DNA of 46,257 nucleotides from positions 1 through 46,257 of IMG/VR virus record IMGVR_UViG_3300045242_000039; one strand, written 5' to 3'. A program made the translations under genes and the position numbers. Under the pieces are notes generated by a model. It saw only the letters and a program-made list of their open reading frames with translations, was not told the origin of the DNA and ran no database searches. Origin of the DNA: a virus. This document shows positions 1 through 46,257 of the stretch, one piece after another (positions within the stretch are counted from its first letter, which is position 1; every line of letters starts with the position of its first letter).

Positions 1-127
1 CAGTCAACATGCCCCCACCTAACCGGGATGTCAAACCTGAGCCCTGCTCAGGTTTCATGTTCCTGACCGGTAGGTAAGTACCCCTACCAGGGGCGGTGAC
101 CCTAAGGTGTCGACATGAAGCGATACG
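1..127. repeat. Terminal direct repeat, copy 1 (circular-contig overlap)
   Basis: These 127 bases recur without a mismatch at 46131-46257 and include the first four codons of the first gene. An odd length such as 127 is a common assembler k-mer, so the simplest reading is that the contig is circular and this is an assembly overlap. It would then not be a biological terminal redundancy. The DNA in the virion could still be circularly permuted. When the ends are joined, the noncoding hairpin region at 45250-46130 continues directly into 1-114. Confidence 0.95.
33..88. repeat. Two hairpins upstream of the first right-arm gene
   Basis: AAACCTGAG at 33-41 pairs with CTCAGGTTT at 47-55, giving 9 bp and a 5-base loop. 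GGTAGG at 69-74 pairs with CCTACC at 83-88. They are the last members of the hairpin series that fills the end of the contig. They lie in the leader of the first plus-strand gene, where they could act in RNA stability, processing or regulation. Their function is not known. Confidence 0.75.
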
Positions 128-351
128 AGGTCGTGCCTGACAGCGAGCCCCTGGTCAAGATGGCCGTGTACGTCTACCCGAAGGTACGGCAGCAGATCAG
201 GGAACAGGCAGCCCTGCGGGGGATGTCGATGTCGAACTACCTGCTTGAACTCGCCATTGAGGACCGTGCTCGCATCTTGAAGGAGGCCGACCGTGGATAC
301 CCTGAAGGCAAGACTGCCCGGGACCTGCCCCATCTGCCGCTCAGCGATTAG
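115..351 (+). CDS. Ribbon-helix-helix-like DNA-binding protein (78 aa)
   Basis: This is the first gene of the rightward arm. The protein has a short strand (residues 16-22, MAVYVYP) followed by two helices with the sequence MSMSNYLLELAIEDRARI. That pattern matches Arc/MetJ or CopG-type ribbon-helix-helix proteins, which bind operators as dimers. A weak AAGG lies 7-10 bases before the ATG. It could regulate the adjacent hairpin-rich control region, which holds several palindromes, but that is inference. A small-terminase role cannot be excluded, since no other candidate is evident. The next gene overlaps its 3' end by 59 bases in another frame. Confidence 0.6.
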   Translation: MKRYEVVPDSEPLVKMAVYVYPKVRQQIREQAALRGMSMSNYLLELAIEDRARILKEADRGYPEGKTARDLPHLPLSD

Positions 352-559
352 TCCAGGTGACCCCTTGGGTCGATGGATGCAATCGTGGGCTCACAGGCCC
401 TGTGTCGAATCCTGGCGGCAGTACGAGTCCAACCAGCTGGCCATCCTCAGGGGCGAGACGTTCGCCTCTCAGAAGCCCTCCGAATGGCGCAGGAAGCCTA
501 CTCAGGTGACGGGTGGCCGCCGCAGGCAGCACACCCGGGGGATTCGCAAGATCGGCTAA
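293..559 (+). CDS. Small zinc-binding-like protein (88 aa)
   Basis: The GTG start at 293 is chosen because AAGGAGG lies at 280-286, six bases upstream. The protein begins with a treble-clef-like pattern, TCPICRSAISPGDP, then WAHRPCVESW. The two CxxC cysteines and the later His and Cys could bind one zinc ion. The C-terminal third is very basic (EWRRKPTQVTGGRRRQHTRG), which suggests nucleic-acid binding. The gene overlaps the end of the preceding gene. I recognise no specific family and assign no function. Confidence 0.65.
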   Translation: MDTLKARLPGTCPICRSAISPGDPLGRWMQSWAHRPCVESWRQYESNQLAILRGETFASQKPSEWRRKPTQVTGGRRRQHTRGIRKIG

Positions 560-586
560 TAGACCCCACTAGCGCATCCCACCGCC

Positions 587-607
587 ATCCCGGCACACTG
601 CCGGGAT
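587..607 (+). promoter_or_regulatory. Hairpin overlapping the start codon of the 606 gene
   Basis: ATCCCGGC at 587-594 pairs with GCCGGGAT at 600-607 around a 5-base loop, burying the ATG at 606-608. No Shine-Dalgarno sequence is visible. The hairpin could terminate upstream transcription or limit translation of the 79-aa protein. Which of these applies, if either, is not known. Confidence 0.6.
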
Positions 608-845
608 GGAACCTACGGTTGGCAGGATCGTTCACTACGTGTCCCATGGCAGCCCTGTGCGGGCTGACGGCACGCAGGCGTACTCCTCGGTGTGTCGGGC
701 TGCGATCGTCACGGAGGCGGGCACCAGCCCGGTCGGGATCACCCTGTGCGTACTCAACCCCACCGGGATGTTCTTCAGCCCGGACGTCTGGGTGGATGAG
801 GAGCACCACGCCGGTGGCTCCTGGCACTGGCCGGAGCGGGCATGA
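606..845 (+). CDS. Conserved phage hypothetical protein (79 aa)
   Basis: The protein opens with MEPTVGRIVHYVSHGSPV, followed by CRAAIVTE, LCVLNPTGMFF and a C-terminal GGSWHWPE. I recognise this as a small conserved protein found widely in actinobacterial phages, with no established function. Its predicted strands and a C-terminal Trp/His-rich motif suggest a small beta-barrel (inference). No ribosome-binding site is evident, and the ATG lies in a hairpin (587-607). The stop overlaps the next start as ATGA. Confidence 0.75.
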   Translation: MEPTVGRIVHYVSHGSPVRADGTQAYSSVCRAAIVTEAGTSPVGITLCVLNPTGMFFSPDVWVDEEHHAGGSWHWPERA

Positions 846-1003
846 CCATCAAGACCGGCTGCCCCGTCTGCGACGAGCCCACCGGCATTCGCGGGCAGGT
901 GGTCTACCTCTCGCACTGCCAGCAGTGCCACACCTACCCTTGCGATGAGTGCGGATCATGCCGGTGCCACGGTGCGCACCACCACACCTGCACCAAGGGG
1001 TAG
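842..1003 (+). CDS. Cysteine- and histidine-rich mini-protein (53 aa)
   Basis: This ORF starts at the ATG inside the ATGA overlap with the previous gene and ends three bases before the terminase start. It has CPVC (residues 7-10), HCQQCH (25-30), CDECGSCRCH (34-43) and a His-rich tail ending HHHTC. The eight cysteines plus histidines could bind two zinc ions. Its tight packing between two genes supports it being real. Function unknown. It is one of several tiny zinc-binding-like proteins in this genome. Confidence 0.7.
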   Translation: MTIKTGCPVCDEPTGIRGQVVYLSHCQQCHTYPCDECGSCRCHGAHHHTCTKG

Positions 1004-1006
1004 CTG

Positions 1007-2899
1007 ATGACGAAGGTCTACATCGGTGGTCGTGGAGACGTCGTCTCCAAGGAGAACAGCAAGAAGACGATCCTGGCCGCACTGCGGTCGGGCTTCTCGG
1101 TGGACATCGCCTGCCAGTCGGCAGGCCGGTCACGGTCCTCCTACGACATCTACCGCCGGGAGGACCCGGACTTCCGGCGCCTGGCCGATGAGGCCCGTCA
1201 CGGCAGCCTGAAGAAGGTCCAGGAGAACCGGCAGGACATCCTGCCGTTCCCGGACTTCTGCCAGGAGTACCTGGACACCACGCTGTTCCGGCATCACCTG
1301 CAGTGGTACGACCTGCTGGAAGGCAAGCCCCCCCGGGACTTGTCCCCGAACCAGCGGTACGTTCCTGGTGACACCGACTCGATCATGGTGAACACTCCCC
1401 CGGAGCACGCGAAGTCCACGGTGCTGACCGTGAACTACGTGGTGTGGCGGATCTGCCAGGACCCGAACATCCGGATCCTGATCGTGTCCAAGACCCAGGA
1501 CATGGCCAAGAAGTTCCTCGTGTCCATCAAGGACCGCCTGGCGGAGTCGGACACGTACTACAAGCTGCAGACGGACTTCGCGCCGCAGGGCGGCTTCGCC
1601 GACGGCTCCACGTCGTGGAGCGCGGACCGCATCTACGTCAACGGCCGGGACTCCGGCGAGAAGGACCCGACCGTTCAGGCGGTCGGCATCAAGGGCCACA
1701 TCTACGGGTCGCGCTGTGACCTGGCGATCATGGATGACTGTGTGGACCACACCAATCACCAGGAGTACGCGAAGCAGATCAACTGGATCCAGACGCAGGT
1801 AGGGTCGCGTGTCGCCGACGGCGCAGGCCGGATGCTGCTCATCGGCACCCGCATGGAGACCACCGACCTGTACTCGGAGATCCTGAAGCCTGAGTACTAC
1901 CCGGAGGACACGTCCCCGTGGACGTACCTGACGCAGCCCGCGGTTGAGGAGTACGCCGAGGACCCGAAGGACTGGAAGACCCTGTGGCCTGCCACCAACC
2001 GTCCCCCCGTGTCGGTGCAGGCCCGCAAGATTGCCGTGCAGAACGAGGACGGCCTGTGGCCCATGTGGGATGGCCCGGCGCTGGCCCGCAAGCGCCGCAA
2101 GATGTCGGTGAAGAACTGGACGCTGGTCTACCAGCAGGAGCAGGTGGCAGATGATGCGACGTTCAGCGCGAAAGACATCAACGGCTGCACCGAGCGACGG
2201 CGCTACGCCGGTCGCATGTTCGACGGCCAGCCCGGGCACCGCCGCTTCGGGATGGATGGACTCTATGTCGTCGCGGGGCTCGATCCGGCGACTACTGGAC
2301 ATACAGCTGCCGTTGTTCTCGGCGTGGATCGCGAGTCAGGACGCCGCTACGTGCTCGATGTGTTCAACCGGCCCGGAACCCTGCCCCATGAGCTTCGAGA
2401 TCTGATCAAGGGCTGGACCGAGCGGTACGGCGTCCAGGAGTGGCGGATCGAGAAGAACGCCTTCCAGGGCAGCATCATCCAGGACCTGGACCTGCGGTCG
2501 TTCTGCAACGGCCGCGGCTGCCTGCTGACCGGCCACTTCACCAACGGCAACAAGTGGGACTCGGACTTCGGTGTCGCGTCGATGGCCCTGCTCTTCCAGG
2601 ACTGGGAGCACAAGCGCAACCTGATCGAGCTGCCCAGCTCGTACCAGTCCGAGGGCATGCGCTCCCTGGTGGAACAGCTCACCTCATGGTTCCCTGCCAC
2701 CAAGGGGAAGACCGACACGGTCATGGCCCTGTGGTTCGCGGAGATCCGCGCGAGGGAATTGATGGAGCAGGGCGAGTTCAGCGCCTTCCACTTGCAGAAC
2801 GAGTTCGCCTCGATGAGGGACACTGAAGATCAAGTAGTGATCGACGTGGACTACGTCCTGGCGCAAGGCGGCTCTCATCAGTGGAACGGACGCTGGTAG
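1007..2899 (+). CDS. terL: Terminase large subunit (630 aa)
   Basis: This is the ATP-driven DNA-packaging motor and headful/end-cutting nuclease. An N-terminal helix-turn-helix-like stretch (residues about 20-65, SVDIACQSAGRSRSSYDIY) precedes the ATPase. The Walker A variant is PPEHAKST near residue 130. The Walker B segment DLAIMDDC lies near residue 240. The RNase H-like nuclease domain starts near residue 420 with VVAGLDPATTGHTAAVV, whose Asp is expected to bind metal. The length is normal for phages of this type. The N-terminal helix-turn-helix might replace part of a small terminase, which I could not find. It is followed by lysis-type genes and not directly by the portal gene. Confidence 0.93.
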   Translation: MTKVYIGGRGDVVSKENSKKTILAALRSGFSVDIACQSAGRSRSSYDIYRREDPDFRRLADEARHGSLKKVQENRQDILPFPDFCQEYLDTTLFRHHLQWYDLLEGKPPRDLSPNQRYVPGDTDSIMVNTPPEHAKSTVLTVNYVVWRICQDPNIRILIVSKTQDMAKKFLVSIKDRLAESDTYYKLQTDFAPQGGFADGSTSWSADRIYVNGRDSGEKDPTVQAVGIKGHIYGSRCDLAIMDDCVDHTNHQEYAKQINWIQTQVGSRVADGAGRMLLIGTRMETTDLYSEILKPEYYPEDTSPWTYLTQPAVEEYAEDPKDWKTLWPATNRPPVSVQARKIAVQNEDGLWPMWDGPALARKRRKMSVKNWTLVYQQEQVADDATFSAKDINGCTERRRYAGRMFDGQPGHRRFGMDGLYVVAGLDPATTGHTAAVVLGVDRESGRRYVLDVFNRPGTLPHELRDLIKGWTERYGVQEWRIEKNAFQGSIIQDLDLRSFCNGRGCLLTGHFTNGNKWDSDFGVASMALLFQDWEHKRNLIELPSSYQSEGMRSLVEQLTSWFPATKGKTDTVMALWFAEIRARELMEQGEFSAFHLQNEFASMRDTEDQVVIDVDYVLAQGGSHQWNGRW

Positions 2900-2924
2900 C
2901 AGCGACTCACAGGAGACAGGCGGC

Positions 2925-3296
2925 ATGAAGAAGCCGGTGTGGGACTCACACCCCGGAGTCAGGTCCGGACGGGACCTGACCATCGGAGAGCGGGCCGCCG
3001 ATGCGGTCCGGGACCGCATGGGGTCCTGGTCCTTCGTGGTGGCCTTCCTGGGCTTCATGCTGGGCTGGATGCTCCTGAACGGTCGCCGCGGGGTGGATCC
3101 ATTCCCCTTCATCCTTCTCAACCTCGCCCTGTCGGCCCTGGCCGGTCTGCAGGGAGCGATCCTGCTGATCGCCGCGAAGCGAGCCGACCAGGTGTCGTCC
3201 GAGCTGGCACAGTCGGATCACCGTCTGCTGGTGCAGGTGGCACACCAGCTCGGGATAGAGCACGTCCATGACATCAACTGTCAGGAGAGCGAATGA
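2925..3296 (+). CDS. DUF1003-like membrane protein (123 aa)
   Basis: After a soluble N-terminus (TIGERAADAVRDRMGSW) there are two membrane segments, at about residues 35-55 (FVVAFLGFMLGWMLL) and 62-85 (FILLNLALSALAGLQGAILL). The AAKRADQ motif follows. This order is typical of DUF1003 proteins. The gene overlaps the lysin gene by 4 bases, so a role in lysis as a holin or accessory membrane protein is likely but unproven. AGGAGA lies upstream of the ATG. Confidence 0.75.
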   Translation: MKKPVWDSHPGVRSGRDLTIGERAADAVRDRMGSWSFVVAFLGFMLGWMLLNGRRGVDPFPFILLNLALSALAGLQGAILLIAAKRADQVSSELAQSDHRLLVQVAHQLGIEHVHDINCQESE

Positions 3297-4102
3297 GCAT
3301 CAAGGGCGTGGACTACGCCTGGTCGCACCCTGGGGGTGCGGCCCTCCGTGGGGCAGGCGTCAAGTTCGCCTGCCGCTACCTGTCGCACGATGCGTCCAAG
3401 ACAGTCCAGCGGCCGGAAGCCGACGACCTGGCCGCGCACGGCATCTCCCTGGCGGTCGTCTACGAGGACACCGCCAACCGGGCAGCCGACGGCCACCAGG
3501 CCGGAGTTAACGACGCCATCGCAGCGATGAAGATGACCAAGGGCATGACCCCCGGGTACACCGACCTCGGGATGCCGCCCGACCGGCCCATCTACTTCGC
3601 GGTGGACTTCGACGCCACATGGGCTCAGGTCAGTGACTACCTTGCCGGTGCAGGCCTGAGTATCGGCAAGTCCCGCGTAGGGGTGTACGGCGGCCTGGAC
3701 ATCATCACAGCCGCACGCAACGCCGGGTATACCTGGCTGTGGCAGGCATCCGCCTGGTCGCACGGCCAGTGGAACCCGTACGCCCAGCTTCGCCAGATGC
3801 TGGGCACCGAACACATCAACGGCGTCGACTGCGACATCAACGCCGCCATGGTGGCCGACTTCGGCCAGTGGACCCCCGGAGGGGACGACGTGACACCCGA
3901 ACAGATGACCGCGGCAGCCCAGGTGCTGCTCAACACCGCCATCACCAGCAAGTTCCGCAAGGACGCCAAGGGCGCCCCGCTGCAGATCCCCGTCCGCGAG
4001 TACTTCGACTACATGGACGCGCACTACGACAGCCTGATGCAGCAGATCGCCGCGCTCAACGCTCAGGTGGCGGCGCTGACGGCCGCACTGAAGAAGCCGT
4101 AG
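3293..4102 (+). CDS. Endolysin-like DUF1906 (glycoside hydrolase-like) protein (269 aa)
   Basis: Residues 1-200 match the DUF1906 / Rv2525c-like fold, a TIM-barrel related to GH25 lysozymes. The protein begins GVDYAWSHPGGAAL, with KFACRYLS, FAVDFDATW near residue 105, GVYGGLDII near 123, and WLWQASAW near 145. A C-terminal helical segment (residues 200-269) may aid cell-wall binding or oligomerisation. As the partner of the overlapping DUF1003 gene it is the best candidate for the main lysin. Its place between terminase and portal is unusual. Catalytic activity of this family is not firmly established. Confidence 0.8.
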   Translation: MSIKGVDYAWSHPGGAALRGAGVKFACRYLSHDASKTVQRPEADDLAAHGISLAVVYEDTANRAADGHQAGVNDAIAAMKMTKGMTPGYTDLGMPPDRPIYFAVDFDATWAQVSDYLAGAGLSIGKSRVGVYGGLDIITAARNAGYTWLWQASAWSHGQWNPYAQLRQMLGTEHINGVDCDINAAMVADFGQWTPGGDDVTPEQMTAAAQVLLNTAITSKFRKDAKGAPLQIPVREYFDYMDAHYDSLMQQIAALNAQVAALTAALKKP

Positions 4103-4137
4103 CCCTAAAGTGATCCACTGAACCGCTAGGAGGTGTC

Positions 4138-5970
4138 ATGGCCCTTGATATCCGCACCATCGCTCGCAAGGTGCAGACGCTGCGCCATGACGCCTCCGAG
4201 CGTGATTCGCGCATGCAACAGGTGTACAACGTCCGGTCCAACAAGACCGACGAGGTCATGCCGGGGTCATTCCCCGACGCGTGGCCCAAGCCCATCGTGG
4301 CCAACTGGATCGACGTCGCCGCCAGGCAGCTCGCCGAGAACCTGGCAGCACTGCCGTCGATCAACTGCGCGTCCGGGATCGAAGTATCGACCCGGGCGAA
4401 GGAGTTCAGCGCGAAGCGCACGAAGATCGCGTACTCGTACCTGCTCCACAGTGACCTGCGCAAGAAGATGCCAGTCGGGTGCGACCACTACATCTCGTAC
4501 GGCTTCCTGCCGATCATCATCGAGCCGGACTTCGAGATGGGTCGGCCGGTCATGCGGTTCGACAACCCCATGAACTCCTACCCGCAGACCGACTTGTTCG
4601 GCCGGACCACCAGCTACACGAAGGTGTGGCGGGAGCCCGCCTGGCGGCTCGCCGAGAAGTTCCCCGAGTTCTACAACCAGATCATGGGCATCGTCGCAGG
4701 GCGACAGAACGAGGTAGCCCAGGACTCCATGCTCGAAGTGGTCAAGTACTTCGACAAGGACATCTTCGTTCTGTACATGCCGGAGCGCGGCAACCTGGTC
4801 CTGATGGAGCAGGCCAACCACTTCGGGAAGCTCCCCGTCGTCGTCGTCAACAAGCCGTCCTACGACGGCGAGACACGTGGCCAGTTCGATGACGTGATCT
4901 GGGTGCACATGGCCCGCGCCCGCATGGCGCTCCTCGGACTGCAGGCCACCCAGCAGACCGTCCGTGCACCGCTGGCGATCCCCACCGACGTGCAGCGCAT
5001 CCCCTTCGGCGATGACGCCATCATCCGGACCAACAGTCCGGAGAAGATCCGCCGCGTCGGCACCGACGTGCCGCAGATCGCCTGGCAGCAGGAGCAGGTG
5101 CTCCAGCAGGACATGATGATGGGGTCCCGCACCCCGCCGTCGTCCACCGGCAACCTTCAGGCCTCCGTCATCACCGGCAAGGGCGTCGACGCCCTCAATG
5201 GTGGCTACGACATTCAGGTGGCCACCGGCCAGCTGATGCTGGGTGAGGGCCTGCGTGAGGCCCTGCAGCTGTGCTTCGAGATGGACGAGAAGTTCTGGCC
5301 CGACCACGTCAAGGAGATCAGGGGCGTCGTCAACGGCGAACCGTTCGAAGAGACGTACAAGCCGTCCAAGGACATCAAGTCCGACTACACCGTGTCGGTG
5401 TCGTACGGCTTCGCCGCCGGGATGAATCCCAACCAGGCCCTGGTGTTCCTCCTCCAGCTCCGTGGTGACCAGCTCGTTCCGCGTGACTTCGTGCAGCGCC
5501 AGCTGCCCATGGATATCGACGTCACTGCCCTGCAGAAGCAGGTCGACATTGAGCAGGTCGAAGACGCCCTCAAGCAGGGTGTCTTCGGGATGCTGTCCTC
5601 GATCGGCATCATGGCGCAGCAGGGTCAGGACCCCACCGAGCTGCTTACCAAGACTGCTGCGATCATCGGGAAGCGTGAGAAGGGCATGGCGATGCACGAA
5701 GCCATCCTTGCGGCGTTCCAACCCCAGACTCCCCCGCCGGGGGCTGCCGTTCCAGGCGGCCCGCCAGCTCCTGGCGGGGGCCCCGGCGGTCCGGGTGGTG
5801 GTGTGCCGTTCGGCATCAACCCGGACACGGGCATGCCGTCCAACATCGCCCCCGGCCAGGCCGGGATGGGTCCGGGTGGGCGCCCGGACATGCAGTCCCT
5901 GCTGGCAGGCCTGTCCGGCAGTGGTAAGCCCGATCTTCGGGCATCAGTGATTCGGAGGCAGCCCGCATGA
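4138..5970 (+). CDS. Portal protein (610 aa)
   Basis: This forms the dodecameric portal ring at one capsid vertex, through which DNA is packaged and ejected. The sequence has the usual portal order: an N-terminal helical region with PIVANWIDVAARQLAENLAALP near residue 60, a stem and wing region, a long clip/crown region, and a Pro/Gly-rich tail (residues 530-580). The ATG has AGGAGG seven bases upstream. The length suits the large portals of short-tailed phages. The tail contains runs of GGPPAPGGGPGGPGG-like sequence, probably flexible. Confidence 0.85.
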   Translation: MALDIRTIARKVQTLRHDASERDSRMQQVYNVRSNKTDEVMPGSFPDAWPKPIVANWIDVAARQLAENLAALPSINCASGIEVSTRAKEFSAKRTKIAYSYLLHSDLRKKMPVGCDHYISYGFLPIIIEPDFEMGRPVMRFDNPMNSYPQTDLFGRTTSYTKVWREPAWRLAEKFPEFYNQIMGIVAGRQNEVAQDSMLEVVKYFDKDIFVLYMPERGNLVLMEQANHFGKLPVVVVNKPSYDGETRGQFDDVIWVHMARARMALLGLQATQQTVRAPLAIPTDVQRIPFGDDAIIRTNSPEKIRRVGTDVPQIAWQQEQVLQQDMMMGSRTPPSSTGNLQASVITGKGVDALNGGYDIQVATGQLMLGEGLREALQLCFEMDEKFWPDHVKEIRGVVNGEPFEETYKPSKDIKSDYTVSVSYGFAAGMNPNQALVFLLQLRGDQLVPRDFVQRQLPMDIDVTALQKQVDIEQVEDALKQGVFGMLSSIGIMAQQGQDPTELLTKTAAIIGKREKGMAMHEAILAAFQPQTPPPGAAVPGGPPAPGGGPGGPGGGVPFGINPDTGMPSNIAPGQAGMGPGGRPDMQSLLAGLSGSGKPDLRASVIRRQPA

Positions 5971-6215
5971 GCGAGGTCAAGGTCATGGAGTGCGAGCGGT
6001 GTGGCCGGGAACTCCCCAGCCACCACCTTGGGTGCGTGGACATCGGCGCACCGATCGAGACCGAGACGTACGACGGGCCCCTCAAGGAGACTGCGTTCGA
6101 CGGGGAACAGAACGTCTGTCTCGCGGACGGATGCCAGGATGAGCCAAAGCCGTATGGTGGGCGCGGCCCGCGCCCCAAGTTCTGTGCGGCGCACGGATCG
6201 GGAAAGGGTAAGTAG
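5967..6215 (+). CDS. Small zinc-binding-like protein (82 aa)
   Basis: The ATG overlaps the portal stop by 4 bases (ATGA), so translation is probably coupled. The protein has an N-terminal CERCGRELPSHHLGC motif and a C-terminal CLADGCQD ... FCAAH motif, giving two potential zinc-binding clusters. The C-terminus is basic (GRGPRPKF). Genes of this kind sit beside portal genes in some actinophages. No function is assigned. Confidence 0.7.
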   Translation: MSEVKVMECERCGRELPSHHLGCVDIGAPIETETYDGPLKETAFDGEQNVCLADGCQDEPKPYGGRGPRPKFCAAHGSGKGK

Positions 6216-6443
6216 ATGGCAACCAGCAACGAAGGCCACGAGGGCGGCTCGCAGCCGATGATGAGTCTGCAGGGTGGCACCGGCCCGGTGTACATGCAGG
6301 CTCCGCTCGACAGCGAGAACCAGATGAACGACCGCCCGCAGTCGGACGACATGCCCATGCAGGGCATGTGGGACACCACGGTGATCGGGTCCGGCATGAA
6401 CGGTGGCGCCCACCTGAACGGCGCGAACCCGATCCACCACTAG
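6216..6443 (+). CDS. Hypothetical protein (75 aa)
   Basis: The ATG begins immediately after the preceding TAG. The protein is Gly/Met/Asn-rich and hydrophilic (SLQGGTGPVYMQAPL, DDMPMQGMWDTTV, GMNGGAHLNGANPIHH), without a recognisable domain, and is probably disordered. Its place between portal and large virion protein genes suggests a minor structural or assembly protein, which is inference only. Confidence 0.6.
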   Translation: MATSNEGHEGGSQPMMSLQGGTGPVYMQAPLDSENQMNDRPQSDDMPMQGMWDTTVIGSGMNGGAHLNGANPIHH

Positions 6444-6458
6444 AACATAGGAGGGGCC

Positions 6459-6947
6459 ATGGCGAGTGGCGGTTACCGTAAGCCAGCCCATCCGGCCCCT
6501 GTGAGTGGGCCGGGTGCGCTCTCGCAGCGCACGGACGGCGGACCCGGCAAGCAGCCGGTCCGTCCTGTCACCGGCCTGCCCTATGGTGCGGGTCAGGACT
6601 TGCAGCAAACGCAGGCTGCTGCACCGATGTCCGCCTCCCCCGGCGGCAACGCCCCCCCCGTGGGGGCGGCAAGTGGTGGGGGCCCGGCGGCGCCCCCCCA
6701 GCGCACCCCGTTCGGTGCCCCCACCACTCAGCCCGGCGTGCCCGTCACCGACGGGGCGGCCGGTGGGCCGGGCACGGGCCCCGAGGCCCTGGGTCTGCCC
6801 AATCAGGCCAACCAGGACATGCAGGAGCAGCTCAAGTATCTGCCGGTGTACCAGCACATGGCTAACCAGGCTGGTTCACCCTCCGCAGCGCGGAATCTTG
6901 TGCGATCCCTGATGGCGTTCGCCGTCCAGGGCGGAGGGGGGCAGTAG
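6459..6947 (+). CDS. Pro/Gly-rich hypothetical virion protein (162 aa)
   Basis: AGGAGG lies seven bases upstream of the ATG. Residues 1-105 are low-complexity Pro/Gly/Ala-rich sequence. The C-terminal 50 residues look folded and helical (MQEQLKYLPVYQHMANQAGS, AARNLVRSLMAFAVQ). Such a layout suits a small head- or portal-associated protein with a disordered arm. The stop codon shares a base with the next start. Function unknown. Confidence 0.6.
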   Translation: MASGGYRKPAHPAPVSGPGALSQRTDGGPGKQPVRPVTGLPYGAGQDLQQTQAAAPMSASPGGNAPPVGAASGGGPAAPPQRTPFGAPTTQPGVPVTDGAAGGPGTGPEALGLPNQANQDMQEQLKYLPVYQHMANQAGSPSAARNLVRSLMAFAVQGGGGQ

Positions 6948-7123
6948 TGGACTGGTGGTACACCGTGAACAACTATGCGGCGATGATCCCGCAGTCCCCG
7001 GCGTTGGCCGCGTTCTTCGCCACCAACGGACCCAACCCGGACACGATGGGCTATGACATGGTGTCGCAGCTCCAGCAGTCCCCGACCCCGGTCAGCCTCT
7101 ACCCGTCCTCGGTGGTGAACTGA
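6947..7123 (+). CDS. Hypothetical protein (58 aa)
   Basis: This short ORF begins with a GTG whose G is the last base of the previous TAG. It ends in TGATG, where its TGA overlaps the ATG of the 1687-aa gene. It starts VDWWYTVNNYAAMIPQSPAL and has no obvious domain. Exact start-stop coupling on both sides and a GGAGG-like sequence before the GTG support it as a real gene. Function unknown. Confidence 0.65.
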   Translation: MDWWYTVNNYAAMIPQSPALAAFFATNGPNPDTMGYDMVSQLQQSPTPVSLYPSSVVN

Positions 7124-10100
7124 TGGGCCTTGGTGACTGGCTGGCCACCGGCATCGCCGCCGTGTATTCCGGCGCTGCCGAGGTCAACAACCTAATCAAC
7201 CCGTTCTCGTCGCCTCCCCCGGCGGCCAAGCAGTTCCCCACGGCCCCGGGTACACAGGGTGACCCGAATGCGGGCCCGAACATTCTGCAGCCGCAGCTTG
7301 AGGGCGCCTTGCAGGCGATCAACTGGTTCCGGCAGAAGGCCGTTAGCCAGCCCCTGGCGACGAGTCTCCTTGTTGCGTCCAAGGGGTCGGAGTCCCGGTA
7401 CTCCGGGGACCCGGGGTTCTTCTTCAACAGCAAGAACTGGTCGGATGCGTGGACTGCGTCCGCGCACATCTCCCCCGGTCAGGCGTTCCTGCTCAATCCG
7501 GACCAGAACGAAGCCTCGAAGGCCGAGGCCTCTCCGCTGTCGTACTACAAGCCTGCGGATTCGTACCTGCCGCCGGGCTTCAATCAGCTGCCGCAGGACC
7601 AGCAGCAGGAGATGCTGAAGAACGCGGGCCTGCCCGCAGTCGGCAATCAGTACATCGAACTGCGGCGTGACTCCGAGCTGTACAAGTGGGGGTCTGGTGG
7701 CCTGGACTTCGCTGCTGCGTCCTACCTGGACCCGACCGTCATCGCTGGCAAGGGCGTGGGTCGCCTGCGCTCCACGGTGGTGGCGGATGCTGGTGCCAAG
7801 GCTGCTCTGGGCAACATCTTCACCGGGAAGCTGAGCGCGGACGCCACGAACTTCGTGCGTCCCATGCCGTCACCGGCGGCCATTCTTGCCAACAAGATCA
7901 CTGGGAAGCCGATCACGGCCAACCTGGGCTGGGACAAGGTCGACATCGACCGGCTGGTCAACACGTCGCGCCTCAAGCAGGCACAGGATTTCCTGTGGAC
8001 CAACAAGGACAACCCGCAGCTGGTCAACCAGCTGCCCCTGGCGACGAAGACCGCCCTTGGCCCGCGCCTCGGTGCGATCGTCTCCACGCTGCAGTCACCG
8101 GAGGAAGTGAACCTGTTCCTTCGCTCCGGGATGGGCGATGTTGCCGCGCAGAGCATCCTGCGGGCGAAGAACGCGGCGGCCAACGCCGCGTACGCGCAGG
8201 ACGGTGACCGCCTGGCGGCGTTGGAGCTGCAGCGCAGCACCAACATCAAGAATCCGTACGCGGTGCAGCTGATCAACGCCAGGATGGCGCAGATCCAGGA
8301 CGGCATGAACGCCAACGCCAACCTGGTGGAGCGGTACAACAATGTCCTGGATCACGCGAACGAGATCGACAACGTCAAGCTGCAGGCCAACGCCTTCGCG
8401 TCGGCGAAGACCGCTCAGGCGTCCCAGAACGCGTACACCGCGGGGGCTGGCCGCAGGGCCAACCTGGTGGTCACCGGCGCCCCGCTGACGGGCTCGCTGG
8501 TCAAGCAGCGCCTGGTGACCAACCCGTTCTCCACGCCGATCACCATGATCCGGTCGTTCTCCAACTTCAAGCCCCACGGCTACATGGCGTTGGACGACGT
8601 CACCCAGGACTCGGTGAATGAACTGCGGGGCTTCCTGGCCCGCATCCCCAACTTCACGCCGCAGGCCCGCGAGAACGCGGTCAACGAGTTCCTGCAGGCC
8701 CCCGACGCAGGGTCGCGCCTGGACATGCTCCAGCAGATCTCGTCCCTGGCCATGGGCAAGATCGCCCAGAAGCACGGCCTGACCCCGGAGTACGGCGCCG
8801 GGCTGTACGCCGAGCACCAGGACCGGCTGACCTCCGAGATCGCCGGACTTAAGCAGTACTCGGCGATCAAGACGCAGGCCATCGGCGTGGGCAACCAGCG
8901 CAACATCCGGGTGGACGCCTTCAGCGACGCCGGTGGTGGCATCTCGATCCACCCGAACATGGTCACCCGGCTGATGAACGACCACATCCTGCCGGACCTG
9001 GACATGTACGACACAGTCCTCGGTCGACACAGCAGCGCACTGGGTGCACTGGCCGCCAAGGGCGGCGACGTGCGCGATGCCATCGCCAACAGCAGCGAGT
9101 TCCTTAACAAGGCGTGGAAGTTCGGGACCCTCGCCCGACTCGGGTACATCCCCCGCGTCCTGGGGGATGACATTGGCGGGCAGATCGCCCGCCTGGGCAT
9201 GGCGTCCATGGCGATCCGCGCCGGGTACGGCGTGAAGAACCTCGCCACCAACATGTCGAACATGCTGGTCCACCCGTTCCTTCAGGCCGGGGCGGAAGCC
9301 CGCCGCGTGGGCGCGGCGTATGCGCAGTCCGAGATGCAGTTCGTGGATCAGGACATCGCCGCCGTGACGGCGCGTATCCACGCACAGGAGCCGATGCGGC
9401 TCAACGTTCACAATGCTGCGCTGGCGCGCATGCAGGCTTCGGACGCCAAGCTCGCTGCCATGCAGGCCGATGCGACCACGCCTCCGGCGAGGCTCGCCGC
9501 CATGCAGGCCCTGGCGGCGAAGAACCGCGCACAGTCGCAGACCGCCCACGGGCGGTTGTACGGCAAGGGCACCGTCTACGGTGACCAGTTGGACCAGCTG
9601 AACGACCGTCGGGCGTTCCTCACCGACGCATACACCCGCGCCCACGCCGAGGCCGACGCCCTGTCGGCACACCAGCCGAAGGTCACACAGGGAACACAGC
9701 TCGTCAACGCACAGGGCCTGGTATTGCCTGCCGCGTTCGGCGGCACGCGTGGGCAGTACTACCAGAAGACGATCAGCGGGGACGAGTCCCTGGCCAACGT
9801 CTTCAATACGAACAAGCAGATGATCCAGGGCAACCTGATCCGCAGCTACCAGCACGGCACAGTCGGCGTGGATCCGAACGTGGACCCTGAACTGCACCTC
9901 AAGGCCTGGTCGCACATCCTGACTGCCCAGATGGGCCAGGACAAGGCAGGGCGCATCGCCCTGCAGAACGTGGCCAACGGCCTGAGCGTGGACCAGACGG
10001 TCAAGACACTGCTGGACTGGTTCAAGACGCCTGCCGGGCAGGCGTACCGCAGCGAGCTGGGACTGAAGGCCACACCGGATCTTGAGGTGGCAAACTCCAT

Positions 10101-12186
10101 CGCCCACGACGTCCACGAGATGGCGATGACCCCGCAGATCGCCGAGAAGGCGATGTCGCCGGAGGGCGTTGATCAGCTCTTCCTCAAGCAGGCCATCCCG
10201 GTGGTGGGCCAACGGCCCGACGCCATCGCCCCCGCCGTGGGCCTCAACGGCCTGAACGGCACACGGTTCAAAGGCACGATGGACCGCGTCATTCAGCACT
10301 GGTTCGACGCGGTAGCAACGCTGCCCGCGAACTCCTGGTCCCGGCACCCGCTGTTCAACCAGCTCTACGAGGGCCACGCCCACGCAATCGTGGGCCAGGA
10401 AGCCAAGCAGGGCGTGGTGCACACGTCGCTGGACGCTGACCGGATCGCTGAGACGGCGCGCCGACTGGCGATGAAGGACACCAGGAACCTGGTCTTCGAC
10501 ATCGCCCACCAGAGCGACGCGATGGCAGCGCTCCGCATGACGTCCCCGTTCTTCGCCGCCTCCCTTGAGGGCTGGCAGCGCTGGTCCCGGATCATCCTGG
10601 ACAAGCCACAGACAGTTGGCTACGCCGCGAAGTTCTTCAACGCCCCGCTGTCGGCGGGGTGGGTGCAGGACCAGGACGGCAACCACGTCATGCCGGACGG
10701 ACGGGCGTTCGACCCGGTGCAGGGCAAGATGGTCGACGTCCCTATGAGCAGCAGGCGCATCGTCGCCCGGGTCCCGTGGGGACTCGCCAAGGGCGGCATC
10801 ATGAACCCGATCGCCACGATCCTGGGCGCCAACGGCGACGGCCAGATCAACCTGTCGCAGACGTCGATGAACATCGTCTTGAACGGTGACCCGTGGTTCA
10901 ACCCCGGCCAGGGGCCGCTGGTGACGATCCCGCTGCAGGAGTACGTCAAGGACAAGCCCAGTGACGCCCTGCTGGCACGCCAGATGGGCGTGCTGCCGTT
11001 CGGTGTGTCCAACGCTCCTGGCGGCGTCCTGGGGCGTGCCGTGGACCAGTTCGAGCCACGGACGCTCAAGGACTTCCTGATCGGGTTCGACACCACGGAC
11101 AGCCGGTACCAGCAGGTCAAGCTGCAGATCACCCAGGACGCGTACTACAACCACGCGAACCTTGGTCAGCCCATGCCGACAGCGGCGAAGATCGCCGCCA
11201 TGACCAGGGACTACTGGCTGTTCTCCGCCGCGTCGGCGTTCACCGGCCCGGTCTCCGGCCAGCGGCCGGACCCGTTCGCGTTCTACCGCGACCAGTACAA
11301 CAACCTGCGGCGCACCAACGCGTCCACGGCCGACTCTCAGTTCCTCGCCAAGTACGGCGAGAGCTACTTCGTGTTCGCTCAGGCGATGAGCAAGAACGCC
11401 TCGGGTGTGGGTGCGACCTTGAAGGCCGCGCAGCTGGAGAAGCAGTACGGCCAGCAGATCTCCGAGAACCCGGAGCTGGCCGCACTGATCATCGGGCCGA
11501 ACGGCAACGGCCCGTTCTCACCAGAGGCGTACTCCTACGAGCTGAACACCCCGCTGATCCCCGGCGGGGAAGAGATGATGCGCACCAAGATCTCCGCCAC
11601 CGACGCCATGGCGGAGAACCAGAAGCGCCTGGGGTGGGCCAAGTACACCGGCGTCATGAACAGCCTCAACGCGCAGCTGTACGCGCAGGGCTTCAAGACG
11701 TTCCAGGACAAGGGCGCCGAAGCCCTCAACGGCATGCGCCAGGCGTACGTGAAGCTGTACGGGCAGCCACTACTGCCCACTGGTCAGGCCAACCCGTTCT
11801 ACAACGACGCATGGTCCAAGGACTACAACTCGTTCGACCCACTGAAGTACGAACGCCTGATCCCCGGGCTGCAGAAGATCGCCAGCAGCCCGCTGGCGGA
11901 CGACCCCAGCCGTACCGACCTCAAGGTGCTGCAGTCGTACCTGTCGCAGCGCGCAGCGCTGACGACGCTGCTCAATGCCCGCAATGCAGAGAAGGCCGGG
12001 TCGGCCGACCTCAAGGCCGGGTCCAACAAGGATCTCCACGACGCGTGGATCAACGCAGTTCAGGGGCTCGTGGAGAGCGACGTGAACTTTGGGAACCTCT
12101 ACCATCGGTACCTGAGTAGGGATCTTGGTGTGGACGCAGCCCCCGAGGCAGCTCAGGTGCCCACCACTCCCGGAATGGGAGCGTAA
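7123..12186 (+). CDS. Giant virion protein, probable internal/ejection protein (1687 aa)
   Basis: This is by far the largest gene. It lies between portal and scaffold, with two peptidoglycan hydrolase genes downstream. It is Ala/Gln-rich and mostly helical in appearance, with coiled-coil-prone stretches (residues about 735-860). A conserved-looking segment near residue 665-700 (KFGTLARLGYIPRVLGDDIGG) resembles segments I associate with large structural proteins of phages having this type of capsid protein. In short-tailed phages such proteins are stored in the capsid or portal core and ejected with the DNA. It is not placed or patterned like a siphovirus tape measure. The function is inferred from size and context. 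Confidence 0.6.
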   Translation: MGLGDWLATGIAAVYSGAAEVNNLINPFSSPPPAAKQFPTAPGTQGDPNAGPNILQPQLEGALQAINWFRQKAVSQPLATSLLVASKGSESRYSGDPGFFFNSKNWSDAWTASAHISPGQAFLLNPDQNEASKAEASPLSYYKPADSYLPPGFNQLPQDQQQEMLKNAGLPAVGNQYIELRRDSELYKWGSGGLDFAAASYLDPTVIAGKGVGRLRSTVVADAGAKAALGNIFTGKLSADATNFVRPMPSPAAILANKITGKPITANLGWDKVDIDRLVNTSRLKQAQDFLWTNKDNPQLVNQLPLATKTALGPRLGAIVSTLQSPEEVNLFLRSGMGDVAAQSILRAKNAAANAAYAQDGDRLAALELQRSTNIKNPYAVQLINARMAQIQDGMNANANLVERYNNVLDHANEIDNVKLQANAFASAKTAQASQNAYTAGAGRRANLVVTGAPLTGSLVKQRLVTNPFSTPITMIRSFSNFKPHGYMALDDVTQDSVNELRGFLARIPNFTPQARENAVNEFLQAPDAGSRLDMLQQISSLAMGKIAQKHGLTPEYGAGLYAEHQDRLTSEIAGLKQYSAIKTQAIGVGNQRNIRVDAFSDAGGGISIHPNMVTRLMNDHILPDLDMYDTVLGRHSSALGALAAKGGDVRDAIANSSEFLNKAWKFGTLARLGYIPRVLGDDIGGQIARLGMASMAIRAGYGVKNLATNMSNMLVHPFLQAGAEARRVGAAYAQSEMQFVDQDIAAVTARIHAQEPMRLNVHNAALARMQASDAKLAAMQADATTPPARLAAMQALAAKNRAQSQTAHGRLYGKGTVYGDQLDQLNDRRAFLTDAYTRAHAEADALSAHQPKVTQGTQLVNAQGLVLPAAFGGTRGQYYQKTISGDESLANVFNTNKQMIQGNLIRSYQHGTVGVDPNVDPELHLKAWSHILTAQMGQDKAGRIALQNVANGLSVDQTVKTLLDWFKTPAGQAYRSELGLKATPDLEVANSIAHDVHEMAMTPQIAEKAMSPEGVDQLFLKQAIPVVGQRPDAIAPAVGLNGLNGTRFKGTMDRVIQHWFDAVATLPANSWSRHPLFNQLYEGHAHAIVGQEAKQGVVHTSLDADRIAETARRLAMKDTRNLVFDIAHQSDAMAALRMTSPFFAASLEGWQRWSRIILDKPQTVGYAAKFFNAPLSAGWVQDQDGNHVMPDGRAFDPVQGKMVDVPMSSRRIVARVPWGLAKGGIMNPIATILGANGDGQINLSQTSMNIVLNGDPWFNPGQGPLVTIPLQEYVKDKPSDALLARQMGVLPFGVSNAPGGVLGRAVDQFEPRTLKDFLIGFDTTDSRYQQVKLQITQDAYYNHANLGQPMPTAAKIAAMTRDYWLFSAASAFTGPVSGQRPDPFAFYRDQYNNLRRTNASTADSQFLAKYGESYFVFAQAMSKNASGVGATLKAAQLEKQYGQQISENPELAALIIGPNGNGPFSPEAYSYELNTPLIPGGEEMMRTKISATDAMAENQKRLGWAKYTGVMNSLNAQLYAQGFKTFQDKGAEALNGMRQAYVKLYGQPLLPTGQANPFYNDAWSKDYNSFDPLKYERLIPGLQKIASSPLADDPSRTDLKVLQSYLSQRAALTTLLNARNAEKAGSADLKAGSNKDLHDAWINAVQGLVESDVNFGNLYHRYLSRDLGVDAAPEAAQVPTTPGMGA

Positions 12187-13098
12187 GTGCTGACTGATAC
12201 GCCGAGCGCACAGGCCTCGGCTACGGCGAGCGCACAGGCCTCGCCTGCGGCGAGCGGCGGGTACACCCCGTCCGCTGCGGAACTGCAGGCCTTGCAGGCC
12301 TTCGCCAGCACGACTGCCACCACCGGGACCGGCCAGGTCTACATGGGCACCCTGGCCCCCATCGGGGGCGGCAGGGGCGCATCCCAGGATCTCACCCCCC
12401 AGCGGCCCGGTGGGGCCAAGTGGATGTCCACATCGGATGCCATTGCCGAGTTCGGCAACTGGACCCCGAAGCAGATCAACGATCTTGTGGCCAAGGGCAT
12501 CGTCGGCGGTCTGCTCAAGCCTGGCGACGGCCAGGCCGAGGGGTACGGACTGTGGCAGAAGCTAGTCAACATGTCCGCCGTGTACGGCGCCAAGGGCAAC
12601 CAGGTCTCCCCGTTCGATGTGCTGGCCACGTACGTCAACGACTCGTCGTCGGCAGGGGTGTGGAAGAAGACCGGTGATGGTCTGTTCCAGGTCAATACGA
12701 TCACCGGTGAGCGGCAGTACATCGGTCCGCAGTTCCGGACCACGACCACCGCTGTGGTCAATCTGACCGATCCGACCACGGCGAAGGCCGTGGCCACGTC
12801 GATCTTCCAGCAGCTCCTTGGCCGTGACCCGCTGCCGGGTGAGCTGAACACCTACGCATCGGCCCTGACCCAGGCCGAGCAGGCCAACCCGACGACGATC
12901 GACACCACGAACCAGTACGACAGCATGGGCAACGTCATCGCGACGACGAAGCAGAACCAGCAGGGCGGCTACGGCGCCGACGCGCAGAAGTTCCTGGCCG
13001 CTCAGCAGGCCAAGTCGAACCCGGAGTTCGGCGCCACGCAGGCGGCGACCACGTACGAGAATGCCTTCACCAACGCGGTCTACGGGGCGCACCAGTGA
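12187..13098 (+). CDS. Minor virion protein (303 aa)
   Basis: The GTG start follows the previous TAA directly. The N-terminus carries a near-exact duplication of a short Ala/Ser unit (SAQASATASAQASPAAS). A compact region follows (NWTPKQINDLVAKGIVGG), then a motif-rich region with LLGRDPLPGELNTYASAL near residue 220. That last motif is typical of minor structural proteins in this gene neighbourhood. It is probably part of the same internal or ejection group as its neighbours. The stop overlaps the next start (GTGA). Confidence 0.55.
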   Translation: MLTDTPSAQASATASAQASPAASGGYTPSAAELQALQAFASTTATTGTGQVYMGTLAPIGGGRGASQDLTPQRPGGAKWMSTSDAIAEFGNWTPKQINDLVAKGIVGGLLKPGDGQAEGYGLWQKLVNMSAVYGAKGNQVSPFDVLATYVNDSSSAGVWKKTGDGLFQVNTITGERQYIGPQFRTTTTAVVNLTDPTTAKAVATSIFQQLLGRDPLPGELNTYASALTQAEQANPTTIDTTNQYDSMGNVIATTKQNQQGGYGADAQKFLAAQQAKSNPEFGATQAATTYENAFTNAVYGAHQ

Positions 13099-13568
13099 CC
13101 ATAGATTGCATCGATGGATACAGTATGATCATCGACATGTGCAGTCTGACGAAGCCCGACAGTGCCGCTGGCGATACGCTGCACCGCCAGCGGGGAGAGC
13201 GGTCTTGCGACGAATGTCGCGCAGCGGTGAACACATACCAGCGCAATCGTCGCGCGCAGGGGGTGATCCCCGGACGCAAGTACCAGGTCTGGTCTTGGTA
13301 CCGCCTGCGATGGGATGCCTACCTGGGCCTGCTGTCATCCCAGGGTCAGGCCTGCGGCGTTTGTGGTCAGGCCTTCGGCCAGGGCCGTGCGCCGCACATC
13401 GACCATGACCATTCATGTGACCATGCTGACAAGGGCCGGAAGTCATGCTCCACCTGCGTGCGGGGGATCCTCTGCCAGAGGTGCAATACCGGCATGGCCG
13501 TGCTGGAAGACCCGGATCGACTGCACCGGGCGCTCGCCTATCTTGAGAGGGCTGGTGGTCGACGGTGA
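13095..13568 (+). CDS. Recombination endonuclease VII-type nuclease (up to 157 aa)
   Basis: The C-terminal half has the endonuclease VII signature: CGVCGQ near residue 95, HIDHDHSC near residue 107, and GILCQRCNTGMAVLEDP near 130. The paired CxxC motifs bind structural zinc and the DHDH element is catalytic. An additional Cys cluster (SCDEC) lies in the N-terminal half. GTG at 13095 overlaps the previous stop, but ATGs at 13125 and 13137 are equally possible. The first 40 bases are AT-rich compared with the neighbours. It sits inside the virion gene block, as free-standing homing-type nucleases often do. It could instead resolve branched DNA before packaging. Confidence 0.8.
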   Translation: MTIDCIDGYSMIIDMCSLTKPDSAAGDTLHRQRGERSCDECRAAVNTYQRNRRAQGVIPGRKYQVWSWYRLRWDAYLGLLSSQGQACGVCGQAFGQGRAPHIDHDHSCDHADKGRKSCSTCVRGILCQRCNTGMAVLEDPDRLHRALAYLERAGGRR

Positions 13569-14872
13569 CTTCCGGGTCCGACATCGTCAACGCGGCCTTG
13601 GGGTATCAGGGAGTTCCGTACCTTTGGGGCGGCTCTTCGCCAGCAGGCCTGGACTGTTCAGGCCTTGTTCAGCTCGTGTTCGGCAAGGCCGGGATCAACC
13701 TGCCCCGCACCACGTACAACCAGATCAATGTTGGCGCTGCCGTCGGCGTGCAGCAGCTGCGCGCCGGTGACCTGGTGTTCTTCGAGACCGACGCCAGCCA
13801 GAAGGGCCCTGACCATGTCGGGATCTACATCGGCAACGGGAAGTTCATTGCGGCGCCGAAGCCCGGCGACAAGGTCAAGATCAGCTCACTGACTGACAGT
13901 TACTACATGTCCCGGTTCGTCGGTGGACGCCGGGTCCCCGGTGTGTCCAACGGTGGCCCCATGGACGTGCAGACCGCCACCACGGGCGAGTTTGCGCAGT
14001 CGACGCCACCTCCCGACAAGGAGACGCTGGCGTCGAACTACGGCATGTCGTATGCCTTCTTCCAGTCTGCTGACCCGGAGTTGAAGAAGCTCTTCCAGCA
14101 GGCCGTCAAGGAGACGTGGACACCCGATGTGTTCACGGCACACCTGAAGAACTCGAACTGGTGGAAGACCAACTCGGGGCCGATGCGGCAGGCGATCGTG
14201 CAGAAGACCACGGACCCGGCCACGTACAACGCGAACATTGCTGCGGCGTCTGCTGCTGCCGGTCAGGCTGCGGTGCAGATGGGTGCCGTCCTGACGGCAC
14301 CCCAGCTGCAGAAGCTGGCCACCAACATGGTGACCCTGGGGTGGGGCAACGATCAGGTCCAGAACTTCCTGGGTCAGTACGTGCAGTTCAACGACAAGCA
14401 CGTCATCGGCGGTCAGGCCGGTGCCGTGTACTCCCAGCTGCGGGCGTACGCGTACGCACAGGGGGTGTCCCTGTCGGACGATCAGATCAAGACCTACGCG
14501 TCGTACATTGCCCGTGGCGTGTCCGACATGAACGGCACGATGGATCAGATCCGGCAGACCGCGGCCGGGACGTTCCCGGCCTTCACCCAGCAGATCCAGG
14601 CCGGTGCCACGGTCAAGGACATCGCTGATCCGTACGTGCAGATGATGGCCCAGGAGCTGCAGCAGGATCCGGCGGCGCTGAATGCCAACACCCCGCTGAT
14701 CAAGAACGCCCTGAACCGCCAGGGCAAGGACGGCAAGCCCGACCCGATGTCCCTGACGGACTTCCAGCAACTGGTGCGGGCACAGCCCGGCTGGAAGGGC
14801 ACGCCTGCGGCGATCGGCACCACGGCCACGGTGGCCAAGCAGGTGCTGCAGCAGATGGGGGTCACCCAGTGA
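13565..14872 (+). CDS. Virion-associated NlpC/P60 peptidase with helical body (435 aa)
   Basis: Residues 1-125 form an NlpC/P60 domain. The catalytic Cys is in LDCSGLVQLVF (near residue 30) and the His is in DHVGIYIGNG (near residue 82). The fold cleaves peptide bonds in peptidoglycan stems. Residues about 150-435 form a helical body that matches the body of the next gene product in order and in motifs such as WTPDVFTAHLKN plus WW. Position between portal and capsid genes suggests a virion enzyme that opens the cell wall during DNA entry, not a lysis enzyme. Confidence 0.8.
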   Translation: MTSGSDIVNAALGYQGVPYLWGGSSPAGLDCSGLVQLVFGKAGINLPRTTYNQINVGAAVGVQQLRAGDLVFFETDASQKGPDHVGIYIGNGKFIAAPKPGDKVKISSLTDSYYMSRFVGGRRVPGVSNGGPMDVQTATTGEFAQSTPPPDKETLASNYGMSYAFFQSADPELKKLFQQAVKETWTPDVFTAHLKNSNWWKTNSGPMRQAIVQKTTDPATYNANIAAASAAAGQAAVQMGAVLTAPQLQKLATNMVTLGWGNDQVQNFLGQYVQFNDKHVIGGQAGAVYSQLRAYAYAQGVSLSDDQIKTYASYIARGVSDMNGTMDQIRQTAAGTFPAFTQQIQAGATVKDIADPYVQMMAQELQQDPAALNANTPLIKNALNRQGKDGKPDPMSLTDFQQLVRAQPGWKGTPAAIGTTATVAKQVLQQMGVTQ

Positions 14873-16197
14873 GCATGAAGAACTCCCTGGAGACCATCCT
14901 GCTGGAAGCAGGGTTCACCGGGAACGGGCTGAAGATCGCCCTGGCCGTGGCCATGGCGGAATCCGGTGGCAGTGCCACCGCGCACAACGGCAACGCCGGG
15001 ACGGGCGACGACTCGTACGGACTGTTTCAGATCAACATGCTGGGGGCCATGGGCCCTGAGCGCAGGGCGCAGTACGGGCTGAGCAGCAATGATGACCTTT
15101 ACGATCCTTTGACCAATGCGAAGATCGCGTTCAAGATGTCCAACGGCGGGACGTCGTGGGGTCCGTGGACCACATACACCACGGGTGCGTACCGGAAGTA
15201 CCTGGGCACCTCAGGGTCGCAGTCCGTGGGGGTGTCGCCCGGTGGCGTAGCCGGAGGATCAGGCAGTTCGGGAGGGAGCGGAGTGACTACACCGGTGACA
15301 CCGGTACTGGACGCCAACACTTTGGCGGCTGAGTACGGCCTGTCGACTTCGCTGGTCAACTCCAGCAAGGAATTGAAGTCTCTCTTCAGTACAGCTGTCA
15401 GTCAGCAGTGGACCCCCGACGTTTTCACTGCGCACCTGAAGAACACCAAGTGGTGGTCGACGCAGTCGAACTCCATGCGGCAGTTCATCACCCTGAAGTA
15501 CACCGACCCGGCGTCGTTCAAGGCCAAGTGGGACGAGACCGCGGCCCACATCAACAGCCTGGCGGTACAGGTCGGGCTGGGTAACAGGCTGGGCCGCGGC
15601 ACGGACATCAACACCATGGACGGCTTCCTCAAGGCAGCCGTCTACCGGTCGATGCAGCTGGGCTGGTCCGATGAGCGGATCAAGTCCTGGTTCGGCGGCA
15701 ACGTCAGCATGTCCAATGGTTCATTCACCGGTCAGGCCGCCGTGGACTACGACAAGCTCCACGCGTACGCGTACACCAACGGCCTGAACCAGTCCGCGGG
15801 GTGGTACCAGTCCACGCTGCAGGCCATCGAAGGTGGCAGGTCCACCACGGACGGCGTCCTTGCGCAGCTGCGCACACAGGCTGCGTCGAAGTACAGCGCC
15901 TACGCCACACAGATCCTGGCCGGGCAGAACGCCATCGACATCGCTGCACCGTTCGCCAAGACGGTGTCCGATCTCCTGGAGATCGACCCCGCGTCAGTGG
16001 ACCTGAACAACAAGTACGTGGCGAAGGCCATGACGGCACCGCTGAAGCCGGGCGCAATGCCCGGCTCGCAGTACACGATTTGGCAGATGCAGAATGATGT
16101 ACGGACTGATCCACTGTGGGTGAAGACCAACAACGCCCGCGAGTCGATCGAGCAGGTGGCCCGCTCCGTGGGGCGGGACTTCGGCTTCAGCTACTAA
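14869..16197 (+). CDS. Virion-associated transglycosylase/lysozyme-like protein (442 aa)
   Basis: Residues 1-115 form a lysozyme-like (SLT-type) domain. The catalytic Glu is in AVAMAESGGS, and SYGLFQINMLG and a YDPLTNAKIAF motif follow. This order is typical of goose-lysozyme/SLT transglycosylases. A Gly/Ser linker (residues 120-145) leads to a helical body, residues 150-442, paralogous to that of the preceding protein. The GTG start overlaps the previous stop; an ATG lies two codons on. It probably cuts glycan strands while the neighbour cuts peptides, both during ejection. Confidence 0.8.
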   Translation: MSMKNSLETILLEAGFTGNGLKIALAVAMAESGGSATAHNGNAGTGDDSYGLFQINMLGAMGPERRAQYGLSSNDDLYDPLTNAKIAFKMSNGGTSWGPWTTYTTGAYRKYLGTSGSQSVGVSPGGVAGGSGSSGGSGVTTPVTPVLDANTLAAEYGLSTSLVNSSKELKSLFSTAVSQQWTPDVFTAHLKNTKWWSTQSNSMRQFITLKYTDPASFKAKWDETAAHINSLAVQVGLGNRLGRGTDINTMDGFLKAAVYRSMQLGWSDERIKSWFGGNVSMSNGSFTGQAAVDYDKLHAYAYTNGLNQSAGWYQSTLQAIEGGRSTTDGVLAQLRTQAASKYSAYATQILAGQNAIDIAAPFAKTVSDLLEIDPASVDLNNKYVAKAMTAPLKPGAMPGSQYTIWQMQNDVRTDPLWVKTNNARESIEQVARSVGRDFGFSY

Positions 16198-16207
16198 GGA
16201 GTAACCG

Positions 16208-17113
16208 GTGGCAGTCAATGCCGTTCAGCCGATCGTGGTGCCACCCAAGACGACTGGCGACCCACTGAAGGATCTGACTGGCCCCAACAGGGACGCCTAT
16301 GCGGCCCTTGAGGACCAGTTCGCCAGCTACGGGCTGGCGTCCCTCGCGCCCAAGATCTTCAGCTTCATTCAGCAGGGCTTCGGCGCTGACACGATCACCC
16401 TGCTGCTGCAGGACACCCCGGAGTACAAGCAGCGCTTCGCCGGGAACGAACTGCGCAAGGCAGCCGGGCTGCCAGTACTGAGCCCGGCCAACTACCTGGC
16501 CACGGAGTCCTCGTACCGCTCGATCCTTCAGGATGCGGGCCTGCCCGCAACGTTCTACGACAAGCCGTCGGACTTCTCCGCATGGATCGGCGGGGACGCC
16601 AGTCCCACCGAGATCAAGGGGCGCGTGGACCTGGCGGTCCGCGACGCCTCCCAGTCTCCGCCGGAGACCCGCGCTGCACTGCAGCAGATGTATGGCGTCT
16701 CGCCGGGCGAGATCACCGCGTACTTCCTGGATCGCACCAAGGCCCTGCCGCTGCTGCAGATCCGTGAGCAGGCAGCTCAGATCGGCGGCGCCGCACTGGC
16801 GCACGGGTTCAATCCGACCACGACCACCGCGGAGCAGCTGGCCACCGAGGGCATCAGCACGCAGCAGGCACAGGCCGGGTACGGGCAGCTGGCCAACACC
16901 TTCAACCCGCTGCAGGCCATCGCTGAGCGCTTCGGCACCACGTGGTCCCAGACCGAGGGCGAAGCCGACGTGTTCAACCCCGGCTCGCAGGTCGCCGGGG
17001 AGGACGTGACGCAGAAGCGCAACGCCCTGCAGCAGCAGGAGAAGGCCCTGTTCTCCGGCAACACCGGGGCGGTCAGCCCCGTGGGGCTGAACCGTGGGTC
17101 CCAGGCTCAGTGA
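16208..17113 (+). CDS. Minor virion protein (301 aa)
   Basis: AAGGAG at 16196-16201 supports the GTG start. The sequence contains FASYGLASLAPKIFSFI, LLLQDTPEYKQRFAGN and GLPVLSPANYLATESSYR. I recognise this arrangement as a conserved minor structural protein of actinophages and uncultured marine phages, usually next to lytic virion proteins. It is helical and lacks an enzyme motif. It is probably the fifth member of the internal or ejection block that ends just before the scaffold gene. Confidence 0.6.
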   Translation: MAVNAVQPIVVPPKTTGDPLKDLTGPNRDAYAALEDQFASYGLASLAPKIFSFIQQGFGADTITLLLQDTPEYKQRFAGNELRKAAGLPVLSPANYLATESSYRSILQDAGLPATFYDKPSDFSAWIGGDASPTEIKGRVDLAVRDASQSPPETRAALQQMYGVSPGEITAYFLDRTKALPLLQIREQAAQIGGAALAHGFNPTTTTAEQLATEGISTQQAQAGYGQLANTFNPLQAIAERFGTTWSQTEGEADVFNPGSQVAGEDVTQKRNALQQQEKALFSGNTGAVSPVGLNRGSQAQ

Positions 17114-17226
17114 CCGGTCATAGCCTTGCCTTATGAGTGGTGGTATACATGCATTGATCACTGGAGCGCCAAGGGGAACCCCGCCCGGCGGCAGGCCAGG
17201 ACAGAACTAACAGGGAGACGGCTCGC

Positions 17227-17754
17227 ATGAGCGACATGGGCTTTGGCTACAACGGCTACCCCGACCCGAACGACCCCTCCCAGACGCAGCAGTCGGACGA
17301 CAAGACACCCCAGTGGTTCAGGGACAAGCTTGAAGCCGACTCCAAGGCGCTGAAGGAGATGCGGGAGCAGATGGATCAGCTCCGCGCGGAGAATCGTCAG
17401 GTCAAGGTGGCACGGGAGTTCGAGTCCAGGGGTTACGCGTCGGGCGCTGCGGCGTTCTACAGCGGTGACCCTGACAAGGTGGATGAGTGGCTTACGACCA
17501 ACGGCTCCTACCTGGTGAAGCAGGACGGCATGAGTGCCGCACAGCAGAACCTGGCCAACGGAACCCCGGCGTCGACCATCCCCACCGACGGTCAGGCAGG
17601 GATGCAGCGGATGACCAACGCCGGTAACTCCGGCCAGGAACTTACGCTGACCGGTGACGACGCGATTGCTGCAGCCCTTGCGGCCACGAAGAACCCGGAG
17701 GAGTTTCAGGCCGTGGCTCGCGCCAACGGATGGAACTACGACATCTACTCCTGA
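17227..17754 (+). CDS. Capsid scaffolding-like protein (175 aa)
   Basis: It lies directly upstream of the capsid gene, as scaffolds do. A strongly charged helical region near residues 30-60 (WFRDKLEADSKALKEMREQM) looks like a coiled coil. The rest is hydrophilic, with a Gln/Asp-rich N-terminus. The C-terminus is helical (LAATKNPEEFQAVARANGW), where capsid-binding elements often lie. GGGAG lies 11-15 bases upstream of the ATG. Assignment rests on position and composition. Confidence 0.65.
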   Translation: MSDMGFGYNGYPDPNDPSQTQQSDDKTPQWFRDKLEADSKALKEMREQMDQLRAENRQVKVAREFESRGYASGAAAFYSGDPDKVDEWLTTNGSYLVKQDGMSAAQQNLANGTPASTIPTDGQAGMQRMTNAGNSGQELTLTGDDAIAAALAATKNPEEFQAVARANGWNYDIYS

Positions 17755-17778
17755 CTCGCCCACACGTCGTCTTCGATG

Positions 17779-17792
17779 CCCCCGCACGGGGG
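17779..17792 (+). promoter_or_regulatory. GC hairpin in the capsid mRNA leader
   Basis: CCCCCG at 17779-17784 pairs with CGGGGG at 17787-17792. The 3' arm runs into the GGGGGAGG that serves as ribosome site for the capsid gene. It could stabilise or set a 5' end for the abundant capsid mRNA, or modulate translation. This is inferred from position only. Confidence 0.5.
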
Positions 17793-17804
17793 AGGTGAGT
17801 CCGC

Positions 17805-18773
17805 ATGGCCAACGCATATACAGATACCACTGCCATGTCGAACGCAGTCCAGACTGCGTACGACAAGCTCTTCGAGTTCGCGCTGCGTTCGCAGCCCATG
17901 TTCCGCCAGGTCGCTGACAAGCGACCGGCTGAGCAGACCGCCCCTGGCGGGTCGATCGTCCTGGAGCGCTTCCAGGACCTGGCGCAGCAGACTGCGACCC
18001 TGACCGAGAACGTGGACCCGGACTCGGTTGCCCTGGGCAACCCGACCACGGTCACGATCACCCTGAACGAGTACGGCAACCCGGTGCTCCGCACCCGCAA
18101 GCTGTACCTGTTCTCCCTGACCGACGTTGACCCGGCTGTCGCCAACATCGTGGCGTACAACATGGCCGACTCCATGGACAGCGTGGTCCAGACCGTTGTC
18201 CGTGGTGGTGCGAACCTGATCCAGCTTCAGGCTGGCACCACGACCTACGTCACCAACGCGACCATCTCCACCGCCGCGGCGACCATGGTCGGCACCGACG
18301 CGTTCAAGTCCTCGCTTGGCCGTCTGGCCGTGGTGAAGCTTCGCACCAACAAGGCGGTGCCCCGCAAGGGTTCGCTGTACTGGGCTGCGATCCACCCGGA
18401 GGTCTCCTACGACCTGCGGTCGGACACTGGCGCTGCGGCGTGGCGTGACCCGCACAACTACAGTGCGGCGGGCAACATCTGGGCCGGTGAGATCGGGTCC
18501 TACGAGGGCGCGTACTACATCGAGTCCCCGCGTTGCTTCAACGCGGCTGACGCTGGTGCCGGTGGCACCGTGCGCCGGTTCCGGACCTACTTCGCCGGTC
18601 AGCAGGCGCTGGCCGAGGCCGTGGCCGACGAGTTCCACGTCATCCCCGGTCCGATCACCGACAAGCTCATGCGGTTCCGTCCGCTAGGGTGGTACGGCGT
18701 GGCCGGATGGGCGAGGTACAGGGAGGAAGCGCTGATCCGCGTCGAGACCTCCAGCACTATCGACGCCAGCTGA
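17805..18773 (+). CDS. Major capsid protein, N4-gp56-like family (322 aa)
   Basis: The protein shows the family pattern: NAVQTAYDKLFEFALRSQP at the N-terminus, VADKRPAEQTAPGGSIV, LTENVDPDSVAL, TLNEYGNPVLRTRKL, SLTDVDPAVANIVAYNM, and a C-terminal WYGVAGWARYREEALIR. These shells have the HK97 fold. A strong bidirectional hairpin terminator follows the gene, as expected for a highly expressed structural gene. The match is clear even without a database search. Confidence 0.92.
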   Translation: MANAYTDTTAMSNAVQTAYDKLFEFALRSQPMFRQVADKRPAEQTAPGGSIVLERFQDLAQQTATLTENVDPDSVALGNPTTVTITLNEYGNPVLRTRKLYLFSLTDVDPAVANIVAYNMADSMDSVVQTVVRGGANLIQLQAGTTTYVTNATISTAAATMVGTDAFKSSLGRLAVVKLRTNKAVPRKGSLYWAAIHPEVSYDLRSDTGAAAWRDPHNYSAAGNIWAGEIGSYEGAYYIESPRCFNAADAGAGGTVRRFRTYFAGQQALAEAVADEFHVIPGPITDKLMRFRPLGWYGVAGWARYREEALIRVETSSTIDAS

Positions 18774-18782
18774 CCTGCAGCG

Positions 18783-18812
18783 GCGCCCCCGGCGAGCACT
18801 CGCCGGGGGCGC
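18783..18812. terminator. Bidirectional hairpin terminator after the capsid gene
   Basis: A 14-base arm, starting GCGCCCCCGG at 18783, is the exact reverse complement of the 14 bases ending at 18812, around a two-base centre. It lies between the plus-strand capsid gene and the minus-strand endonuclease gene. No T-run is present, as is common in GC-rich actinobacteria. It is well placed to stop transcription from both sides. Confidence 0.8.
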
Positions 18813-18818
18813 GTCCAG

Positions 18819-19280
18819 CTAGGGCTGGTATGGCGGGCTCTCCAGGTACTCAGCGGCCTTCTGCATGAGGTCCGCGTCATCCCTGAAGAGCCCCAGTGCT
18901 CGGTTGCAGTTGTTGCACAACAGCCCGCGAACCTGGTTGGAAGTGTGGTTGTGATCTACCGAGAAGAACTGGGCGTCCCGCCCCGGCTCCGAGGTGCCAC
19001 AGATGGCGCACGCGCCGCCCTGCTGCGCCAGCAGGTTCTCGTACTGCTCCATGGACAGGTTGTACTTGGAGCGCAGCCGCGAGGGCCGGTTAAGCCTGAG
19101 CATGGTGCGCTTCTGCGCCTGTGCCCGGGCCTTCTCGGGGTTGGCGGCCGTCCAGGCCCTGGCCTTTGCGTTGTTGCACTCCTTGCAATAGGTCGTTCGG
19201 CCATGGCGTCCATTGGCGTCCTTGTGGAAGCCGTCCATCGACTTCGTCTCCCCGCATTTGGGGCATCTCTTGGTGTCCAT
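18819..19280 (-). CDS. Recombination endonuclease VII-type nuclease, antisense insertion (153 aa)
   Basis: The ATG at 19280 is chosen over upstream in-frame codons because it starts the N-terminal zinc motif MDTKRCPKCGETKSMDGF. A second pair, YCKECN, follows near residue 28. The nuclease core has CAICGTSEPG near residue 95, SVDHNHTSNQVRGLLC near 111 and NCNRALGLF near 130. It is the only minus-strand gene inside the plus-strand structural operon and lies between capsid and head-tail genes, a typical homing-endonuclease insertion site. It ends at the shared terminator. Confidence 0.85.
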   Translation of the reverse strand: MDTKRCPKCGETKSMDGFHKDANGRHGRTTYCKECNNAKARAWTAANPEKARAQAQKRTMLRLNRPSRLRSKYNLSMEQYENLLAQQGGACAICGTSEPGRDAQFFSVDHNHTSNQVRGLLCNNCNRALGLFRDDADLMQKAAEYLESPPYQP

Positions 19281-19309
19281 GTATGCACCATACCAGAGCT
19301 GGTGCCCTG

Positions 19310-19588
19310 ATGGCCAACTGGATCTTCCAGCCGAATCACGTGGACGAGGGCCTGATGCAGTGGGACTACGACCCACTGCTGCGCAGGCTCAAGTTGGCCC
19401 AGGGCATCTCGATCATCGAGAAACCGGCGGGCGTGTTCAGCGCCCGCCGGTTTCCCACGCAGGACGACATCGCAGGGGCCGTAACCTTCTATCAGGGCGG
19501 CCACAACTACACCGTGGACGATGCCACCAAGGCTGCCTTGATCGCCGGTGGCGTCAATGTCACCTCAGCGAACTTCACGCCCGCCTAG
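19310..19588 (+). CDS. Hypothetical structural protein (92 aa)
   Basis: This is the first gene after the capsid gene and the antisense endonuclease. It has alternating short strands (GISIIEKPAGVFSARRFP, VTFYQGGHNYTV) and no cysteine motif. No clear ribosome site precedes the ATG; CTGG-rich sequence is seen instead. It may be a capsid accessory or head-completion protein by position. The endonuclease may have been inserted just upstream of it. Function unknown. Confidence 0.55.
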   Translation: MANWIFQPNHVDEGLMQWDYDPLLRRLKLAQGISIIEKPAGVFSARRFPTQDDIAGAVTFYQGGHNYTVDDATKAALIAGGVNVTSANFTPA

Positions 19589-19596
19589 GAGGCGTC

Positions 19597-19827
19597 ATGG
19601 CGAAGCTCAATGCAGCTGCTCGTAAGAAGCTCCCGACCTCTGACTTCGCCGTGCCGTCGAAGGCGCAGACCCCGAAGGGCAAGGCCAAGTCCGGGTCGTA
19701 TCCGATCCCGGACAAGTCGCATGCCCAGAACGCGCTGGCGCGCTCTTCCGGCAAGCCGGTGGCCGCCAAGGTGAAGGCGGCTGTGGCGAAGAAGTACCCG
19801 GGCATGGTCAAGAAGGCAGGCAAGTGA
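19597..19827 (+). CDS. Small basic protein, DUF6582-like (76 aa)
   Basis: AGGAGG lies five bases upstream of the ATG. The sequence has LNAAARKKLPTSDFAVP, SYPIPDKSHAQNALAR and VKAAVAKKYPGM, the order seen in the small Lys/Ala-rich domain called DUF6582, often found in phage head or prohead proteins. It is strongly basic, so it may touch DNA or the capsid interior. Only the family resemblance is claimed. Confidence 0.65.
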   Translation: MAKLNAAARKKLPTSDFAVPSKAQTPKGKAKSGSYPIPDKSHAQNALARSSGKPVAAKVKAAVAKKYPGMVKKAGK

Positions 19828-20066
19828 TGGCAGTTCAGAAGCGTGCGGAGCAGGGCTATGAGCCCATGCCTGACTGCCCGATGCCGGGCCAGGTCTCCAT
19901 GATGGGCAATGGTGGCAACACCACGCTGATCAATCAGAACGAGGACATGATCCGAGCTTGCGTCGAAGAGGACGTGGCGATTCGTCGCCACGATGACGGC
20001 AGTTACACGGTGGATGACGACTTCAGCATGGTGTCGTCGATGTACCGCGAGGAGCCTCCGCTCTGA
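19827..20066 (+). CDS. Hypothetical protein (79 aa)
   Basis: The ATG overlaps the preceding TGA by one base; a GTG one codon earlier is also in frame. The protein is acidic, with a Met/Pro-rich N-terminus (YEPMPDCPMPGQVSMMGNGG) and a short strand-turn-strand near the end (DDGSYTVDDDFSMVSSM). It belongs to the tightly packed post-capsid group and may be a minor head protein. Function unknown. Confidence 0.6.
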   Translation: MAVQKRAEQGYEPMPDCPMPGQVSMMGNGGNTTLINQNEDMIRACVEEDVAIRRHDDGSYTVDDDFSMVSSMYREEPPL

Positions 20067-20386
20067 TGAGCCTCTACCACGGTGGTCCTGAGCTGATCGT
20101 CCGGTGTCGCACTGGTTGCAAGACTAAGGACCATCGGTCCTATGCCGAGTGCCTGCGTGCTGCAGGCACTCGTGTGGCGTACTGCGACAGCGTCAACGGC
20201 TCGGATGCCACGACCCAGAAGCACTGGGACCGCGAGCTGGATGCATACCGCAGCGTCCGCCGTGAGGGCATCCAGCCGGAGGGCACGACGATGGCCAAGA
20301 TCGAGCACGCGGTGCGTGAGTCGGACAAGGCTGGTGCGGCGTACGGCCGCGACTTCAACAAGGCCACGCCCTACGAGGAGAGCTGA
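20066..20386 (+). CDS. Hypothetical protein with Cys/His motif (106 aa)
   Basis: The start overlaps the previous stop (TGATG). A CRTGCKTKDHRSYAEC motif (residues 14-29) offers three cysteines and a histidine that could hold zinc. The rest is helical and charged (WDRELDAYRSVRREGIQPEG). Proteins with an RSYAECLR element occur after capsid genes in other actinophages, with no known role. Confidence 0.6.
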   Translation: MSLYHGGPELIVRCRTGCKTKDHRSYAECLRAAGTRVAYCDSVNGSDATTQKHWDRELDAYRSVRREGIQPEGTTMAKIEHAVRESDKAGAAYGRDFNKATPYEES

Positions 20387-20832
20387 TGCCTGAGAATGTT
20401 GTCATTGCCGTCAACGCTGACGGCACCAAGATCGGGTCGGGCACGACCACGATCGCCGGGGCGGTGACGATCACTTCCGGCACGGTGACGGCCACGCCGT
20501 TCAAGACGTCCAGCGTGACGACCAATGCGGCGCCGGTGACGTCGCCGGGTGTGGGCGCCGCCCTGGCGAGCATCGCCGCCCCGCCGGTCGGCAACTACGA
20601 GATCACCGTGACGGTCAATGTGGGCGGCACCACAGGTGCCATCGACTTCTCCAATGTGACGGTGACTGCGGCGGGTACGACCACGCGCATCGCCAACGGC
20701 GTGGGCGCGGCCATCACGGTGCAGTGGCTGCAGGCGCTGACCGGCGCACAGGCCATCGCGGCGCAGACCGTGGCGGCCGGGACGGCCGGTTCTGTCTACG
20801 GCGTCACTCTCACTGCGACGCAGGTGGTCTGA
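20386..20832 (+). CDS. Beta-rich Ala/Thr/Val protein, possible head fibre or decoration (148 aa)
   Basis: The protein is composed of alternating small and beta-branched residues (TTIAGAVTITSGTVTATPF, YEITVTVNVGGTTGAIDF) with no Cys. It is a likely all-beta protein with short repeats. Low-charge all-beta proteins after the capsid gene are often decoration or fibre proteins. The start overlaps the previous stop. No enzymatic motif is seen. Confidence 0.55.
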   Translation: MPENVVIAVNADGTKIGSGTTTIAGAVTITSGTVTATPFKTSSVTTNAAPVTSPGVGAALASIAAPPVGNYEITVTVNVGGTTGAIDFSNVTVTAAGTTTRIANGVGAAITVQWLQALTGAQAIAAQTVAAGTAGSVYGVTLTATQVV

Positions 20833-21209
20833 TGACTGACATCTCTGCCTACTCGACCACGGACAACGGCACGTTCCTGACGATTCCCGACGGGTACCAC
20901 CAGTTCAAGGGCACCATCACACTGTCTGCATCGATGGTGGGTGTGACCGGCACCGGTGCGGTGCAGTACCCGTATGTGACCGTTGAGGGCAGTCCGTTGT
21001 ACTTCAGCGCGGGTGACCGCGTGGCCATGGTGGCGGTCGGTTCGCCGACCGTGAACCTGCTGTCGCTGCTGGCGACCAGCGATTCGAACTCAGTGGTCGT
21101 CCCGGTGCAGATCCAGTCGGGTGCGCCCGGGTCGGGCGGCTTCGATCTGAAGCTCCACTTCGGTGGGGCGACCGGCGTGTCCGCGCTCGCGGTCGGCTCC
21201 TACTCCTGA
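20832..21209 (+). CDS. Beta-rich structural protein (125 aa)
   Basis: The ATG overlaps the preceding TGA. The sequence is all-beta in character (FLTIPDGYHQFKGTITLS, PYVTVEGSPLYFSAGD, SGGFDLKLHFGGATG). Like its neighbour it could be a head decoration or head-tail joining protein. The two are not obviously similar to each other. Function is inferred from position only. Confidence 0.55.
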   Translation: MTDISAYSTTDNGTFLTIPDGYHQFKGTITLSASMVGVTGTGAVQYPYVTVEGSPLYFSAGDRVAMVAVGSPTVNLLSLLATSDSNSVVVPVQIQSGAPGSGGFDLKLHFGGATGVSALAVGSYS

Positions 21210-21224
21210 GCCCGGAGGGCACCC

Positions 21225-22145
21225 ATGGCTGAGACTTTCGAGACGATCATCAACCGCGTGCGCACGGCACTCCTGGGTTTCTCCCTGGATCAGGAGCAGT
21301 ACGCCACGCTGAGCGTCGCCATGGGCGCCACGGACACCACCCTGACGGTCGACCCGACTTCAGTCAGCAACATCTTCCGGGGCACGATGGAGATCGATGA
21401 CGAACTCGTGCTCGTCCAGTCGGTTGACCGCACCACGGGGATCGTGACGATCCAGGCTGGCCTGAACGGCCGTGGGTGGCAGAACACCGTTGCGGCCACC
21501 CACGCACAGACGTCGCTGATCACGATGGCCCCCCGCTTTCCGCGTGCGCGGATGAAGGAGGCCATCAACGACACTATCTCGGCGATGTACCCGAACCTGG
21601 TGGTCTTCAACTCCACGGAGATCACGAAGCTGGCTCCGGTGTACGAGTACCCGATGCCAGCCAACTGCGCGGACGTCTGGTACGTCACCGGCCAGTTGGT
21701 GGGACCAACGAAGATCTGGCAGCCGCTGCCGAACTGGCGGTACAACCCGAAGGCCGACACCCTGGCCACCACGGACTTCCCTACGGGGAAGTCGATCCAG
21801 ATCTTCGACTTCGTGACGCCGGGCCAGCAGATGAAGGTCGTCTACGCGTCGGAGCCAGCGCAGCTGGTCAACGACTCGGACCCGTATGCGGCGACCACGG
21901 GCTTCAATGAGAAGACCGTGGACATCGTGACGTACGGCGCCCTGTCGCGGCTGCTGCCGGTGTATGAGGCTGCGCGTTTGCAGCAGCGGCAGATTGAGGC
22001 GACGGAGCGCGCCGCGCTGGTGCCCGCAGGCGCGGCGATGCGCACTGCGCAGTACTACGCGTCCCTGTATCAGAGCCGCCTGGACCAGGAGCGAAGCCAG
22101 ATGATGTCCGAGATCCCGAACTTCGCCACGTTCCAGGGGAGTTGA
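21225..22145 (+). CDS. Head-tail adaptor or tail-tube-like protein (306 aa)
   Basis: GGAGG lies eight bases before the ATG. The N-terminus has a helix then strands (FETIINRVRTALLGFSLDQEQ ... TTLTVDPTS). A beta-rich region (DDELVLVQSVDRTTGIVTI) and a helical C-terminus with RLLPVYEAARLQQRQIE follow. The REAINDT-like helix at about residue 103 (ARMKEAINDTISAMYPNL) resembles the start of adaptor/neck proteins. Together with the fibre and nozzle genes downstream it suggests the short tail connector. Confidence 0.6.
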   Translation: MAETFETIINRVRTALLGFSLDQEQYATLSVAMGATDTTLTVDPTSVSNIFRGTMEIDDELVLVQSVDRTTGIVTIQAGLNGRGWQNTVAATHAQTSLITMAPRFPRARMKEAINDTISAMYPNLVVFNSTEITKLAPVYEYPMPANCADVWYVTGQLVGPTKIWQPLPNWRYNPKADTLATTDFPTGKSIQIFDFVTPGQQMKVVYASEPAQLVNDSDPYAATTGFNEKTVDIVTYGALSRLLPVYEAARLQQRQIEATERAALVPAGAAMRTAQYYASLYQSRLDQERSQMMSEIPNFATFQGS

Positions 22146-22148
22146 GTC

Positions 22149-23384
22149 ATGGCCAACGCGTACTTCTACACCTCGACGGCGGTGCAGACCCAGCTCACCG
22201 GGTCGATCTCTGCCGGTGCCACGACTGCCACAGTCGGCGACACGACCGGTTGGCCGGTGTCGTTCCCGTTCATCGCGGCCTTCGACTACGGCTCCGCCAC
22301 GGAGGAACTGGTCAAGGTCACGGCCAACAGCGCGAACACGCTGACGATCGTGCGTGCCTTCAACGGCACCAGTGCCTCTTCGCACAGCCTGGGTGCCATT
22401 GTGCGGCACGTTTACTGCGCACAGGACGCCACGGACTTCCGGACCCACGAGGCCGCCTCTACGGGCGTCCACGGCATTACGGGTGCCGTGGTCGGCACGA
22501 CCGACACGCAGGTGCTCAGCGCGAAGACGCTGACGTCTCCGACGATCAACGCCGGTGCCCTGTCGGGCACCTTCACCGGTGCTCCGACTTTCAGTGGCGC
22601 GGTGGTCCTGTCGGGTGGCCCGAACATTTCCGCCGGTGGCGCCCTTGCTGGCACGTTCGCTGGAACGCCGACGTTCAGCGGCCTGACGTCTTTCACTGGT
22701 GGCATGAAGACCAGCGGTGCACTGGTCACCACGCTGGTGGAGCGTGCGTTCGTCACCGGCGACACCAACGACCGCCTTCAGGTCCAGGCCGACGGCACCC
22801 TGAACTGGGGGTCCGGCGCTGCAGCGACCGACGTGTCACTGTTCCGGTCCGCGGTCAACAACCTGACGCTGAACGGCAACTTCTTCTCCAACGGCACGAT
22901 CTCGGCAACGAACTTCCCGATCGGTGCATGGCAGGCCTTCACGCCGGGCTGGAGCACCAGCACCGGGCTGCACGTGCCGACGATCGGCAATGGCACCCTG
23001 GCAATGCGGTATCAGCTGGTCGGCAAGACCGTGTTCTTCGTGATGCGCCTCAAGGCGGGCAGCACTACGAACTACAACTCCGGTACGTCGTCCGACAACT
23101 GGTTGTTCACGCTGCCGATCACGGCCTCGGCCAGCATCAACGCCGGTGGCAACGGGTCCTCGTTCCCCATCGGCGTTGCCAGCATGGCGTACAACGGCAC
23201 CGACCCGAAGGCCGCTGGCGGCATGGCCTACCTGAACACCACGGGTGACTTCACTGTGCAGGTGTCGACCGGTGAGATCGATGCCGTGGCCATCGCGTCG
23301 ACAGGCTTCATCGACGCTGTGACCCCGTCGACGTGGACCATTGCTGGCTACCTGACGATCACTGGCACGTACGAGGCGGCCTGA
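22149..23384 (+). CDS. Tail fibre/spike-like protein (411 aa)
   Basis: Repeated short units near residues 120-180 (TFTGAPTFSGAVVLSGG and GTFAGTPTFSGLTSFTGG) look like a fibre shaft. The N-terminal part (ATVGDTTGWPVSFPFIAAF, EELVKVTANSANTLTIVRAF) resembles virion-attachment domains. The C-terminal 150 residues are beta-rich and could bind the receptor. It is probably the host-recognition protein. The stop overlaps the next start. Confidence 0.65.
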   Translation: MANAYFYTSTAVQTQLTGSISAGATTATVGDTTGWPVSFPFIAAFDYGSATEELVKVTANSANTLTIVRAFNGTSASSHSLGAIVRHVYCAQDATDFRTHEAASTGVHGITGAVVGTTDTQVLSAKTLTSPTINAGALSGTFTGAPTFSGAVVLSGGPNISAGGALAGTFAGTPTFSGLTSFTGGMKTSGALVTTLVERAFVTGDTNDRLQVQADGTLNWGSGAAATDVSLFRSAVNNLTLNGNFFSNGTISATNFPIGAWQAFTPGWSTSTGLHVPTIGNGTLAMRYQLVGKTVFFVMRLKAGSTTNYNSGTSSDNWLFTLPITASASINAGGNGSSFPIGVASMAYNGTDPKAAGGMAYLNTTGDFTVQVSTGEIDAVAIASTGFIDAVTPSTWTIAGYLTITGTYEAA

Positions 23385-25321
23385 TGACTGGCATCACACA
23401 GCGCCTTGCCTTCCCCCTGTCGGGGCGCACGTCCACGCAGTCCGCCACGGCGAAGATCACCGACTTGGCGTACGACTACGCCATTGGCGGGATGACGTGG
23501 CTTGCGAAGATCGATGACCAGAACCCGATGACCAGGGAGCTGGCGCCGATCAACAAGAACCAGTTCGACAACGCCCGGGAACCGGGCGAACAGTCCCTGG
23601 TCGGATGGTGGCTGCGTTCGCAGCCCACGTTCATCGGTGGCGAAGGCCTGCTGTACCAGGACCCGGACCTGGTGGGTGCGGCCAACCTGCAGAACCGGCA
23701 CACCATTCGGTACGGGCACAGCATCGGGTTGAACCCGTGGGTGGACGGGCAGCTGACGCTGCTCCGGCAGACCGCCCAACGAATCGCTGACGGCTCTGCG
23801 AACGCCCATCTGGTGCTGGGCTACAACGACGGCACCGACCGGTACTGGTCAGCCGTCGGGGCGAACCTGAAGACCGACGACGGTACGACCGCGACAACGG
23901 TGACATGGGGTGGCGCCAACACAATCCGCTCGCTGACGTCGGACGGCACCAACTACTACGCGGCCGACAGCGTCGGGATCTACAAGGGCGCCGGTGCGGG
24001 CGCCGGTGCCTTGCTGTACAACACCGGCACGACGAAGGTCGTTGCGGGGTGGATGAAGGGCCGCCTGATGGCGGGCATCAACAACCTGGTCTACGAGTTG
24101 GTGAGTGCTGGCCCCGGCTTGCCGGTGGGTGACCTGCGCTTCACGCACCTGAACCCGGCGTGGGTGTGGACGTCGATCGCCGAGGGCCCCAACGCTATCT
24201 ACATGGCGGGCTTCGCCGGATCTGTCAGCACGATCTACAAGTTCGTGCTGGATGCCACTGGCAACGTGCCCACGCTGGCGCGTGGTGGTGTTGTCACGTG
24301 TTCCCTGCCGACGGGGGAGATCGTCAACCAGCTGGTCACGTACCTGGGCAGCTTTGTGGGGATCAGCACCAACCGGGGTTTCCGTGTGGGGCAGATTGAT
24401 ACGAACGGCGACATTGCGTACGGGCCGCTGCTGCTGACCAACGCCACCAACGCGTGCGGGTCCTACGACCGGTTCTTCTTCGTGGGTGGCACCAACGCCC
24501 TGGACGGGCAGTCTGGGTTGTGGCGTATCGACCTGGGTATGCCGATCCAGGACAACGGCGGGCAGTCGGGCGCGCGCTTCGCGTACGCCACTGACCTCCA
24601 GGCCCATGCCACGGGGCAGGTGTCGTCGGTGTCGAACTTCGGCAACACCGACCGGATGGTCTTCGGTGTGATCGGCCAGGGATCCTATCTGGAGCAGGCG
24701 GCCAACCTGGAGCCGACCGGGTATTTCGAGACGGCACGGATCCGCTTCAACACCCTGGAACCGAAGATCTTCAAGTTCCTGTCGGTGAAGACACCGGCGT
24801 CGGTGTCGGGCACCCTGGGGTGTTCCATCGAAGACGTGGGCGGTGGTACCACTTCGGTCATCACGATCTCCGAGGGTACGTCGGCGTCGATTGAGAACGT
24901 TCTGCTGTTGGTTCCACCGAAGGCCACCGAGTGGGTTAAGCTCCGGCTGGATTTCTCCCGGAGCGTCAACGACGCCACCAAGGGCATGATCGTGAACGGT
25001 TGGCAGTTCAAGGTCATGCCGGGGTCGGTCCGGCAGCGGGTCTTCCTGATCCCGCTGCTGTGCTTCGACTTCGAGAAGGACAAGAACGGGCAGATGTCCG
25101 GCCAGGAGGGCCGGACGCTGGCCCGGCTGGAGCAGTTCGAGCAGCTTGCGCAGCTTGGTGACTCTGTCACGTTCCAGGACTTGCAGCAGAACAAGTCGTA
25201 TCTGGTCGTGATCGATGAGTACCAGTTCAATCAGAAGGCAGAGCCTGGCCCGAACAGTGCTGGTTACGGTGGGATCCTGACCGTGAAGCTGCGGACCATC
25301 GCCGACGTCATCACCTCATAG
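23384..25321 (+). CDS. Tail nozzle-like beta-propeller protein (645 aa)
   Basis: The ATG at 23384 overlaps the previous stop. Repeated strand motifs with Gly/Asn-rich turns occur through residues 100-420 (YNDGTDRYWSAVGA, LTSDGTNYYAADSVGIYKG, GRLMAGINNLVYEL, TSIAEGPNAIYMAGFAG). They suggest a multi-bladed propeller as in tail-nozzle proteins of short-tailed phages. A separate C-terminal domain (residues 440-645) ends with LTVKLRTIADVITS. The assignment is structural inference from repeats and position. Confidence 0.6.
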   Translation: MTGITQRLAFPLSGRTSTQSATAKITDLAYDYAIGGMTWLAKIDDQNPMTRELAPINKNQFDNAREPGEQSLVGWWLRSQPTFIGGEGLLYQDPDLVGAANLQNRHTIRYGHSIGLNPWVDGQLTLLRQTAQRIADGSANAHLVLGYNDGTDRYWSAVGANLKTDDGTTATTVTWGGANTIRSLTSDGTNYYAADSVGIYKGAGAGAGALLYNTGTTKVVAGWMKGRLMAGINNLVYELVSAGPGLPVGDLRFTHLNPAWVWTSIAEGPNAIYMAGFAGSVSTIYKFVLDATGNVPTLARGGVVTCSLPTGEIVNQLVTYLGSFVGISTNRGFRVGQIDTNGDIAYGPLLLTNATNACGSYDRFFFVGGTNALDGQSGLWRIDLGMPIQDNGGQSGARFAYATDLQAHATGQVSSVSNFGNTDRMVFGVIGQGSYLEQAANLEPTGYFETARIRFNTLEPKIFKFLSVKTPASVSGTLGCSIEDVGGGTTSVITISEGTSASIENVLLLVPPKATEWVKLRLDFSRSVNDATKGMIVNGWQFKVMPGSVRQRVFLIPLLCFDFEKDKNGQMSGQEGRTLARLEQFEQLAQLGDSVTFQDLQQNKSYLVVIDEYQFNQKAEPGPNSAGYGGILTVKLRTIADVITS

Positions 25322-25329
25322 GAGGCGTC

Positions 25330-25632
25330 ATGTCGTTCACCCGCTTCGCTGCGAACATCACGGCCGTGGGCCACACGGTGGCCCATACGGTGCCGTTCAG
25401 TAACAACTACCTGCTGCAGATCAACCAGGTGGGGTCGGTCAGCACGCAGGTCACTGTGGAGCTGACGTCGGACGGGGTCCAGTGGTGGACCCCGACCAGT
25501 CTGAACCCGATCTCGTCAGGTACGGACGTGCTGGTCTACCAGCTGACGTACATGCCTGCCCTGCAGATGCGCTTGAATGTGACGGCGATCGACCCGGGTG
25601 TGACCATCGACGGATATGTGGGGAACCTGTGA
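25330..25632 (+). CDS. Beta-rich structural protein (100 aa)
   Basis: AGGAGG lies five bases before the ATG. The sequence is all-beta with HTVAHTVPFSNNYLLQINQ and VTVELTSDGVQWWTP, ending DPGVTIDGYVGNL. It may be a tail accessory or fibre-tip protein next to the nozzle gene. The following gene starts inside its stop codon (GTGA). Function unknown. Confidence 0.55.
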   Translation: MSFTRFAANITAVGHTVAHTVPFSNNYLLQINQVGSVSTQVTVELTSDGVQWWTPTSLNPISSGTDVLVYQLTYMPALQMRLNVTAIDPGVTIDGYVGNL

Positions 25633-25808
25633 GCCTGGACTTCGAGATTATCGACCTGTTCGATCCGCTGGATCTGCAGGTGCCGCGCGGTGCGATGATC
25701 GCCGCCGGGCGCGCCGGGGAGCCGGTGGCACCTACGCCGTCGTACACCGGTATGGGGCGGACCTACGAGATGCCACTCATCCTGGATGATATCCATGCGC
25801 CTGAGTGA
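25629..25808 (+). CDS. Hypothetical protein (59 aa)
   Basis: GTG at 25629 overlaps the previous TGA. The protein begins VSLDFEIIDLFDPLDLQVP and ends with EMPLILDDIHAPE. It is acidic and has no cysteine or membrane segment. The coupled start and compact packing argue for a real gene. It overlaps the following gene by 14 bases. No function is suggested. Confidence 0.55.
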   Translation: MSLDFEIIDLFDPLDLQVPRGAMIAAGRAGEPVAPTPSYTGMGRTYEMPLILDDIHAPE

Positions 25809-26067
25809 GCTTGTCACCCACGACATCATCGCTCCGGCGACGCCGGATGAGCACATTGCGGTGAGTGTCGCGCAGACGAAGCTGCGCGTCCCGGTGACGA
25901 CGCGCATGGACGCGGCCACACAGGCCGCTCTGCGGGGCGTTCAGAGGTTCCATGGGCTGACGGCCCATGGGATCCTCGATATCTCCACTGCGGTCATCCT
26001 GGACCGCATGAGGGCGCCAGGAGAGACAGATGCGCAAGCTCACCCCGGTTCAGCGCAAGAACGCTGA
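25795..26067 (+). CDS. Putative peptidoglycan-binding-domain protein (90 aa)
   Basis: The ATG at 25795 is preferred; another in-frame ATG lies at 25786. Residues 25-80 read VSVAQTKLRVPVTTRMDAATQAALRGVQRFHGLTAHG in pieces, which fits the pattern of PG_binding_1 domains (hydrophobic repeat, Ala-rich helix, FQ/FH-G-L turn). Standing next to a holin-like gene, it may help cell-wall recognition in lysis. The match is moderate and no catalytic residues are visible. Confidence 0.5.
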   Translation: MRLSELVTHDIIAPATPDEHIAVSVAQTKLRVPVTTRMDAATQAALRGVQRFHGLTAHGILDISTAVILDRMRAPGETDAQAHPGSAQER

Positions 26068-26251
26068 CACGTTCATTCAGGCTGCGACCGGCATTGCCGC
26101 CGCGGTGCCGGTCATCCTGGTCGGTACCGGTGTGAACACGGCCGTCGGCGCAGGCGCCGTAGTCCTCGGGGTCTCGGTGGTCATCACGAGAGTCATGTCG
26201 ATCCCGGCGGTCGAAGCCGCCCTCGACAGGTGGCTCGGTCCGGACAGGTAG
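26030..26251 (+). CDS. Holin-like membrane protein (73 aa)
   Basis: AGGAGA lies six bases before the ATG. A short charged N-terminus (MRKLTPVQRKNADTF) is followed by two hydrophobic stretches, about residues 17-35 and 40-57, split by a glycine-rich turn. A charged C-terminus ends with EAALDRWLGPDR. This size and topology are typical of phage holins that permeabilise the membrane at the end of infection. It is the last gene of the right arm and lies directly before a terminator. Confidence 0.65.
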   Translation: MRKLTPVQRKNADTFIQAATGIAAAVPVILVGTGVNTAVGAGAVVLGVSVVITRVMSIPAVEAALDRWLGPDR

Positions 26252-26261
26252 ATGGATGTCA

Positions 26262-26295
26262 CCCCCTCACCATGGTCTTCCACACGGTGAGGGGG
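26262..26295 (+). terminator. Terminator of the right arm
   Basis: CCCCCTCACC at 26262-26271 pairs exactly with GGTGAGGGGG at 26286-26295. A short T-run follows shortly after (ACGTTT). It lies 10 bases after the holin stop and faces the converging left arm. Confidence 0.85.
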
Positions 26296-26404
26296 GACGT
26301 TTGGCGGAGGCCCTGGGATGCAATCCCAACCCAGTGAGCATGGGGTCCGGCCGAGCCTCCATGGATCACCCGGTGATCTACCGGGGATGCTCCGTCCAGC
26401 TAAA
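26296..26404. other. Convergent intergenic core with two short hairpins
   Basis: Between the two arm terminators there is no convincing gene. A GGGAT/ATCCC hairpin with a 3-base loop lies at 26315-26327. A 15-base near-palindrome, GATCACC-C-GGTGATC, lies at 26364-26378. These could form part of a structured transcript end or a protein-binding site. I see nothing else. Confidence 0.6.
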
Positions 26405-26450
26405 GCTGCGCACCCAGGGGCCGGAGAGGTGGCCACGCCAGGTGCGCAGC
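26405..26450 (-). terminator. Terminator of the left arm
   Basis: Read on the minus strand, a 10-base arm GCTGCGCACC (26450-26441) pairs with GGTGCGCAGC (26414-26405). It is followed by TTTA. It lies four bases after the last left-arm stop codon and mirrors the right-arm terminator. Confidence 0.75.
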
Positions 26451-26454
26451 CGTC

Positions 26455-26853
26455 TTAGGCGGGGTCGAACTCGTCGTCCCCCGGTGGGATCATCTCGAAA
26501 CTGCTGGGCAGTCGTGCGACCAGGTCGCTCATGGCCGGGACCGGCCGGGCCGGAGGCCATGAGATCGCCGGAGGCGCCTCGCCCTGGTGGTCGAAGTTAA
26601 GCCGTGAGTCGTACTCGGCCCGCATGTCCATGACGTTGTAGTCGTCAATGGCGGACGGCTCCACGAGCCGTACCGGCAGCGGAATCAGCTGGCCGCTCTG
26701 CGGCTGCTGCTGCAGGAACTTCACCATGGCCAGGATCTTGGCCATGATCTGACTCTCGCCCATGTCGCTGGTCAGCCTCCAGCTGGCCGTCATGTCGTCG
26801 TCCTCGAACGAGAACACGACCTGCCGGGTGGTGATCTTCATGATCAGACTCAT
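26455..26853 (-). CDS. Hypothetical protein (132 aa)
   Basis: This is the last gene of the left arm. Its start is served by a CTGCT-GGAGAGG-AGCAG hairpin (26859-26875) that lies inside the end of the upstream coding sequence. The N-terminal half looks folded (KITTRQVVFSFEDDDMTASWRL ... MAKILAMVKFLQQQ); the C-terminal half is acidic and Pro-rich. No family is recognised. The stop of the upstream gene overlaps this start as ATGA. Confidence 0.6.
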   Translation of the reverse strand: MSLIMKITTRQVVFSFEDDDMTASWRLTSDMGESQIMAKILAMVKFLQQQPQSGQLIPLPVRLVEPSAIDDYNVMDMRAEYDSRLNFDHQGEAPPAISWPPARPVPAMSDLVARLPSSFEMIPPGDDEFDPA

Positions 26854-27767
26854 GTGCTCTGCTCCTCTCCAGCAGGCTGGCTCACATAGGTGGGCCGGAT
26901 GGCCACAATGCCATGGATCGGCCCGGTGTGCGAGATCCGCAGGTCACCGTCGATGGCGACGACGGTGGTGTCCGGCGCCACCAGGATGGTGCGGGTGGCG
27001 TGGCCGATGGAGTACTCCACGGCCAGCAGCACGGTCTGCTCAAGTGCCGCTGGTTGCGGCAGTTCCTCGTCAGAGATCGTCTTGAGGAACTCGGTCTTCG
27101 CCTCGGGCGAGACGAAGTGGATATCTTCGTCCGCGTCGATCTCGTCCTGCGCTGGGGTGGGGTCGCTATCAGTGATCCACTGGTAGCCGCAGTCCAAGCA
27201 TGTGCGCTTCTCGCGCTTGCCGCTACGGCTGTCGGGCGAACGCCAGTACGCCCTGGCGTTCCACGCTACGTGTTTGCATTCATCCGCACTGACCGTGGCT
27301 GCCGCCACCAGGGTCGTCCACTGGCAACCGCAGTCGTCGCACTGGCGACGCTGGCTCCAGCCATTGGACGCAGAAGCCGGGGAGCCGACACGGCTCCACG
27401 CCAAGTGAAGGCAGTCCGCGGTAGCGAAGTCCGTCATGGCCTTCTGGTACGCCTTGAACTCCCCGACCGAGGTGAACTGCTTCCCGCCCGCGTTGGCGTT
27501 GATGTACTCCAGCTCCTGGGCCGCAATCATCGCGGCCTGCTGCTTCTCCGGGTCGGCCCACTGGTGGCCGCACCAGTTGCAGATCTTGCGGGTCTTCAGC
27601 TCCGTGGTCCAGCGCCAGCTGGTATGCGGGCACTCAACCCACTGGGTGCAGTCCTGGCATTCGAAGCGGCCGTTGACATCCCGGTGGTGGGCCAGCTGCG
27701 CGTGGTCGCACTCATCGTCCGATGAGCTTGCGGAGTCCTTCGACTCCGTCTCTGACGTAGATCCCAT
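26850..27767 (-). CDS. Protein with four tandem zinc-ribbon-like units (305 aa)
   Basis: Four units share the layout CxH, a spacer of about 15-35 residues, then CxxC. The last three end in CGHQW, CGCQW and CGYQW. The CxH starts are ECDHAQLAH, ECPHTSW, DCLHLAW and ECKHVAW, near residues 19, 45, 118 and 160. Each could hold one zinc. The C-terminal third (residues 215-305) is a different, beta-rich domain. The start uses a GCAG-GGAGAGGA-CTGC hairpin and overlaps the upstream TOPRIM gene by 56 bases. Multi-ribbon proteins often bind nucleic acid or RNA polymerase. I know no family with this exact arrangement. Confidence 0.7.
   Translation of the reverse strand: MGSTSETESKDSASSSDDECDHAQLAHHRDVNGRFECQDCTQWVECPHTSWRWTTELKTRKICNWCGHQWADPEKQQAAMIAAQELEYINANAGGKQFTSVGEFKAYQKAMTDFATADCLHLAWSRVGSPASASNGWSQRRQCDDCGCQWTTLVAAATVSADECKHVAWNARAYWRSPDSRSGKREKRTCLDCGYQWITDSDPTPAQDEIDADEDIHFVSPEAKTEFLKTISDEELPQPAALEQTVLLAVEYSIGHATRTILVAPDTTVVAIDGDLRISHTGPIHGIVAIRPTYVSQPAGEEQST
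26859..26875 (-). promoter_or_regulatory. Start hairpin CTGCT-GGAGAGG-AGCAG (26853 gene)
   Basis: A perfect 5-bp stem with the 7-base loop GGAGAGG lies five bases before the ATG. It is inside the coding end of the four-ribbon gene, so the protein sequence and the RNA structure are both constrained. Confidence 0.7.
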
Positions 27768-28353
27768 TGCAGTCCTCTCCCTGCGGCAGTGTCACCTGCC
27801 GTGCTCGTACTTCCTTGATCAGGAAGGAGTTGAACTCCTTCCCGGCCTTGTCGCCGTCGGCGACGGCGAGCTTCTCGGGGAAGTCTTCGATCACCCGACC
27901 GAAGTGCTTCTTCCAGTTCTTCACCCCGCCGATGCCCACGGCCGGGAACCCGGCCGACGACAGCGTCAGGGCATCGAGCTCACCTTCGGTGATGCAGATG
28001 AACGGGCTGTCCTTGAACGAGTCGTTCACGTTGTAGAGGTTCCGGCCCCGGCCTGGCTCGGCCAGGTACTTGGGGCACCCCTCGTCCTTGCACACATGCG
28101 ACCGCAGGCAGCGGTACACAATGTTGACGACCCCGCCCCGGGTCAGATACGGGATGGTCAGCCTGCCGGTGAACTGCTCATGGCCCTGCCTAGGCCGCCG
28201 TACGACGCCCAGGCGGGCAGTAGCTGCGACCGCCGGACCGAAGCCCCGGGACAGCAGGTACTCCTGGGCGGTCGTATCCCCGCTTAGGTCCCTCTGGTAC
28301 TGCGTGACCGCCAGCTCGAAGAATGACTTCTGCTCGGGTGACGGCATGTCCAC
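27712..28353 (-). CDS. TOPRIM-domain primase subunit (213 aa)
   Basis: The central part shows a DnaG-type TOPRIM fold. The acidic motif is in FICITEGELDALTL near residue 120, and the second metal motif is in LAVADGDKAGKEF near residue 165. The N-terminal region (FTGRLTIPYLTRGGVVNIVYRCL) resembles the primase core before TOPRIM. The zinc-binding CHC2 domain lies in a separate upstream gene in another frame. GTG at 28353 has AGGGG eight bases upstream; TTG at 28359 and ATG at 28347 are alternatives. With the CHC2 gene it would make RNA primers for replication. Confidence 0.8.
   Translation of the reverse strand: MDMPSPEQKSFFELAVTQYQRDLSGDTTAQEYLLSRGFGPAVAATARLGVVRRPRQGHEQFTGRLTIPYLTRGGVVNIVYRCLRSHVCKDEGCPKYLAEPGRGRNLYNVNDSFKDSPFICITEGELDALTLSSAGFPAVGIGGVKNWKKHFGRVIEDFPEKLAVADGDKAGKEFNSFLIKEVRARQVTLPQGEDCNGIYVRDGVEGLRKLIGR
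27769..27784 (-). promoter_or_regulatory. Start hairpin GCAG-GGAGAGGA-CTGC (27767 gene)
   Basis: A perfect 4-bp stem presents the loop GGAGAGGA one base before the ATG. It lies inside the end of the TOPRIM coding sequence. Confidence 0.6.
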
Positions 28354-28615
28354 GGTCAAGCCCCTCGTGTAGTGCGATGAGAGTCAGGGCCGTGCCCTTC
28401 ATCGTGCAGGTGAAGCAGTGGAAGTAACCGCTGCTGCAGTGGATGACCGCCGACTTCGTGCGGTCCCCGTGGAACGGGCACAGGATGGACTGCCAGTCCC
28501 TGCCCTCGTCGTCCCCGTCCCACCCGTAGTACTTCAGGATGGGGACGAGGGGCCATGCCGTGCGATCAGCAGGCTGATCACCTTGGCTCCAGTGGCGAAT
28601 GGCATACGAACCCAC
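28190..28615 (-). CDS. CHC2 zinc-finger primase subunit (141 aa)
   Basis: The GTG at 28615 is preceded by GGGGAGG with four bases between, an excellent ribosome site, so it is chosen over an upstream ATG at 28672. The core is the zinc motif LCPFHGDRTKSAVIHC ... FHCFTC (residues about 40-67), as in DnaG N-termini that read the template. The remaining frame overlaps the TOPRIM gene by about 164 bases, reading RAEVILRAGGHAVPEG, which fits the tail of CHC2 domains. It therefore seems a true dual-frame overlap, though a sequencing frameshift or programmed frameshift cannot be excluded. Confidence 0.75.
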   Translation of the reverse strand: MGSYAIRHWSQGDQPADRTAWPLVPILKYYGWDGDDEGRDWQSILCPFHGDRTKSAVIHCSSGYFHCFTCTMKGTALTLIALHEGLDRGHAVTRAEVILRAGGHAVPEGPKRGYDRPGVPAVPGLRSGGRSYCPPGRRTAA

Positions 28616-28941
28616 GAGTCCTCCCCAAGTTCGGGCATGCCGAGCTGACCGATCGGCATCCATAGGTCCCACTGATCCACAGCCTTGTGGTCGATCCGGA
28701 CCACAAGCGCGCAGTACGGTTCACCGGCGTTGACCCGCTCGGTGAGCGTTTCCTGCTTCCACTTCGGGATCGCGTTGGAGCGATCCCCTTTCACTTCGAT
28801 GCAGAACAGGGGGACGTTGATCACGTCCCCCTTGTCCAGCGTCCCGGCGAGTGCTCGCCGTTCGGCCGTGGGCCACCACTGCTGCAGGTAGCGCACGGTC
28901 TTTCGTTCTGTCTCGGTTCCCCGAGCCTTTGCCTTGCTCAA
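28534..28941 (-). CDS. Holliday junction resolvase-like nuclease (135 aa)
   Basis: A TTG start at 28941 is inferred because it overlaps the stop of the preceding mini-gene. The upstream in-frame sequence is the shadow of that gene. The sequence SKAKARGTETERKTVRYLQQ, ERRALAGTLDKGDVINVP and FCIEVKGDRSNAIPKW has the E ... GD ... ExK order of PD-(D/E)XK resolvases of the Hjc type. Such enzymes cut four-way junctions formed in replication or recombination. Its 3' end overlaps the CHC2 gene by 82 bases. Confidence 0.7.
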   Translation of the reverse strand: MSKAKARGTETERKTVRYLQQWWPTAERRALAGTLDKGDVINVPLFCIEVKGDRSNAIPKWKQETLTERVNAGEPYCALVVRIDHKAVDQWDLWMPIGQLGMPELGEDSWVRMPFATGAKVISLLIARHGPSSPS

Positions 28942-29042
28942 CGAAGGTGCTCGAAGGCGACAAGCAGGAAGAACAGGATGAGGATGGAGCAGCAGGCGTA
29001 GCCGGTGGCCTTGGCTGCCTGCTTGACGTACCAACGGATCAT
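28938..29042 (-). CDS. Single-span membrane mini-protein (34 aa)
   Basis: ATG at 29042 has GGGAGC six bases upstream and overlaps the previous stop (ATGA). The sequence is a basic N-terminus (MIRWYVKQAAKATG) and one hydrophobic segment, YACCSILILFFLLVAFEHLR. Its own stop overlaps the TTG start of the resolvase gene. Exact coupling on both sides argues for a real gene. It is probably an inner-membrane peptide of unknown role. Confidence 0.65.
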   Translation of the reverse strand: MIRWYVKQAAKATGYACCSILILFFLLVAFEHLR

Positions 29043-29293
29043 TGAAGCTCCCTTGACGCCTTGATCTCGGACCACGTGGTGTGGTGATGGGCAATGTCCC
29101 TTATGGCCTGCCCTGCAAGGATGGTCTTCAGGCCTTCCGGTAGCCCTGGCAGTCTCGCGCAGTGCGCGCATGTGCGGAACCCCCAGGCGCCGCCGACGGG
29201 GCCCCAGTCGCCCAGCAGGTAGGGGTGGCCCCAGCGGTGGGGGTTGCGGTGATCACGCAGGATGCGGCGCTTCCAGCGCGTACGGGCGTTCAC
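29039..29293 (-). CDS. Hypothetical protein (84 aa)
   Basis: GTG at 29293 overlaps the upstream stop (GTGA), and the stop overlaps the next ATG (ATGA). The protein is basic at the N-terminus (TRWKRRILRDHRNPHRWG), has FRTCAHCARLPG with one CxxC, and a His-rich C-terminal part (DIAHHHTTW). One CxxC and histidines might bind zinc. No family is recognised. Confidence 0.55.
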   Translation of the reverse strand: MNARTRWKRRILRDHRNPHRWGHPYLLGDWGPVGGAWGFRTCAHCARLPGLPEGLKTILAGQAIRDIAHHHTTWSEIKASRELQ

Positions 29294-29604
29294 CTCTCCT
29301 GCTTCGGGCAGTAGCAGTGGTCATCCACGCACAGCCCGGTGTGCGGCAGCACCCGGGTGACCTCCAGCCGGTCGCGGGCCTCCCGCGCCTGCTTCACGGC
29401 GTCCAGGCGTAGCTGGAGCACCTTCTCGCTGAACTCTCCGAGGAACTCCAGCATGACGTCCCGAGGGATCGTCACCTCGTACACGTTGTTGCGGCGGGGC
29501 GCCTCCATGGCCACCACCCACGCCTCGTAGGCGCGGACGGTGAAGCTGCCGTTGCGGTCCTCGGTGATGGTCGGCTTACCTGGTCGTTCGGACTCCAAGT
29601 CCAT
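29290..29604 (-). CDS. Hypothetical protein (104 aa)
   Basis: The ATG at 29604 is chosen because the left-arm start motif GGAGAGG lies four bases upstream. The protein has a beta region (NGSFTVRAYEAWVVAMEAP, NVYEVTIPRDVMLEF) followed by a helix rich in Lys/Arg/Glu. It ends with a possible metal motif CVDDHCYCP. Function unknown. It lies between the helicase and resolvase genes in the replication block. Confidence 0.55.
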   Translation of the reverse strand: MDLESERPGKPTITEDRNGSFTVRAYEAWVVAMEAPRRNNVYEVTIPRDVMLEFLGEFSEKVLQLRLDAVKQAREARDRLEVTRVLPHTGLCVDDHCYCPKQER

Positions 29605-29794
29605 GCTCCCTCTCCATGTGCTTCTGTGCGCGCTTGAACGCGTCCACCTGAGTGGGGCGGATGTCGCCCCACCACCACATTGATGCCGTCCGTACGCCCC
29701 GGCCGTCGTCCTGTCCTGCCGCGTCGCACCCCCGGTGGTACCAGGCCCATCCCGTGCCACCGCGGTACACCCGGGCCTTCGTCACTTCCACCAT
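29576..29794 (-). CDS. Hypothetical protein (72 aa)
   Basis: The start lies inside the end of the helicase gene (13-base overlap). The sequence ARVYRGGTGWAWYHRGCDA and WGDIRPTQVDAFKRAQKHMEREH suggests a small compact alpha/beta domain rich in aromatics. It overlaps the next gene by 29 bases. I recall similar short phage proteins with a YRGG-W pattern but no function. Confidence 0.5.
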   Translation of the reverse strand: MVEVTKARVYRGGTGWAWYHRGCDAAGQDDGRGVRTASMWWWGDIRPTQVDAFKRAQKHMEREHGLGVRTTR

Positions 29795-30600
29795 TCCTCC
29801 CCGATCACAGCGCGGTCGCGCTGCGGGTTGTAGTCGAAGACCCGGCTGGACGCCGGGTCAATGCCCATCTGGAACGCCGTCTTGCCCGACGCATCGGAGG
29901 GTCCGTGACGGTTCTTCACCCCGGCAACCCACAGGCGCTCCTCGAAGTCCTTGCCCAGGGTCATGATGAGCGTCGGTGACGCTGACGCCTTGCCCATGAT
30001 GGACGCCCGGGACGGGCACGGATGCCCCGTCGTACCGTCCGAACAGTGATGTACCAGCAGCACCGACGCGTGGGTCTCGCGTGCCAGGTTCTTGGCTTCG
30101 CGGATGACGGTCCGCAGGGCGGACCACTCGTCGTTGCCCTCGTGGTGGACATCGCCAAGGATGTCGACCACCACCAGTTCCGGCCACTGGCCGTACCGTT
30201 CGCCGTAGGCGTACGTCTCATGCCAGATGTCGTCCAGCGACAGCGACGACATGAATTGCCACTGAAGGAAGTCGAACGGCTTCAGCAGTTCGGTGCAGCG
30301 CTTCGGGTCGGTGCGCAGCCACTCTTCGCACTCCTCGCTGGGGGTGCCGGTGGCGATGCCCAGTAGGCGCTTCGCGATGGTGACATCGTCGCTGTCCGTG
30401 CTGAACGCCAGGGTCGGGACCCGCATGTTGGCGAGCCCCGACAGCAGCACCATGGTCTTGAAGGTGCCAGCCACCCCGGCGATCATCTGGACGGACTGCT
30501 GCCGCAGCAGAAACCCCCGTGATCCCCAGGAGGGGAACATCGGGGGCAGGGGTGGGGGGGCGATGCTGCCCCTACTGACCAGGCGGCTCAGGGTTTGCAC
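29782..30600 (-). CDS. RecA/DnaB-type helicase ATPase (272 aa)
   Basis: Walker A is GVAGTFKT near residue 43 and a Walker B-like strand is ELVVVDILGD near residue 140. VLLVHHC near 185 is the next core strand. The layout matches the RecA-fold domain of replicative helicases or RepA-type helicases. GTG at 30600 is preferred because CGGAGG lies three bases upstream; GTG at 30624 is possible. It is probably the replicative helicase that works with the split primase. It lacks an N-terminal primase-binding domain of usual size. Confidence 0.75.
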   Translation of the reverse strand: MQTLSRLVSRGSIAPPPLPPMFPSWGSRGFLLRQQSVQMIAGVAGTFKTMVLLSGLANMRVPTLAFSTDSDDVTIAKRLLGIATGTPSEECEEWLRTDPKRCTELLKPFDFLQWQFMSSLSLDDIWHETYAYGERYGQWPELVVVDILGDVHHEGNDEWSALRTVIREAKNLARETHASVLLVHHCSDGTTGHPCPSRASIMGKASASPTLIMTLGKDFEERLWVAGVKNRHGPSDASGKTAFQMGIDPASSRVFDYNPQRDRAVIGEEWWK

Positions 30601-30820
30601 TGTCCTCCGTTCCCAGCGCCTCACGCAGGCGCTGGCGGTTGGCCTCCCACTGGTCCATGACTTCCTGGGCCTGTGCGTGCAGGCGGTGGGCGTTGGCGCC
30701 CCACCGGTGCCACATGGCCTTGCAGGTGTCGCACATGTAGAACAGGCCGCCGTCGTAGACGCCGCGGATCTCTACGAGGACGACCTTGCGGTCCTCACAG
30801 CACGGGGTCTCATCGCTCAT
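30572..30820 (-). CDS. Small zinc-binding-like protein (82 aa)
   Basis: Two cysteine clusters are present, PCCEDRK near residue 6 and MCDTCKAMWHRWG near residue 29, enough for one zinc. A long amphipathic helix follows (AHRLHAQAQEVMDQWEANRQRL). The gene overlaps the preceding gene by 11 bases and the helicase start by 29. It could be an adaptor for the helicase, by position only. Confidence 0.6.
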   Translation of the reverse strand: MSDETPCCEDRKVVLVEIRGVYDGGLFYMCDTCKAMWHRWGANAHRLHAQAQEVMDQWEANRQRLREALGTEDSANPEPPGQ

Positions 30821-31007
30821 CGCGGTACATGTCCTTCGTGGACTGGATGAACAGGTCCATCGTCAGCAGCCACGACGCAAGGACGTCGGCTGCTGCCCAC
30901 GACGCGGACACGTGGTGTCCGGAGATCACGGTGTGGATGGTGTCGAACAGCAGGAAGGTGGCCACGAAGGCCACCGCGAACACCAGCATGCCGGTGAACC
31001 TACGCAT
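30810..31007 (-). CDS. Two-span membrane protein (65 aa)
   Basis: The ATG at 31007 has AGGAGG seven bases upstream. The first membrane segment is MLVFAVAFVATFLLFDTI. A second, weaker one is AAADVLASWLLTMDLFI. The protein begins MRRFTG and ends KDMYRDER. It may alter the host membrane early in infection or be a cryptic holin-like protein. No family is recognised. Confidence 0.65.
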   Translation of the reverse strand: MRRFTGMLVFAVAFVATFLLFDTIHTVISGHHVSASWAAADVLASWLLTMDLFIQSTKDMYRDER

Positions 31008-31236
31008 CAGGATCCTCCTGGGGTCTCGGAACGAGGATGTCGAACGACCACCGGTCGTCACCGTCTTCCTTGAAGACGACCGTCACTTGGTGGTCCCAGT
31101 TCAGTGCGTGCAGGGTTTCAAGCATTTCGGCCGACGGGCCGTCGAACGTGCCCGCCGTGGCGTCGAACATCCCCAGGGTGCCGGGAACCCGGACAGCCTC
31201 ACGGCTGTCCGGGAACACGACATAGGCGGTCGCCAT
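31000..31236 (-). CDS. Hypothetical protein (78 aa)
   Basis: The start overlaps the stop of the 43-aa gene. The protein begins MATAYVVFPDSREAVRVPG and contains LNWDHQVTVVFKEDGDDRWSF. It is a compact alpha/beta candidate. No cysteine or membrane segment is seen. Function unknown. Confidence 0.6.
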   Translation of the reverse strand: MATAYVVFPDSREAVRVPGTLGMFDATAGTFDGPSAEMLETLHALNWDHQVTVVFKEDGDDRWSFDILVPRPQEDPDA

Positions 31237-31367
31237 CAGATGGACGACCCGAACGCTGCGACGTCCAGCGTGGTGACCACCGGCTTCGCCGGGAGCCTCT
31301 TCGCCTTGGCGAGGTCCTTCAGGGGGACGCGCTTGCGCGGTGGTGCCTTGAGTACGGGCGGTGCCAT
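31236..31367 (-). CDS. Basic mini-protein (43 aa)
   Basis: The ATG has AGGAGG three to four bases upstream. The sequence is Pro/Lys/Arg-rich (VLKAPPRKRVPLKDLAKAKR) and ends VVTTLDVAAFGSSI. Its charge suggests binding to nucleic acid or to an acidic protein. The strong ribosome site and the ATGA-type coupling to the next gene support it. It is too short to assign. Confidence 0.65.
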   Translation of the reverse strand: MAPPVLKAPPRKRVPLKDLAKAKRLPAKPVVTTLDVAAFGSSI

Positions 31368-31375
31368 GTCTCCTC

Positions 31376-32089
31376 CTATGCGGGTTGCGGGTTGTACTGC
31401 TGGAACCCACCGACAACGTCACCATGGATCCAGTAGTCACCGCCACCGGCCCACGCAACCTTGCCGCGCAGGGCTTGCGCGTTCTGGTTCCGGAAGTCCT
31501 TGAACTGGTCCTTGGCCGCGAACGGCACGTTGATCTTGAACACCGACGGCCACTGCGGTCGGGGCTTGGGCCCCTGCTGGCCACCAGCACCGCCTTGCGG
31601 CTGGCCGCCGCCCCACCCCTGCTGCGGGGCCGGTGCCCCCGCGTTCTGCCATGCCGCCGGGGCGGTACCTGGCTGCCCGGCTGCGCCATTGGGCGGCCCC
31701 CACTGGGGGGCATTGGCTGCCTGGTTCTGGAAGCCCTGCTGCACGGCGTTCTGCAGCGGCACCACGGGGGTGACCGGACCCAGTCCGGCACCCACATTCG
31801 CGTGAGCCTTCGCCGTCTGGTGGTGTGCGGCGATGTTCGCCCACACCCCGTTCATCTCCAGCTCGGTGAACGCCTGGTTCAACTCCTGCGCCGACTCGGC
31901 GCGGATCACCAGGAACGGCGCCTTGTCCGGGGCGATGGAGAGCACGTACTTGTGGTCGGTCAGCTGCTTGCTGACCGCCACCGCCGTGCCCTGCGGCACG
32001 GACGGGATCTCTGTGCCGCCCTCGGCCTCCGTCCATCCGCCCCAGGCGTCCTCGGCGGGCTCCGGCAGGGCAGTGGCTTCGTCGGTCAT
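31376..32089 (-). CDS. Two-domain protein with Gln/Gly/Pro linker, possible ssDNA-binding role (237 aa)
   Basis: An N-terminal domain (residues 30-100, KYVLSIAPDKAPFLVIRAES, LNQAFTELEMNGVWANI) is joined by a long low-complexity linker (residues 110-175) to a C-terminal beta domain. That domain has VFKINVPFAAKDQFKDFRNQN and KVAWAGGGDYWIHGD. The position between replication genes and the disordered linker would suit a single-strand DNA-binding or loader protein, but no OB-fold motif is clear. The function is speculative. Confidence 0.5.
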   Translation of the reverse strand: MTDEATALPEPAEDAWGGWTEAEGGTEIPSVPQGTAVAVSKQLTDHKYVLSIAPDKAPFLVIRAESAQELNQAFTELEMNGVWANIAAHHQTAKAHANVGAGLGPVTPVVPLQNAVQQGFQNQAANAPQWGPPNGAAGQPGTAPAAWQNAGAPAPQQGWGGGQPQGGAGGQQGPKPRPQWPSVFKINVPFAAKDQFKDFRNQNAQALRGKVAWAGGGDYWIHGDVVGGFQQYNPQPA

Positions 32090-32096
32090 GTGACTC

Positions 32097-32255
32097 CTAG
32101 GCGATGTTCAGGCACCGCTTGCACGGGCGCTGACGGTGATGGACATGGCACGAGTCATCCCTTGCGGGCTCCTCGCGCGGCTGGGGTCCGTTGTAGAGCG
32201 CCACCTTACGAGCCGCCTCACGGCTCGCCTTGCGGATGATGCTTCGGGTCCTCAT
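32097..32255 (-). CDS. Basic Cys/His mini-protein (52 aa)
   Basis: The ATG lies in an ATGA overlap with the 15-aa ORF; GGAG lies upstream. The N-terminal half is highly basic (TRSIIRKASREAARKVALY). The C-terminal half has SCHVHHRQRPCKRC, which could bind zinc with two or three Cys and His residues. It is one of the many zinc-binding-like small proteins here. Function unknown. Confidence 0.6.
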   Translation of the reverse strand: MRTRSIIRKASREAARKVALYNGPQPREEPARDDSCHVHHRQRPCKRCLNIA

Positions 32256-32299
32256 GAGTAGTCCATCTCCTTGGGGTCGTCATCCTGCCAGTCGGTCAT
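32252..32299 (-). CDS. Possible 15-codon coupling ORF
   Basis: This micro-ORF (MTDWQDDDPKEMDYS) overlaps its upstream neighbour's stop and its downstream neighbour's start as ATGA at both ends. Its own sequence includes AAGGAGATGG, which can serve as the ribosome site of the next gene. It may be a translational relay or a real acidic peptide. The coupling is visible; the function is inference. Confidence 0.45.
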   Translation of the reverse strand: MTDWQDDDPKEMDYS

Positions 32300-32586
32300 G
32301 ACATGCGGCCCTTCGCGCAGTCCATCTTGTGGCCCTGGGTGCGCCCGCACTCAGGGCACACCCGCTCAGGCGGGACGTCGGTCCGCAGGTGATTGACCAT
32401 GATCGCGAAGTCGACCAAGGCCAGCTTGGGCAGGCCCTGGTCGATGGACTCAATACGGTTCCTGGCCAGATCCAGCACCTCGTCCAGCACCTCGTTGCGG
32501 TAGGCGTCCATCGCCGCCAGCACATCCGGTCCGGCGACCGGCATGTCATCGCAAGCGATGTCGTACAGGGCGTCCGCAGCGCTCAC
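32296..32586 (-). CDS. Helical protein with C-terminal zinc motif (96 aa)
   Basis: GTG at 32586 overlaps the upstream stop. The central helix YRNEVLDEVLDLARNRIES is followed by FAIMVNHLRTDV. A CPECGRTQGHKMDC motif near residue 77 could hold zinc. The helical part matches the next upstream gene product (YRDQVIAEVLDLLAQL ... YVRVLRHAAQ), suggesting tandem duplication. Function unknown. Confidence 0.6.
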   Translation of the reverse strand: MSAADALYDIACDDMPVAGPDVLAAMDAYRNEVLDEVLDLARNRIESIDQGLPKLALVDFAIMVNHLRTDVPPERVCPECGRTQGHKMDCAKGRMS

Positions 32587-32792
32587 AGGGCGTCACTCTT
32601 CATCAGGTAGATGCGCTGGGCTGCATGCCGCAGCACCCGCACGTAGTCCTGAGTGGGGGCGTTGGTCTCAAGTTGCGCGAGAAGGTCAAGGACTTCGGCG
32701 ATGACCTGGTCCCGGTACTCGACAAGGGCCTCGTCAAGGGCCTTGTCGTAGGCCTCGTTGGCCCGGTCCTGGATGATGCTGCCAGTGATCAC
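32583..32792 (-). CDS. Helical protein, paralogue of the neighbouring gene (69 aa)
   Basis: GTG at 32792 overlaps the preceding stop (GTGA). This start is preferred to upstream codons that lie within the neighbour's frame. The sequence is NEAYDKALDEALVEYRDQVIAEVLDLLAQL followed by DYVRVLRHAAQRIYLM, given here in part. It shares the YR..V..EVLDL and V..LR pattern with the 96-aa product, but lacks the zinc tail. Function unknown. Confidence 0.6.
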   Translation of the reverse strand: MITGSIIQDRANEAYDKALDEALVEYRDQVIAEVLDLLAQLETNAPTQDYVRVLRHAAQRIYLMKSDAL

Positions 32793-32980
32793 TCGGTCTC
32801 CCCCTTGCCGAGCACGCCGGTGCCGCCGGTGGCGTCCATCTCGGCAGCGAGCTGCCGTACCGCCTCGACCGAGGTGTCGATCTCGCCCCGGGCTTCCTGT
32901 CCGAGGATGCGTTCCGCATCCGTCATGGGGTTGATCTGCCCGTACGGCATGTCGCCGCCGGGCTGAACCTTCTCTGCCAT
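32789..32980 (-). CDS. Hypothetical protein (63 aa)
   Basis: The ATG has the left-arm motif GGAGAGG four bases upstream. The protein is acidic and helical (TDAERILGQEARGEIDTSVE, AVRQLAAEMDATGG), with no cysteine. It is the first gene of the minus-strand group that faces the lone plus-strand gene at 33034 across a 53-base divergent gap. Function unknown. Confidence 0.55.
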   Translation of the reverse strand: MAEKVQPGGDMPYGQINPMTDAERILGQEARGEIDTSVEAVRQLAAEMDATGGTGVLGKGETE

Positions 32981-33033
32981 GGTCCCTCTCCAACTTGTAC
33001 GCTCAGCAGGAACCCCTTCGAAGGAGGCCCTGT

Positions 33034-33348
33034 ATGAGCGGCTATGACGACAAGAACTACACGACCGTGGTCACCGCGGCCACGACGTACACCCTGGGTG
33101 AGACCGACTACTGGGTGTCGGGTCAGTCCCTGACTGGTGCTACCGCGTGGACCCTTCCGGCGCCCACCGCCAACCGCACCGGACGGCAGTACATCCTGCA
33201 CAAGGACGCGTCGGCGCAGACCGTCACCATCACCCCGGCGTCGGGCAACATCGACGGTGGCGCGAGCGTCACCCTGGCAACCGGCGCGGTCAAGGCCCGC
33301 ATCGTCATGTGCGACGGCACCGGCTGGTGGACGGTCTCCCAGCTCTAG
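33034..33348 (+). CDS. Beta-rich structural-like protein, lone plus-strand gene in the left arm (104 aa)
   Basis: The ATG at 33034 has AGGAGG seven bases upstream, a right-arm style site. The sequence (TTYTLGETDYWVSG, AWTLPAPTANRTGRQYILHK, VTITPASGNIDGGASVTL) resembles short beta domains in phage fibres or decoration proteins. It is surrounded by minus-strand genes. Its TAG lies in a CTAG that also supplies the stop of the converging nuclease gene. It may be a transplanted late gene needing its own promoter. Confidence 0.7.
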   Translation: MSGYDDKNYTTVVTAATTYTLGETDYWVSGQSLTGATAWTLPAPTANRTGRQYILHKDASAQTVTITPASGNIDGGASVTLATGAVKARIVMCDGTGWWTVSQL

Positions 33349-34220
33349 TACGGGATCCGATTGGCCGGATGGTCCCGGTCGAACGTCTCCGACAGCTCTC
33401 CACCCTTGGCGTAGCAAGAGGTGGAGACGTCGCAGAAGAAGCAGTGCGGTCCGGGGTTCGGGTTGAGCAGTCCCTGACTGATCGCCTGGTAGGCGCGGTC
33501 GAACTGCAGGCCCATGTACTCCGGGGTGTACATCTCCAGGTTGAGTACCTTGCCCAGTTCGCCCTTGCGGTTCATGAACGGTGCCCCTTGGGGCACGATC
33601 GCCCCGTAGCGGGCTTCGATGCCCGCCCGGTACGTCCCGAACTGCAGCCCGTTGGCGGGCTGCCTGCTGCCTGTCTTGATGTCCACCAGGAACAATGCTT
33701 GATCGGGCAATACGAAGACCCGGTCTACGTATTGCTTGATCTCCACGGGGCAGCCGGGCAGCATGCCCGACGTGTCCAGTTCGATGGCGGGTTCGCCATC
33801 GGGTGTGACCCACACGTCCCACTTCGTGGCTTTGCGCCACTTGAAGTACGCGATGCAGAGCTTGGGGCCCAGTGTCATCCACTGGGCTACGCTTTCTTTC
33901 TGCCGCCAGGTCGAAATGTCAGGATCGTCCGCCTTGAGGCGGTCCAGTGCCTCACCGAACCGCAGCTGCCACGAGGCAGCCGGATTGAACCGTGCCCCGG
34001 TCAGCAGCGCACGGTCGAAGTCCTCGGTGCAACCGTGCACACCGAGGCCACCGGCCAACCACACAGCAGGCTTCTTCGGCGCGCCCACCAGGCGCGTCAG
34101 CTCAAGCTGCTTCCCGCACGTGTCCAGGGTGTTCTTCGCCGAGTACGACAGGTGCGTCAGCTCCCTGCGCACCAACGGGTTCGACCCCAGTACTGACTGT
34201 TCCTTCGACCCTCGGACCAC
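33345..34220 (-). CDS. RecB/Cas4-like PD-(D/E)XK nuclease (291 aa)
   Basis: The C-terminal two thirds match RecB-family exonucleases of the Cas4 type: VFVLPDQALFLVDIKTGSR near residue 175, with the Asp and the DxK pair. A C-terminal cysteine group, HCFFCDVSTSCYA, together with the N-terminal TCGKQLE Cys, could bind an iron-sulphur cluster. Such enzymes resect DNA ends in recombination. GTG at 34220 lies within the end of the WhiB-like gene; a GTG about 16 codons later is possible. The stop is shared with the converging plus-strand gene. Confidence 0.75.
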   Translation of the reverse strand: MVRGSKEQSVLGSNPLVRRELTHLSYSAKNTLDTCGKQLELTRLVGAPKKPAVWLAGGLGVHGCTEDFDRALLTGARFNPAASWQLRFGEALDRLKADDPDISTWRQKESVAQWMTLGPKLCIAYFKWRKATKWDVWVTPDGEPAIELDTSGMLPGCPVEIKQYVDRVFVLPDQALFLVDIKTGSRQPANGLQFGTYRAGIEARYGAIVPQGAPFMNRKGELGKVLNLEMYTPEYMGLQFDRAYQAISQGLLNPNPGPHCFFCDVSTSCYAKGGELSETFDRDHPANRIPY

Positions 34221-34938
34221 TGGTGAGGACTCCTTTGCGCTGGATCACACGCCGGTCGACCCGGCGCATCAGGGTGACAGCCTCCGGCTGGACCCACTTG
34301 CGGGTCTGGCTACGGCCGAAGTCGATCGACATGAAGAACCACGGTTCCACGTCGGCCGACTCGCCCTGGTAGGCGGCCGGGAAGTACCGGCCCTCCTGGA
34401 TCACCCAGCTGTCGCCCCACTTCGGCATACCCATCTCGGCAGGGCTGAGCGTGTGCTCCACCCTGCCAGGTGCCTCTGACATCCCGCGCCTGCTGGCCAG
34501 GTAGGTCCGCATGTACTTCTTCAGCGTGTCAGGGCGGACCCGGTACTCCTGTGCAAGGTGCTTCCAGAACGCCCCGCCCTCACGGGCCGCGGCGATCTCC
34601 TCACCCAGGCTGCCGCCGTCATTGCTGGCCTGCCGCCGGGCCATGATGGCCCGGTAGTTCCGCCGTTCATCACGGTCCATGCCGCCGAAGATCCCGTGGT
34701 CCTCACCCAGGTACAGGTCCAGGCACAACTGCTGCACGGGACAGCGACCGCAGTACGCCTTCGCTTCCTGCCTACGCCGCAGCGCGGCGGCGTTGGTCTT
34801 CCCTGGCTGCTCCCCGGGATCGAAGAACAGCTCAGGGTCCGCACCGCGACAGGCGGCACGGTTGTGCCACACCGGCTGATGCCGGGGGGCACGGTCAAGG
34901 AACCGGGTCTCACCGGCACTGTGCGTGTGGGACACCAC
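34102..34938 (-). CDS. WhiB-like regulator with a long C-terminal extension (278 aa)
   Basis: Residues 20-95 carry the WhiB signature: WHNRAACRGADPELFF, then YCGRCPVQQLCLD and GIFGGMDRDERRNY. The four cysteines would bind a 4Fe-4S cluster and the G-rich turn contacts the sigma factor. Usual phage WhiB proteins are about 80-120 aa. Here a helix-turn-helix-like stretch follows (KHLAQEYRVRPDTLKKYM, near residue 125), then a further 140 residues. The last 39 codons overlap the nuclease gene in another frame. GTG at 34938 directly follows the upstream TAA. It probably reprograms host or phage transcription. Confidence 0.85.
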   Translation of the reverse strand: MVSHTHSAGETRFLDRAPRHQPVWHNRAACRGADPELFFDPGEQPGKTNAAALRRRQEAKAYCGRCPVQQLCLDLYLGEDHGIFGGMDRDERRNYRAIMARRQASNDGGSLGEEIAAAREGGAFWKHLAQEYRVRPDTLKKYMRTYLASRRGMSEAPGRVEHTLSPAEMGMPKWGDSWVIQEGRYFPAAYQGESADVEPWFFMSIDFGRSQTRKWVQPEAVTLMRRVDRRVIQRKGVLTSGPRVEGTVSTGVEPVGAQGADAPVVLGEEHPGHVREAA

Positions 34939-35502
34939 TTACTCCTGCCTTGCGGGGCCGATCTGCAGGACCGAGCCGAACTCGGGGATCTCGGTACGTA
35001 CGGGCGGCACCAGAGCCACGCCAATGCTGGCCTGGCACACCCCGTAGATGCCGTTCACGTACGCGAGGTAGTTCTCCTGGCAGTCGCTCAGGAACTCCCG
35101 CCAGCGGGCCATGGAGTCGTCGTACCGACGGTTGATCACGTCGTTGACGAACTCGGTGACGAACTCGTGGGCCAACTGGTGCTCCGGGTCGTCGCACGGG
35201 GCCGGAGTGAACGTGATCATCTCGGCGGCGCCGTGCTCCCTGGTCATCATGTTCTCGCTGGCAGCCACGCCAGCCTGCAAGGAGTGACCCAGCAGGTGTG
35301 TGCCGTGCTCCTCGGCGTCGTTGTACGCCAGTATGAAGACCTCCTTCACGCCGGTGATGACCGCAGACTCCAGGGAAATGGAAGACTCCAGGACGGTGCA
35401 CTGCTCCTCCTTGGACAGGCAGCCCAGCATCTCCTTGATGTGCTCAGGCAGGCCGGGCTCACGGCCAGGGTGTTTCGGTGCACTCGGGTACTCGGTGGTC
35501 AT
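34939..35502 (-). CDS. Hypothetical protein (187 aa)
   Basis: The ATG at 35502 is chosen because GGAGAGG lies two bases upstream. The protein is helical with many acidic residues: LESAVITGVKEVFILAYNDAE, HQLAHEFVTEFVNDVINRRYD and WREFLSDCQENYLAYVNG, given in parts. I recognise no domain. It is followed directly by the WhiB-like gene. Function unknown. Confidence 0.55.
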   Translation of the reverse strand: MTTEYPSAPKHPGREPGLPEHIKEMLGCLSKEEQCTVLESSISLESAVITGVKEVFILAYNDAEEHGTHLLGHSLQAGVAASENMMTREHGAAEMITFTPAPCDDPEHQLAHEFVTEFVNDVINRRYDDSMARWREFLSDCQENYLAYVNGIYGVCQASIGVALVPPVRTEIPEFGSVLQIGPARQE

Positions 35503-35510
35503 GGCCTCTC

Positions 35511-36011
35511 CTAGTGTGTGAAGAACCGCTTCATCATCGCGTTGGGTTCCGCCTGGAACCCGCCCTTCTGGGGGCCTTCCAACAGGACCGACCCCTCGGT
35601 GGTCGCCGCGATGCGGTAGCGGAAAGCTCGTGCACCTTTCAGGTGCACCCATCGACGGACTGTCCATCCGTCTTTGTTGTCGGCGGGGCCGCCGACCGAC
35701 AGGCGCGTACTGCCTGCTGTGCGGTACTGCAGGGCCTGCCTGTCCTCGGGGATCAGCAGGCCGTAGTCGGAATCACGGCTGGTCATCCATAGCAGCCCGT
35801 CCGGGCTGCGGAAGCTCACCCACAGCGCCACCGGCGCCCACGGGAAGAGGTACGCCCGCCCCGGGATCAGGGCGGGCGGTGTGTCAGTGGTCTGGGAACG
35901 GTAGAACCGGTTCAGTCCATCCACGACTTCCTTCGCCAGTTCCTCCGCCGACTTGTCCGCGTTCTCCGGACGCGTCAGCAGGTCCGCCACTGCGGTAATC
36001 GCGTGCTGCAT
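35511..36011 (-). CDS. Hypothetical protein (166 aa)
   Basis: The sequence has ALIPGRAYLFPWAPVALWVSF and RAFRYRIAATTEGSVLLEG, suggesting a beta-rich domain after a helical N-terminus. Its first 128 bases overlap the end of the HTH gene in another frame. No ribosome site of the GGAGAGG type is seen; AAGG lies upstream of the ATG. Function unknown. Confidence 0.55.
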   Translation of the reverse strand: MQHAITAVADLLTRPENADKSAEELAKEVVDGLNRFYRSQTTDTPPALIPGRAYLFPWAPVALWVSFRSPDGLLWMTSRDSDYGLLIPEDRQALQYRTAGSTRLSVGGPADNKDGWTVRRWVHLKGARAFRYRIAATTEGSVLLEGPQKGGFQAEPNAMMKRFFTH

Positions 36012-36189
36012 ACCCCTTGTCCTTCCACCGCTTCACCACGTTGGGGCCCACGCCCAGCATGTGGGCGATGGGCCGCAGGGTCAGGCCGTCATCGATGGCG
36101 TCGGCCACTTCGAGATGCAGTTCCTCGTAGGCCAGCTGAGTCCTGGCCAAGGCCAGGATCAGTCGCCGTCGGCGCTCTTCGGGGCTCAT
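35884..36189 (-). CDS. Helix-turn-helix protein (101 aa)
   Basis: Residues 30-60 read DDGLTLRPIAHMLGVGPNVVKRWKDKG in part, a clear helix-turn-helix with a recognition helix. A charged N-terminal helix (EERRRRLILALARTQLAYEEL) may support dimerisation, and a Gly-rich tail follows. The gene overlaps the next one by 128 bases. It is one of several HTH proteins in the arm and probably a regulator. Confidence 0.65.
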   Translation of the reverse strand: MSPEERRRRLILALARTQLAYEELHLEVADAIDDGLTLRPIAHMLGVGPNVVKRWKDKGYAARDYRSGGPADASGERGQVGGGTGEGSRGWTEPVLPFPDH

Positions 36190-36446
36190 GCGAACAGTCC
36201 CTTCACGAGGACCGCCAGGCGGTGAAGCCTGGTCGGTCGGCGGTGAGCGATGGTGCGGGGAGCGATGTCCCGCATGGGGACGACAACGAAGTCTCCCCGG
36301 CGGTACACACCGCCCCCCACGGTGATCCGGACGACCGCCCGGTCACCGCCGGTACGGGCACGGTAGGCCTGGTGGACACGTCCTCGAACGTGCCCGTCAC
36401 TGTCAGGGACCCAGACGGGGAAGTCAGGGCTGACGTCGATGGGCAT
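36186..36446 (-). CDS. Hypothetical protein (86 aa)
   Basis: The sequence VSPDFPVWVPDSDGHVRGRVH, AVVRITVGGGVYRRGDFVVVP suggests a small beta-barrel. The C-terminus is basic (RRPTRLHRLAVLVKGLF). The stop overlaps the next ATG (ATGA). No family is recognised. Confidence 0.55.
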   Translation of the reverse strand: MPIDVSPDFPVWVPDSDGHVRGRVHQAYRARTGGDRAVVRITVGGGVYRRGDFVVVPMRDIAPRTIAHRRPTRLHRLAVLVKGLFA

Positions 36447-36458
36447 GGGGTGTGCTCC

Positions 36459-37325
36459 CTACTCGTGGGGCTTGGGGGTGTAGCCGATGACAGCGGGCAC
36501 GTCCTCGTCGTTGCGGACGTACAGCATCTGGATCTCCTTGCCGATGGCGAAGGCGTTCCATGCCTTCACGATCAGCGAGTACGTGATCGTGCCCGTGCGC
36601 GTGGCGCTGGCACGCGTGGCAGGGGACGCCATGAAGGCGTTCCGCAGGCGCAGGCGGGAGTCCCGGGCGGTCAGCCCGGCACCACTGCTCAGGCCTTCCA
36701 GCCACGCGGCCACCTTCTCGGCGTACTCGGTCTGGTAGGCCTGGTACAGCACCGCCGTGTGCGGTGAGGGGGTGATACTCGACCGGCTCTTGATGCCCAT
36801 GGCCTGCCGGGCCGAGATCTCCAGGTCCGGACCGTAGTGCCGAACGTACTGCAGGGTCTGAGTGTTGGTCAGTTCCGCGTACGCCACGTTCTCGCTCCGG
36901 GGCGTCTCCAGGCCGTCCTGGGCAACCAGGATGCGCACCGCGGACGCCAGGACGTTGCGGTTGCGCTGGTGCAGCAGCTGCGCGCCGGTACGGCGGCGCC
37001 CCTCGTCCAGCTTGTCGAAGGTGTCGCGGGGCTGCTCGGGGAACACCCAGAACTCCTGCGGGATCCCGGCCAGGGCGACCGCCAGGAGGCGGTGCTGCCC
37101 GTCGATGACCCATCCGTCGGTGTCGAACGCGATGCCCTGGTGGGTCAGCGTCCACTCGCCGCGGGTCATGCGGTCCGCGTACTTGGCGACCACCGTACGA
37201 GCGACCGTGCGGTTCTTCTCGGAGGCGTTGCGGTAGTCGAGCCAGTCTCCGGCCATCTCGGGGGTGACCAGCATGACGGTGGGCTGGCTGGGCAGGCGGT
37301 ATTTGCTGTCACGCGGTGTGCTCAC
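36459..37325 (-). CDS. ParB/DGQHR-like domain protein (288 aa)
   Basis: GTG at 37325 is chosen because GGAGAGG lies nine bases upstream. An N-terminal ParB-like fold is suggested by VMLVTPEMAGDWLDYRN, then WTLTHQGIAFDTDGWVIDGQHR near residue 75-95 (given in part), and FDKLDEGRRRTGAQLL. The DGQHR element is shared with ParB-like nucleases and DndB-type proteins. The C-terminal 180 residues are helical. Such phage proteins may be nucleases or DNA-binding regulators. It follows a 250-base hairpin-rich gap downstream of an AAA+ gene. Confidence 0.7.
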   Translation of the reverse strand: MSTPRDSKYRLPSQPTVMLVTPEMAGDWLDYRNASEKNRTVARTVVAKYADRMTRGEWTLTHQGIAFDTDGWVIDGQHRLLAVALAGIPQEFWVFPEQPRDTFDKLDEGRRRTGAQLLHQRNRNVLASAVRILVAQDGLETPRSENVAYAELTNTQTLQYVRHYGPDLEISARQAMGIKSRSSITPSPHTAVLYQAYQTEYAEKVAAWLEGLSSGAGLTARDSRLRLRNAFMASPATRASATRTGTITYSLIVKAWNAFAIGKEIQMLYVRNDEDVPAVIGYTPKPHE

Positions 37326-37575
37326 GTTGGGGGTCCTCTCCAAGAACATTCCCCGGGCGTTTTGTCCGGGGTTGTACACATCCCCCGGCAGGGCCGGGAA
37401 GTTCAAGGCCAGACGCGTTGCGTGTGCGGGAACACACGGAACAGCCTGCAGCCACAGGCGCTCTGCGCGCCTGGCTCACAGCCGGTGGGTGCATCACCGG
37501 CTGGTCGATGACCGTAAGGCCGAAGCGGTGCAGGGGCACCTCACTCCCCTGCACCACGTTCTACCCGGCGGTCAG
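37326..37575 (-). promoter_or_regulatory. Hairpin-rich leader of the DGQHR gene (250 bases)
   Basis: No gene is supported here. Three good hairpins are visible: GGTGCAGGGG with CCCCTGCACC (37527-37555), probably the AAA+ gene terminator; AGCCGGTG with CACCGGCT (37480-37502); and CCCCGG with CCGGGG (37351-37371). The GGAGAGG start motif follows. It is the longest spacer inside the left arm and may hold a promoter. I could not identify clear -35/-10 elements. Confidence 0.6.
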
Positions 37576-39141
37576 TTACGCCTTCGGGTGCACCTGCTCG
37601 TCGCCCACCACTACGTGGTGGGCGCCGTGGGAGCTGGACAGCTCGTCATCGTCGTAGTTGAAGCCACGGGCGGACTCCAGCGTGTCCTTGACGACCTCGC
37701 GCAGCGCCAGATCCAGGGACGGCTTCGCCTTGCCCTCGTGGGCTCCGGTCATCAGCTCGAAGTGCGACCGCAGGCCCTCGGCCGACGACACGAAGTCGTG
37801 AGTCGTCAGCACGGCCTCACCGCTGCCGTTGTTGCGCACCAGCGCGTACTTGAACGCCCGGCCCACGGCCTCGTTGACGAACGCGGGCATGTAGCCCGCG
37901 ACCGACTTCGCGACCATGTCGTAGTCGACGTCGTCGGACAGGATCTTGGCGGGGATCGTGTTCTGGATCAGGCGCTTGACGCCGGATGCGTCCAGCTCCC
38001 CGATCTCGATCACGGCGTCCATGCGGCCGGGCCGCAGCATGCCCTTGTGGATCTTCAAGACATGGTTGGTGGTCATCACGACGATGACCTCCTTGCCCTT
38101 CCCAGTGATCCCGTCGGCGGCGTCCAGCAGCTTGCTGGTCCGCTCGGGGGACGCCGAATCGGCGACCACGTCGATGTCCTCGAAGAACACGACAGCCGGG
38201 GCATACAGCTGCGCGGTCTTCATGGCGTCTTCCAGGTTGTCCGTGGGACGGACGAAGATGAACGTCCACCCGTTGGCCTGCGCCTTCTGGGCGGTCAGGT
38301 ACCCCGCCAGGGACTTTCCGGTGCCGTACGGGCCGTGCAGCAGCACAGCCCGCTTCACCGACTGGCCCAGCGACCGCAGCAGTGCGGTGTGCTGGATCGG
38401 GGACCACAGGTGGACCGCCAGTTCCTCCAGGATGCGGTCCGAGTACACGACCTTCGCCGGGTCCACCTGGGAGGTGTCCAGGAACGTGATGTCCTCGGAG
38501 CCGTAGAACGCCTTGCCCCGGTAGATCGAACCGGTCTTCAGCTCCTCCTCGATGGCCCTGAAGAAGCCCTCGACCTGGCTGCGGTACTTGCGGGGGCAGT
38601 CCACCGACAGGTGGCCGATCAGGCCCAGCTCCCGGTCCCGCACGGCGCCCACGGCGATGACGCCCTGAATGGCGGGCAGTTCCACCAGCCCGGCGGGCAC
38701 CTGATCGGTCTGCCCGAGACCGATGTCGATGGTCTTGAACTCCGGCGGCGTGGATCCGAACATCGTGACGAAGTCCTTGCCGAGACCGGTGGTCCCGAAC
38801 AGCTTCTTCATGACGGTCTTGACCGCGTAGGACACGTCGTTGGGCCGGTACTTGAACGTCCGGGTGATCGAGTGGACCTTCTTTTCCTGCTCGATGTGCT
38901 GCTGCAGAAACTTGATAGCCTCCTCGGTCTTCCCGTTGTACTGGCCGGGCAGGATGAACTTCTCGCCCTCGAACAGCAGGGCGTCCTCCTGGACGCGGCC
39001 ACCGCCGAGCTTCTGCAGGGCTTCCAGGACCGCGGTGTTGATCTGCGCGTCCCGCGAGGCCTGCTCGCTCTTCGGCGAGGCGGGCATGTCGTCGTGCACG
39101 GCGAACGCGCTACGAATCATCTCGCTGCTGTCACGTGCCAT
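37576..39141 (-). CDS. AAA+ ATPase of the FtsH/CDC48 class (521 aa)
   Basis: ATG at 39141 has GGAGAGG eleven bases upstream. Residues about 250-450 form a classical AAA+ domain. Walker A is GPYGTGKS, Walker B is VVFFEDID, and VIVVMTTNH and HKGMLRPGRMDAVIEIGE give sensor 1 and the arginine-finger region. The N-terminal 230 residues form a separate substrate or adaptor domain. No FtsH zinc-protease motif (HExxH) is present, so it is an unfoldase or remodeller, not a protease. Possible targets are host or phage DNA-protein complexes. The size and clarity of the domain are notable for a 46-kb phage. Confidence 0.85.
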   Translation of the reverse strand: MARDSSEMIRSAFAVHDDMPASPKSEQASRDAQINTAVLEALQKLGGGRVQEDALLFEGEKFILPGQYNGKTEEAIKFLQQHIEQEKKVHSITRTFKYRPNDVSYAVKTVMKKLFGTTGLGKDFVTMFGSTPPEFKTIDIGLGQTDQVPAGLVELPAIQGVIAVGAVRDRELGLIGHLSVDCPRKYRSQVEGFFRAIEEELKTGSIYRGKAFYGSEDITFLDTSQVDPAKVVYSDRILEELAVHLWSPIQHTALLRSLGQSVKRAVLLHGPYGTGKSLAGYLTAQKAQANGWTFIFVRPTDNLEDAMKTAQLYAPAVVFFEDIDVVADSASPERTSKLLDAADGITGKGKEVIVVMTTNHVLKIHKGMLRPGRMDAVIEIGELDASGVKRLIQNTIPAKILSDDVDYDMVAKSVAGYMPAFVNEAVGRAFKYALVRNNGSGEAVLTTHDFVSSAEGLRSHFELMTGAHEGKAKPSLDLALREVVKDTLESARGFNYDDDELSSSHGAHHVVVGDEQVHPKA

Positions 39142-39254
39142 GATGGGTGGATCCTCTCCAAGGTGTGCGGCAGGGACTGTCCCCCTGCAGCTGGCCGTAA
39201 GGCCAACACGTGGCCCGACCTCCCCCAGGTCGGGCCACACTGTTGATCCGGCGG
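39142..39254 (-). promoter_or_regulatory. Leader of the AAA+ gene with strong hairpin
   Basis: GTGGCCCGACCT at 39210-39221 pairs with AGGTCGGGCCAC at 39227-39238 around a 5-base loop, a 12-bp stem. GGCC-GTAA-GGCC lies next to it (39193-39204). The start motif GGAGAGG is at 39153-39159. The strong hairpin is probably a terminator or attenuator after the 66-aa gene. It follows the same order as other left-arm spacers: hairpin, short stem, start motif. Confidence 0.7.
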
Positions 39255-39455
39255 TCAGGGCCCGTACCTGGTCATCTGGCGCTCCAGGTAGTCATCCAGC
39301 GCGTCAGTGCTGACGCGGTAGGACTTGCCCACGGTGATGTAGTCCATCTCGCCTCGGCGAATCAGCCGGTAGATGCTCATCTTGGACACCCGCAGCCATG
39401 CTGCGAGTTCTTCCACGGTGTAGAACTCCGCATCGGGATGGTGCGTCAGTGGCAT
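39255..39455 (-). CDS. Excisionase/MerR-like helix-turn-helix protein (66 aa)
   Basis: The sequence FYTVEELAAWLRVSKMSIYR, LIRRGEMDYITVGKSYRV and ALDDYLERQ matches the winged helix-turn-helix family called excisionase-like or HTH_17. These bind DNA as small monomers or cooperatively. No integrase gene was seen, so it is more likely a transcription regulator than an excisionase. It is followed by the strong hairpin at 39210. Confidence 0.85.
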   Translation of the reverse strand: MPLTHHPDAEFYTVEELAAWLRVSKMSIYRLIRRGEMDYITVGKSYRVSTDALDDYLERQMTRYGP

Positions 39456-39457
39456 AC

Positions 39458-39721
39458 CTAGAGCACTCCTGTCAGGCAGTCGGGAACGAGGCGCTGTGCC
39501 TCGATCAGGTGAGCGCCGACCCAGTCGGCCGGGCCGGGCCCGTGAGGGCCCACAAGGGCCTCCAGGGCCCCGTTGTGGGCCTCTCTGACCTGTGCGATGT
39601 AGCCGATGAACACGGGGACGTGCCCGGCGGCGTTGCGCTTGACGCGCATCACGGTGACGACGTCACCGACATGCAGACATGTGCCGTACATGTCCCGCAT
39701 GGGGTTCGTGTCGTTGCTCAC
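39458..39721 (-). CDS. Hypothetical protein (87 aa)
   Basis: GTG at 39721 overlaps the upstream stop (GTGA). The sequence GTCLHVGDVVTVMRVKRNAAG, HVPVFIGYIAQVREAHNGAL suggests a small SH3-like beta-barrel. The C-terminal part is helical. No family is recognised. Confidence 0.6.
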   Translation of the reverse strand: MSNDTNPMRDMYGTCLHVGDVVTVMRVKRNAAGHVPVFIGYIAQVREAHNGALEALVGPHGPGPADWVGAHLIEAQRLVPDCLTGVL

Positions 39722-40044
39722 CGGATCTTCCAGTCCCGGTCGAAGTCGGCACGCTTGCGTACGATCACCGCGTCCTCCTGGACTAGGACGACGTAGCTTT
39801 TGTCGATCATGTAGATCGTCCAGTCAGCCTCGAAAGTGGCAAAGCCGCCTGCGGTGTAAGCATGGTCGCCCGTGCGGGGCGGCGCAGGCTGCAGGGCCGT
39901 CTCTTCGGCGAGGTCGACGCCGCCGAAGGCGGCGTAGCGCACGAGGTACCACACGCCCTTACGGTCGGCATGGGACTCCGGTCCCGAGTCGATAGTCACG
40001 GCGCAGCCGCGGTAGTGGGCCCGCTGGCCTTTCTTGAACGTCAT
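39718..40044 (-). CDS. Hypothetical protein (108 aa)
   Basis: The ATG at 40044 is chosen because GGAGAGG lies six bases upstream; a GTG five codons earlier overlaps that motif. The sequence FKKGQRAHYRGCAVTIDSG, WYLVRYAAFGGVDLAEE suggests a small beta-barrel similar in style to its neighbour. A second region, SYVVLVQEDAVIVRKR, follows. Function unknown. Confidence 0.55.
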   Translation of the reverse strand: MTFKKGQRAHYRGCAVTIDSGPESHADRKGVWYLVRYAAFGGVDLAEETALQPAPPRTGDHAYTAGGFATFEADWTIYMIDKSYVVLVQEDAVIVRKRADFDRDWKIR

Positions 40045-40058
40045 GTCTGTCCTCTCCA

Positions 40059-40073
40059 CGGGGTGAAACCCCG
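40059..40073 (-). promoter_or_regulatory. Hairpin next to the 40044 start motif
   Basis: CGGGG at 40059-40063 pairs with CCCCG at 40069-40073 around TGAAA. It lies immediately upstream of GGAGAGG on the minus strand. It is probably a terminator or attenuator of the LuxR-type gene upstream. Confidence 0.55.
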
Positions 40074-40089
40074 GTGTTCCCGGCTACAT

Positions 40090-40341
40090 TCACACGTCCC
40101 GTGGGCGGTCGCCCACGATGATGTCGTCCACGGTCACCAGACCGGCGGCCACGGCCAAGGCCGTGGCGTGGTACCGGTTCCTGGCCTGCATCTTGAAGCG
40201 CACGTTCGCGAACAGGGACTGCACGCTCATGCGCTTGATGCCCAGCGCTTCACCGATCTGCTCATTGGTCGCCCCACGGGCGCACAGTCGCAGCAGTTCA
40301 CGTTCCCTCGGCGTCAGCCGCGGGACGCGGTAGTCACTCAT
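40090..40341 (-). CDS. LuxR-type helix-turn-helix protein (83 aa)
   Basis: ATG at 40341 has AAGGAGA upstream. The domain LTPRERELLRLCARGATNEQ, IGEALGIKRMSVQSLFANVRF and KMQARNRYHA is a full LuxR/NarL C-terminal HTH. It stands alone without a receiver or ligand domain, as in GerE-like single-domain regulators. It lies just downstream of the tRNA-like genes and probably regulates phage or host transcription. Confidence 0.85.
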   Translation of the reverse strand: MSDYRVPRLTPRERELLRLCARGATNEQIGEALGIKRMSVQSLFANVRFKMQARNRYHATALAVAAGLVTVDDIIVGDRPRDV

Positions 40342-40364
40342 TGCTCTCCTTTGCGGACATGAGC

Positions 40365-40396
40365 GCACCCCGTGCGCTTTCGGACACACGGGGTGC
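40365..40396 (-). terminator. Hairpin between tRNA-like gene and LuxR-type gene
   Basis: GCACCCCGTG at 40365-40374 pairs with CACGGGGTGC at 40387-40396. An alternative 7-bp hairpin, AGCGCAC with GTGCGCT (40362-40378), shares its bases. The two are mutually exclusive, which is the form of a switch or attenuator, though a plain terminator is equally possible. Confidence 0.6.
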
Positions 40397-40398
40397 AG

Positions 40399-40470
40399 TG
40401 GACGGACGGGGAATCGAACCCCGCATTCGCAGGCCAGCGCGAAGCTGATCCCCTTATCCCAACCTGGTCC
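40399..40470 (-). tRNA. tRNA-like gene with atypical acceptor and anticodon arms
   Basis: The T arm is perfect: CGGGG-TTCGATT-CCCCG at 40423-40407. A D stem (GTTG/CAGC) and an anticodon stem (TTCGC/GCGAA) are visible, but the anticodon loop appears to have 8 bases (GCTGGCCT), which would place GGC or GCC as anticodon. The acceptor 3' strand TCCGTCC pairs poorly with the adjacent 5' bases. It pairs better (6 of 7) with GGACGGC 27 bases further upstream at 40497-40491. Identity is therefore uncertain; it may be a degenerate tRNA. Confidence 0.5.
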
Positions 40471-40510
40471 ATGCACTGATCGGGTACATGGCCGTCCTTG
40501 TTGTACTGCG

Positions 40511-40578
40511 CACACGCGGCAGGATTCGAACCTGCAACCGGATGGCCGTCCGTGTTCAGCCACTTGAACTACGCGTGC
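40511..40578 (-). tRNA. tRNA-like gene, short anticodon arm
   Basis: The acceptor (GCACGCG with CGCGTGT, one G-U pair), D arm (GTTC/GAAC) and T arm (GCAGG-TTCGAAT-CCTGC) are all good. The anticodon arm seems only a 4-bp stem (CGGA/TCCG) with a 6-base loop CGGCCA, making the gene 68 bases long. If functional it would present GGC or GCC. No 3' CCA is encoded. It could be degenerate or a tRNA-like processing signal. Confidence 0.55.
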
Positions 40579-40618
40579 GGATGATGCCCCCGCCACATCA
40601 CTAACGGGGACATCGGTC

Positions 40619-40861
40619 TCAACTGTCGCGCCGGGCGGCGAAGATCGCCATCGCCTCCTCGTGGGACACGCCGCACCCGGCGTACAGGTCGGCCCAGCTG
40701 GTGGCCTTGCCCTCTTCGCTGGCGGCGAAGATCATGGTCTCGTCGCCACGGTCGAGAGTGAAAGCACGACTGACCACGAAGAACTCCTGAGTCTTGTCGT
40801 CCTGCACCAGCCACACCTCCCCGACCCAGCCTGCGAGGTCACGGACCTTGATCAATGCCAT
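40619..40861 (-). CDS. Hypothetical protein (80 aa)
   Basis: The ATG has GAGAGGAG upstream. The sequence RDLAGWVGEVWLVQDDKTQE, FFVVSRAFTLDRGDETMIF suggests an alpha/beta mini-domain, ending in a helix EEAMAIFAARRD. No family is recognised. It lies upstream of the tRNA-like pair. Confidence 0.55.
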   Translation of the reverse strand: MALIKVRDLAGWVGEVWLVQDDKTQEFFVVSRAFTLDRGDETMIFAASEEGKATSWADLYAGCGVSHEEAMAIFAARRDS

Positions 40862-40873
40862 GGGACACTCCTC

Positions 40874-41092
40874 TCACGTACGTGAGCGGTACTCACGTAC
40901 AGCGTTGCGGGCATACACGAAGCCGTAGGCTGCGCTGCCCAGGATGAACGGGTACTGGCGGGTGTCGACTGCGTAGGCGATCCACAGGGTCTGTGTGCAC
41001 AGCCCGAACACCCACCCGTACCACTTGTGCTTACCGGCCAGCCACATGCCGATCAGGCCGAACGGCGCGAGGATGTACGACCACGCGCCCAT
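40874..41092 (-). CDS. Membrane protein (72 aa)
   Basis: Three hydrophobic stretches can be seen: ILAPFGLIGMWLAG, VFGLCTQTLWIAYAV and FILGSAAYGFVYA. The motif GKHKWYGWVFGL and the Trp/Tyr-rich loops resemble small PnuC-like or four-helix membrane proteins found in actinophages. The ATG overlaps the preceding stop (TAATG). Function unknown. Confidence 0.65.
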   Translation of the reverse strand: MGAWSYILAPFGLIGMWLAGKHKWYGWVFGLCTQTLWIAYAVDTRQYPFILGSAAYGFVYARNAVREYRSRT

Positions 41093-41709
41093 TACGGGTG
41101 ACTCCGGGAGTGCCAGCGGCCGTCCGCGTCGTACGGGGTGGACTCCATGGAGATGTTCTCGCCACGATCGGCCAACTGGCCGTAGTAGCGCGCCTGAATG
41201 GTGGTCTGCTTGACCACCTCAAGGCGACGTGCAATTGAGTCCAGTTCCGCGAAGCGCTCCTGCATCTCGGCCACCACATGGGGCGAGACCGGCTGGGAAA
41301 CGGCCATGGTGATGACCCCTGGCCGGGGGGACGCCGTGGCTCCGGGAACTCGGGCGTAGAGATCCCGGATCACCTGGGCGGTCATCTCGTCCGCTGTGGC
41401 CCGCTCTGCGGGCGTCTCCGGCAGTCGCTGGAATGATGCGTGCCAGAGTGCCTTCGCGGCCTTACGGGCCGCGTAGGACGACTCGTAGCCCTGGAATTCG
41501 CCCACCGTGGACACGGTGCCCTCGTCGGTGATGTGACGCACCGTGTACAGGCGCGGGGAGCGCCAGTCTTTGCGCTCCGAGGTGGTGAAGTACGCACCAT
41601 CGTCGGTGGCGTAGAACGTGCCGATCCGGCCGCTGAAGAACCGGAGTGCATCCTTGGCGAACCAGGCGGGCGCGAGTCGCGTCGCCTGTGTTCTGTTGTG
41701 TACGGGCAT
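41092..41709 (-). CDS. Hypothetical protein (205 aa)
   Basis: The ATG at 41709 is set by the start hairpin at 41713-41731. The N-terminal half contains WFAKDALRFFSGRIGTFYAT, then YTVRHITDEGTVSTVGEFQG. The C-terminal half is helical and Ala-rich, with MAVSQPVSPHVVAEMQERFAE. No family is recognised. It is among the first-transcribed genes of the arm, which in phages often act against host functions. Confidence 0.55.
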   Translation of the reverse strand: MPVHNRTQATRLAPAWFAKDALRFFSGRIGTFYATDDGAYFTTSERKDWRSPRLYTVRHITDEGTVSTVGEFQGYESSYAARKAAKALWHASFQRLPETPAERATADEMTAQVIRDLYARVPGATASPRPGVITMAVSQPVSPHVVAEMQERFAELDSIARRLEVVKQTTIQARYYGQLADRGENISMESTPYDADGRWHSRSHP

Positions 41710-41712
41710 GAT

Positions 41713-41731
41713 CTGTTCCTCTCCGAAACAG
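41713..41731 (-). promoter_or_regulatory. Start hairpin with GGAGA loop (41709 gene)
   Basis: On the minus strand CTGTTTC pairs with GGAACAG, seven pairs including one G-U, leaving GGAGA in the loop. The ATG begins four bases later. It belongs to the family of left-arm start hairpins in which the loop is constant and the stem varies. Confidence 0.7.
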
Positions 41732-41818
41732 TGGGGTCCCTGTGACTCCACGGAAACGCACACCCCCGCAAGGATGTGCGCAACCGGCAGCATCACAGGA
41801 GAGGTTGGTTAGCTGCAT

Positions 41819-42031
41819 TCAGTTGGTCAAGGACCCGTGCGGGATGACCTCTCCCACACCGGTGATGATGCACGTGACGCACACGTCGTGCGTCTGGGCT
41901 GCGCCATGGATGTACTGCGTGAGCCAGCCTCCGGCAACGTCAGGATCTGTGGTGTCCACCAGGAAGGCGGGCAGCCACAGGGCCTCACGGTCGGCAGGGT
42001 CGCGCAGTTCGATCACAAGGGTGCTGCACAT
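41819..42031 (-). CDS. Hypothetical protein (70 aa)
   Basis: The start follows the hairpin at 42032-42055. The sequence CSTLVIELRDPADREALWLPAF in part, then GWLTQYIHGAAQTHDVCVTC, suggests an alpha/beta fold. Its termination region at 41732-41818 holds no gene. Function unknown. Confidence 0.55.
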   Translation of the reverse strand: MCSTLVIELRDPADREALWLPAFLVDTTDPDVAGGWLTQYIHGAAQTHDVCVTCIITGVGEVIPHGSLTN

Positions 42032-42055
42032 GATGATCCCTCTCCAAGGTCATCG
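42032..42055 (-). promoter_or_regulatory. Start hairpin around GGAGAG (42031 gene)
   Basis: GATGA/TCATC plus CC/GG form a 7-bp stem with one bulged A. The loop is TTGGAGAG. The stem reaches the base next to the ATG. It is a member of the start-hairpin family. Confidence 0.65.
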
Positions 42056-42079
42056 GGGTACTGGCCTGAGTGGCCAACA

Positions 42080-42104
42080 GGGCACCCGTGCGTGACGGGT
42101 GCCC
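42080..42104 (-). terminator. Intercistronic 10-bp hairpin
   Basis: GGGCACCCGT at 42080-42089 pairs with ACGGGTGCCC at 42095-42104. Next to it TGGCC/GGCCA (42062-42076) forms a second hairpin, and CATCGGG/CCCGATG (42051-42107) can close both. It lies between two small left-arm genes. Confidence 0.65.
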
Positions 42105-42113
42105 GATGGTGAC

Positions 42114-42386
42114 TCAGAGCTGCGTAACGCTGTACACGAGGCCGAGGTCGTGGTCCCCGTCGTAGCCGGGGGTGGTGCCGTAGACGACACCCGTGCCCGG
42201 GGAGCCGTCGGCGAACAGACGCAGCGTGGACTGCGTCTCGCTCCACTCCGGGATGTCCGCGTCTTCCTCGGCAGCCTGGCGCTCCTGCGCCAGCCACTCC
42301 CACGCCTCGCGCGCCGTGTCGAACTCCGGCGGGTCGTCATCCATCGGCAGGTAGCCGGGAACGTTGATCGTTGCTACGTATGTCAT
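42114..42386 (-). CDS. Hypothetical protein (90 aa)
   Basis: The sequence MTYVATINVPGYLPMDDDPPEF is followed by an acidic helix (AREAWEWLAQERQAAEEDAD) and a strand region (QSTLRLFADGSPGTGVVYG). It is strongly acidic overall, which for early phage proteins can indicate DNA mimicry, though nothing here proves that. The start uses the 42388-42410 hairpin. Confidence 0.55.
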   Translation of the reverse strand: MTYVATINVPGYLPMDDDPPEFDTAREAWEWLAQERQAAEEDADIPEWSETQSTLRLFADGSPGTGVVYGTTPGYDGDHDLGLVYSVTQL

Positions 42387-42387
42387 G

Positions 42388-42410
42388 AGTGATCCTCTCC
42401 AAGATCGACT
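42388..42410 (-). promoter_or_regulatory. Start hairpin around GGAGAG (42386 gene)
   Basis: AGT(C)GATC pairs with GATCACT, seven pairs with one bulged C, around TTGGAGAG. The ATG follows two bases after the stem. Confidence 0.65.
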
Positions 42411-42687
42411 AGAGCGGGGTGGGGCGGAAGACTTCGCGCTTGCGCAGGTCGAACCTGGAGTCCCAATGACCGATCTTCTTCAGCCATACGGGCTGCTTGC
42501 GCAGCTTGTAGTACGTGAGAACGGTGCAGCTCAGGCCGTACGAGCGATAGGTGAGCGCCCAGCTGACGGCGGTACTGGGCGACGACGCCTTGACGTTCCA
42601 CGTGTCCACGTGGCACACGCCGTTGCTCCTGTAGTTGCGAAGCACCACACGGTAGATCGAGTGGTTGCCGTTGTCAGACAAAATCAT
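42409..42687 (-). CDS. Hypothetical protein (92 aa)
   Basis: The protein is basic and aromatic-rich: SIYRVVLRNYRSNGVCHVDT, WALTYRSYGLSCTVLTYYKL and WDSRFDLRKREVFRP. It has a beta-rich look with a basic C-terminus. Function unknown. It starts from the hairpin at 42688-42710. Confidence 0.55.
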   Translation of the reverse strand: MILSDNGNHSIYRVVLRNYRSNGVCHVDTWNVKASSPSTAVSWALTYRSYGLSCTVLTYYKLRKQPVWLKKIGHWDSRFDLRKREVFRPTPL

Positions 42688-42710
42688 GGTGATCCTCTCC
42701 GATCATCACC
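42688..42710 (-). promoter_or_regulatory. Start hairpin around GGAGAG (42687 gene)
   Basis: GGTGA and TC on the 5' side pair with GA and TCACC on the 3' side, seven pairs with a 3-base bulge, around GGAGAG. The stem abuts the ATG. Confidence 0.65.
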
Positions 42711-42727
42711 GGCCGAGCGGCCGAGTC

Positions 42728-42755
42728 AGCGCACCCCTGGTGGGGGATGCGCTGA
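42728..42755 (-). terminator. Intercistronic hairpin after the 42760 gene
   Basis: CAGCGCA at 42728-42734 pairs with TGCGCTG at 42749-42755, with CCCC/GGGG further in. The sequence is a diverged copy of the stronger hairpin at 43458-43486, so the spacers appear homologous. Confidence 0.55.
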
Positions 42756-42759
42756 ACTG

Positions 42760-42960
42760 CTACTCGGTGCAGTCGTACATGTCGTACTCCCGCGCGGCTA
42801 CTACCTCCTCAGCCTCGCACTCCAGGCTGATGGAGAACTCCGGACCGCAGTTGCCCTCACAGGCACTGCACAGTTCGGGCTTTGTGATGTCACTGGAGAT
42901 GCTGATCTCCATGCAGTCCCTGCATGCGCACGGGGTGTAGCCGCTCTCTGGGGTGCTCAT
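42760..42960 (-). CDS. Cysteine-rich acidic protein (66 aa)
   Basis: The ATG at 42960 overlaps the upstream stop (ATGA). The protein has CACRDC near residue 11 and LCSACEGNC near residue 31, then SLECEAEE and DMYDCTE. Eight cysteines suggest one or two zinc sites. It is acidic, unlike most nucleic-acid-binding ribbons. Function unknown. Confidence 0.6.
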   Translation of the reverse strand: MSTPESGYTPCACRDCMEISISSDITKPELCSACEGNCGPEFSISLECEAEEVVAAREYDMYDCTE

Positions 42961-43178
42961 GACTGCACCTCCGGGACGAATGCAGGGGTGAACGCGTAGC
43001 AGACGCGCCACTCGATCGTGCCTGCCTTACTGTCGATGCTCGCGCCGCTGGATATCTTCGTCAGGAACGTGCCGTTGATTTCCCGCTTGGCCTGCGCACG
43101 GTTCTCACGGTCGGCCTTGGCGTCCGTGCTGAAGTGCGACAGGGGGATGGTGATCTTCACCCACTGCAGTTCCCTCAT
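42957..43178 (-). CDS. Hypothetical protein (73 aa)
   Basis: The start and stop overlap neighbouring genes by 4 bases each. The sequence ELQWVKITIPLSHFSTDAKA, NGTFLTKISSGASIDSKAG and IEWRVCYAFTPAF suggests a beta-sandwich-like mini-protein. Function unknown. Confidence 0.55.
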   Translation of the reverse strand: MRELQWVKITIPLSHFSTDAKADRENRAQAKREINGTFLTKISSGASIDSKAGTIEWRVCYAFTPAFVPEVQS

Positions 43179-43411
43179 GACTGCACCGCCGGGGCGGCAA
43201 GGCTGGCAGCCGCCGCGTGAGCGTCGGCCAGCATCATCGGGTGCATGGCGGTGTACGTGACCCGCTCACTGGAACCGTGGTACGCCACGACCATGTAGCC
43301 CGCGCTGTCCGCCCGCAGGCGGACCCCGAAGCCACGCGAACCGGTGAACACCCACCGGTTCGCGATGAAGGACATGCCGGAGCCGTCCCCCGTGGGGTAG
43401 TTGTCTCGCAT
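43175..43411 (-). CDS. Hypothetical protein (78 aa)
   Basis: The ATG at 43411 lies within the 3' arm of the start hairpin at 43410-43438. The sequence GMSFIANRWVFTGSRGFGVR, LRADSAGYMVVAYHGSSERV suggests a beta fold, then an Ala-rich helix. Function unknown. Confidence 0.55.
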   Translation of the reverse strand: MRDNYPTGDGSGMSFIANRWVFTGSRGFGVRLRADSAGYMVVAYHGSSERVTYTAMHPMMLADAHAAAASLAAPAVQS

Positions 43412-43438
43412 GATCAGTTCCTCTCCAAGAGAGATCAT
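43410..43438 (-). promoter_or_regulatory. Start hairpin including the start codon (43411 gene)
   Basis: ATGATC pairs with GATCAT, the latter including two bases of the ATG. Inside, CTCTC can pair with GAGAG and so hide the ribosome site. This member differs from the others in that the start motif itself would be base-paired. Confidence 0.65.
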
Positions 43439-43457
43439 GTCCGGCTGAGTAGCCGAG

Positions 43458-43486
43458 CCAGCGCACCCCCAGTGGGGGTGCGCTGG
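43458..43486 (-). terminator. Strong 13-bp intercistronic hairpin
   Basis: CCAGCGCACCCCC at 43458-43470 pairs without mismatch with the 13 bases at 43474-43486, around a 3-base loop. A second small hairpin, GGCT/AGCC, lies at 43443-43454. No T-run follows. It should act as terminator, attenuator or RNA-stability element. Confidence 0.75.
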
Positions 43487-43494
43487 ACTGTCAC

Positions 43495-43674
43495 TCAGTC
43501 GACTTCGCCACGCGACCACTGGTTGAGCACGGTAGCGACGGTGGCCGCCTGGTGCTTCTGGGCGTAGGCCGCGATGACCGTTGTCCGCAGCGTCTCACCG
43601 GTCACCCGGTCGACCGTCCTACGCACGACGGTGAACTTGTCCTGTACCTCGTACTTGCTTACGGTGCTGCTCAT
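43495..43674 (-). CDS. Hypothetical protein (59 aa)
   Basis: The ATG at 43674 overlaps the upstream stop (ATGA). The protein begins SSTVSKYEVQDKFTVVRRTV and has a helical C-terminus (AQKHQAATVATVLNQW). It is basic. The strong hairpin follows nine bases after the stop. Function unknown. Confidence 0.55.
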   Translation of the reverse strand: MSSTVSKYEVQDKFTVVRRTVDRVTGETLRTTVIAAYAQKHQAATVATVLNQWSRGEVD

Positions 43675-44054
43675 GCCGACACCTCCGCATCCCGCTTGAG
43701 AGTGACGGTGGACAGCTTGATGCGGTCCGTCGCCTCGCGGCGCAAGTGCTTGATCACACTCGCGTTGAACTTGGCCGTCGTGATCGGGGTGACGTTGGTA
43801 CGCAGCCCGATGTGGGCCCGCACGTCGGCCGGGGTGACCTTGATCCCCCCGTACACGTGCCACGCCATCCGCTCCCGGGTGAAGAACTCCTCCCAGTTGG
43901 CGTCCGTGATCTCACCCATGCCGACCGTGATGGTCGACCAGATGAGGTGCTCCGTGATGTCGTTGAGGGTCCTGTACGTGCTGCCCTCGTACTCCGGAAC
44001 CCAGCACACGGACTCATGGTCCGCGATCCTGGTCAGATCCCAGTTCAAGCTCAT
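43671..44054 (-). CDS. Hypothetical protein (127 aa)
   Basis: The start uses the hairpin at 44058-44073. The sequence SLNWDLTRIADHESVCWVPE, TLNDITEHLIWSTITVGMGE and NWEEFFTRERMAWHVYGGIK, then a basic C-terminal helix, suggests a compact helical protein. I recall similar small early proteins in actinophages with no known role. Confidence 0.55.
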   Translation of the reverse strand: MSLNWDLTRIADHESVCWVPEYEGSTYRTLNDITEHLIWSTITVGMGEITDANWEEFFTRERMAWHVYGGIKVTPADVRAHIGLRTNVTPITTAKFNASVIKHLRREATDRIKLSTVTLKRDAEVSA

Positions 44055-44057
44055 GGT

Positions 44058-44073
44058 GTGTCCTCTCCGACAC
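44058..44073 (-). promoter_or_regulatory. Start hairpin GTGTC-GGAGAG-GACAC (44054 gene)
   Basis: This is the simplest member of the family: a perfect 5-bp stem with the six-base loop GGAGAG, three bases before the ATG. Confidence 0.75.
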
Positions 44074-44096
44074 GGGACTGAGTTGCCCCAGTGAAC

Positions 44097-44116
44097 GCAC
44101 GGGCCGAAACCCGTGC
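44097..44116 (-). terminator. Intercistronic 7-bp hairpin
   Basis: GCACGGG at 44097-44103 pairs with CCCGTGC at 44110-44116 around CCGAAA. It lies after the 22-aa ORF and before the start hairpin of the next gene. Confidence 0.6.
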
Positions 44117-44129
44117 ACTCAAGTGGTAC

Positions 44130-44198
44130 TCAGGTGTTCCACACGACGTACAGCACGATCCCCACGAACAGGATCGTGTAGAGCCGCTGGCGGCTCAT
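44130..44198 (-). CDS. Hydrophobic mini-protein (22 aa)
   Basis: The ATG overlaps the upstream stop (ATGA). The whole protein is a short basic start (MSRQRLYT) and one hydrophobic segment (ILFVGIVLYVVWNT). This is long enough to sit in a membrane. Tight coupling supports translation, but such a small ORF could be chance. Confidence 0.5.
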   Translation of the reverse strand: MSRQRLYTILFVGIVLYVVWNT

Positions 44199-44599
44199 GC
44201 CGCCCGGGCCGACCACACGTACTCACGGACCCACGCCCGGGGGGCGATGAACACGGCGTACCGTGTCCAGCTGTCCCCCCGGTGCTCACCGCACGCGGTG
44301 AAGCCGAACAGGCGGTCGGTGCGGGCATCCGCACCCATCCACCGCCGTGCCCCGTTGGGGCACCCGTTGACCTCGCACTTACGGGCGAGGTCAACCACGG
44401 GGTTGACCGGAAACCACTTGTCCCGGTGCAGGGTGCAGCACCGGTCCTCCCACGCACGGCCTTCGGCCGTGTGGTTGCGGGACGACAGCTTGGTGATGAC
44501 GTACACAGCGGGCGTGTAGCACCAGTCGCAGTCGGTTTTGCGCAGGTTGAGCGACTGCAGCCATGTCATGCCGTAGCCGTCCATCATCTTGATGCCCAT
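44195..44599 (-). CDS. Cys/His-rich protein, first gene of the left arm (134 aa)
   Basis: It has CDWCYTP near residue 24, then DRCCTLHRDKW near 53, KCEVNGCPNGARR near 75 and FTACGEHRGD near 100. Together they could hold two zinc ions. As the first gene it should be expressed earliest and may act on host transcription or regulate the arm. The start uses the hairpin at 44599-44625. No known family is recognised. Confidence 0.65.
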   Translation of the reverse strand: MGIKMMDGYGMTWLQSLNLRKTDCDWCYTPAVYVITKLSSRNHTAEGRAWEDRCCTLHRDKWFPVNPVVDLARKCEVNGCPNGARRWMGADARTDRLFGFTACGEHRGDSWTRYAVFIAPRAWVREYVWSARAA

Positions 44600-44625
44600 G
44601 ATCAGTCCTCTCCAGAACCTGATCA
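44599..44625 (-). promoter_or_regulatory. Start hairpin TGATCAG/CTGATCA (first left-arm gene)
   Basis: A 7-bp stem encloses a 13-base loop with GGAGAGG; inside, TTC/GGA can pair further and leave UGGAGA exposed. One stem base is the T complementary to the A of the ATG. Both arms contain the palindrome TGATCA, so a protein could also bind the DNA here. Confidence 0.65.
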
Positions 44626-45249
44626 GTGGGAAGCCCTTGATGGGCTACCCCTCAAGACTGCAGGGAAGGCGCAAGCGAAGCGCGGCCACCCCTGGGGACA
44701 GACGCCTACTCCCCTGCAGTCATGACGGGTCACACTGCACAACCACTGTGCTTGTGTCCCGCAGGTGCACCCATGGGGTGCCCTTGCATGTGCGTGTTGC
44801 CTGTCGCCATGGCATCCTCGTCGCGCCCCGCCAGGGGGATGGTTTCGCTCGGATGCGTGTGATGGTTCAACACGTCCAGGGGGTTCTGGGACCCTGGCTC
44901 CCTCTCTGTGTGTCCGCCACCCTCACGGGTGATGGGGTCACCGGACTAGGGGTCCGGACCCACTTCAATCGTTCGGCACACTCGGTTCGTTCAGTGGGGG
45001 ATTCACCCCGACCTCCCGCCCTGCCCTGCCCTCACTCGGTGGGGAGTCTGAGACTCGACCCGTTCCGGTGGTCCGTGATCCCGTTCCCGACCCCGCTTCA
45101 GCGGGTGGTACTGGGCGGTCCGACTGGGTGGTGCCGGATGAACGTCTCACTAGGGGGCTGAGTGTGTCAATAGGGGTACAGGGCAAACCTTTAGCAAAGG
45201 AAGTTAGATCATGCTCTGACCTGCACGTTCGGTGAACCCCGAAGATCAC
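44626..45249. other. Noncoding region, first part
   Basis: No convincing coding sequence is seen here. Several short hairpins occur, for example CCGGAC/GTCCGG (44941-44957), CCCGC-TTCA-GCGGG near 45094 and GAGTC/GACTC near 45044. An AT-richer stretch at about 45163-45220 includes TTGACA on the minus strand and CCTTT-AGC-AAAGG. It is a reasonable place for an early promoter or origin, but I cannot define one. Confidence 0.6.
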
Positions 45250-45271
45250 GTTCATGTGCCATGAACGGTTC

Positions 45272-45305
45272 GATCATGGTGTGTGAGCGCTCACACACCA
45301 TGATC
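45272..45305. promoter_or_regulatory. Perfect 34-bp palindrome with LacI-type operator core
   Basis: Each 17-base half is the exact reverse complement of the other. The centre reads TGTGAGCGCTCACA, the same as the core of the symmetric lac operator and close to CebR-type boxes (TGGGAGCGCTCCCA) of Streptomyces. A 15-to-17-base palindrome GTTCATG/CATGAAC lies just before it. It is a strong candidate for a repressor operator between the divergent arms. The binder is unknown; no LacI-type gene is in the phage. Confidence 0.7.
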
Positions 45306-45613
45306 CATGAGGCCCGTAGGGCCACCCTGGACGTGCATAAGACACGTCCAGGCCTGACGGCCCCTGTGAGCCGCTGCCAGCGCAGCGGTGGACCGACGGG
45401 GCGCACCAGCGCCCACAGGCCCGCACACGGGCACACAGCGCCCCTGCCGGGCGCGTCAAGGTAAGTCTCCCGAGTCGCCAGTCTCCGACTGGCACAACAG
45501 GGCGAAGCCCGCAGCCACACCTGTGAAGCTGTCAAGCTGAACAGGTGGTGTGCACATGTCAAGGCAAAGTGGGCTTGTCGGCAGACAAGACCCCCACCCC
45601 CGAGGCGCAGCCT

Positions 45614-45698
45614 CGCGCGCGTGCGCACGCATGTGCGTGCACGCGTATAAGCGCGCACCGCGCGCATGTGTGCGTGTGCGCATGCACACGCGTATGTG
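45614..45698. other. 85-bp alternating purine-pyrimidine tract (Z-DNA-prone)
   Basis: Two perfect alternating tracts, 36 bp (45614-45649) and 40 bp (45659-45698), are separated by nine bases that are themselves nearly alternating. They consist mainly of CG, CA and TG steps. Such sequence readily adopts left-handed Z-DNA under negative supercoiling. It lies in the middle of the hairpin array. Confidence 0.85.
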
Positions 45699-45916
45699 AG
45701 CCAACGGCTCACACCATGAGTGAGCAGGCTTCAGGCCTGCTCACATGCGCATGCATGCGTGTCCTGCCCTGAAGGCAGGACACATGTGTGCAGCTGAGCT
45801 GCACGTATGTGCCGACACACGACTGATCCTGAAGAGGATCAGTCGGCTAAGTGTGAGCCGAGGGCGGCTCACTTTGGTGAGCTTTGCTCACCTTTGTGCT
45901 CATCAAGTGTCTCTTT

Positions 45917-45937
45917 CGGGCCGGTTCGGCCCGTTTT
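45917..45937 (+). terminator. Intrinsic terminator-like hairpin in the array
   Basis: CGGGCC pairs with GGCCCG around GGTTC and is followed by TTTT on the plus strand. It is the one array member with the classical terminator form. It would stop rightward transcripts before the first right-arm gene. Confidence 0.6.
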
Positions 45938-45994
45938 GACCCGGGGTTGTTAACCCCGGCCGCCCTCGGCTCGGCTAGTAGCCAGCCGAGCATC

Positions 45995-46025
45995 TATGTC
46001 AATCGTCTAGTAGACGATTGACATA
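45995..46025. promoter_or_regulatory. 31-bp palindrome containing TTGACA on both strands
   Basis: TATGTCAATCGTCTA pairs exactly with TAGACGATTGACATA around one central G. The outer parts read TTGACA outward on each strand, matching the -35 consensus. On the minus strand TACTAG lies 16 bases on, a weak -10 match. It may be a promoter pair with an operator, or simply another array member. Confidence 0.5.
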
Positions 46026-46130
46026 TGCACCCCACTCACGCGTACCGGCCTGGACCGGTACGCGACTGACCGCCCGCCGGGCGGCGTCGGCCACCGGCCG
46101 ACATATACGCGCGGGCGACACAAGTTCTTG

Positions 46131-46257
46131 CAGTCAACATGCCCCCACCTAACCGGGATGTCAAACCTGAGCCCTGCTCAGGTTTCATGTTCCTGACCGG
46201 TAGGTAAGTACCCCTACCAGGGGCGGTGACCCTAAGGTGTCGACATGAAGCGATACG
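46131..46257. repeat. Terminal direct repeat, copy 2
   Basis: This is identical to 1-127 and contains the start of the first right-arm gene again. See copy 1. Confidence 0.95.

Follow-up and report, generated by a model that had tools for sequence, protein, structure and literature searches.

The window analyzed here is the whole 46,257-nt virus record IMGVR_UViG_3300045242_000039 of IMG/VR, one arm of which encodes, in order, a helicase, an ORF of unknown function, a RusA-like resolvase, the two halves of a split primase, and a 305-aa protein carrying an array of putative zinc modules (Table 1). It shows Streptomyces-phage traits: one portal-gene stretch has 70% identity to phage Stella, and among cultivated phages its primase comes closest, at 43%, to those of Beephvirinae-type Streptomyces phages. 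The acidic protein encoded downstream of the array gene belongs to no known family, and a Pfam hit to Ntox24 (E 0.024) fell below the cut-off and was dropped. Elsewhere on the minus strand, the window encodes a WhiB-like transcription factor (34102-34938; phrog_472, E 2e-19) and two long proteins, each similar to a PHROG without assigned function, phrog_5931 (36459-37406; E 4e-46) and phrog_10440 (37576-39240; E 5e-72, along with weak ATPase matches).

Table 1 Features of the array gene and its neighbors in the window
Feature	Position	Strand	Remarks
CHC2 zinc half of split primase	28190..28672	-	
TOPRIM primase gene	27712..28359	-	56-nt overlap with the array gene start
Shine-Dalgarno-like GGAGAGG	27774..27780	-	within the primase gene, 6 nt ahead of the array ATG
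Zinc-module array protein (putative modules)	26850..27767	-	305 aa; ATG at 27767, stop codon 26850-26852
Leader, aa 1-19	27711..27767	-	over the primase 3′ end; 74% identity to the leaders of L115 and L117
Putative zinc unit 1, aa 20-43, CDH..CQDCTQW	27639..27710	-	like CxCGHxxxxH modules of L116 and L002
Putative zinc unit 2, aa 46-70, CPH..CNWCGHQW	27558..27632	-	
Helical linker (predicted), helices aa 73-92 and 101-117	27417..27551	-	between units 2 and 3
Putative zinc unit 3, aa 119-150, CLH..CDDCGCQW	27318..27413	-	
Putative zinc unit 4, aa 164-197, CKH..CLDCGYQW	27177..27278	-	
Constant C-terminal domain (CTD), aa 243-305	26853..27041	-	four-stranded beta meander; family-defining part
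Acidic protein gene, downstream	26455..26853	-	ATGA overlap with the array gene

A first-pass annotation made from the sequence had described four C-x-H...C-x-x-C-(x)-QW units in this protein, and all four are present in an ORF with exactly the coordinates it gave. The common spacing logic that it proposed holds for every unit, but the distance from the His to the CxxC is unequal (14, 14, 21 and 23 residues), and unit 1 lacks the Gly (CQDC-T-QW). Four QW units compare with a maximum of one among 20,000 shuffles of the window protein (at least one was seen in 5 shuffles), and the four CxH..CxxC patterns with a maximum of two. The units display the ligand pattern of zinc ribbons, in which two metal-binding knuckles sit on beta hairpins, and by this pattern they would bind zinc, while prediction of their fold is of low confidence: in the AlphaFold2 model of the full-length protein, the CTD and the two inter-unit helices are confident but the units are not (mean pLDDT 62.9, pTM 0.31; units 3 and 4 mostly <50). 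The separate beta-rich C-terminal domain that had been suggested was recovered by AlphaFold2 as four confident strands; in the window protein it is free of Cys.

A family defined by its C-terminal domain

Neither viral contigs nor 50,697 phage records yielded a relative when queried directly with the window protein, and tblastn searches of the same phage records with the window protein, its CTD, and three relatives returned nothing significant. Relatives were instead reached with the neighboring primase as the first query and the CTD as the second. The primase search led to contig L002, where the gene following the primase encodes other zinc motifs and a similar CTD (its alignment with the window CTD scores 64, whereas 2,000 shuffles reach no more than 48). 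A primase-profile scan then recovered 76 loci, one of which, L012, was identified as a further member with a CTD profile, and CTD profiles subsequently recovered 13 and 24 viral loci on partly overlapping contigs. Among genome contigs, a first CTD scan gave none and a second gave three (S. composti, Streptomyces sp. t39 and S. himalayensis), while a search of 392 Streptomyces genomes found the CTD in two, S. composti again and one new genome (L129), where the primase is followed by leader, array, and CTD. The relatives therefore lie on contigs of uncultivated phages and in four Streptomyces genomes; the CTD was absent from the plasmids searched. Pairwise identities were computed for 24 members (276 pairs), leaving out L105 and L112, which are cut by contig ends, L107, a near-copy of L106, and L111, which has a short array; module, charge, and block counts cover 26 proteins, without L105 and L107, and L129, found later, stands outside the family counts.

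Complete members begin with a short leader, continue with a Cys-rich array that spans 78-325 aa, and end in a CTD of approximately 50 aa, which is free of Cys in 25 of the 26 members. All 26 arrays read into the CTD in frame and contain 5-12% Cys. The earlier description of four tandem ribbons is true of the window phage, but the number and kind of modules vary across the family: CxH..CxxC modules are present in 21 of the 26 arrays and CxC[GS]HxxxxH..C modules in 20, and several different types can co-occur in one protein. In about half of the members, the CTD is preceded by a conserved acidic linker, EPPLTPEEEEEAP (e.g. L101, aa 236-250), which is possibly a recombination arm or a binding motif. 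The CTD itself follows the pattern V-x-Y ... D ... G-x-L-x-I-x-H ... P, in which the window aligns with 26 others and the residues Y, D, G, L, H, and P are invariant in all 27 rows. AlphaFold2 models it as four antiparallel strands (mean pLDDT 86, core >90). Structure searches with this domain returned no significant match in Foldseek (best E 1.4 in PDB and 0.37 in BFVD) and no chain with Z ≥ 2 among 181 compared by VIA-align.

The CTD sets the window furthest apart from the rest of the family, at 21-41% identity to the other rows. A profile of its units 2-4, with modules chosen by regular expression, matched L113 and L104 weakly (E 0.002), as did the reverse search (E 0.012); a common module pool for window units 2-4 is likely, short of proof.

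The first-pass annotation considered the architecture to be unfamiliar, in agreement with our searches of Pfam, NCBIfam, PADLOC, and PDB sequences, none of which gave a match at curated cut-offs. Each Pfam family matches at most one of the 26 members, PADLOC defence-protein models match none at E 0.01, and a PDB sequence search with the window protein found none. Two candidates were rejected: the NCBIfam model for PriA (TIGR00595), which scored 17.1 against a cut-off of 230.35, and phrog_15307, a PHROG of unknown function that the window protein matches at E 7e-6, best at the CxxCGxQW of unit 4, and whose best stretch covers 12 of 88 positions; with one of the 26 members matching it, this indicates a shared motif only. 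In the open-licence literature, we found no description of this family or of zinc-module shuffling beside a phage primase. As far as these searches show, the CTD family is an undescribed phage family of segmentally variable proteins.

The overlap with the primase gene noted at first pass is part of a link conserved across related loci. Among 27 loci (L101-L127), the primase is encoded directly or almost directly upstream in all 25 that hold that DNA, and in 22 of these the array gene, with starts in relatives set by leader motifs, begins 26-56 nt inside it. In the remaining three (L114, L115, and L121), 264-419 nt separate the two genes; the extra DNA in L114 (3023-3443) and L115 (465-874) is, we presume from a sequence motif, an HNH-type endonuclease gene. 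L121 encodes a 99-aa ORF at 3153-3498, ahead of the array gene, with the family leader (MPSNDSSGDEP) and without the CTD, which is perhaps a broken earlier array gene; a remnant of the primase tail lies under the leader of the array itself. A homologue of the acidic-protein gene is found downstream of the array in all 27 loci, as detected with a model (A4) built from the window, L002, and L012, whose own rows account for two of the 27 matches (L121 and L114).

Exchange of arrays on a constant domain

In nine pairs whose CTDs are at least 90% identical, median identity is 94% for the CTD and 88% for the primase but 36% for the array, relative to a baseline of 16% for shuffled arrays. In the sister contigs L089 and L088, 1,282 nt of upstream DNA are 91% identical and the CTD-coding DNA 97%, while a block in mid-array is unalignable. 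The mid-array module of L089 (= L113) shares 74% protein identity with a module of L104 at another position, and L101 and L102 (= L092 and L093) have common modules in swapped order; a swap of module order is seen in three pairs. Counted on ungapped blocks, since gapped blastp missed blocks, those with at least three identical Cys are common to 47 of 325 pairs, and in 26 of these 47 they are displaced by more than 30 aa. This variation is not assembly noise, because two contigs that derive from different metagenomes, L094 and L095, are 99.8% identical along 7,156 nt in which the array is included. We are confident in the evolutionary anatomy of the family, a variable array on a constant domain with modules reused in new positions.

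Under the array leader of L115 (positions 874-931), 56 of 58 bases are as in L117 and unlike the end of L115's own primase gene, which marks this region as the scar of an array transferred along with the primase end of another phage. The HNH-type endonuclease may help to move array cassettes.

Exchangeable parts of this kind have precedents. The HsdS specificity subunits of type I restriction systems combine swappable DNA-reading domains with constant parts and recombine in conserved flanks, and the array family would resemble them in placing exchangeable heads on a constant part that change via conserved flanks. The array heads differ in being many small zinc modules whose targets are putative, whereas HsdS heads read DNA, and no HsdS family match was found in the Pfam, NCBIfam, and PADLOC scans. 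KRAB zinc-finger proteins carry fast-evolving tandem C2H2 arrays on a constant effector domain, a layout to which a fast-evolving zinc array with a constant domain may be likened. Unlike those arrays, the modules described here are a mixture of CxH..CxxC and CxCGHxxxxH..C types rather than C2H2, and a small beta domain that matches nothing known takes the constant place.

Segmentally variable genes, as presented in the abstract of Zheng, Roberts and Kasif (2004, PMC387263), contain a long variable stretch beside conserved ones, with a variable region of at least 70 aa next to well-conserved regions, and binding of protein, nucleic acid, or small molecules is the role proposed there for the variable parts. 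Arrays of 78-325 aa, with the low median identity reported above next to nearly identical CTDs, fall into this class, which is an evolutionary class rather than a family; an array of shuffled zinc modules within the replication locus of a phage, as found here, does not feature in that abstract.

Possible functions of the exchanged heads

The reading we favor, to which we give somewhat less than an even chance, is that of an adaptor with a constant dock and variable, exchanged zinc heads. In such an adaptor, the CTD would stay fixed and probably dock on a phage partner that is itself conserved and produced simultaneously, candidates being the overlapping primase, the downstream acidic protein, or the CTD protein itself. 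The N-terminal zinc modules of several types would serve as target-binding heads that phages swap by recombining within conserved flanks, namely the primase tail and leader on one side and the CTD on the other, while the overlapping start would couple translation of the array to that of the primase. That heads change quickly while the base stays fixed suggests variable, probably hostile targets, such as factors of the host or of a competitor. In 25 of the 26 members the N-terminal part carries a net negative charge, which speaks against unspecific nucleic-acid binding and makes proteins the more likely targets. Units 2 and 4 of the window are basic (net charge +3 and +5), and this charge might instead be that of a nucleic-acid binder, counter to a model with protein targets. 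Small genes near the array also differ between relatives, so the region may simply be recombinogenic. The low-confidence model of the units likewise counts against the adaptor, as do two selection results given below, the uneven constraint on shared modules and a CTD dN/dS that is not especially low.

The strongest alternative, which we consider rather unlikely, is a replication accessory, a possible role in replication having been raised by the first-pass annotation as well. In this reading, the modules would bind phage DNA or primer RNA, the CTD would recruit the split primase or helicase, and modules would differ since binding sites differ between phages. The two basic window units would suit such a role, as would the position of the gene in a replication block, with the primase overlap in most loci and with helicase, RusA-like resolvase, and primase halves in the same window arm. 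A weak NCBIfam match of aa 30-75 to residues 212-258 of PriA (E 0.0016) points the same way, although it probably reflects the Cys pattern only. Against this stand the overall acidity of the arrays and the co-occurrence of several module types in one protein; moreover, where primases are 88% identical and arrays unalignable, the choice of site would have to shift without a change of enzyme. The cultivated Beephvirinae phages FlowerPower (gp56) and Abafar (Abafar_00045) carry at the same place, starting over the primase stop, an unrelated gene of approximately 77 aa without zinc motifs, unlike the array protein. A replication role is a guess by association.

Less probable still is that the array itself is neutral, in which case the interval between primase tail and CTD would be a recombination hotspot that collects zinc modules and the CTD alone would matter. 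Both the wide spread of array lengths and the HNH-type genes that have entered this boundary in L114 and L115 are consistent with this. Selection was evaluated by Nei-Gojobori counting, a simple method applied here to small counts. Ten shared array blocks, picked by hand, gave dN/dS values of 0.15-1.00, with two near neutrality (0.95 and 1.00), as a neutral array would predict, but with six below 0.4 and eight below 0.7; modules thus appear mostly constrained once placed, with exceptions. For the CTD, the median dN/dS of 0.47 (320 pairs) is not especially low. That every one of the 26 arrays is in frame with the CTD and Cys-rich also argues against neutrality, as random acquisition would not be expected to yield Cys-rich modules every time.

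A transcription factor whose zinc ribbons bind host RNA polymerase, a reading that follows the first-pass suggestion of polymerase binding, is very improbable and found no supporting evidence, for although polymerase-associated proteins often carry zinc ribbons, no similarity to a polymerase-binding family was above threshold, Foldseek rows with polymerase chains were not significant (E >4), and RNA polymerase is conserved among hosts, so that constant exchange of heads should be needless.

Exchangeable heads on a constant base usually signal a recognition conflict, and under the adaptor model diversification is probably driven by an arms race. More tentatively than for the adaptor itself, we suggest a combinatorial targeting system, in which a population-wide repertoire of zinc modules is displayed on one dock beside the primase, with HNH-assisted exchange, against factors of hosts or rivals; with the same reservation, a phage recognition protein of this kind would be a class so far undescribed. 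Streptomyces phages carry the array gene within their replication block; it is unnamed in all libraries searched, and its heads form a natural collection of small zinc modules. Members with the same base and differing heads enable a direct test of which host factor each head would see.

Follow-up and report, generated by a model that had tools for sequence, protein, structure and literature searches.

Comparison of early-gene leaders strongly supports a selected, covarying RNA hairpin over translation starts in the 46,257-nucleotide stretch of viral DNA analyzed here (the window) and in its relatives. The stem letters vary in matching pairs while the loop, GGAGAG, is fixed, which implies that evolution maintains the shape of the element and not its sequence. 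In their clade, one of Streptomyces phages, such a hairpin opens most of the genes that are expressed first. It is restricted to the initial ~5 kb of the early operon, and some 6–10 unrelated genes per phage carry one. The reading we favor, with a probability of about 0.52, is that the hairpin is a cis-acting initiation element of promoter-proximal early genes, on whose loop the ribosome would dock before melting the stem.

The window is a near-complete phage genome, sister to Beephvirinae. Its relatives were recovered through a terminase search of viral contigs; a search of viral contigs with the AAA ATPase yielded no close relatives, and 19 kb of window DNA had no match in the phage library. 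The hairpin clade comprises 12 genomes, 11 besides the window, and a Streptomyces prophage was held out as an extra test; elements of S. hoynatensis and S. composti belong to this clade.

GGAGAGG is present 20 times in the window, against 9.0 expected. The initial annotation reported this motif at 15 or more left-arm starts, and start-associated copies indeed numbered 15 on the minus (early) strand, with a single one on the plus strand. Its statement that the right arm uses AGGAGG holds as a preference (7 of 10 AGGAGG copies on the plus strand are start-associated, versus 5 of 14 on the minus strand) but not as an exclusive usage. All nine arm pairs that it listed were found in the sequence at the positions given (Table 1). 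As a set, however, they divide: seven occupy the block 41,713–44,625, where a hairpin is present at every GGAGAG start, while those at 26,859 and 27,769 do not exceed chance. Because they belong to a distal part of the operon that has no hairpin excess in relatives, these two may be fortuitous. No hairpin was found at about six other GGAGAG starts of the window (40,349; 40,057; 39,159; 35,511; 32,991; and 29,615).

Table 1. Hairpins with GGAGAG in the loop (Shine-Dalgarno (SD)-loop hairpins) and companion hairpins (H2) in the window
Feature	Position (strand)	Arms or sequence	Gene and remarks
SD-loop hairpin	44599..44625 (-)	TGATCAG / CTGATCA	Precedes gene 44195-44599; start-codon A inside stem
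SD-loop hairpin	44058..44073 (-)	GTGTC-GGAGAG-GACAC	Precedes gene 43671-44054
SD-loop hairpin	43409..43439 (-)	CATGATC / GATCATG	Gene start 43411; AUG paired; CTCTC/GGAGAG pairing is a possible alternative
SD-loop hairpin	42688..42710 (-)	GGTGATGATC / GATCACC	Precedes gene 42409-42687
SD-loop hairpin	42388..42410 (-)	AGTCGATCTT / GATCACT	Precedes gene 42114-42386
SD-loop hairpin	42032..42054 (-)	GATGACC / GGATCATC	Precedes gene 41819-42031
SD-loop hairpin	41713..41731 (-)	CTGTTTC / GAACAG	Gene start 41708
Arms flanking GGAGAG	27769..27784 (-)	GCAG / CTGC	Weak, possibly chance; relatives without excess there
Arms flanking GGAGAG	26859..26875 (-)	CTGCT / AGCAG	Weak, possibly chance
Companion hairpin H2	44632..44646 (-)	AGCCC-ATCAA-GGGCT	Upstream of SD-loop hairpin
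Companion hairpin H2	44074..44089 (-)	GGGGC-AACTCA-GTCCC	Upstream of SD-loop hairpin
Companion hairpin H2	43441..43456 (-)	TCGGCT-ACTC-AGCCGG	Preceded by a long terminator-like hairpin
Companion hairpin H2	42062..42076 (-)	TGGCC-ACTCA-GGCCA	Upstream of SD-loop hairpin

With 0 to 5 nt of loop before GGAGAG, the arms would be misplaced in any alignment not guided by structure; pairing was therefore assessed by arm-swap permutation instead of a covariance model, with 5' and 3' arms exchanged between sites of the same genome (2000 swaps in the pooled test). At 14 window sites, own arms paired better than exchanged ones (p = 0.001, z -3.2), and stems of at least 4 bp were present at 8 of 15 sites, compared with 3.0 expected (p = 0.0012). 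The arm-swap test was significant in all 12 clade genomes (z -2.2 to -4.5) and in the held-out prophage (z -2.6, p 0.003). The pooled set of 139 GGAGAG early starts from the 12 genomes contained 51 with stems of at least 5 bp versus 20.8 after swapping; the swap maximum was 33, and none of the 2000 swaps reached the observed value. Among the 51 stems there were 44 distinct sequences, and each stem position showed all four Watson-Crick pairs. Other left-arm positions might have shown as much pairing as GGAGAG, but pairing peaked only at loop offset 0 (0.35 versus 0.10) and was at background level 3 nt to either side. Orthologous leaders have also been re-paired. Between orthologous genes that are 88% identical, the arms read CAG/CTG in one and CTG/CAG in the other, and another leader changes from CCCG/CGGG to TCCG/CGGA. 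The window gene starting at 41,708 has CTGTT(T)/GAACAG, and its orthologue in relative G001 has GTGTC/GACAC; the arms of the 44,058 hairpin recur in G001 before a non-homologous gene. The selected RNA structure proposed by the initial annotation is thus strongly supported by the arm-swap controls, by the 11 further genomes and the held-out prophage, and by the re-paired leaders.

Two side observations concern GGAGAG outside early starts. The late strand of relative G007 was also significant (9 sites), that strand there being probably mostly antisense to early genes, and non-start GGAGAG was nominally significant in a few stretches (G008 and G001), which may be short or GTG-started genes.

In the initial 5 kb of the relatives' early operons, hairpin frequency was 49% versus 18% after swapping; beyond this point, both values were 4%. 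Excess pairing was found neither at late-gene starts nor at other early SD sites, nor in the sister clade. Early genes across the whole sister clade keep GGAGAG, equally constant, without the arms; the hairpin has thus been added to an early ribosome-binding site that is itself conserved. The SD–AUG spacer averages 7.6 nt in the hairpin clade and 4.1 nt in its hairpin-less sister, giving space for the 3' arm; the longer spacers also fit a stem that shortens the SD–AUG distance, an effect inseparable here from clamping. Since the host 16S tail reads ...GGATCACCTCCTTTCT, GGAG is able to pair, and the next AG adds no pairing. CsrA targets have an extended consensus of the ANGGA type around GGA; here, the base directly before GGAGAG was A in 38 cases, T in 30, C in 13, and G in 13. 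One relative, G006, pairs the SD itself (CTCC-GAAC-GGAG).

Folded in silico, the hairpin is predicted to expose the SD and to tie up the spacer and part of the AUG. Its stem is 4–10 bp long, and the 3' side consists of the spacer plus, in about one-third of cases, part of the AUG; median stability, computed with GGAGAG kept unpaired, is -7.3 kcal/mol. The predicted probability that GGAG is unpaired at hairpin sites was 0.78 on average (median 0.93), versus 0.36 for GGAG starts of late genes and 0.55 in arm-swapped leaders, the latter being the fairer control because the folded set was preselected for having arms. In the sister clade, where an ordinary SD serves this class of genes, the corresponding value was 0.40. 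The AUG was predicted to be unpaired with a probability of 0.40 versus 0.51, and its exposure differed weakly between hairpin and arm-swapped leaders (p 0.08).

According to the favored dock-and-melt reading, the leader mRNA would fold so that GGAGAG, including the four-base SD GGAG, becomes an open apical loop; the 30S subunit would capture this loop via the anti-SD and then melt the modest stem, thereby placing the AUG. The hairpin would also shield the SD from burial in neighboring G+C-rich RNA. Initiation that depends on melting a clamp would give the early genes a common, tunable step, and stems would drift freely in sequence because only shape and loop matter; such drift would, in addition, keep the leaders from sharing long direct repeats. 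We infer that the hairpin forms in vivo and works in this mode. Against it, the ordinary SD of the sister clade and the paired SD of G006 imply that SD exposure is not a general need, and the constancy of GGAGAG exceeds what an SD requires, which hints at an additional reader of the loop.

Such a reader is tentatively envisaged as a trans-acting protein or nuclease, of phage or host origin, for which the hairpins would serve as operators: it would recognize the GGAGAG loop on any stem sequence and switch early translation on or off, in a mode comparable to CsrA/RsmE, T4 RegA, or T4 RegB. Variable stems under a fixed loop that is longer than the SD pairing are classically the mark of a loop-reading protein, the two bases following GGAG are conserved though unpaired with the 16S tail, and the element is common to several unrelated genes of each phage. 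There is also a precedent in T4, whose RegB cuts GGAG in early-gene SDs (PMC3014915), and a GGAG SD on early genes, as expected of a RegB-type cleavage site, is present here. Neither CsrA nor RegB, however, was found. CsrA-type regulation had been proposed from the shape of the hairpin, and GGA does occur in a loop overlapping the SD; nevertheless, it is not supported, as PF02599 was detected in none of 11 phage records and none of 4 Streptomyces host genomes (a control search over 14 known genomes was positive for 3, namely E. coli, B. subtilis, and T. maritima). The RegB family (PF10715) was absent from the 11 hairpin-clade records and three further relatives (T4 control, E 1e-69), we found no gene family, regulators included, that was shared by all hairpin genomes and restricted to them, and GGAGAG is just as constant in relatives without the hairpin. 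A phage-wide early regulon of Streptomyces phages, read by a non-CsrA loop-binding translation factor or nuclease, is a doubtful proposition; if it is true, an unrelated gene joins the regulon by gaining a leader with any self-complementary stem.

Terminator-like and short hairpins precede the SD-loop hairpins in the same 60–100 nt leaders, and the sister clade retains a hairpin 5–10 nt upstream of GGAGAG (score of at least 10 in 76% versus 19% shuffled), as would suit hairpins that act, together with their upstream companions, mainly in mRNA processing or stability, in which long intercistronic leaders are cut and 5' hairpins protect the cistrons; this is unlikely, as it leaves unexplained the SD as a constant loop and a stem ending at or in the AUG. 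It is very improbable that a DNA-binding protein uses the inverted repeats as operator half-sites in DNA (e.g., TGATCA words). GATC does occur in an arm at 47 of the 139 sites, and in-stem G-U and A-C departures are equal (14 versus 14), so that wobble gives no strand signal. Yet a protein reading DNA requires one fixed sequence, which the diversity of stems and pair types contradicts; sites without GATC still pair (19 stems observed versus 8.2 after swapping); and the loop is the sense-strand SD adjoining the AUG, with only a small excess at CTCTCC-centered sites (0.21 versus 0.14). Stem diversity, non-GATC pairing, and the sense-strand loop thus largely refute it. If G+C-rich leaders paired by chance around a shared SD, this could account for the nonzero swap means, since arms of other sites pair somewhat, and for the two chance-like hairpins of the nine, but the tests by arm swap, loop offset, and orthologues refute this explanation, which is hardly credible.

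The leaders amount to a natural experiment on selection for RNA structure, in which dozens of unrelated early leaders have one loop and shape with essentially free stem covariation. Covariation within genomes and across a deep clade is a stronger proof of structure than most conserved phage leaders give. It poses the testable question of whether a ribosome-binding site that exposes the SD and holds the AUG is a built-in initiation step or a regulator's operator, bears on the start-associated repeats that are unexplained in other actinobacteriophages, and would supply ready-made insulated ribosome-binding sites for G+C-rich hosts.

With Rfam covariance models, only a tRNA reached the cut-off in window positions 26,000–46,257 and the leaders had no match; we found no described family for this loop-constant, stem-variable hairpin. 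The SAS/ESAS repeats of cluster K mycobacteriophages lie a few bases upstream of many non-structural starts in one orientation; the SAS contains the SD, has an outer GGG...CCC symmetry and an unknown function, and about half of SAS genes also have an upstream inverted repeat (PMC3203893). Pope et al. (2011) obtained scant evidence that the ESAS repeats pair as RNA (PMC3203893). Like SAS, the GGAGAG hairpins are SD-containing repeated elements in one orientation, within a few bases of starts and on the early strand only. However, the SAS, of which exact or near copies were detected in TM4, is a fixed 13-mer, GGGATAGGAGCCC; no such conserved 13-bp GGGATAGGAGCCC was found in the hairpins, whose loop is fixed and whose covarying stems are nearly all different, and the two have no common sequence beyond GGAG. 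Target hairpins of CsrA/RsmA/RsmE likewise present the GGA of the SD in a loop over the ribosome-binding site across a regulon, but here neither phage nor host has CsrA. In T4, the GGAG SDs of early genes are similarly a common control point for RegB/S1 and RegA, and RegB without S1 needs an unpaired GGA with the fourth G partly constrained; what defines these sites, however, is either the sequence on the 3' side of GGAG or unstructured RNA rich in A+U, and not variable-stem hairpins (PMC3014915). Standby-site models such as tisB also combine a structured start with docking before unfolding, but the tisB landing site is single-stranded and ~100 nt upstream of the sequestered ribosome-binding site (PMC7708055), whereas the putative landing site of the GGAGAG hairpins is the loop of the ribosome-binding-site hairpin itself, on many genes.

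A group of early genes of the phage start behind a predicted variable-stem RNA hairpin whose constant loop, GGAGAG, holds the Shine-Dalgarno (SD) sequence; the nine hairpins listed in the initial annotation were all found in the window. Pairing was assessed by exchanging arms (14 nt 5' and 12 nt 3' of GGAGAG) between sites rather than by shuffling sequence, a null that preserves composition, the SD and shared words; gene starts were assigned by rule, without curated annotation. Native arms outpaired swapped arms in the window (p 0.001, n=14 sites), in all 11 of the other clade genomes tested (z -2.2 to -4.5) and in an S. composti prophage kept out of the test design (z -2.6, p 0.003). Stems of at least 5 bp were found at 51 of 139 pooled early starts against 20.8 expected (maximum 33 in 2000 within-genome swaps); the genomes are partly related and the sites not fully independent, but within-genome swaps are unaffected by kinship. 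At the 92 sites lacking the word GATC in either arm, 19 stems were counted versus 8.2 expected. The 51 stems comprise 44 distinct sequences, with GC, CG, AU and UA all used at each of five pair positions, and a wobble-pair test gave no strand signal. When the assumed loop position was slid along the leader, pairing showed a sharp maximum at GGAGAG (0.35 versus 0.10 swapped) and was at background 3 nt to either side; the outcome that the initial annotation had named as refuting, no more pairing there than at other left-arm positions, was not observed.

In the same genomes, native arms were no better than swapped arms at other SDs of the early strand, and late-strand GGAG starts showed no excess pairing, except in the relative G007 (9 sites), where most of the stretch analysed probably lies antisense to early genes. 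The sister clade, including Immanuel3, FlowerPower and WRightOn, likewise lacked excess pairing in the swap test. Stems of at least 5 bp were concentrated within 5 kb of the first hairpin gene (49% versus 18% swapped), with no excess beyond (4% versus 4%). Two of the nine listed sites (26.9 and 27.8 kb) thus probably reflect chance pairing, whereas in the hairpin zone every GGAGAG start (7/7) has a hairpin.

On the plus strand of the record (46,257 bp, G+C 65%) lie the structural genes, terminase and portal included. The terminase is 83% identical to that of the uncultured phage L001, 58–67% to those of phages in Streptomyces genomes and metagenomes, and 55–56% to those of the named Beephvirinae FlowerPower, Immanuel3 and WRightOn, relationships that point to a Streptomyces as the most likely host. 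The terminase tree places 12/12 hairpin genomes in a single 15-member clade (support 100/100), which also contains G006, G017 (mixed) and one fragment without usable sites; the named isolates form its sister clade. If the record is circular, the inverted-repeat stretch at its end would separate the terminase and early operons.

Coordinates of features in the window and in related phages
Record	Position	Strand	Feature
Window	about 26.5–44.6 kb	minus	Replication and small early genes
Window	about 40,400–40,490		Second tRNA-like stretch, after the tRNA gene
Window	40511–40578	minus	tRNA gene above Rfam cut-off (38.4 bits), missed by ARAGORN
Window	41.7–44.6 kb		Hairpin zone
Window	41,700–44,700	minus	Extra hairpins upstream of SD hairpins
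Window	44058–44073		GTGTC/GACAC arms with ribosome-binding site
Window	44,700–46,257		Seemingly non-coding (about 1.5 kb); dense perfect inverted repeats, variable stems, recurring loops CTACTAG and TTCAG/CTGAA
L081 (G001)	about 3,031–3,046		Arms and ribosome-binding site identical to window 44058–44073
L092 (G006)	9,503–11,341		CTACTCCGAAC or near copy (CTACTCCGACA, CTACTCCGAAT) immediately 5' of GGAGAG, five leaders
L130 (Gordonia phage Fryberger)	36,200–40,600	minus	Leaders of the kind found in the hairpin-less sister clade

Among genes with recognisable orthologues, leader arms carry true compensatory changes: CAG/CTG versus CTG/CAG (88% identical proteins), CCCG/CGGG versus TCCG/CGGA (49%), CATGATCA/TGATCATG versus CCGTT/GACGG (48%), and, for the gene that begins at 41,708 in the window, CTGTT(T)/GAACAG versus GTGTC/GACAC in the orthologue from G001. 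In most such pairs the stem was weakened or abolished when arms were crossed between orthologous leaders; two pairs, G007/L019 and G007/G024 (62%), retain the same core stem. Most hairpin-led window genes have no homologue among the relatives compared and few or no family matches: the downstream genes turn over, but the leader is kept. The window and G001 also share identical GTGTC/GACAC arms and ribosome-binding site before non-homologous genes, as if leaders and genes were shuffled like cassettes.

The loop's GGAG is complementary to the anti-SD of the host (16S tail GGATCACCTCCTTTCT, from a host genome), to which the following AG adds no pairing. In predicted ensembles, GGAG is unpaired with a median probability of 0.93, versus 0.33–0.37 for other GGAG starts in these genomes, and the mean falls from 0.78 to 0.55 after 5'-arm swapping; the spacer is more paired (unpaired probability 0.27 versus 0.39–0.41) and the AUG somewhat more so (0.40 versus 0.47–0.51). 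Among 74 leaders, 24 have a stem that extends into the start codon. Stems are of modest local stability, with a median of -7.3 kcal/mol, and the spacer measures 7.6 nt versus 4.1 nt in the sister clade, as fitting a 3' arm requires. We take the hairpin as a structured ribosome-binding site, predicted to display the SD in its loop while the stem clamps spacer and AUG; ribosome docking would come first and stem melting after.

A trans-acting protein reading the loop would likewise leave a constant loop and free stems, and the initial annotation had likened the shape to that recognised by CsrA-type regulators. No CsrA turned up in any of 11 phage records or four hosts, while the control search worked, no RegB was found (T4 serving as working control), no window gene is common to all hairpin genomes and absent from the others, and the sister clade keeps GGAGAG unstructured, which together make such a reader less likely. 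G006 retains GGAGAG, but its SD could itself be paired (CTCC-GAAC-GGAG), since five of its leaders carry CTACTCCGAACGGAG or a near copy; this would be an alternative structure on orthologous genes.

The extra hairpins of the window, also present in leaders of L081, L084, L091 and L112, comprise one long terminator-like hairpin and a short companion, whose loop may read ACTCA, ACTC, ATCAA or TTAC, among others. The long one carries a constant loop, YGGCAY, on differing stems in several relatives; with flush stems of at least 6 bp it occurs in 3–4 copies versus 0.1–0.4 expected (G002, G005, G007, G016, L019). On the early strand of hairpin-less sister-clade relatives (L121, L122, L123 and others), a variable-stem hairpin with a short loop (TCAC, GCTA, ACTC, ACTA, GTTC, ATCACA) lies about 5–10 nt upstream of a constant ribosome-binding site, CAAGGGAGAGAACATG; upstream hairpins scoring at least 10 occur in 76% of these leaders versus 19% of shuffled ones, and 73 of 101 5' arms are distinct. 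Fryberger, from another genus, has differing stems (GGTTC/GAACC, CGCTTC/GAAGCG, TGGTC/GACCA) with loops AACACA, ACTCA, AACTCA and AACTAG, followed by a constant GAGAGAGGAAAGAACATG and consecutive small genes.

Rfam gave no match to the hairpin element, and no description of it was found in the open-access literature searched, which does not prove its absence. Of the elements already described, the start-associated sequence of cluster K mycobacteriophages comes closest. It is a fixed 13-mer, and according to its authors RNA pairing is little supported (PMC3203893). Its copies in TM4 are exact or nearly so. The present hairpin is the reverse, its shape being constant while its sequence changes.

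Follow-up and report, generated by a model that had tools for sequence, protein, structure and literature searches.

Hairpin cassettes in the early-gene spacers of a Streptomyces-type phage

What do the hairpin-filled spacers between the early genes of this Streptomyces-type phage do, and do they belong to the genes that they precede? In the window, that is, the entire 46,257-nucleotide stretch analysed here (GC content, 65%), an earlier note had picked out left-arm spacers with a shared modular layout, likened to a mobile or duplicated regulatory cassette. Gene starts in the window were assigned manually and with the help of ORF lists.

Layout of the left-arm spacers

The early spacers follow one order on the minus strand: a stop codon, a strong hairpin (H1), a short hairpin with an RCT-type loop (H2), and a start hairpin (H3) that displays the Shine-Dalgarno (SD) sequence GGAG in its loop and whose stem ends at most 4 nt from the AUG or on it. 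The individual features are as follows.

44599..44625, minus strand: H3 of gene 44599-44195, TGATCAG(GTTCT) GGAG (AGGAC)TGATCA, 11 bp, dG -11.7, z -4.0, p 0.002; the right arm terminates on the A of the AUG
44092..44121, minus strand: H1 of spacer 44055-44129, 13 bp, TTCG-type loop
44074..44089, minus strand: H2 of the same spacer, loop AACTCA, p 0.084
44058..44073, minus strand: H3 of gene 44054, GTGTC GGAGAG GACAC, p 0.021
43458..43486, minus strand: H1 of spacer 43412-43494, 13 bp
43441..43456, minus strand: H2 of the same spacer, CGGCT ACTC AGCCG, p 0.024
43409..43439, minus strand: H3 of gene 43411, CATGATC..GATCATG, p 0.004; an alternative fold, CTCTC/GAGAG, hides part of the SD
42726..42755, minus strand: H1 of spacer 42688-42759, 12 bp, duplicate of 43458-43486
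42709..42724, minus strand: H2 of the same spacer, CGGCC GCTC GGCCG, p 0.086; a T-A pair is changed to C-G relative to its duplicate
42688..42710, minus strand: H3 of gene 42687, TGATC GGAGAG GATCA, p 0.099
42388..42410, minus strand: H3 of gene 42386, AGT.GATCTT GGAG AGGATCACT, p 0.007; overlaps the upstream stop codon, H1 and H2 absent
42080..42104, minus strand: H1 of spacer 42032-42113, 10 bp
42061..42077, minus strand: H2 of the same spacer, TTGGCC ACTCA GGCCAG, p 0.012
42032..42054, minus strand: H3 of gene 42031, GATGACCTT GGAG AGGG.TCATC, p 0.004
41756..41781, minus strand: H1 of spacer 41710-41818, 11 bp; H2 not clear after it (p 0.46)
41713..41731, minus strand: H3 of gene 41709, CTGTTTC GGAGA GGAACAG, p 0.009
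39210..39238, minus strand: H1 before the AAA-ATPase gene; the orthologous spacer L027:4773-4889 has H1 with another stem
39192..39205, minus strand: H2-like hairpin before the ATPase gene, TGGCC TTAC GGCCA
39167..39191, minus strand: third hairpin before the ATPase gene, GCAGGG..CCCTGC; not an SD hairpin

The five strong hairpins named in the earlier note (43458-43486, 42728-42755, 42080-42104, 44097-44116 and 39210-39238) all fold as it described, the stem being 10 bp as given and 12 bp when extended at 42728-42755, 8 bp and 13 bp, respectively, at 44097-44116, and 12 bp at 39210-39238. The second hairpin that it placed after the strong one is present in all five spacers, with the loop ACTC, GCTC, ACTCA or AACTCA in four of them and TTAC at 39192-39205. 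A start hairpin that displays the SD directly before the ATG occurs in four of the five; at 39141, it is weak at best (p = 0.36 in one test and 0.057 in another, with an SD-open energy of only -1.0 kcal/mol). Start hairpins also occur at 44599, 42386 and 41709, outside the range or list of that note. The plan has exceptions: spacer 41710-41818 consists of H1 and H3 without a clear H2, spacer 40045-40089 lacks both H2 and H3, and where adjacent genes overlap (ATGA), there is no spacer at all. The spacer hairpins match no Rfam element, a scan of 37000-46257 yielding only a tRNA above the gathering score.

Hairpin statistics and conservation in a relative

The shared layout withstood testing of H1, H2 and H3 against shuffled sequences and of H3 against control starts. 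H1 was significant in all six window spacers tested (p<=0.015), and H2 reached p<0.05 in two of the six and p<0.2 in five (Fisher 8.5e-4); the 45-nt spacer 40045-40089 was too short and was left out of these tests. Across 39 non-redundant spacers, 34 of them testable, H1 reached p<0.05 in 30, and the combined Fisher value for H2 was 1.7e-10. The RCT motif is present in 15 of 25 H2 loops, compared with 14.9% in shuffles and 2 of 38 H1 loops (p = 3e-7), and H1 covaries among 17 cassettes, 9 of its 12 consensus pairs showing a double change in some sequence.

For H3, the unselected sets comprised 13 starts from the window and 11 from a relative, L027/L040, which was found through an exonuclease alignment (72% identity to the window's enzyme). 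Six of all 13 left-arm starts had p<0.05 (Fisher 1.0e-8) versus none of the phage's own 19 control starts (Fisher 0.62), and 15 plus-strand starts, mostly of structural genes, gave no signal of an SD hairpin (mean z +0.10). The result is replicated in the relative (5 of 11 starts at p<0.05; Fisher 7e-6), where the arms mostly differ from those in the window. At the homologous starts w41709 and L027:179, H3 is kept on unrelated arms (GTGTC/GACAC in L027), and the orthologous ATPase spacers retain H1 and the third hairpin on different stems (CCGGGT..ACCCGG for the third hairpin of L027); H2 of this L027 spacer is GGCC CTAC GGCC, which the MFE fold replaces by another pairing. Searches for close relatives of the left-arm proteins returned none through the ATPase or gene 44054 among viral contigs, and none through gene 41709 or the ATPase among genome contigs. 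Nine further distant contigs (L028-L031 and L034-L038, eight of them scorable) contained no start hairpin with z < -2, and in a cassette pattern scan that returned seven stretches, the layout was seen in the FlowerPower record only.

Seven window genes and six genes of the relative present a fixed GGAG(AG) loop on differing stems; these 'first seven' and 'first six' genes were picked post hoc, after inspection. The arms, 5-11 bp long, vary in sequence from gene to gene, the loop measures 4-8 nt among those scored save one wide-loop fold, and the AUG often lies within the stem foot. One G-U pair is present per stem in six of the seven window stems, which is more in keeping with RNA than with a palindrome in DNA. 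A cruder count of SD-enclosing stems of at least 4 bp is a weak indication (7 of 7 observed versus 4.8 expected). Folded from -28 to +3, the first seven window genes leave the SD GGAG unpaired with a probability of 0.71-1.00. In the -90..+60 fold, the SD is not free at every start (0.17 for 42687 and 0.27 for 42386, and, in the relative, 0.36 for L040:1851 and 0.39 for L027:179). The AUG is unpaired with a probability of only 0.02 in two genes of the relative; such pairing of the AUG could point to repression instead of help.

Spacer cassettes before unrelated genes

The spacers, once aligned, have more in common than GC content. The 43495 and 42760 spacers, which had been recognised as related, show 83% identity across 59 nt (E 1e-12) in a match that spans H1-H2 between unrelated flanking genes, and are the only pair within the window alike at E<=0.01. 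A sequence homologous to spacer 42032-42113 (score 75 against 31 for the best shuffle) lies between other genes in the relative, and the start cassette of gene 44054, CCCGTGTCGGAGAGGACACACCATG, is identical over 25 nt to the sequence before the unrelated gene L027:179. Among ten phages of Streptomyces cluster BF (Beephvirinae), with the window pairs included, 60 of 306 similar spacer pairs lack a homologous flank. A distant blastn search with spacer 43412-43494 produced weak matches only (best E 0.06). The notion of a mobile or duplicated cassette is thus supported, and judging from these sequences, sets of hairpins appear to have been copied between genes independently of those genes.

Proposed function and comparison with known systems

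The reading that we favour, at a probability of roughly 0.55, is that the spacers combine intercistronic punctuation at the RNA level with a translation-initiation hairpin, in cassettes that are independent of the genes. The spacers would punctuate short early translation units, and we infer RNA processing or termination at H1 and an effect on translation: H1, at the stop codon, would provide a stable 3' end of the upstream message, via RNA processing or leaky U-less termination, and the small H2 hairpin, in whose loop RCT recurs, would cap the new 5' leader. The apical loop of H3 would offer the SD such that the 30S subunit finds it beside two very stable hairpins, and the AUG would stay structured until initiation, which would thereby be set for each gene. 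Structure rather than sequence is conserved, and either the cassettes are duplicated and exchanged independently of the genes, or it is the genes that are exchanged between cassettes. The hairpin structures, their statistics, their replication in the relative and the independence of cassettes and genes are results of the present analysis.

A possible, albeit rather improbable, alternative is that H1 is a U-less intrinsic terminator of the phiC31 type, each module yielding one transcript and downstream genes being reached via read-through, antitermination or promoters in the upstream gene. H1 indeed lies directly 3' of stop codons and is very stable, and it is no canonical intrinsic terminator (GC hairpin plus T run), given that none of the 38 H1 is followed by a T tail (5 T in 8 nt). 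T-tailed hairpins at the ends of converging operons in three BF phages argue against this alternative, but the hairpin at the window's own convergent operon end likewise has a poor tail, so the missing T tail is compatible with termination at H1. Against it also stands the promoter scan of the 110 nt upstream of starts, where matches were at about chance level (1 of 8 starts at p 0.05 in the window, 1 of 7 at p 0.02 in the relative, and 0 of 32 BF starts at p<0.05). Ingham et al. 1995 reportedly described U-less terminators in the phiC31 early region. Strong hairpins without a U run follow early genes there, as in the spacers here. Nevertheless, the phiC31 spacers examined here show neither the H1-H2-SD layout nor an SD hairpin (mean z +0.26, 10 of 22 starts scorable), and a phiC31-like layout was rejected.

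We consider it unlikely that H3 is a translational operator, with a phage or host RNA-binding protein recognising the looped GGAGAG and coordinating the early genes by the logic of CsrA, RegB and coat protein. The constant loop on variable stems and the AUG in the stem foot would suit such an operator, but the loop sequence is required as an SD in any case, the loop size varies, and no CsrA (PF02599) or RegB (PF10715) domain was detected in the window, a search that covers phage-encoded proteins only and to which control genomes respond weakly.

The earlier note compared the spacers with the start-associated sequences (SAS) and extended start-associated sequences (ESAS) of cluster K mycobacteriophages, a comparison that holds for position and concept, but not for the 13-mer, which is absent, for the arms of H3, which vary, or for SigA-like promoters, which the spacers lack. 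An ESAS-like combination of a promoter and an inverted repeat acting as DNA is very improbable here. The spacers occupy the same position before isolated non-structural genes, some with an inverted repeat tens of bp 5' of the start, and the ESAS of Adephagia contains SigA-like -35/-10 hexamers, according to PMC11373665. However, a scan of the spacers for such hexamers found none, promoter matches do not exceed chance, and promoters of this type were rejected. ESAS is a 17-bp consensus repeat, whereas H1 and H2 of different spacers mostly have no common stem sequence, and the window spacers showed no 17-bp inverted repeat with a shared consensus, 43495/42760 being the one similar pair. DNA-level repeats or an operator were likewise rejected because the arms differ between sites, which leaves no common repeat for a single DNA-binding protein to recognise, and because the stems use G-U pairs. 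That the pattern merely reflects chance folding in GC-rich DNA, as the 65% GC and the often non-significant individual H2 tests might suggest, is barely credible in the face of the composition-matched shuffles, the 0 of 19 control starts and the replication in the relative.

In the early region of phage T7, an RNase III processing hairpin separates most cistrons, each of which has its own ribosome-binding site (RBS), and no promoter is known between them. These sites resemble the spacers here in all three respects, but H1 is shorter than the T7 hairpin and has H2 and H3 downstream of it. The early-arm spacers of cluster BF likewise comprise a stop codon, H1, H2 with similar loops and a strong GGAGAG SD, and similar cassettes recur in differing gene contexts. 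Unlike in the window, the leader that contains the BF SD is rich in A (CAAGGGGAGAG, for example), and H3 is absent over 95 starts in ten of these phages (mean z +0.09). Blastp of the left-arm proteins of the window against cluster BF gave no shared match, and a literature search with most subscription journals outside its coverage yielded no description of such spacers in BF phages.

A bolder version of the favoured reading, which we regard as doubtful, would put H3 in a new class of its own among the translation-initiation elements of phages, as a hairpin of variable sequence that shows the SD in its loop, locks the AUG at its foot and creates a post-transcriptional early-gene regulon, with SAS as a minimal version and H1-H2-H3 as plug-in cassettes for gene exchange. 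If true, it would reveal how ribosome sites remain usable among the strong intercistronic hairpins of a GC-rich phage, and would supply a mechanism for fast gene turnover in the early region, the spacer being the conserved adapter and the genes the variable cargo. It would also give a testable structural reading for SAS, the role of which was open in 2011 and still 'ill-defined' in 2024, according to PMC3203893 and PMC11373665, respectively.

According to PMC3203893, the cluster K SAS is a fixed 13-bp element, GGGATAGGAGCCC, that overlaps the RBS just 5' of the ATG, and is limited to unrelated non-structural genes with long upstream gaps. Taking as SAS this 13-mer with at most two deviations before several starts, the window contains one 2-mismatch match, outside the left arm, versus 1.34 expected by chance. 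Whereas SAS is a fixed sequence, only GGAG(AG) is fixed in H3, the arms of 5-11 bp being variable. In placement, at the RBS of non-structural genes with gaps often >50 bp, H3 of the first seven spaced left-arm genes agrees with SAS, and GGGATAGGAGCCC can itself fold with AGGAG in the loop and GGG/CCC as a stem of 3 bp (mean z from -0.95 to -1.15, computed here).

The phage and its early arm

The IMG/VR record of 46,257 bases belongs to a virus whose terminase and portal are 55-56% and ~50% identical, respectively, to those of Streptomyces cluster BF phages (Beephvirinae), described as podoviruses in the available text of PMC9753666. The features that bear on the analysis, along with several side observations, are as follows.

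37.5-44.6 kb, minus strand: left arm, the early end of the window
44700-46257, minus strand: leader ahead of the first early gene, a chain of short perfect palindromes in close succession
45164-45181, minus strand: conserved leader stretch, CTGTACCCCTNTTGACAC
34102-34938 and 40090-40341, minus strand: WhiB-like regulator and small sigma-factor-like HTH protein in the early arm
40511-40578, minus strand: Rfam tRNA match, 38.4 bits (cut-off 29); no tRNA called by ARAGORN
~40385-40450, minus strand: second tRNA-like stretch that, by eye, seems to come next
7123-12186, plus strand: 1687-codon ORF in the structural arm

For the BF phage Destructrice, as for others, the available text of PMC13097060 reports no identifiable tape measure protein. 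The left-arm proteins gave no blastp match (1e-3) in the equivalent arm of any of ten BF phages, and for most of these proteins no known family was found. Alignment of the exonuclease led to IMGVR_UViG_3300021479_000029 (loci L027 and L040), by far the nearest among 13 loci obtained, with 72% identity in the exonuclease and 62% in the ATPase. Its leader (L040:1-1100) is the same kind of palindrome chain, mostly different in sequence by eye; CTGTACCCCTNTTGACAC, kept at L040:1231-1248 within these otherwise divergent leaders, is a candidate early promoter region.

Start hairpins

At seven consecutive spaced genes (starts 44599 to 41709), the Shine-Dalgarno (SD) GGAG lies in the apical loop of a start hairpin, H3 (fold of -28..+3; dG -7.1 to -11.7; SD unpaired 0.71-1.00), the right arm of which stops at positions -4 to +2 relative to the AUG. 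H3 was significant (p<0.05) at 6 of all 13 left-arm starts (Fisher 1.0e-8) and at 0/19 control starts of the same phage (Fisher 0.62). Mean z was -3.24 for the first seven genes and -2.30 for all 13, compared with +0.09 for 95 BF starts, +0.10 for 15 plus-strand starts and +0.26 for 10 phiC31 starts. An earlier helix-only statistic gave 5/13 (Fisher 2.4e-5), against 0/14 plus-strand, 0/4 distal minus and 2/129 BF starts; simply tallying stems of 4 bp or more that enclose the SD gave poor separation (7/7 vs 4.8 expected). In wider context, SD exposure at the seven genes averaged 0.57 vs 0.36 in shuffles. The gain in exposure is missing at individual genes, and these folds frequently pair the AUG; H3 may therefore hold initiation back as well as direct it.

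In the relative, H3 was significant at 5/11 early starts (p<0.05; Fisher 6.9e-6), and the signal lies chiefly in genes one to six (mean z -2.6, against -0.1 for the five that follow). Of those six, the gene starting at L027:179 alone is homologous to a window H3 gene (41709, E 5e-21). H3 is retained at both starts on unlike arms: CTGTTTC/GGAACAG in window gene 41709 and GTGTC/GACAC at L027:179. In the orthologous ATPase spacer, two of three hairpins are kept with changed stems; the remaining one (GGCC) is kept in sequence and absent from the relative's MFE.

Spacer hairpins and their independence from genes

The five strong hairpins reported in the earlier note all fold as described there. We collected 100 early spacers of 35-260 nt from the window and the ten BF phages; 74 did not exceed 130 nt; removing redundancy from these left 39, of which 34 were testable, the other five (one from the window) being too short or lacking a stem or SD. 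The best stem, H1, following the stop codon, exceeded shuffles (p<0.05) in 30 of the 34 and in 6/6 window spacers. A second stem between H1 and the SD, H2, scored 13.1 vs 7.8 in shuffles (Fisher 1.7e-10, 34 spacers), and 14.9 vs 9.4 in the window (Fisher 8.5e-4). RCT occurs in 15/25 H2 loops, compared with 14.9% of shuffled stretches and 2/38 H1 loops. The H1 consensus of a 17-member set of BF cassettes has 12 pairs, nine of which are doubly changed in at least one member.

Since no promoter-like sequence beyond chance precedes the starts and a T run follows none of 38 H1 hairpins, H1-H2 would represent intercistronic RNA punctuation, and H3 a translation-initiation element. T tails occur at converging operons in three BF phages; termination at H1 is possible, because the hairpin where operons converge in the window is itself poorly tailed.

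Spacers 43412-43494 and 42688-42759, previously noted as related, are 83% identical over 59 nt, with a T-A to C-G change between their H2 stems and no flank homology at profile level. Window spacer 42032-42113 resembles L040:1767-1850 (score 75 vs 31 for the best of 100 shuffles), the flanking genes having no blastp similarity, and the 25-nt start cassette of gene 44054 recurs exactly at L027:179. Among 306 spacer pairs at E<1e-4, the flanks are homologous on both sides in 149, on one side in 97 and on neither in 60; many of these 60 recur because the phages are nearly identical. Some of the matches are short (18-35 nt) and cover mainly the stem, whereas the longest of the 60 span 59-82 nt. 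The proposal of a mobile or duplicated cassette is supported within the window, between window and relative, and family-wide. Judging from sequence, cassettes and genes appear to be exchanged independently, whether the cassette itself moves or genes are swapped between fixed cassettes.

The family 0 protein (29 members) is repeated within genomes in the early arms of the ten BF phages (L004, L005, L006, L014-L020), and some of its spacers are similar to those of unrelated neighbours.

Comparison with known systems

In Rfam, nothing in 37000-46257 except a tRNA exceeded the cut-off. The suggested likeness to the start-associated sequences (SAS) and extended SAS (ESAS) of cluster K mycobacteriophages stands in part. 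As far as the available text on ESAS describes them, they comprise a promoter and a consensus repeat, and neither was found in the window spacers. SAS, as described in the available text, resemble H3 in position and class of genes, and the SAS 13-mer is able to form a 3-bp SD hairpin; however, SAS sequence is fixed, whereas the H3 arms of the window phage vary. Given the shared position and gene class, the variable arms and the absence of the SAS 13-mer from the window, H3 is not a member of SAS but may work like them.
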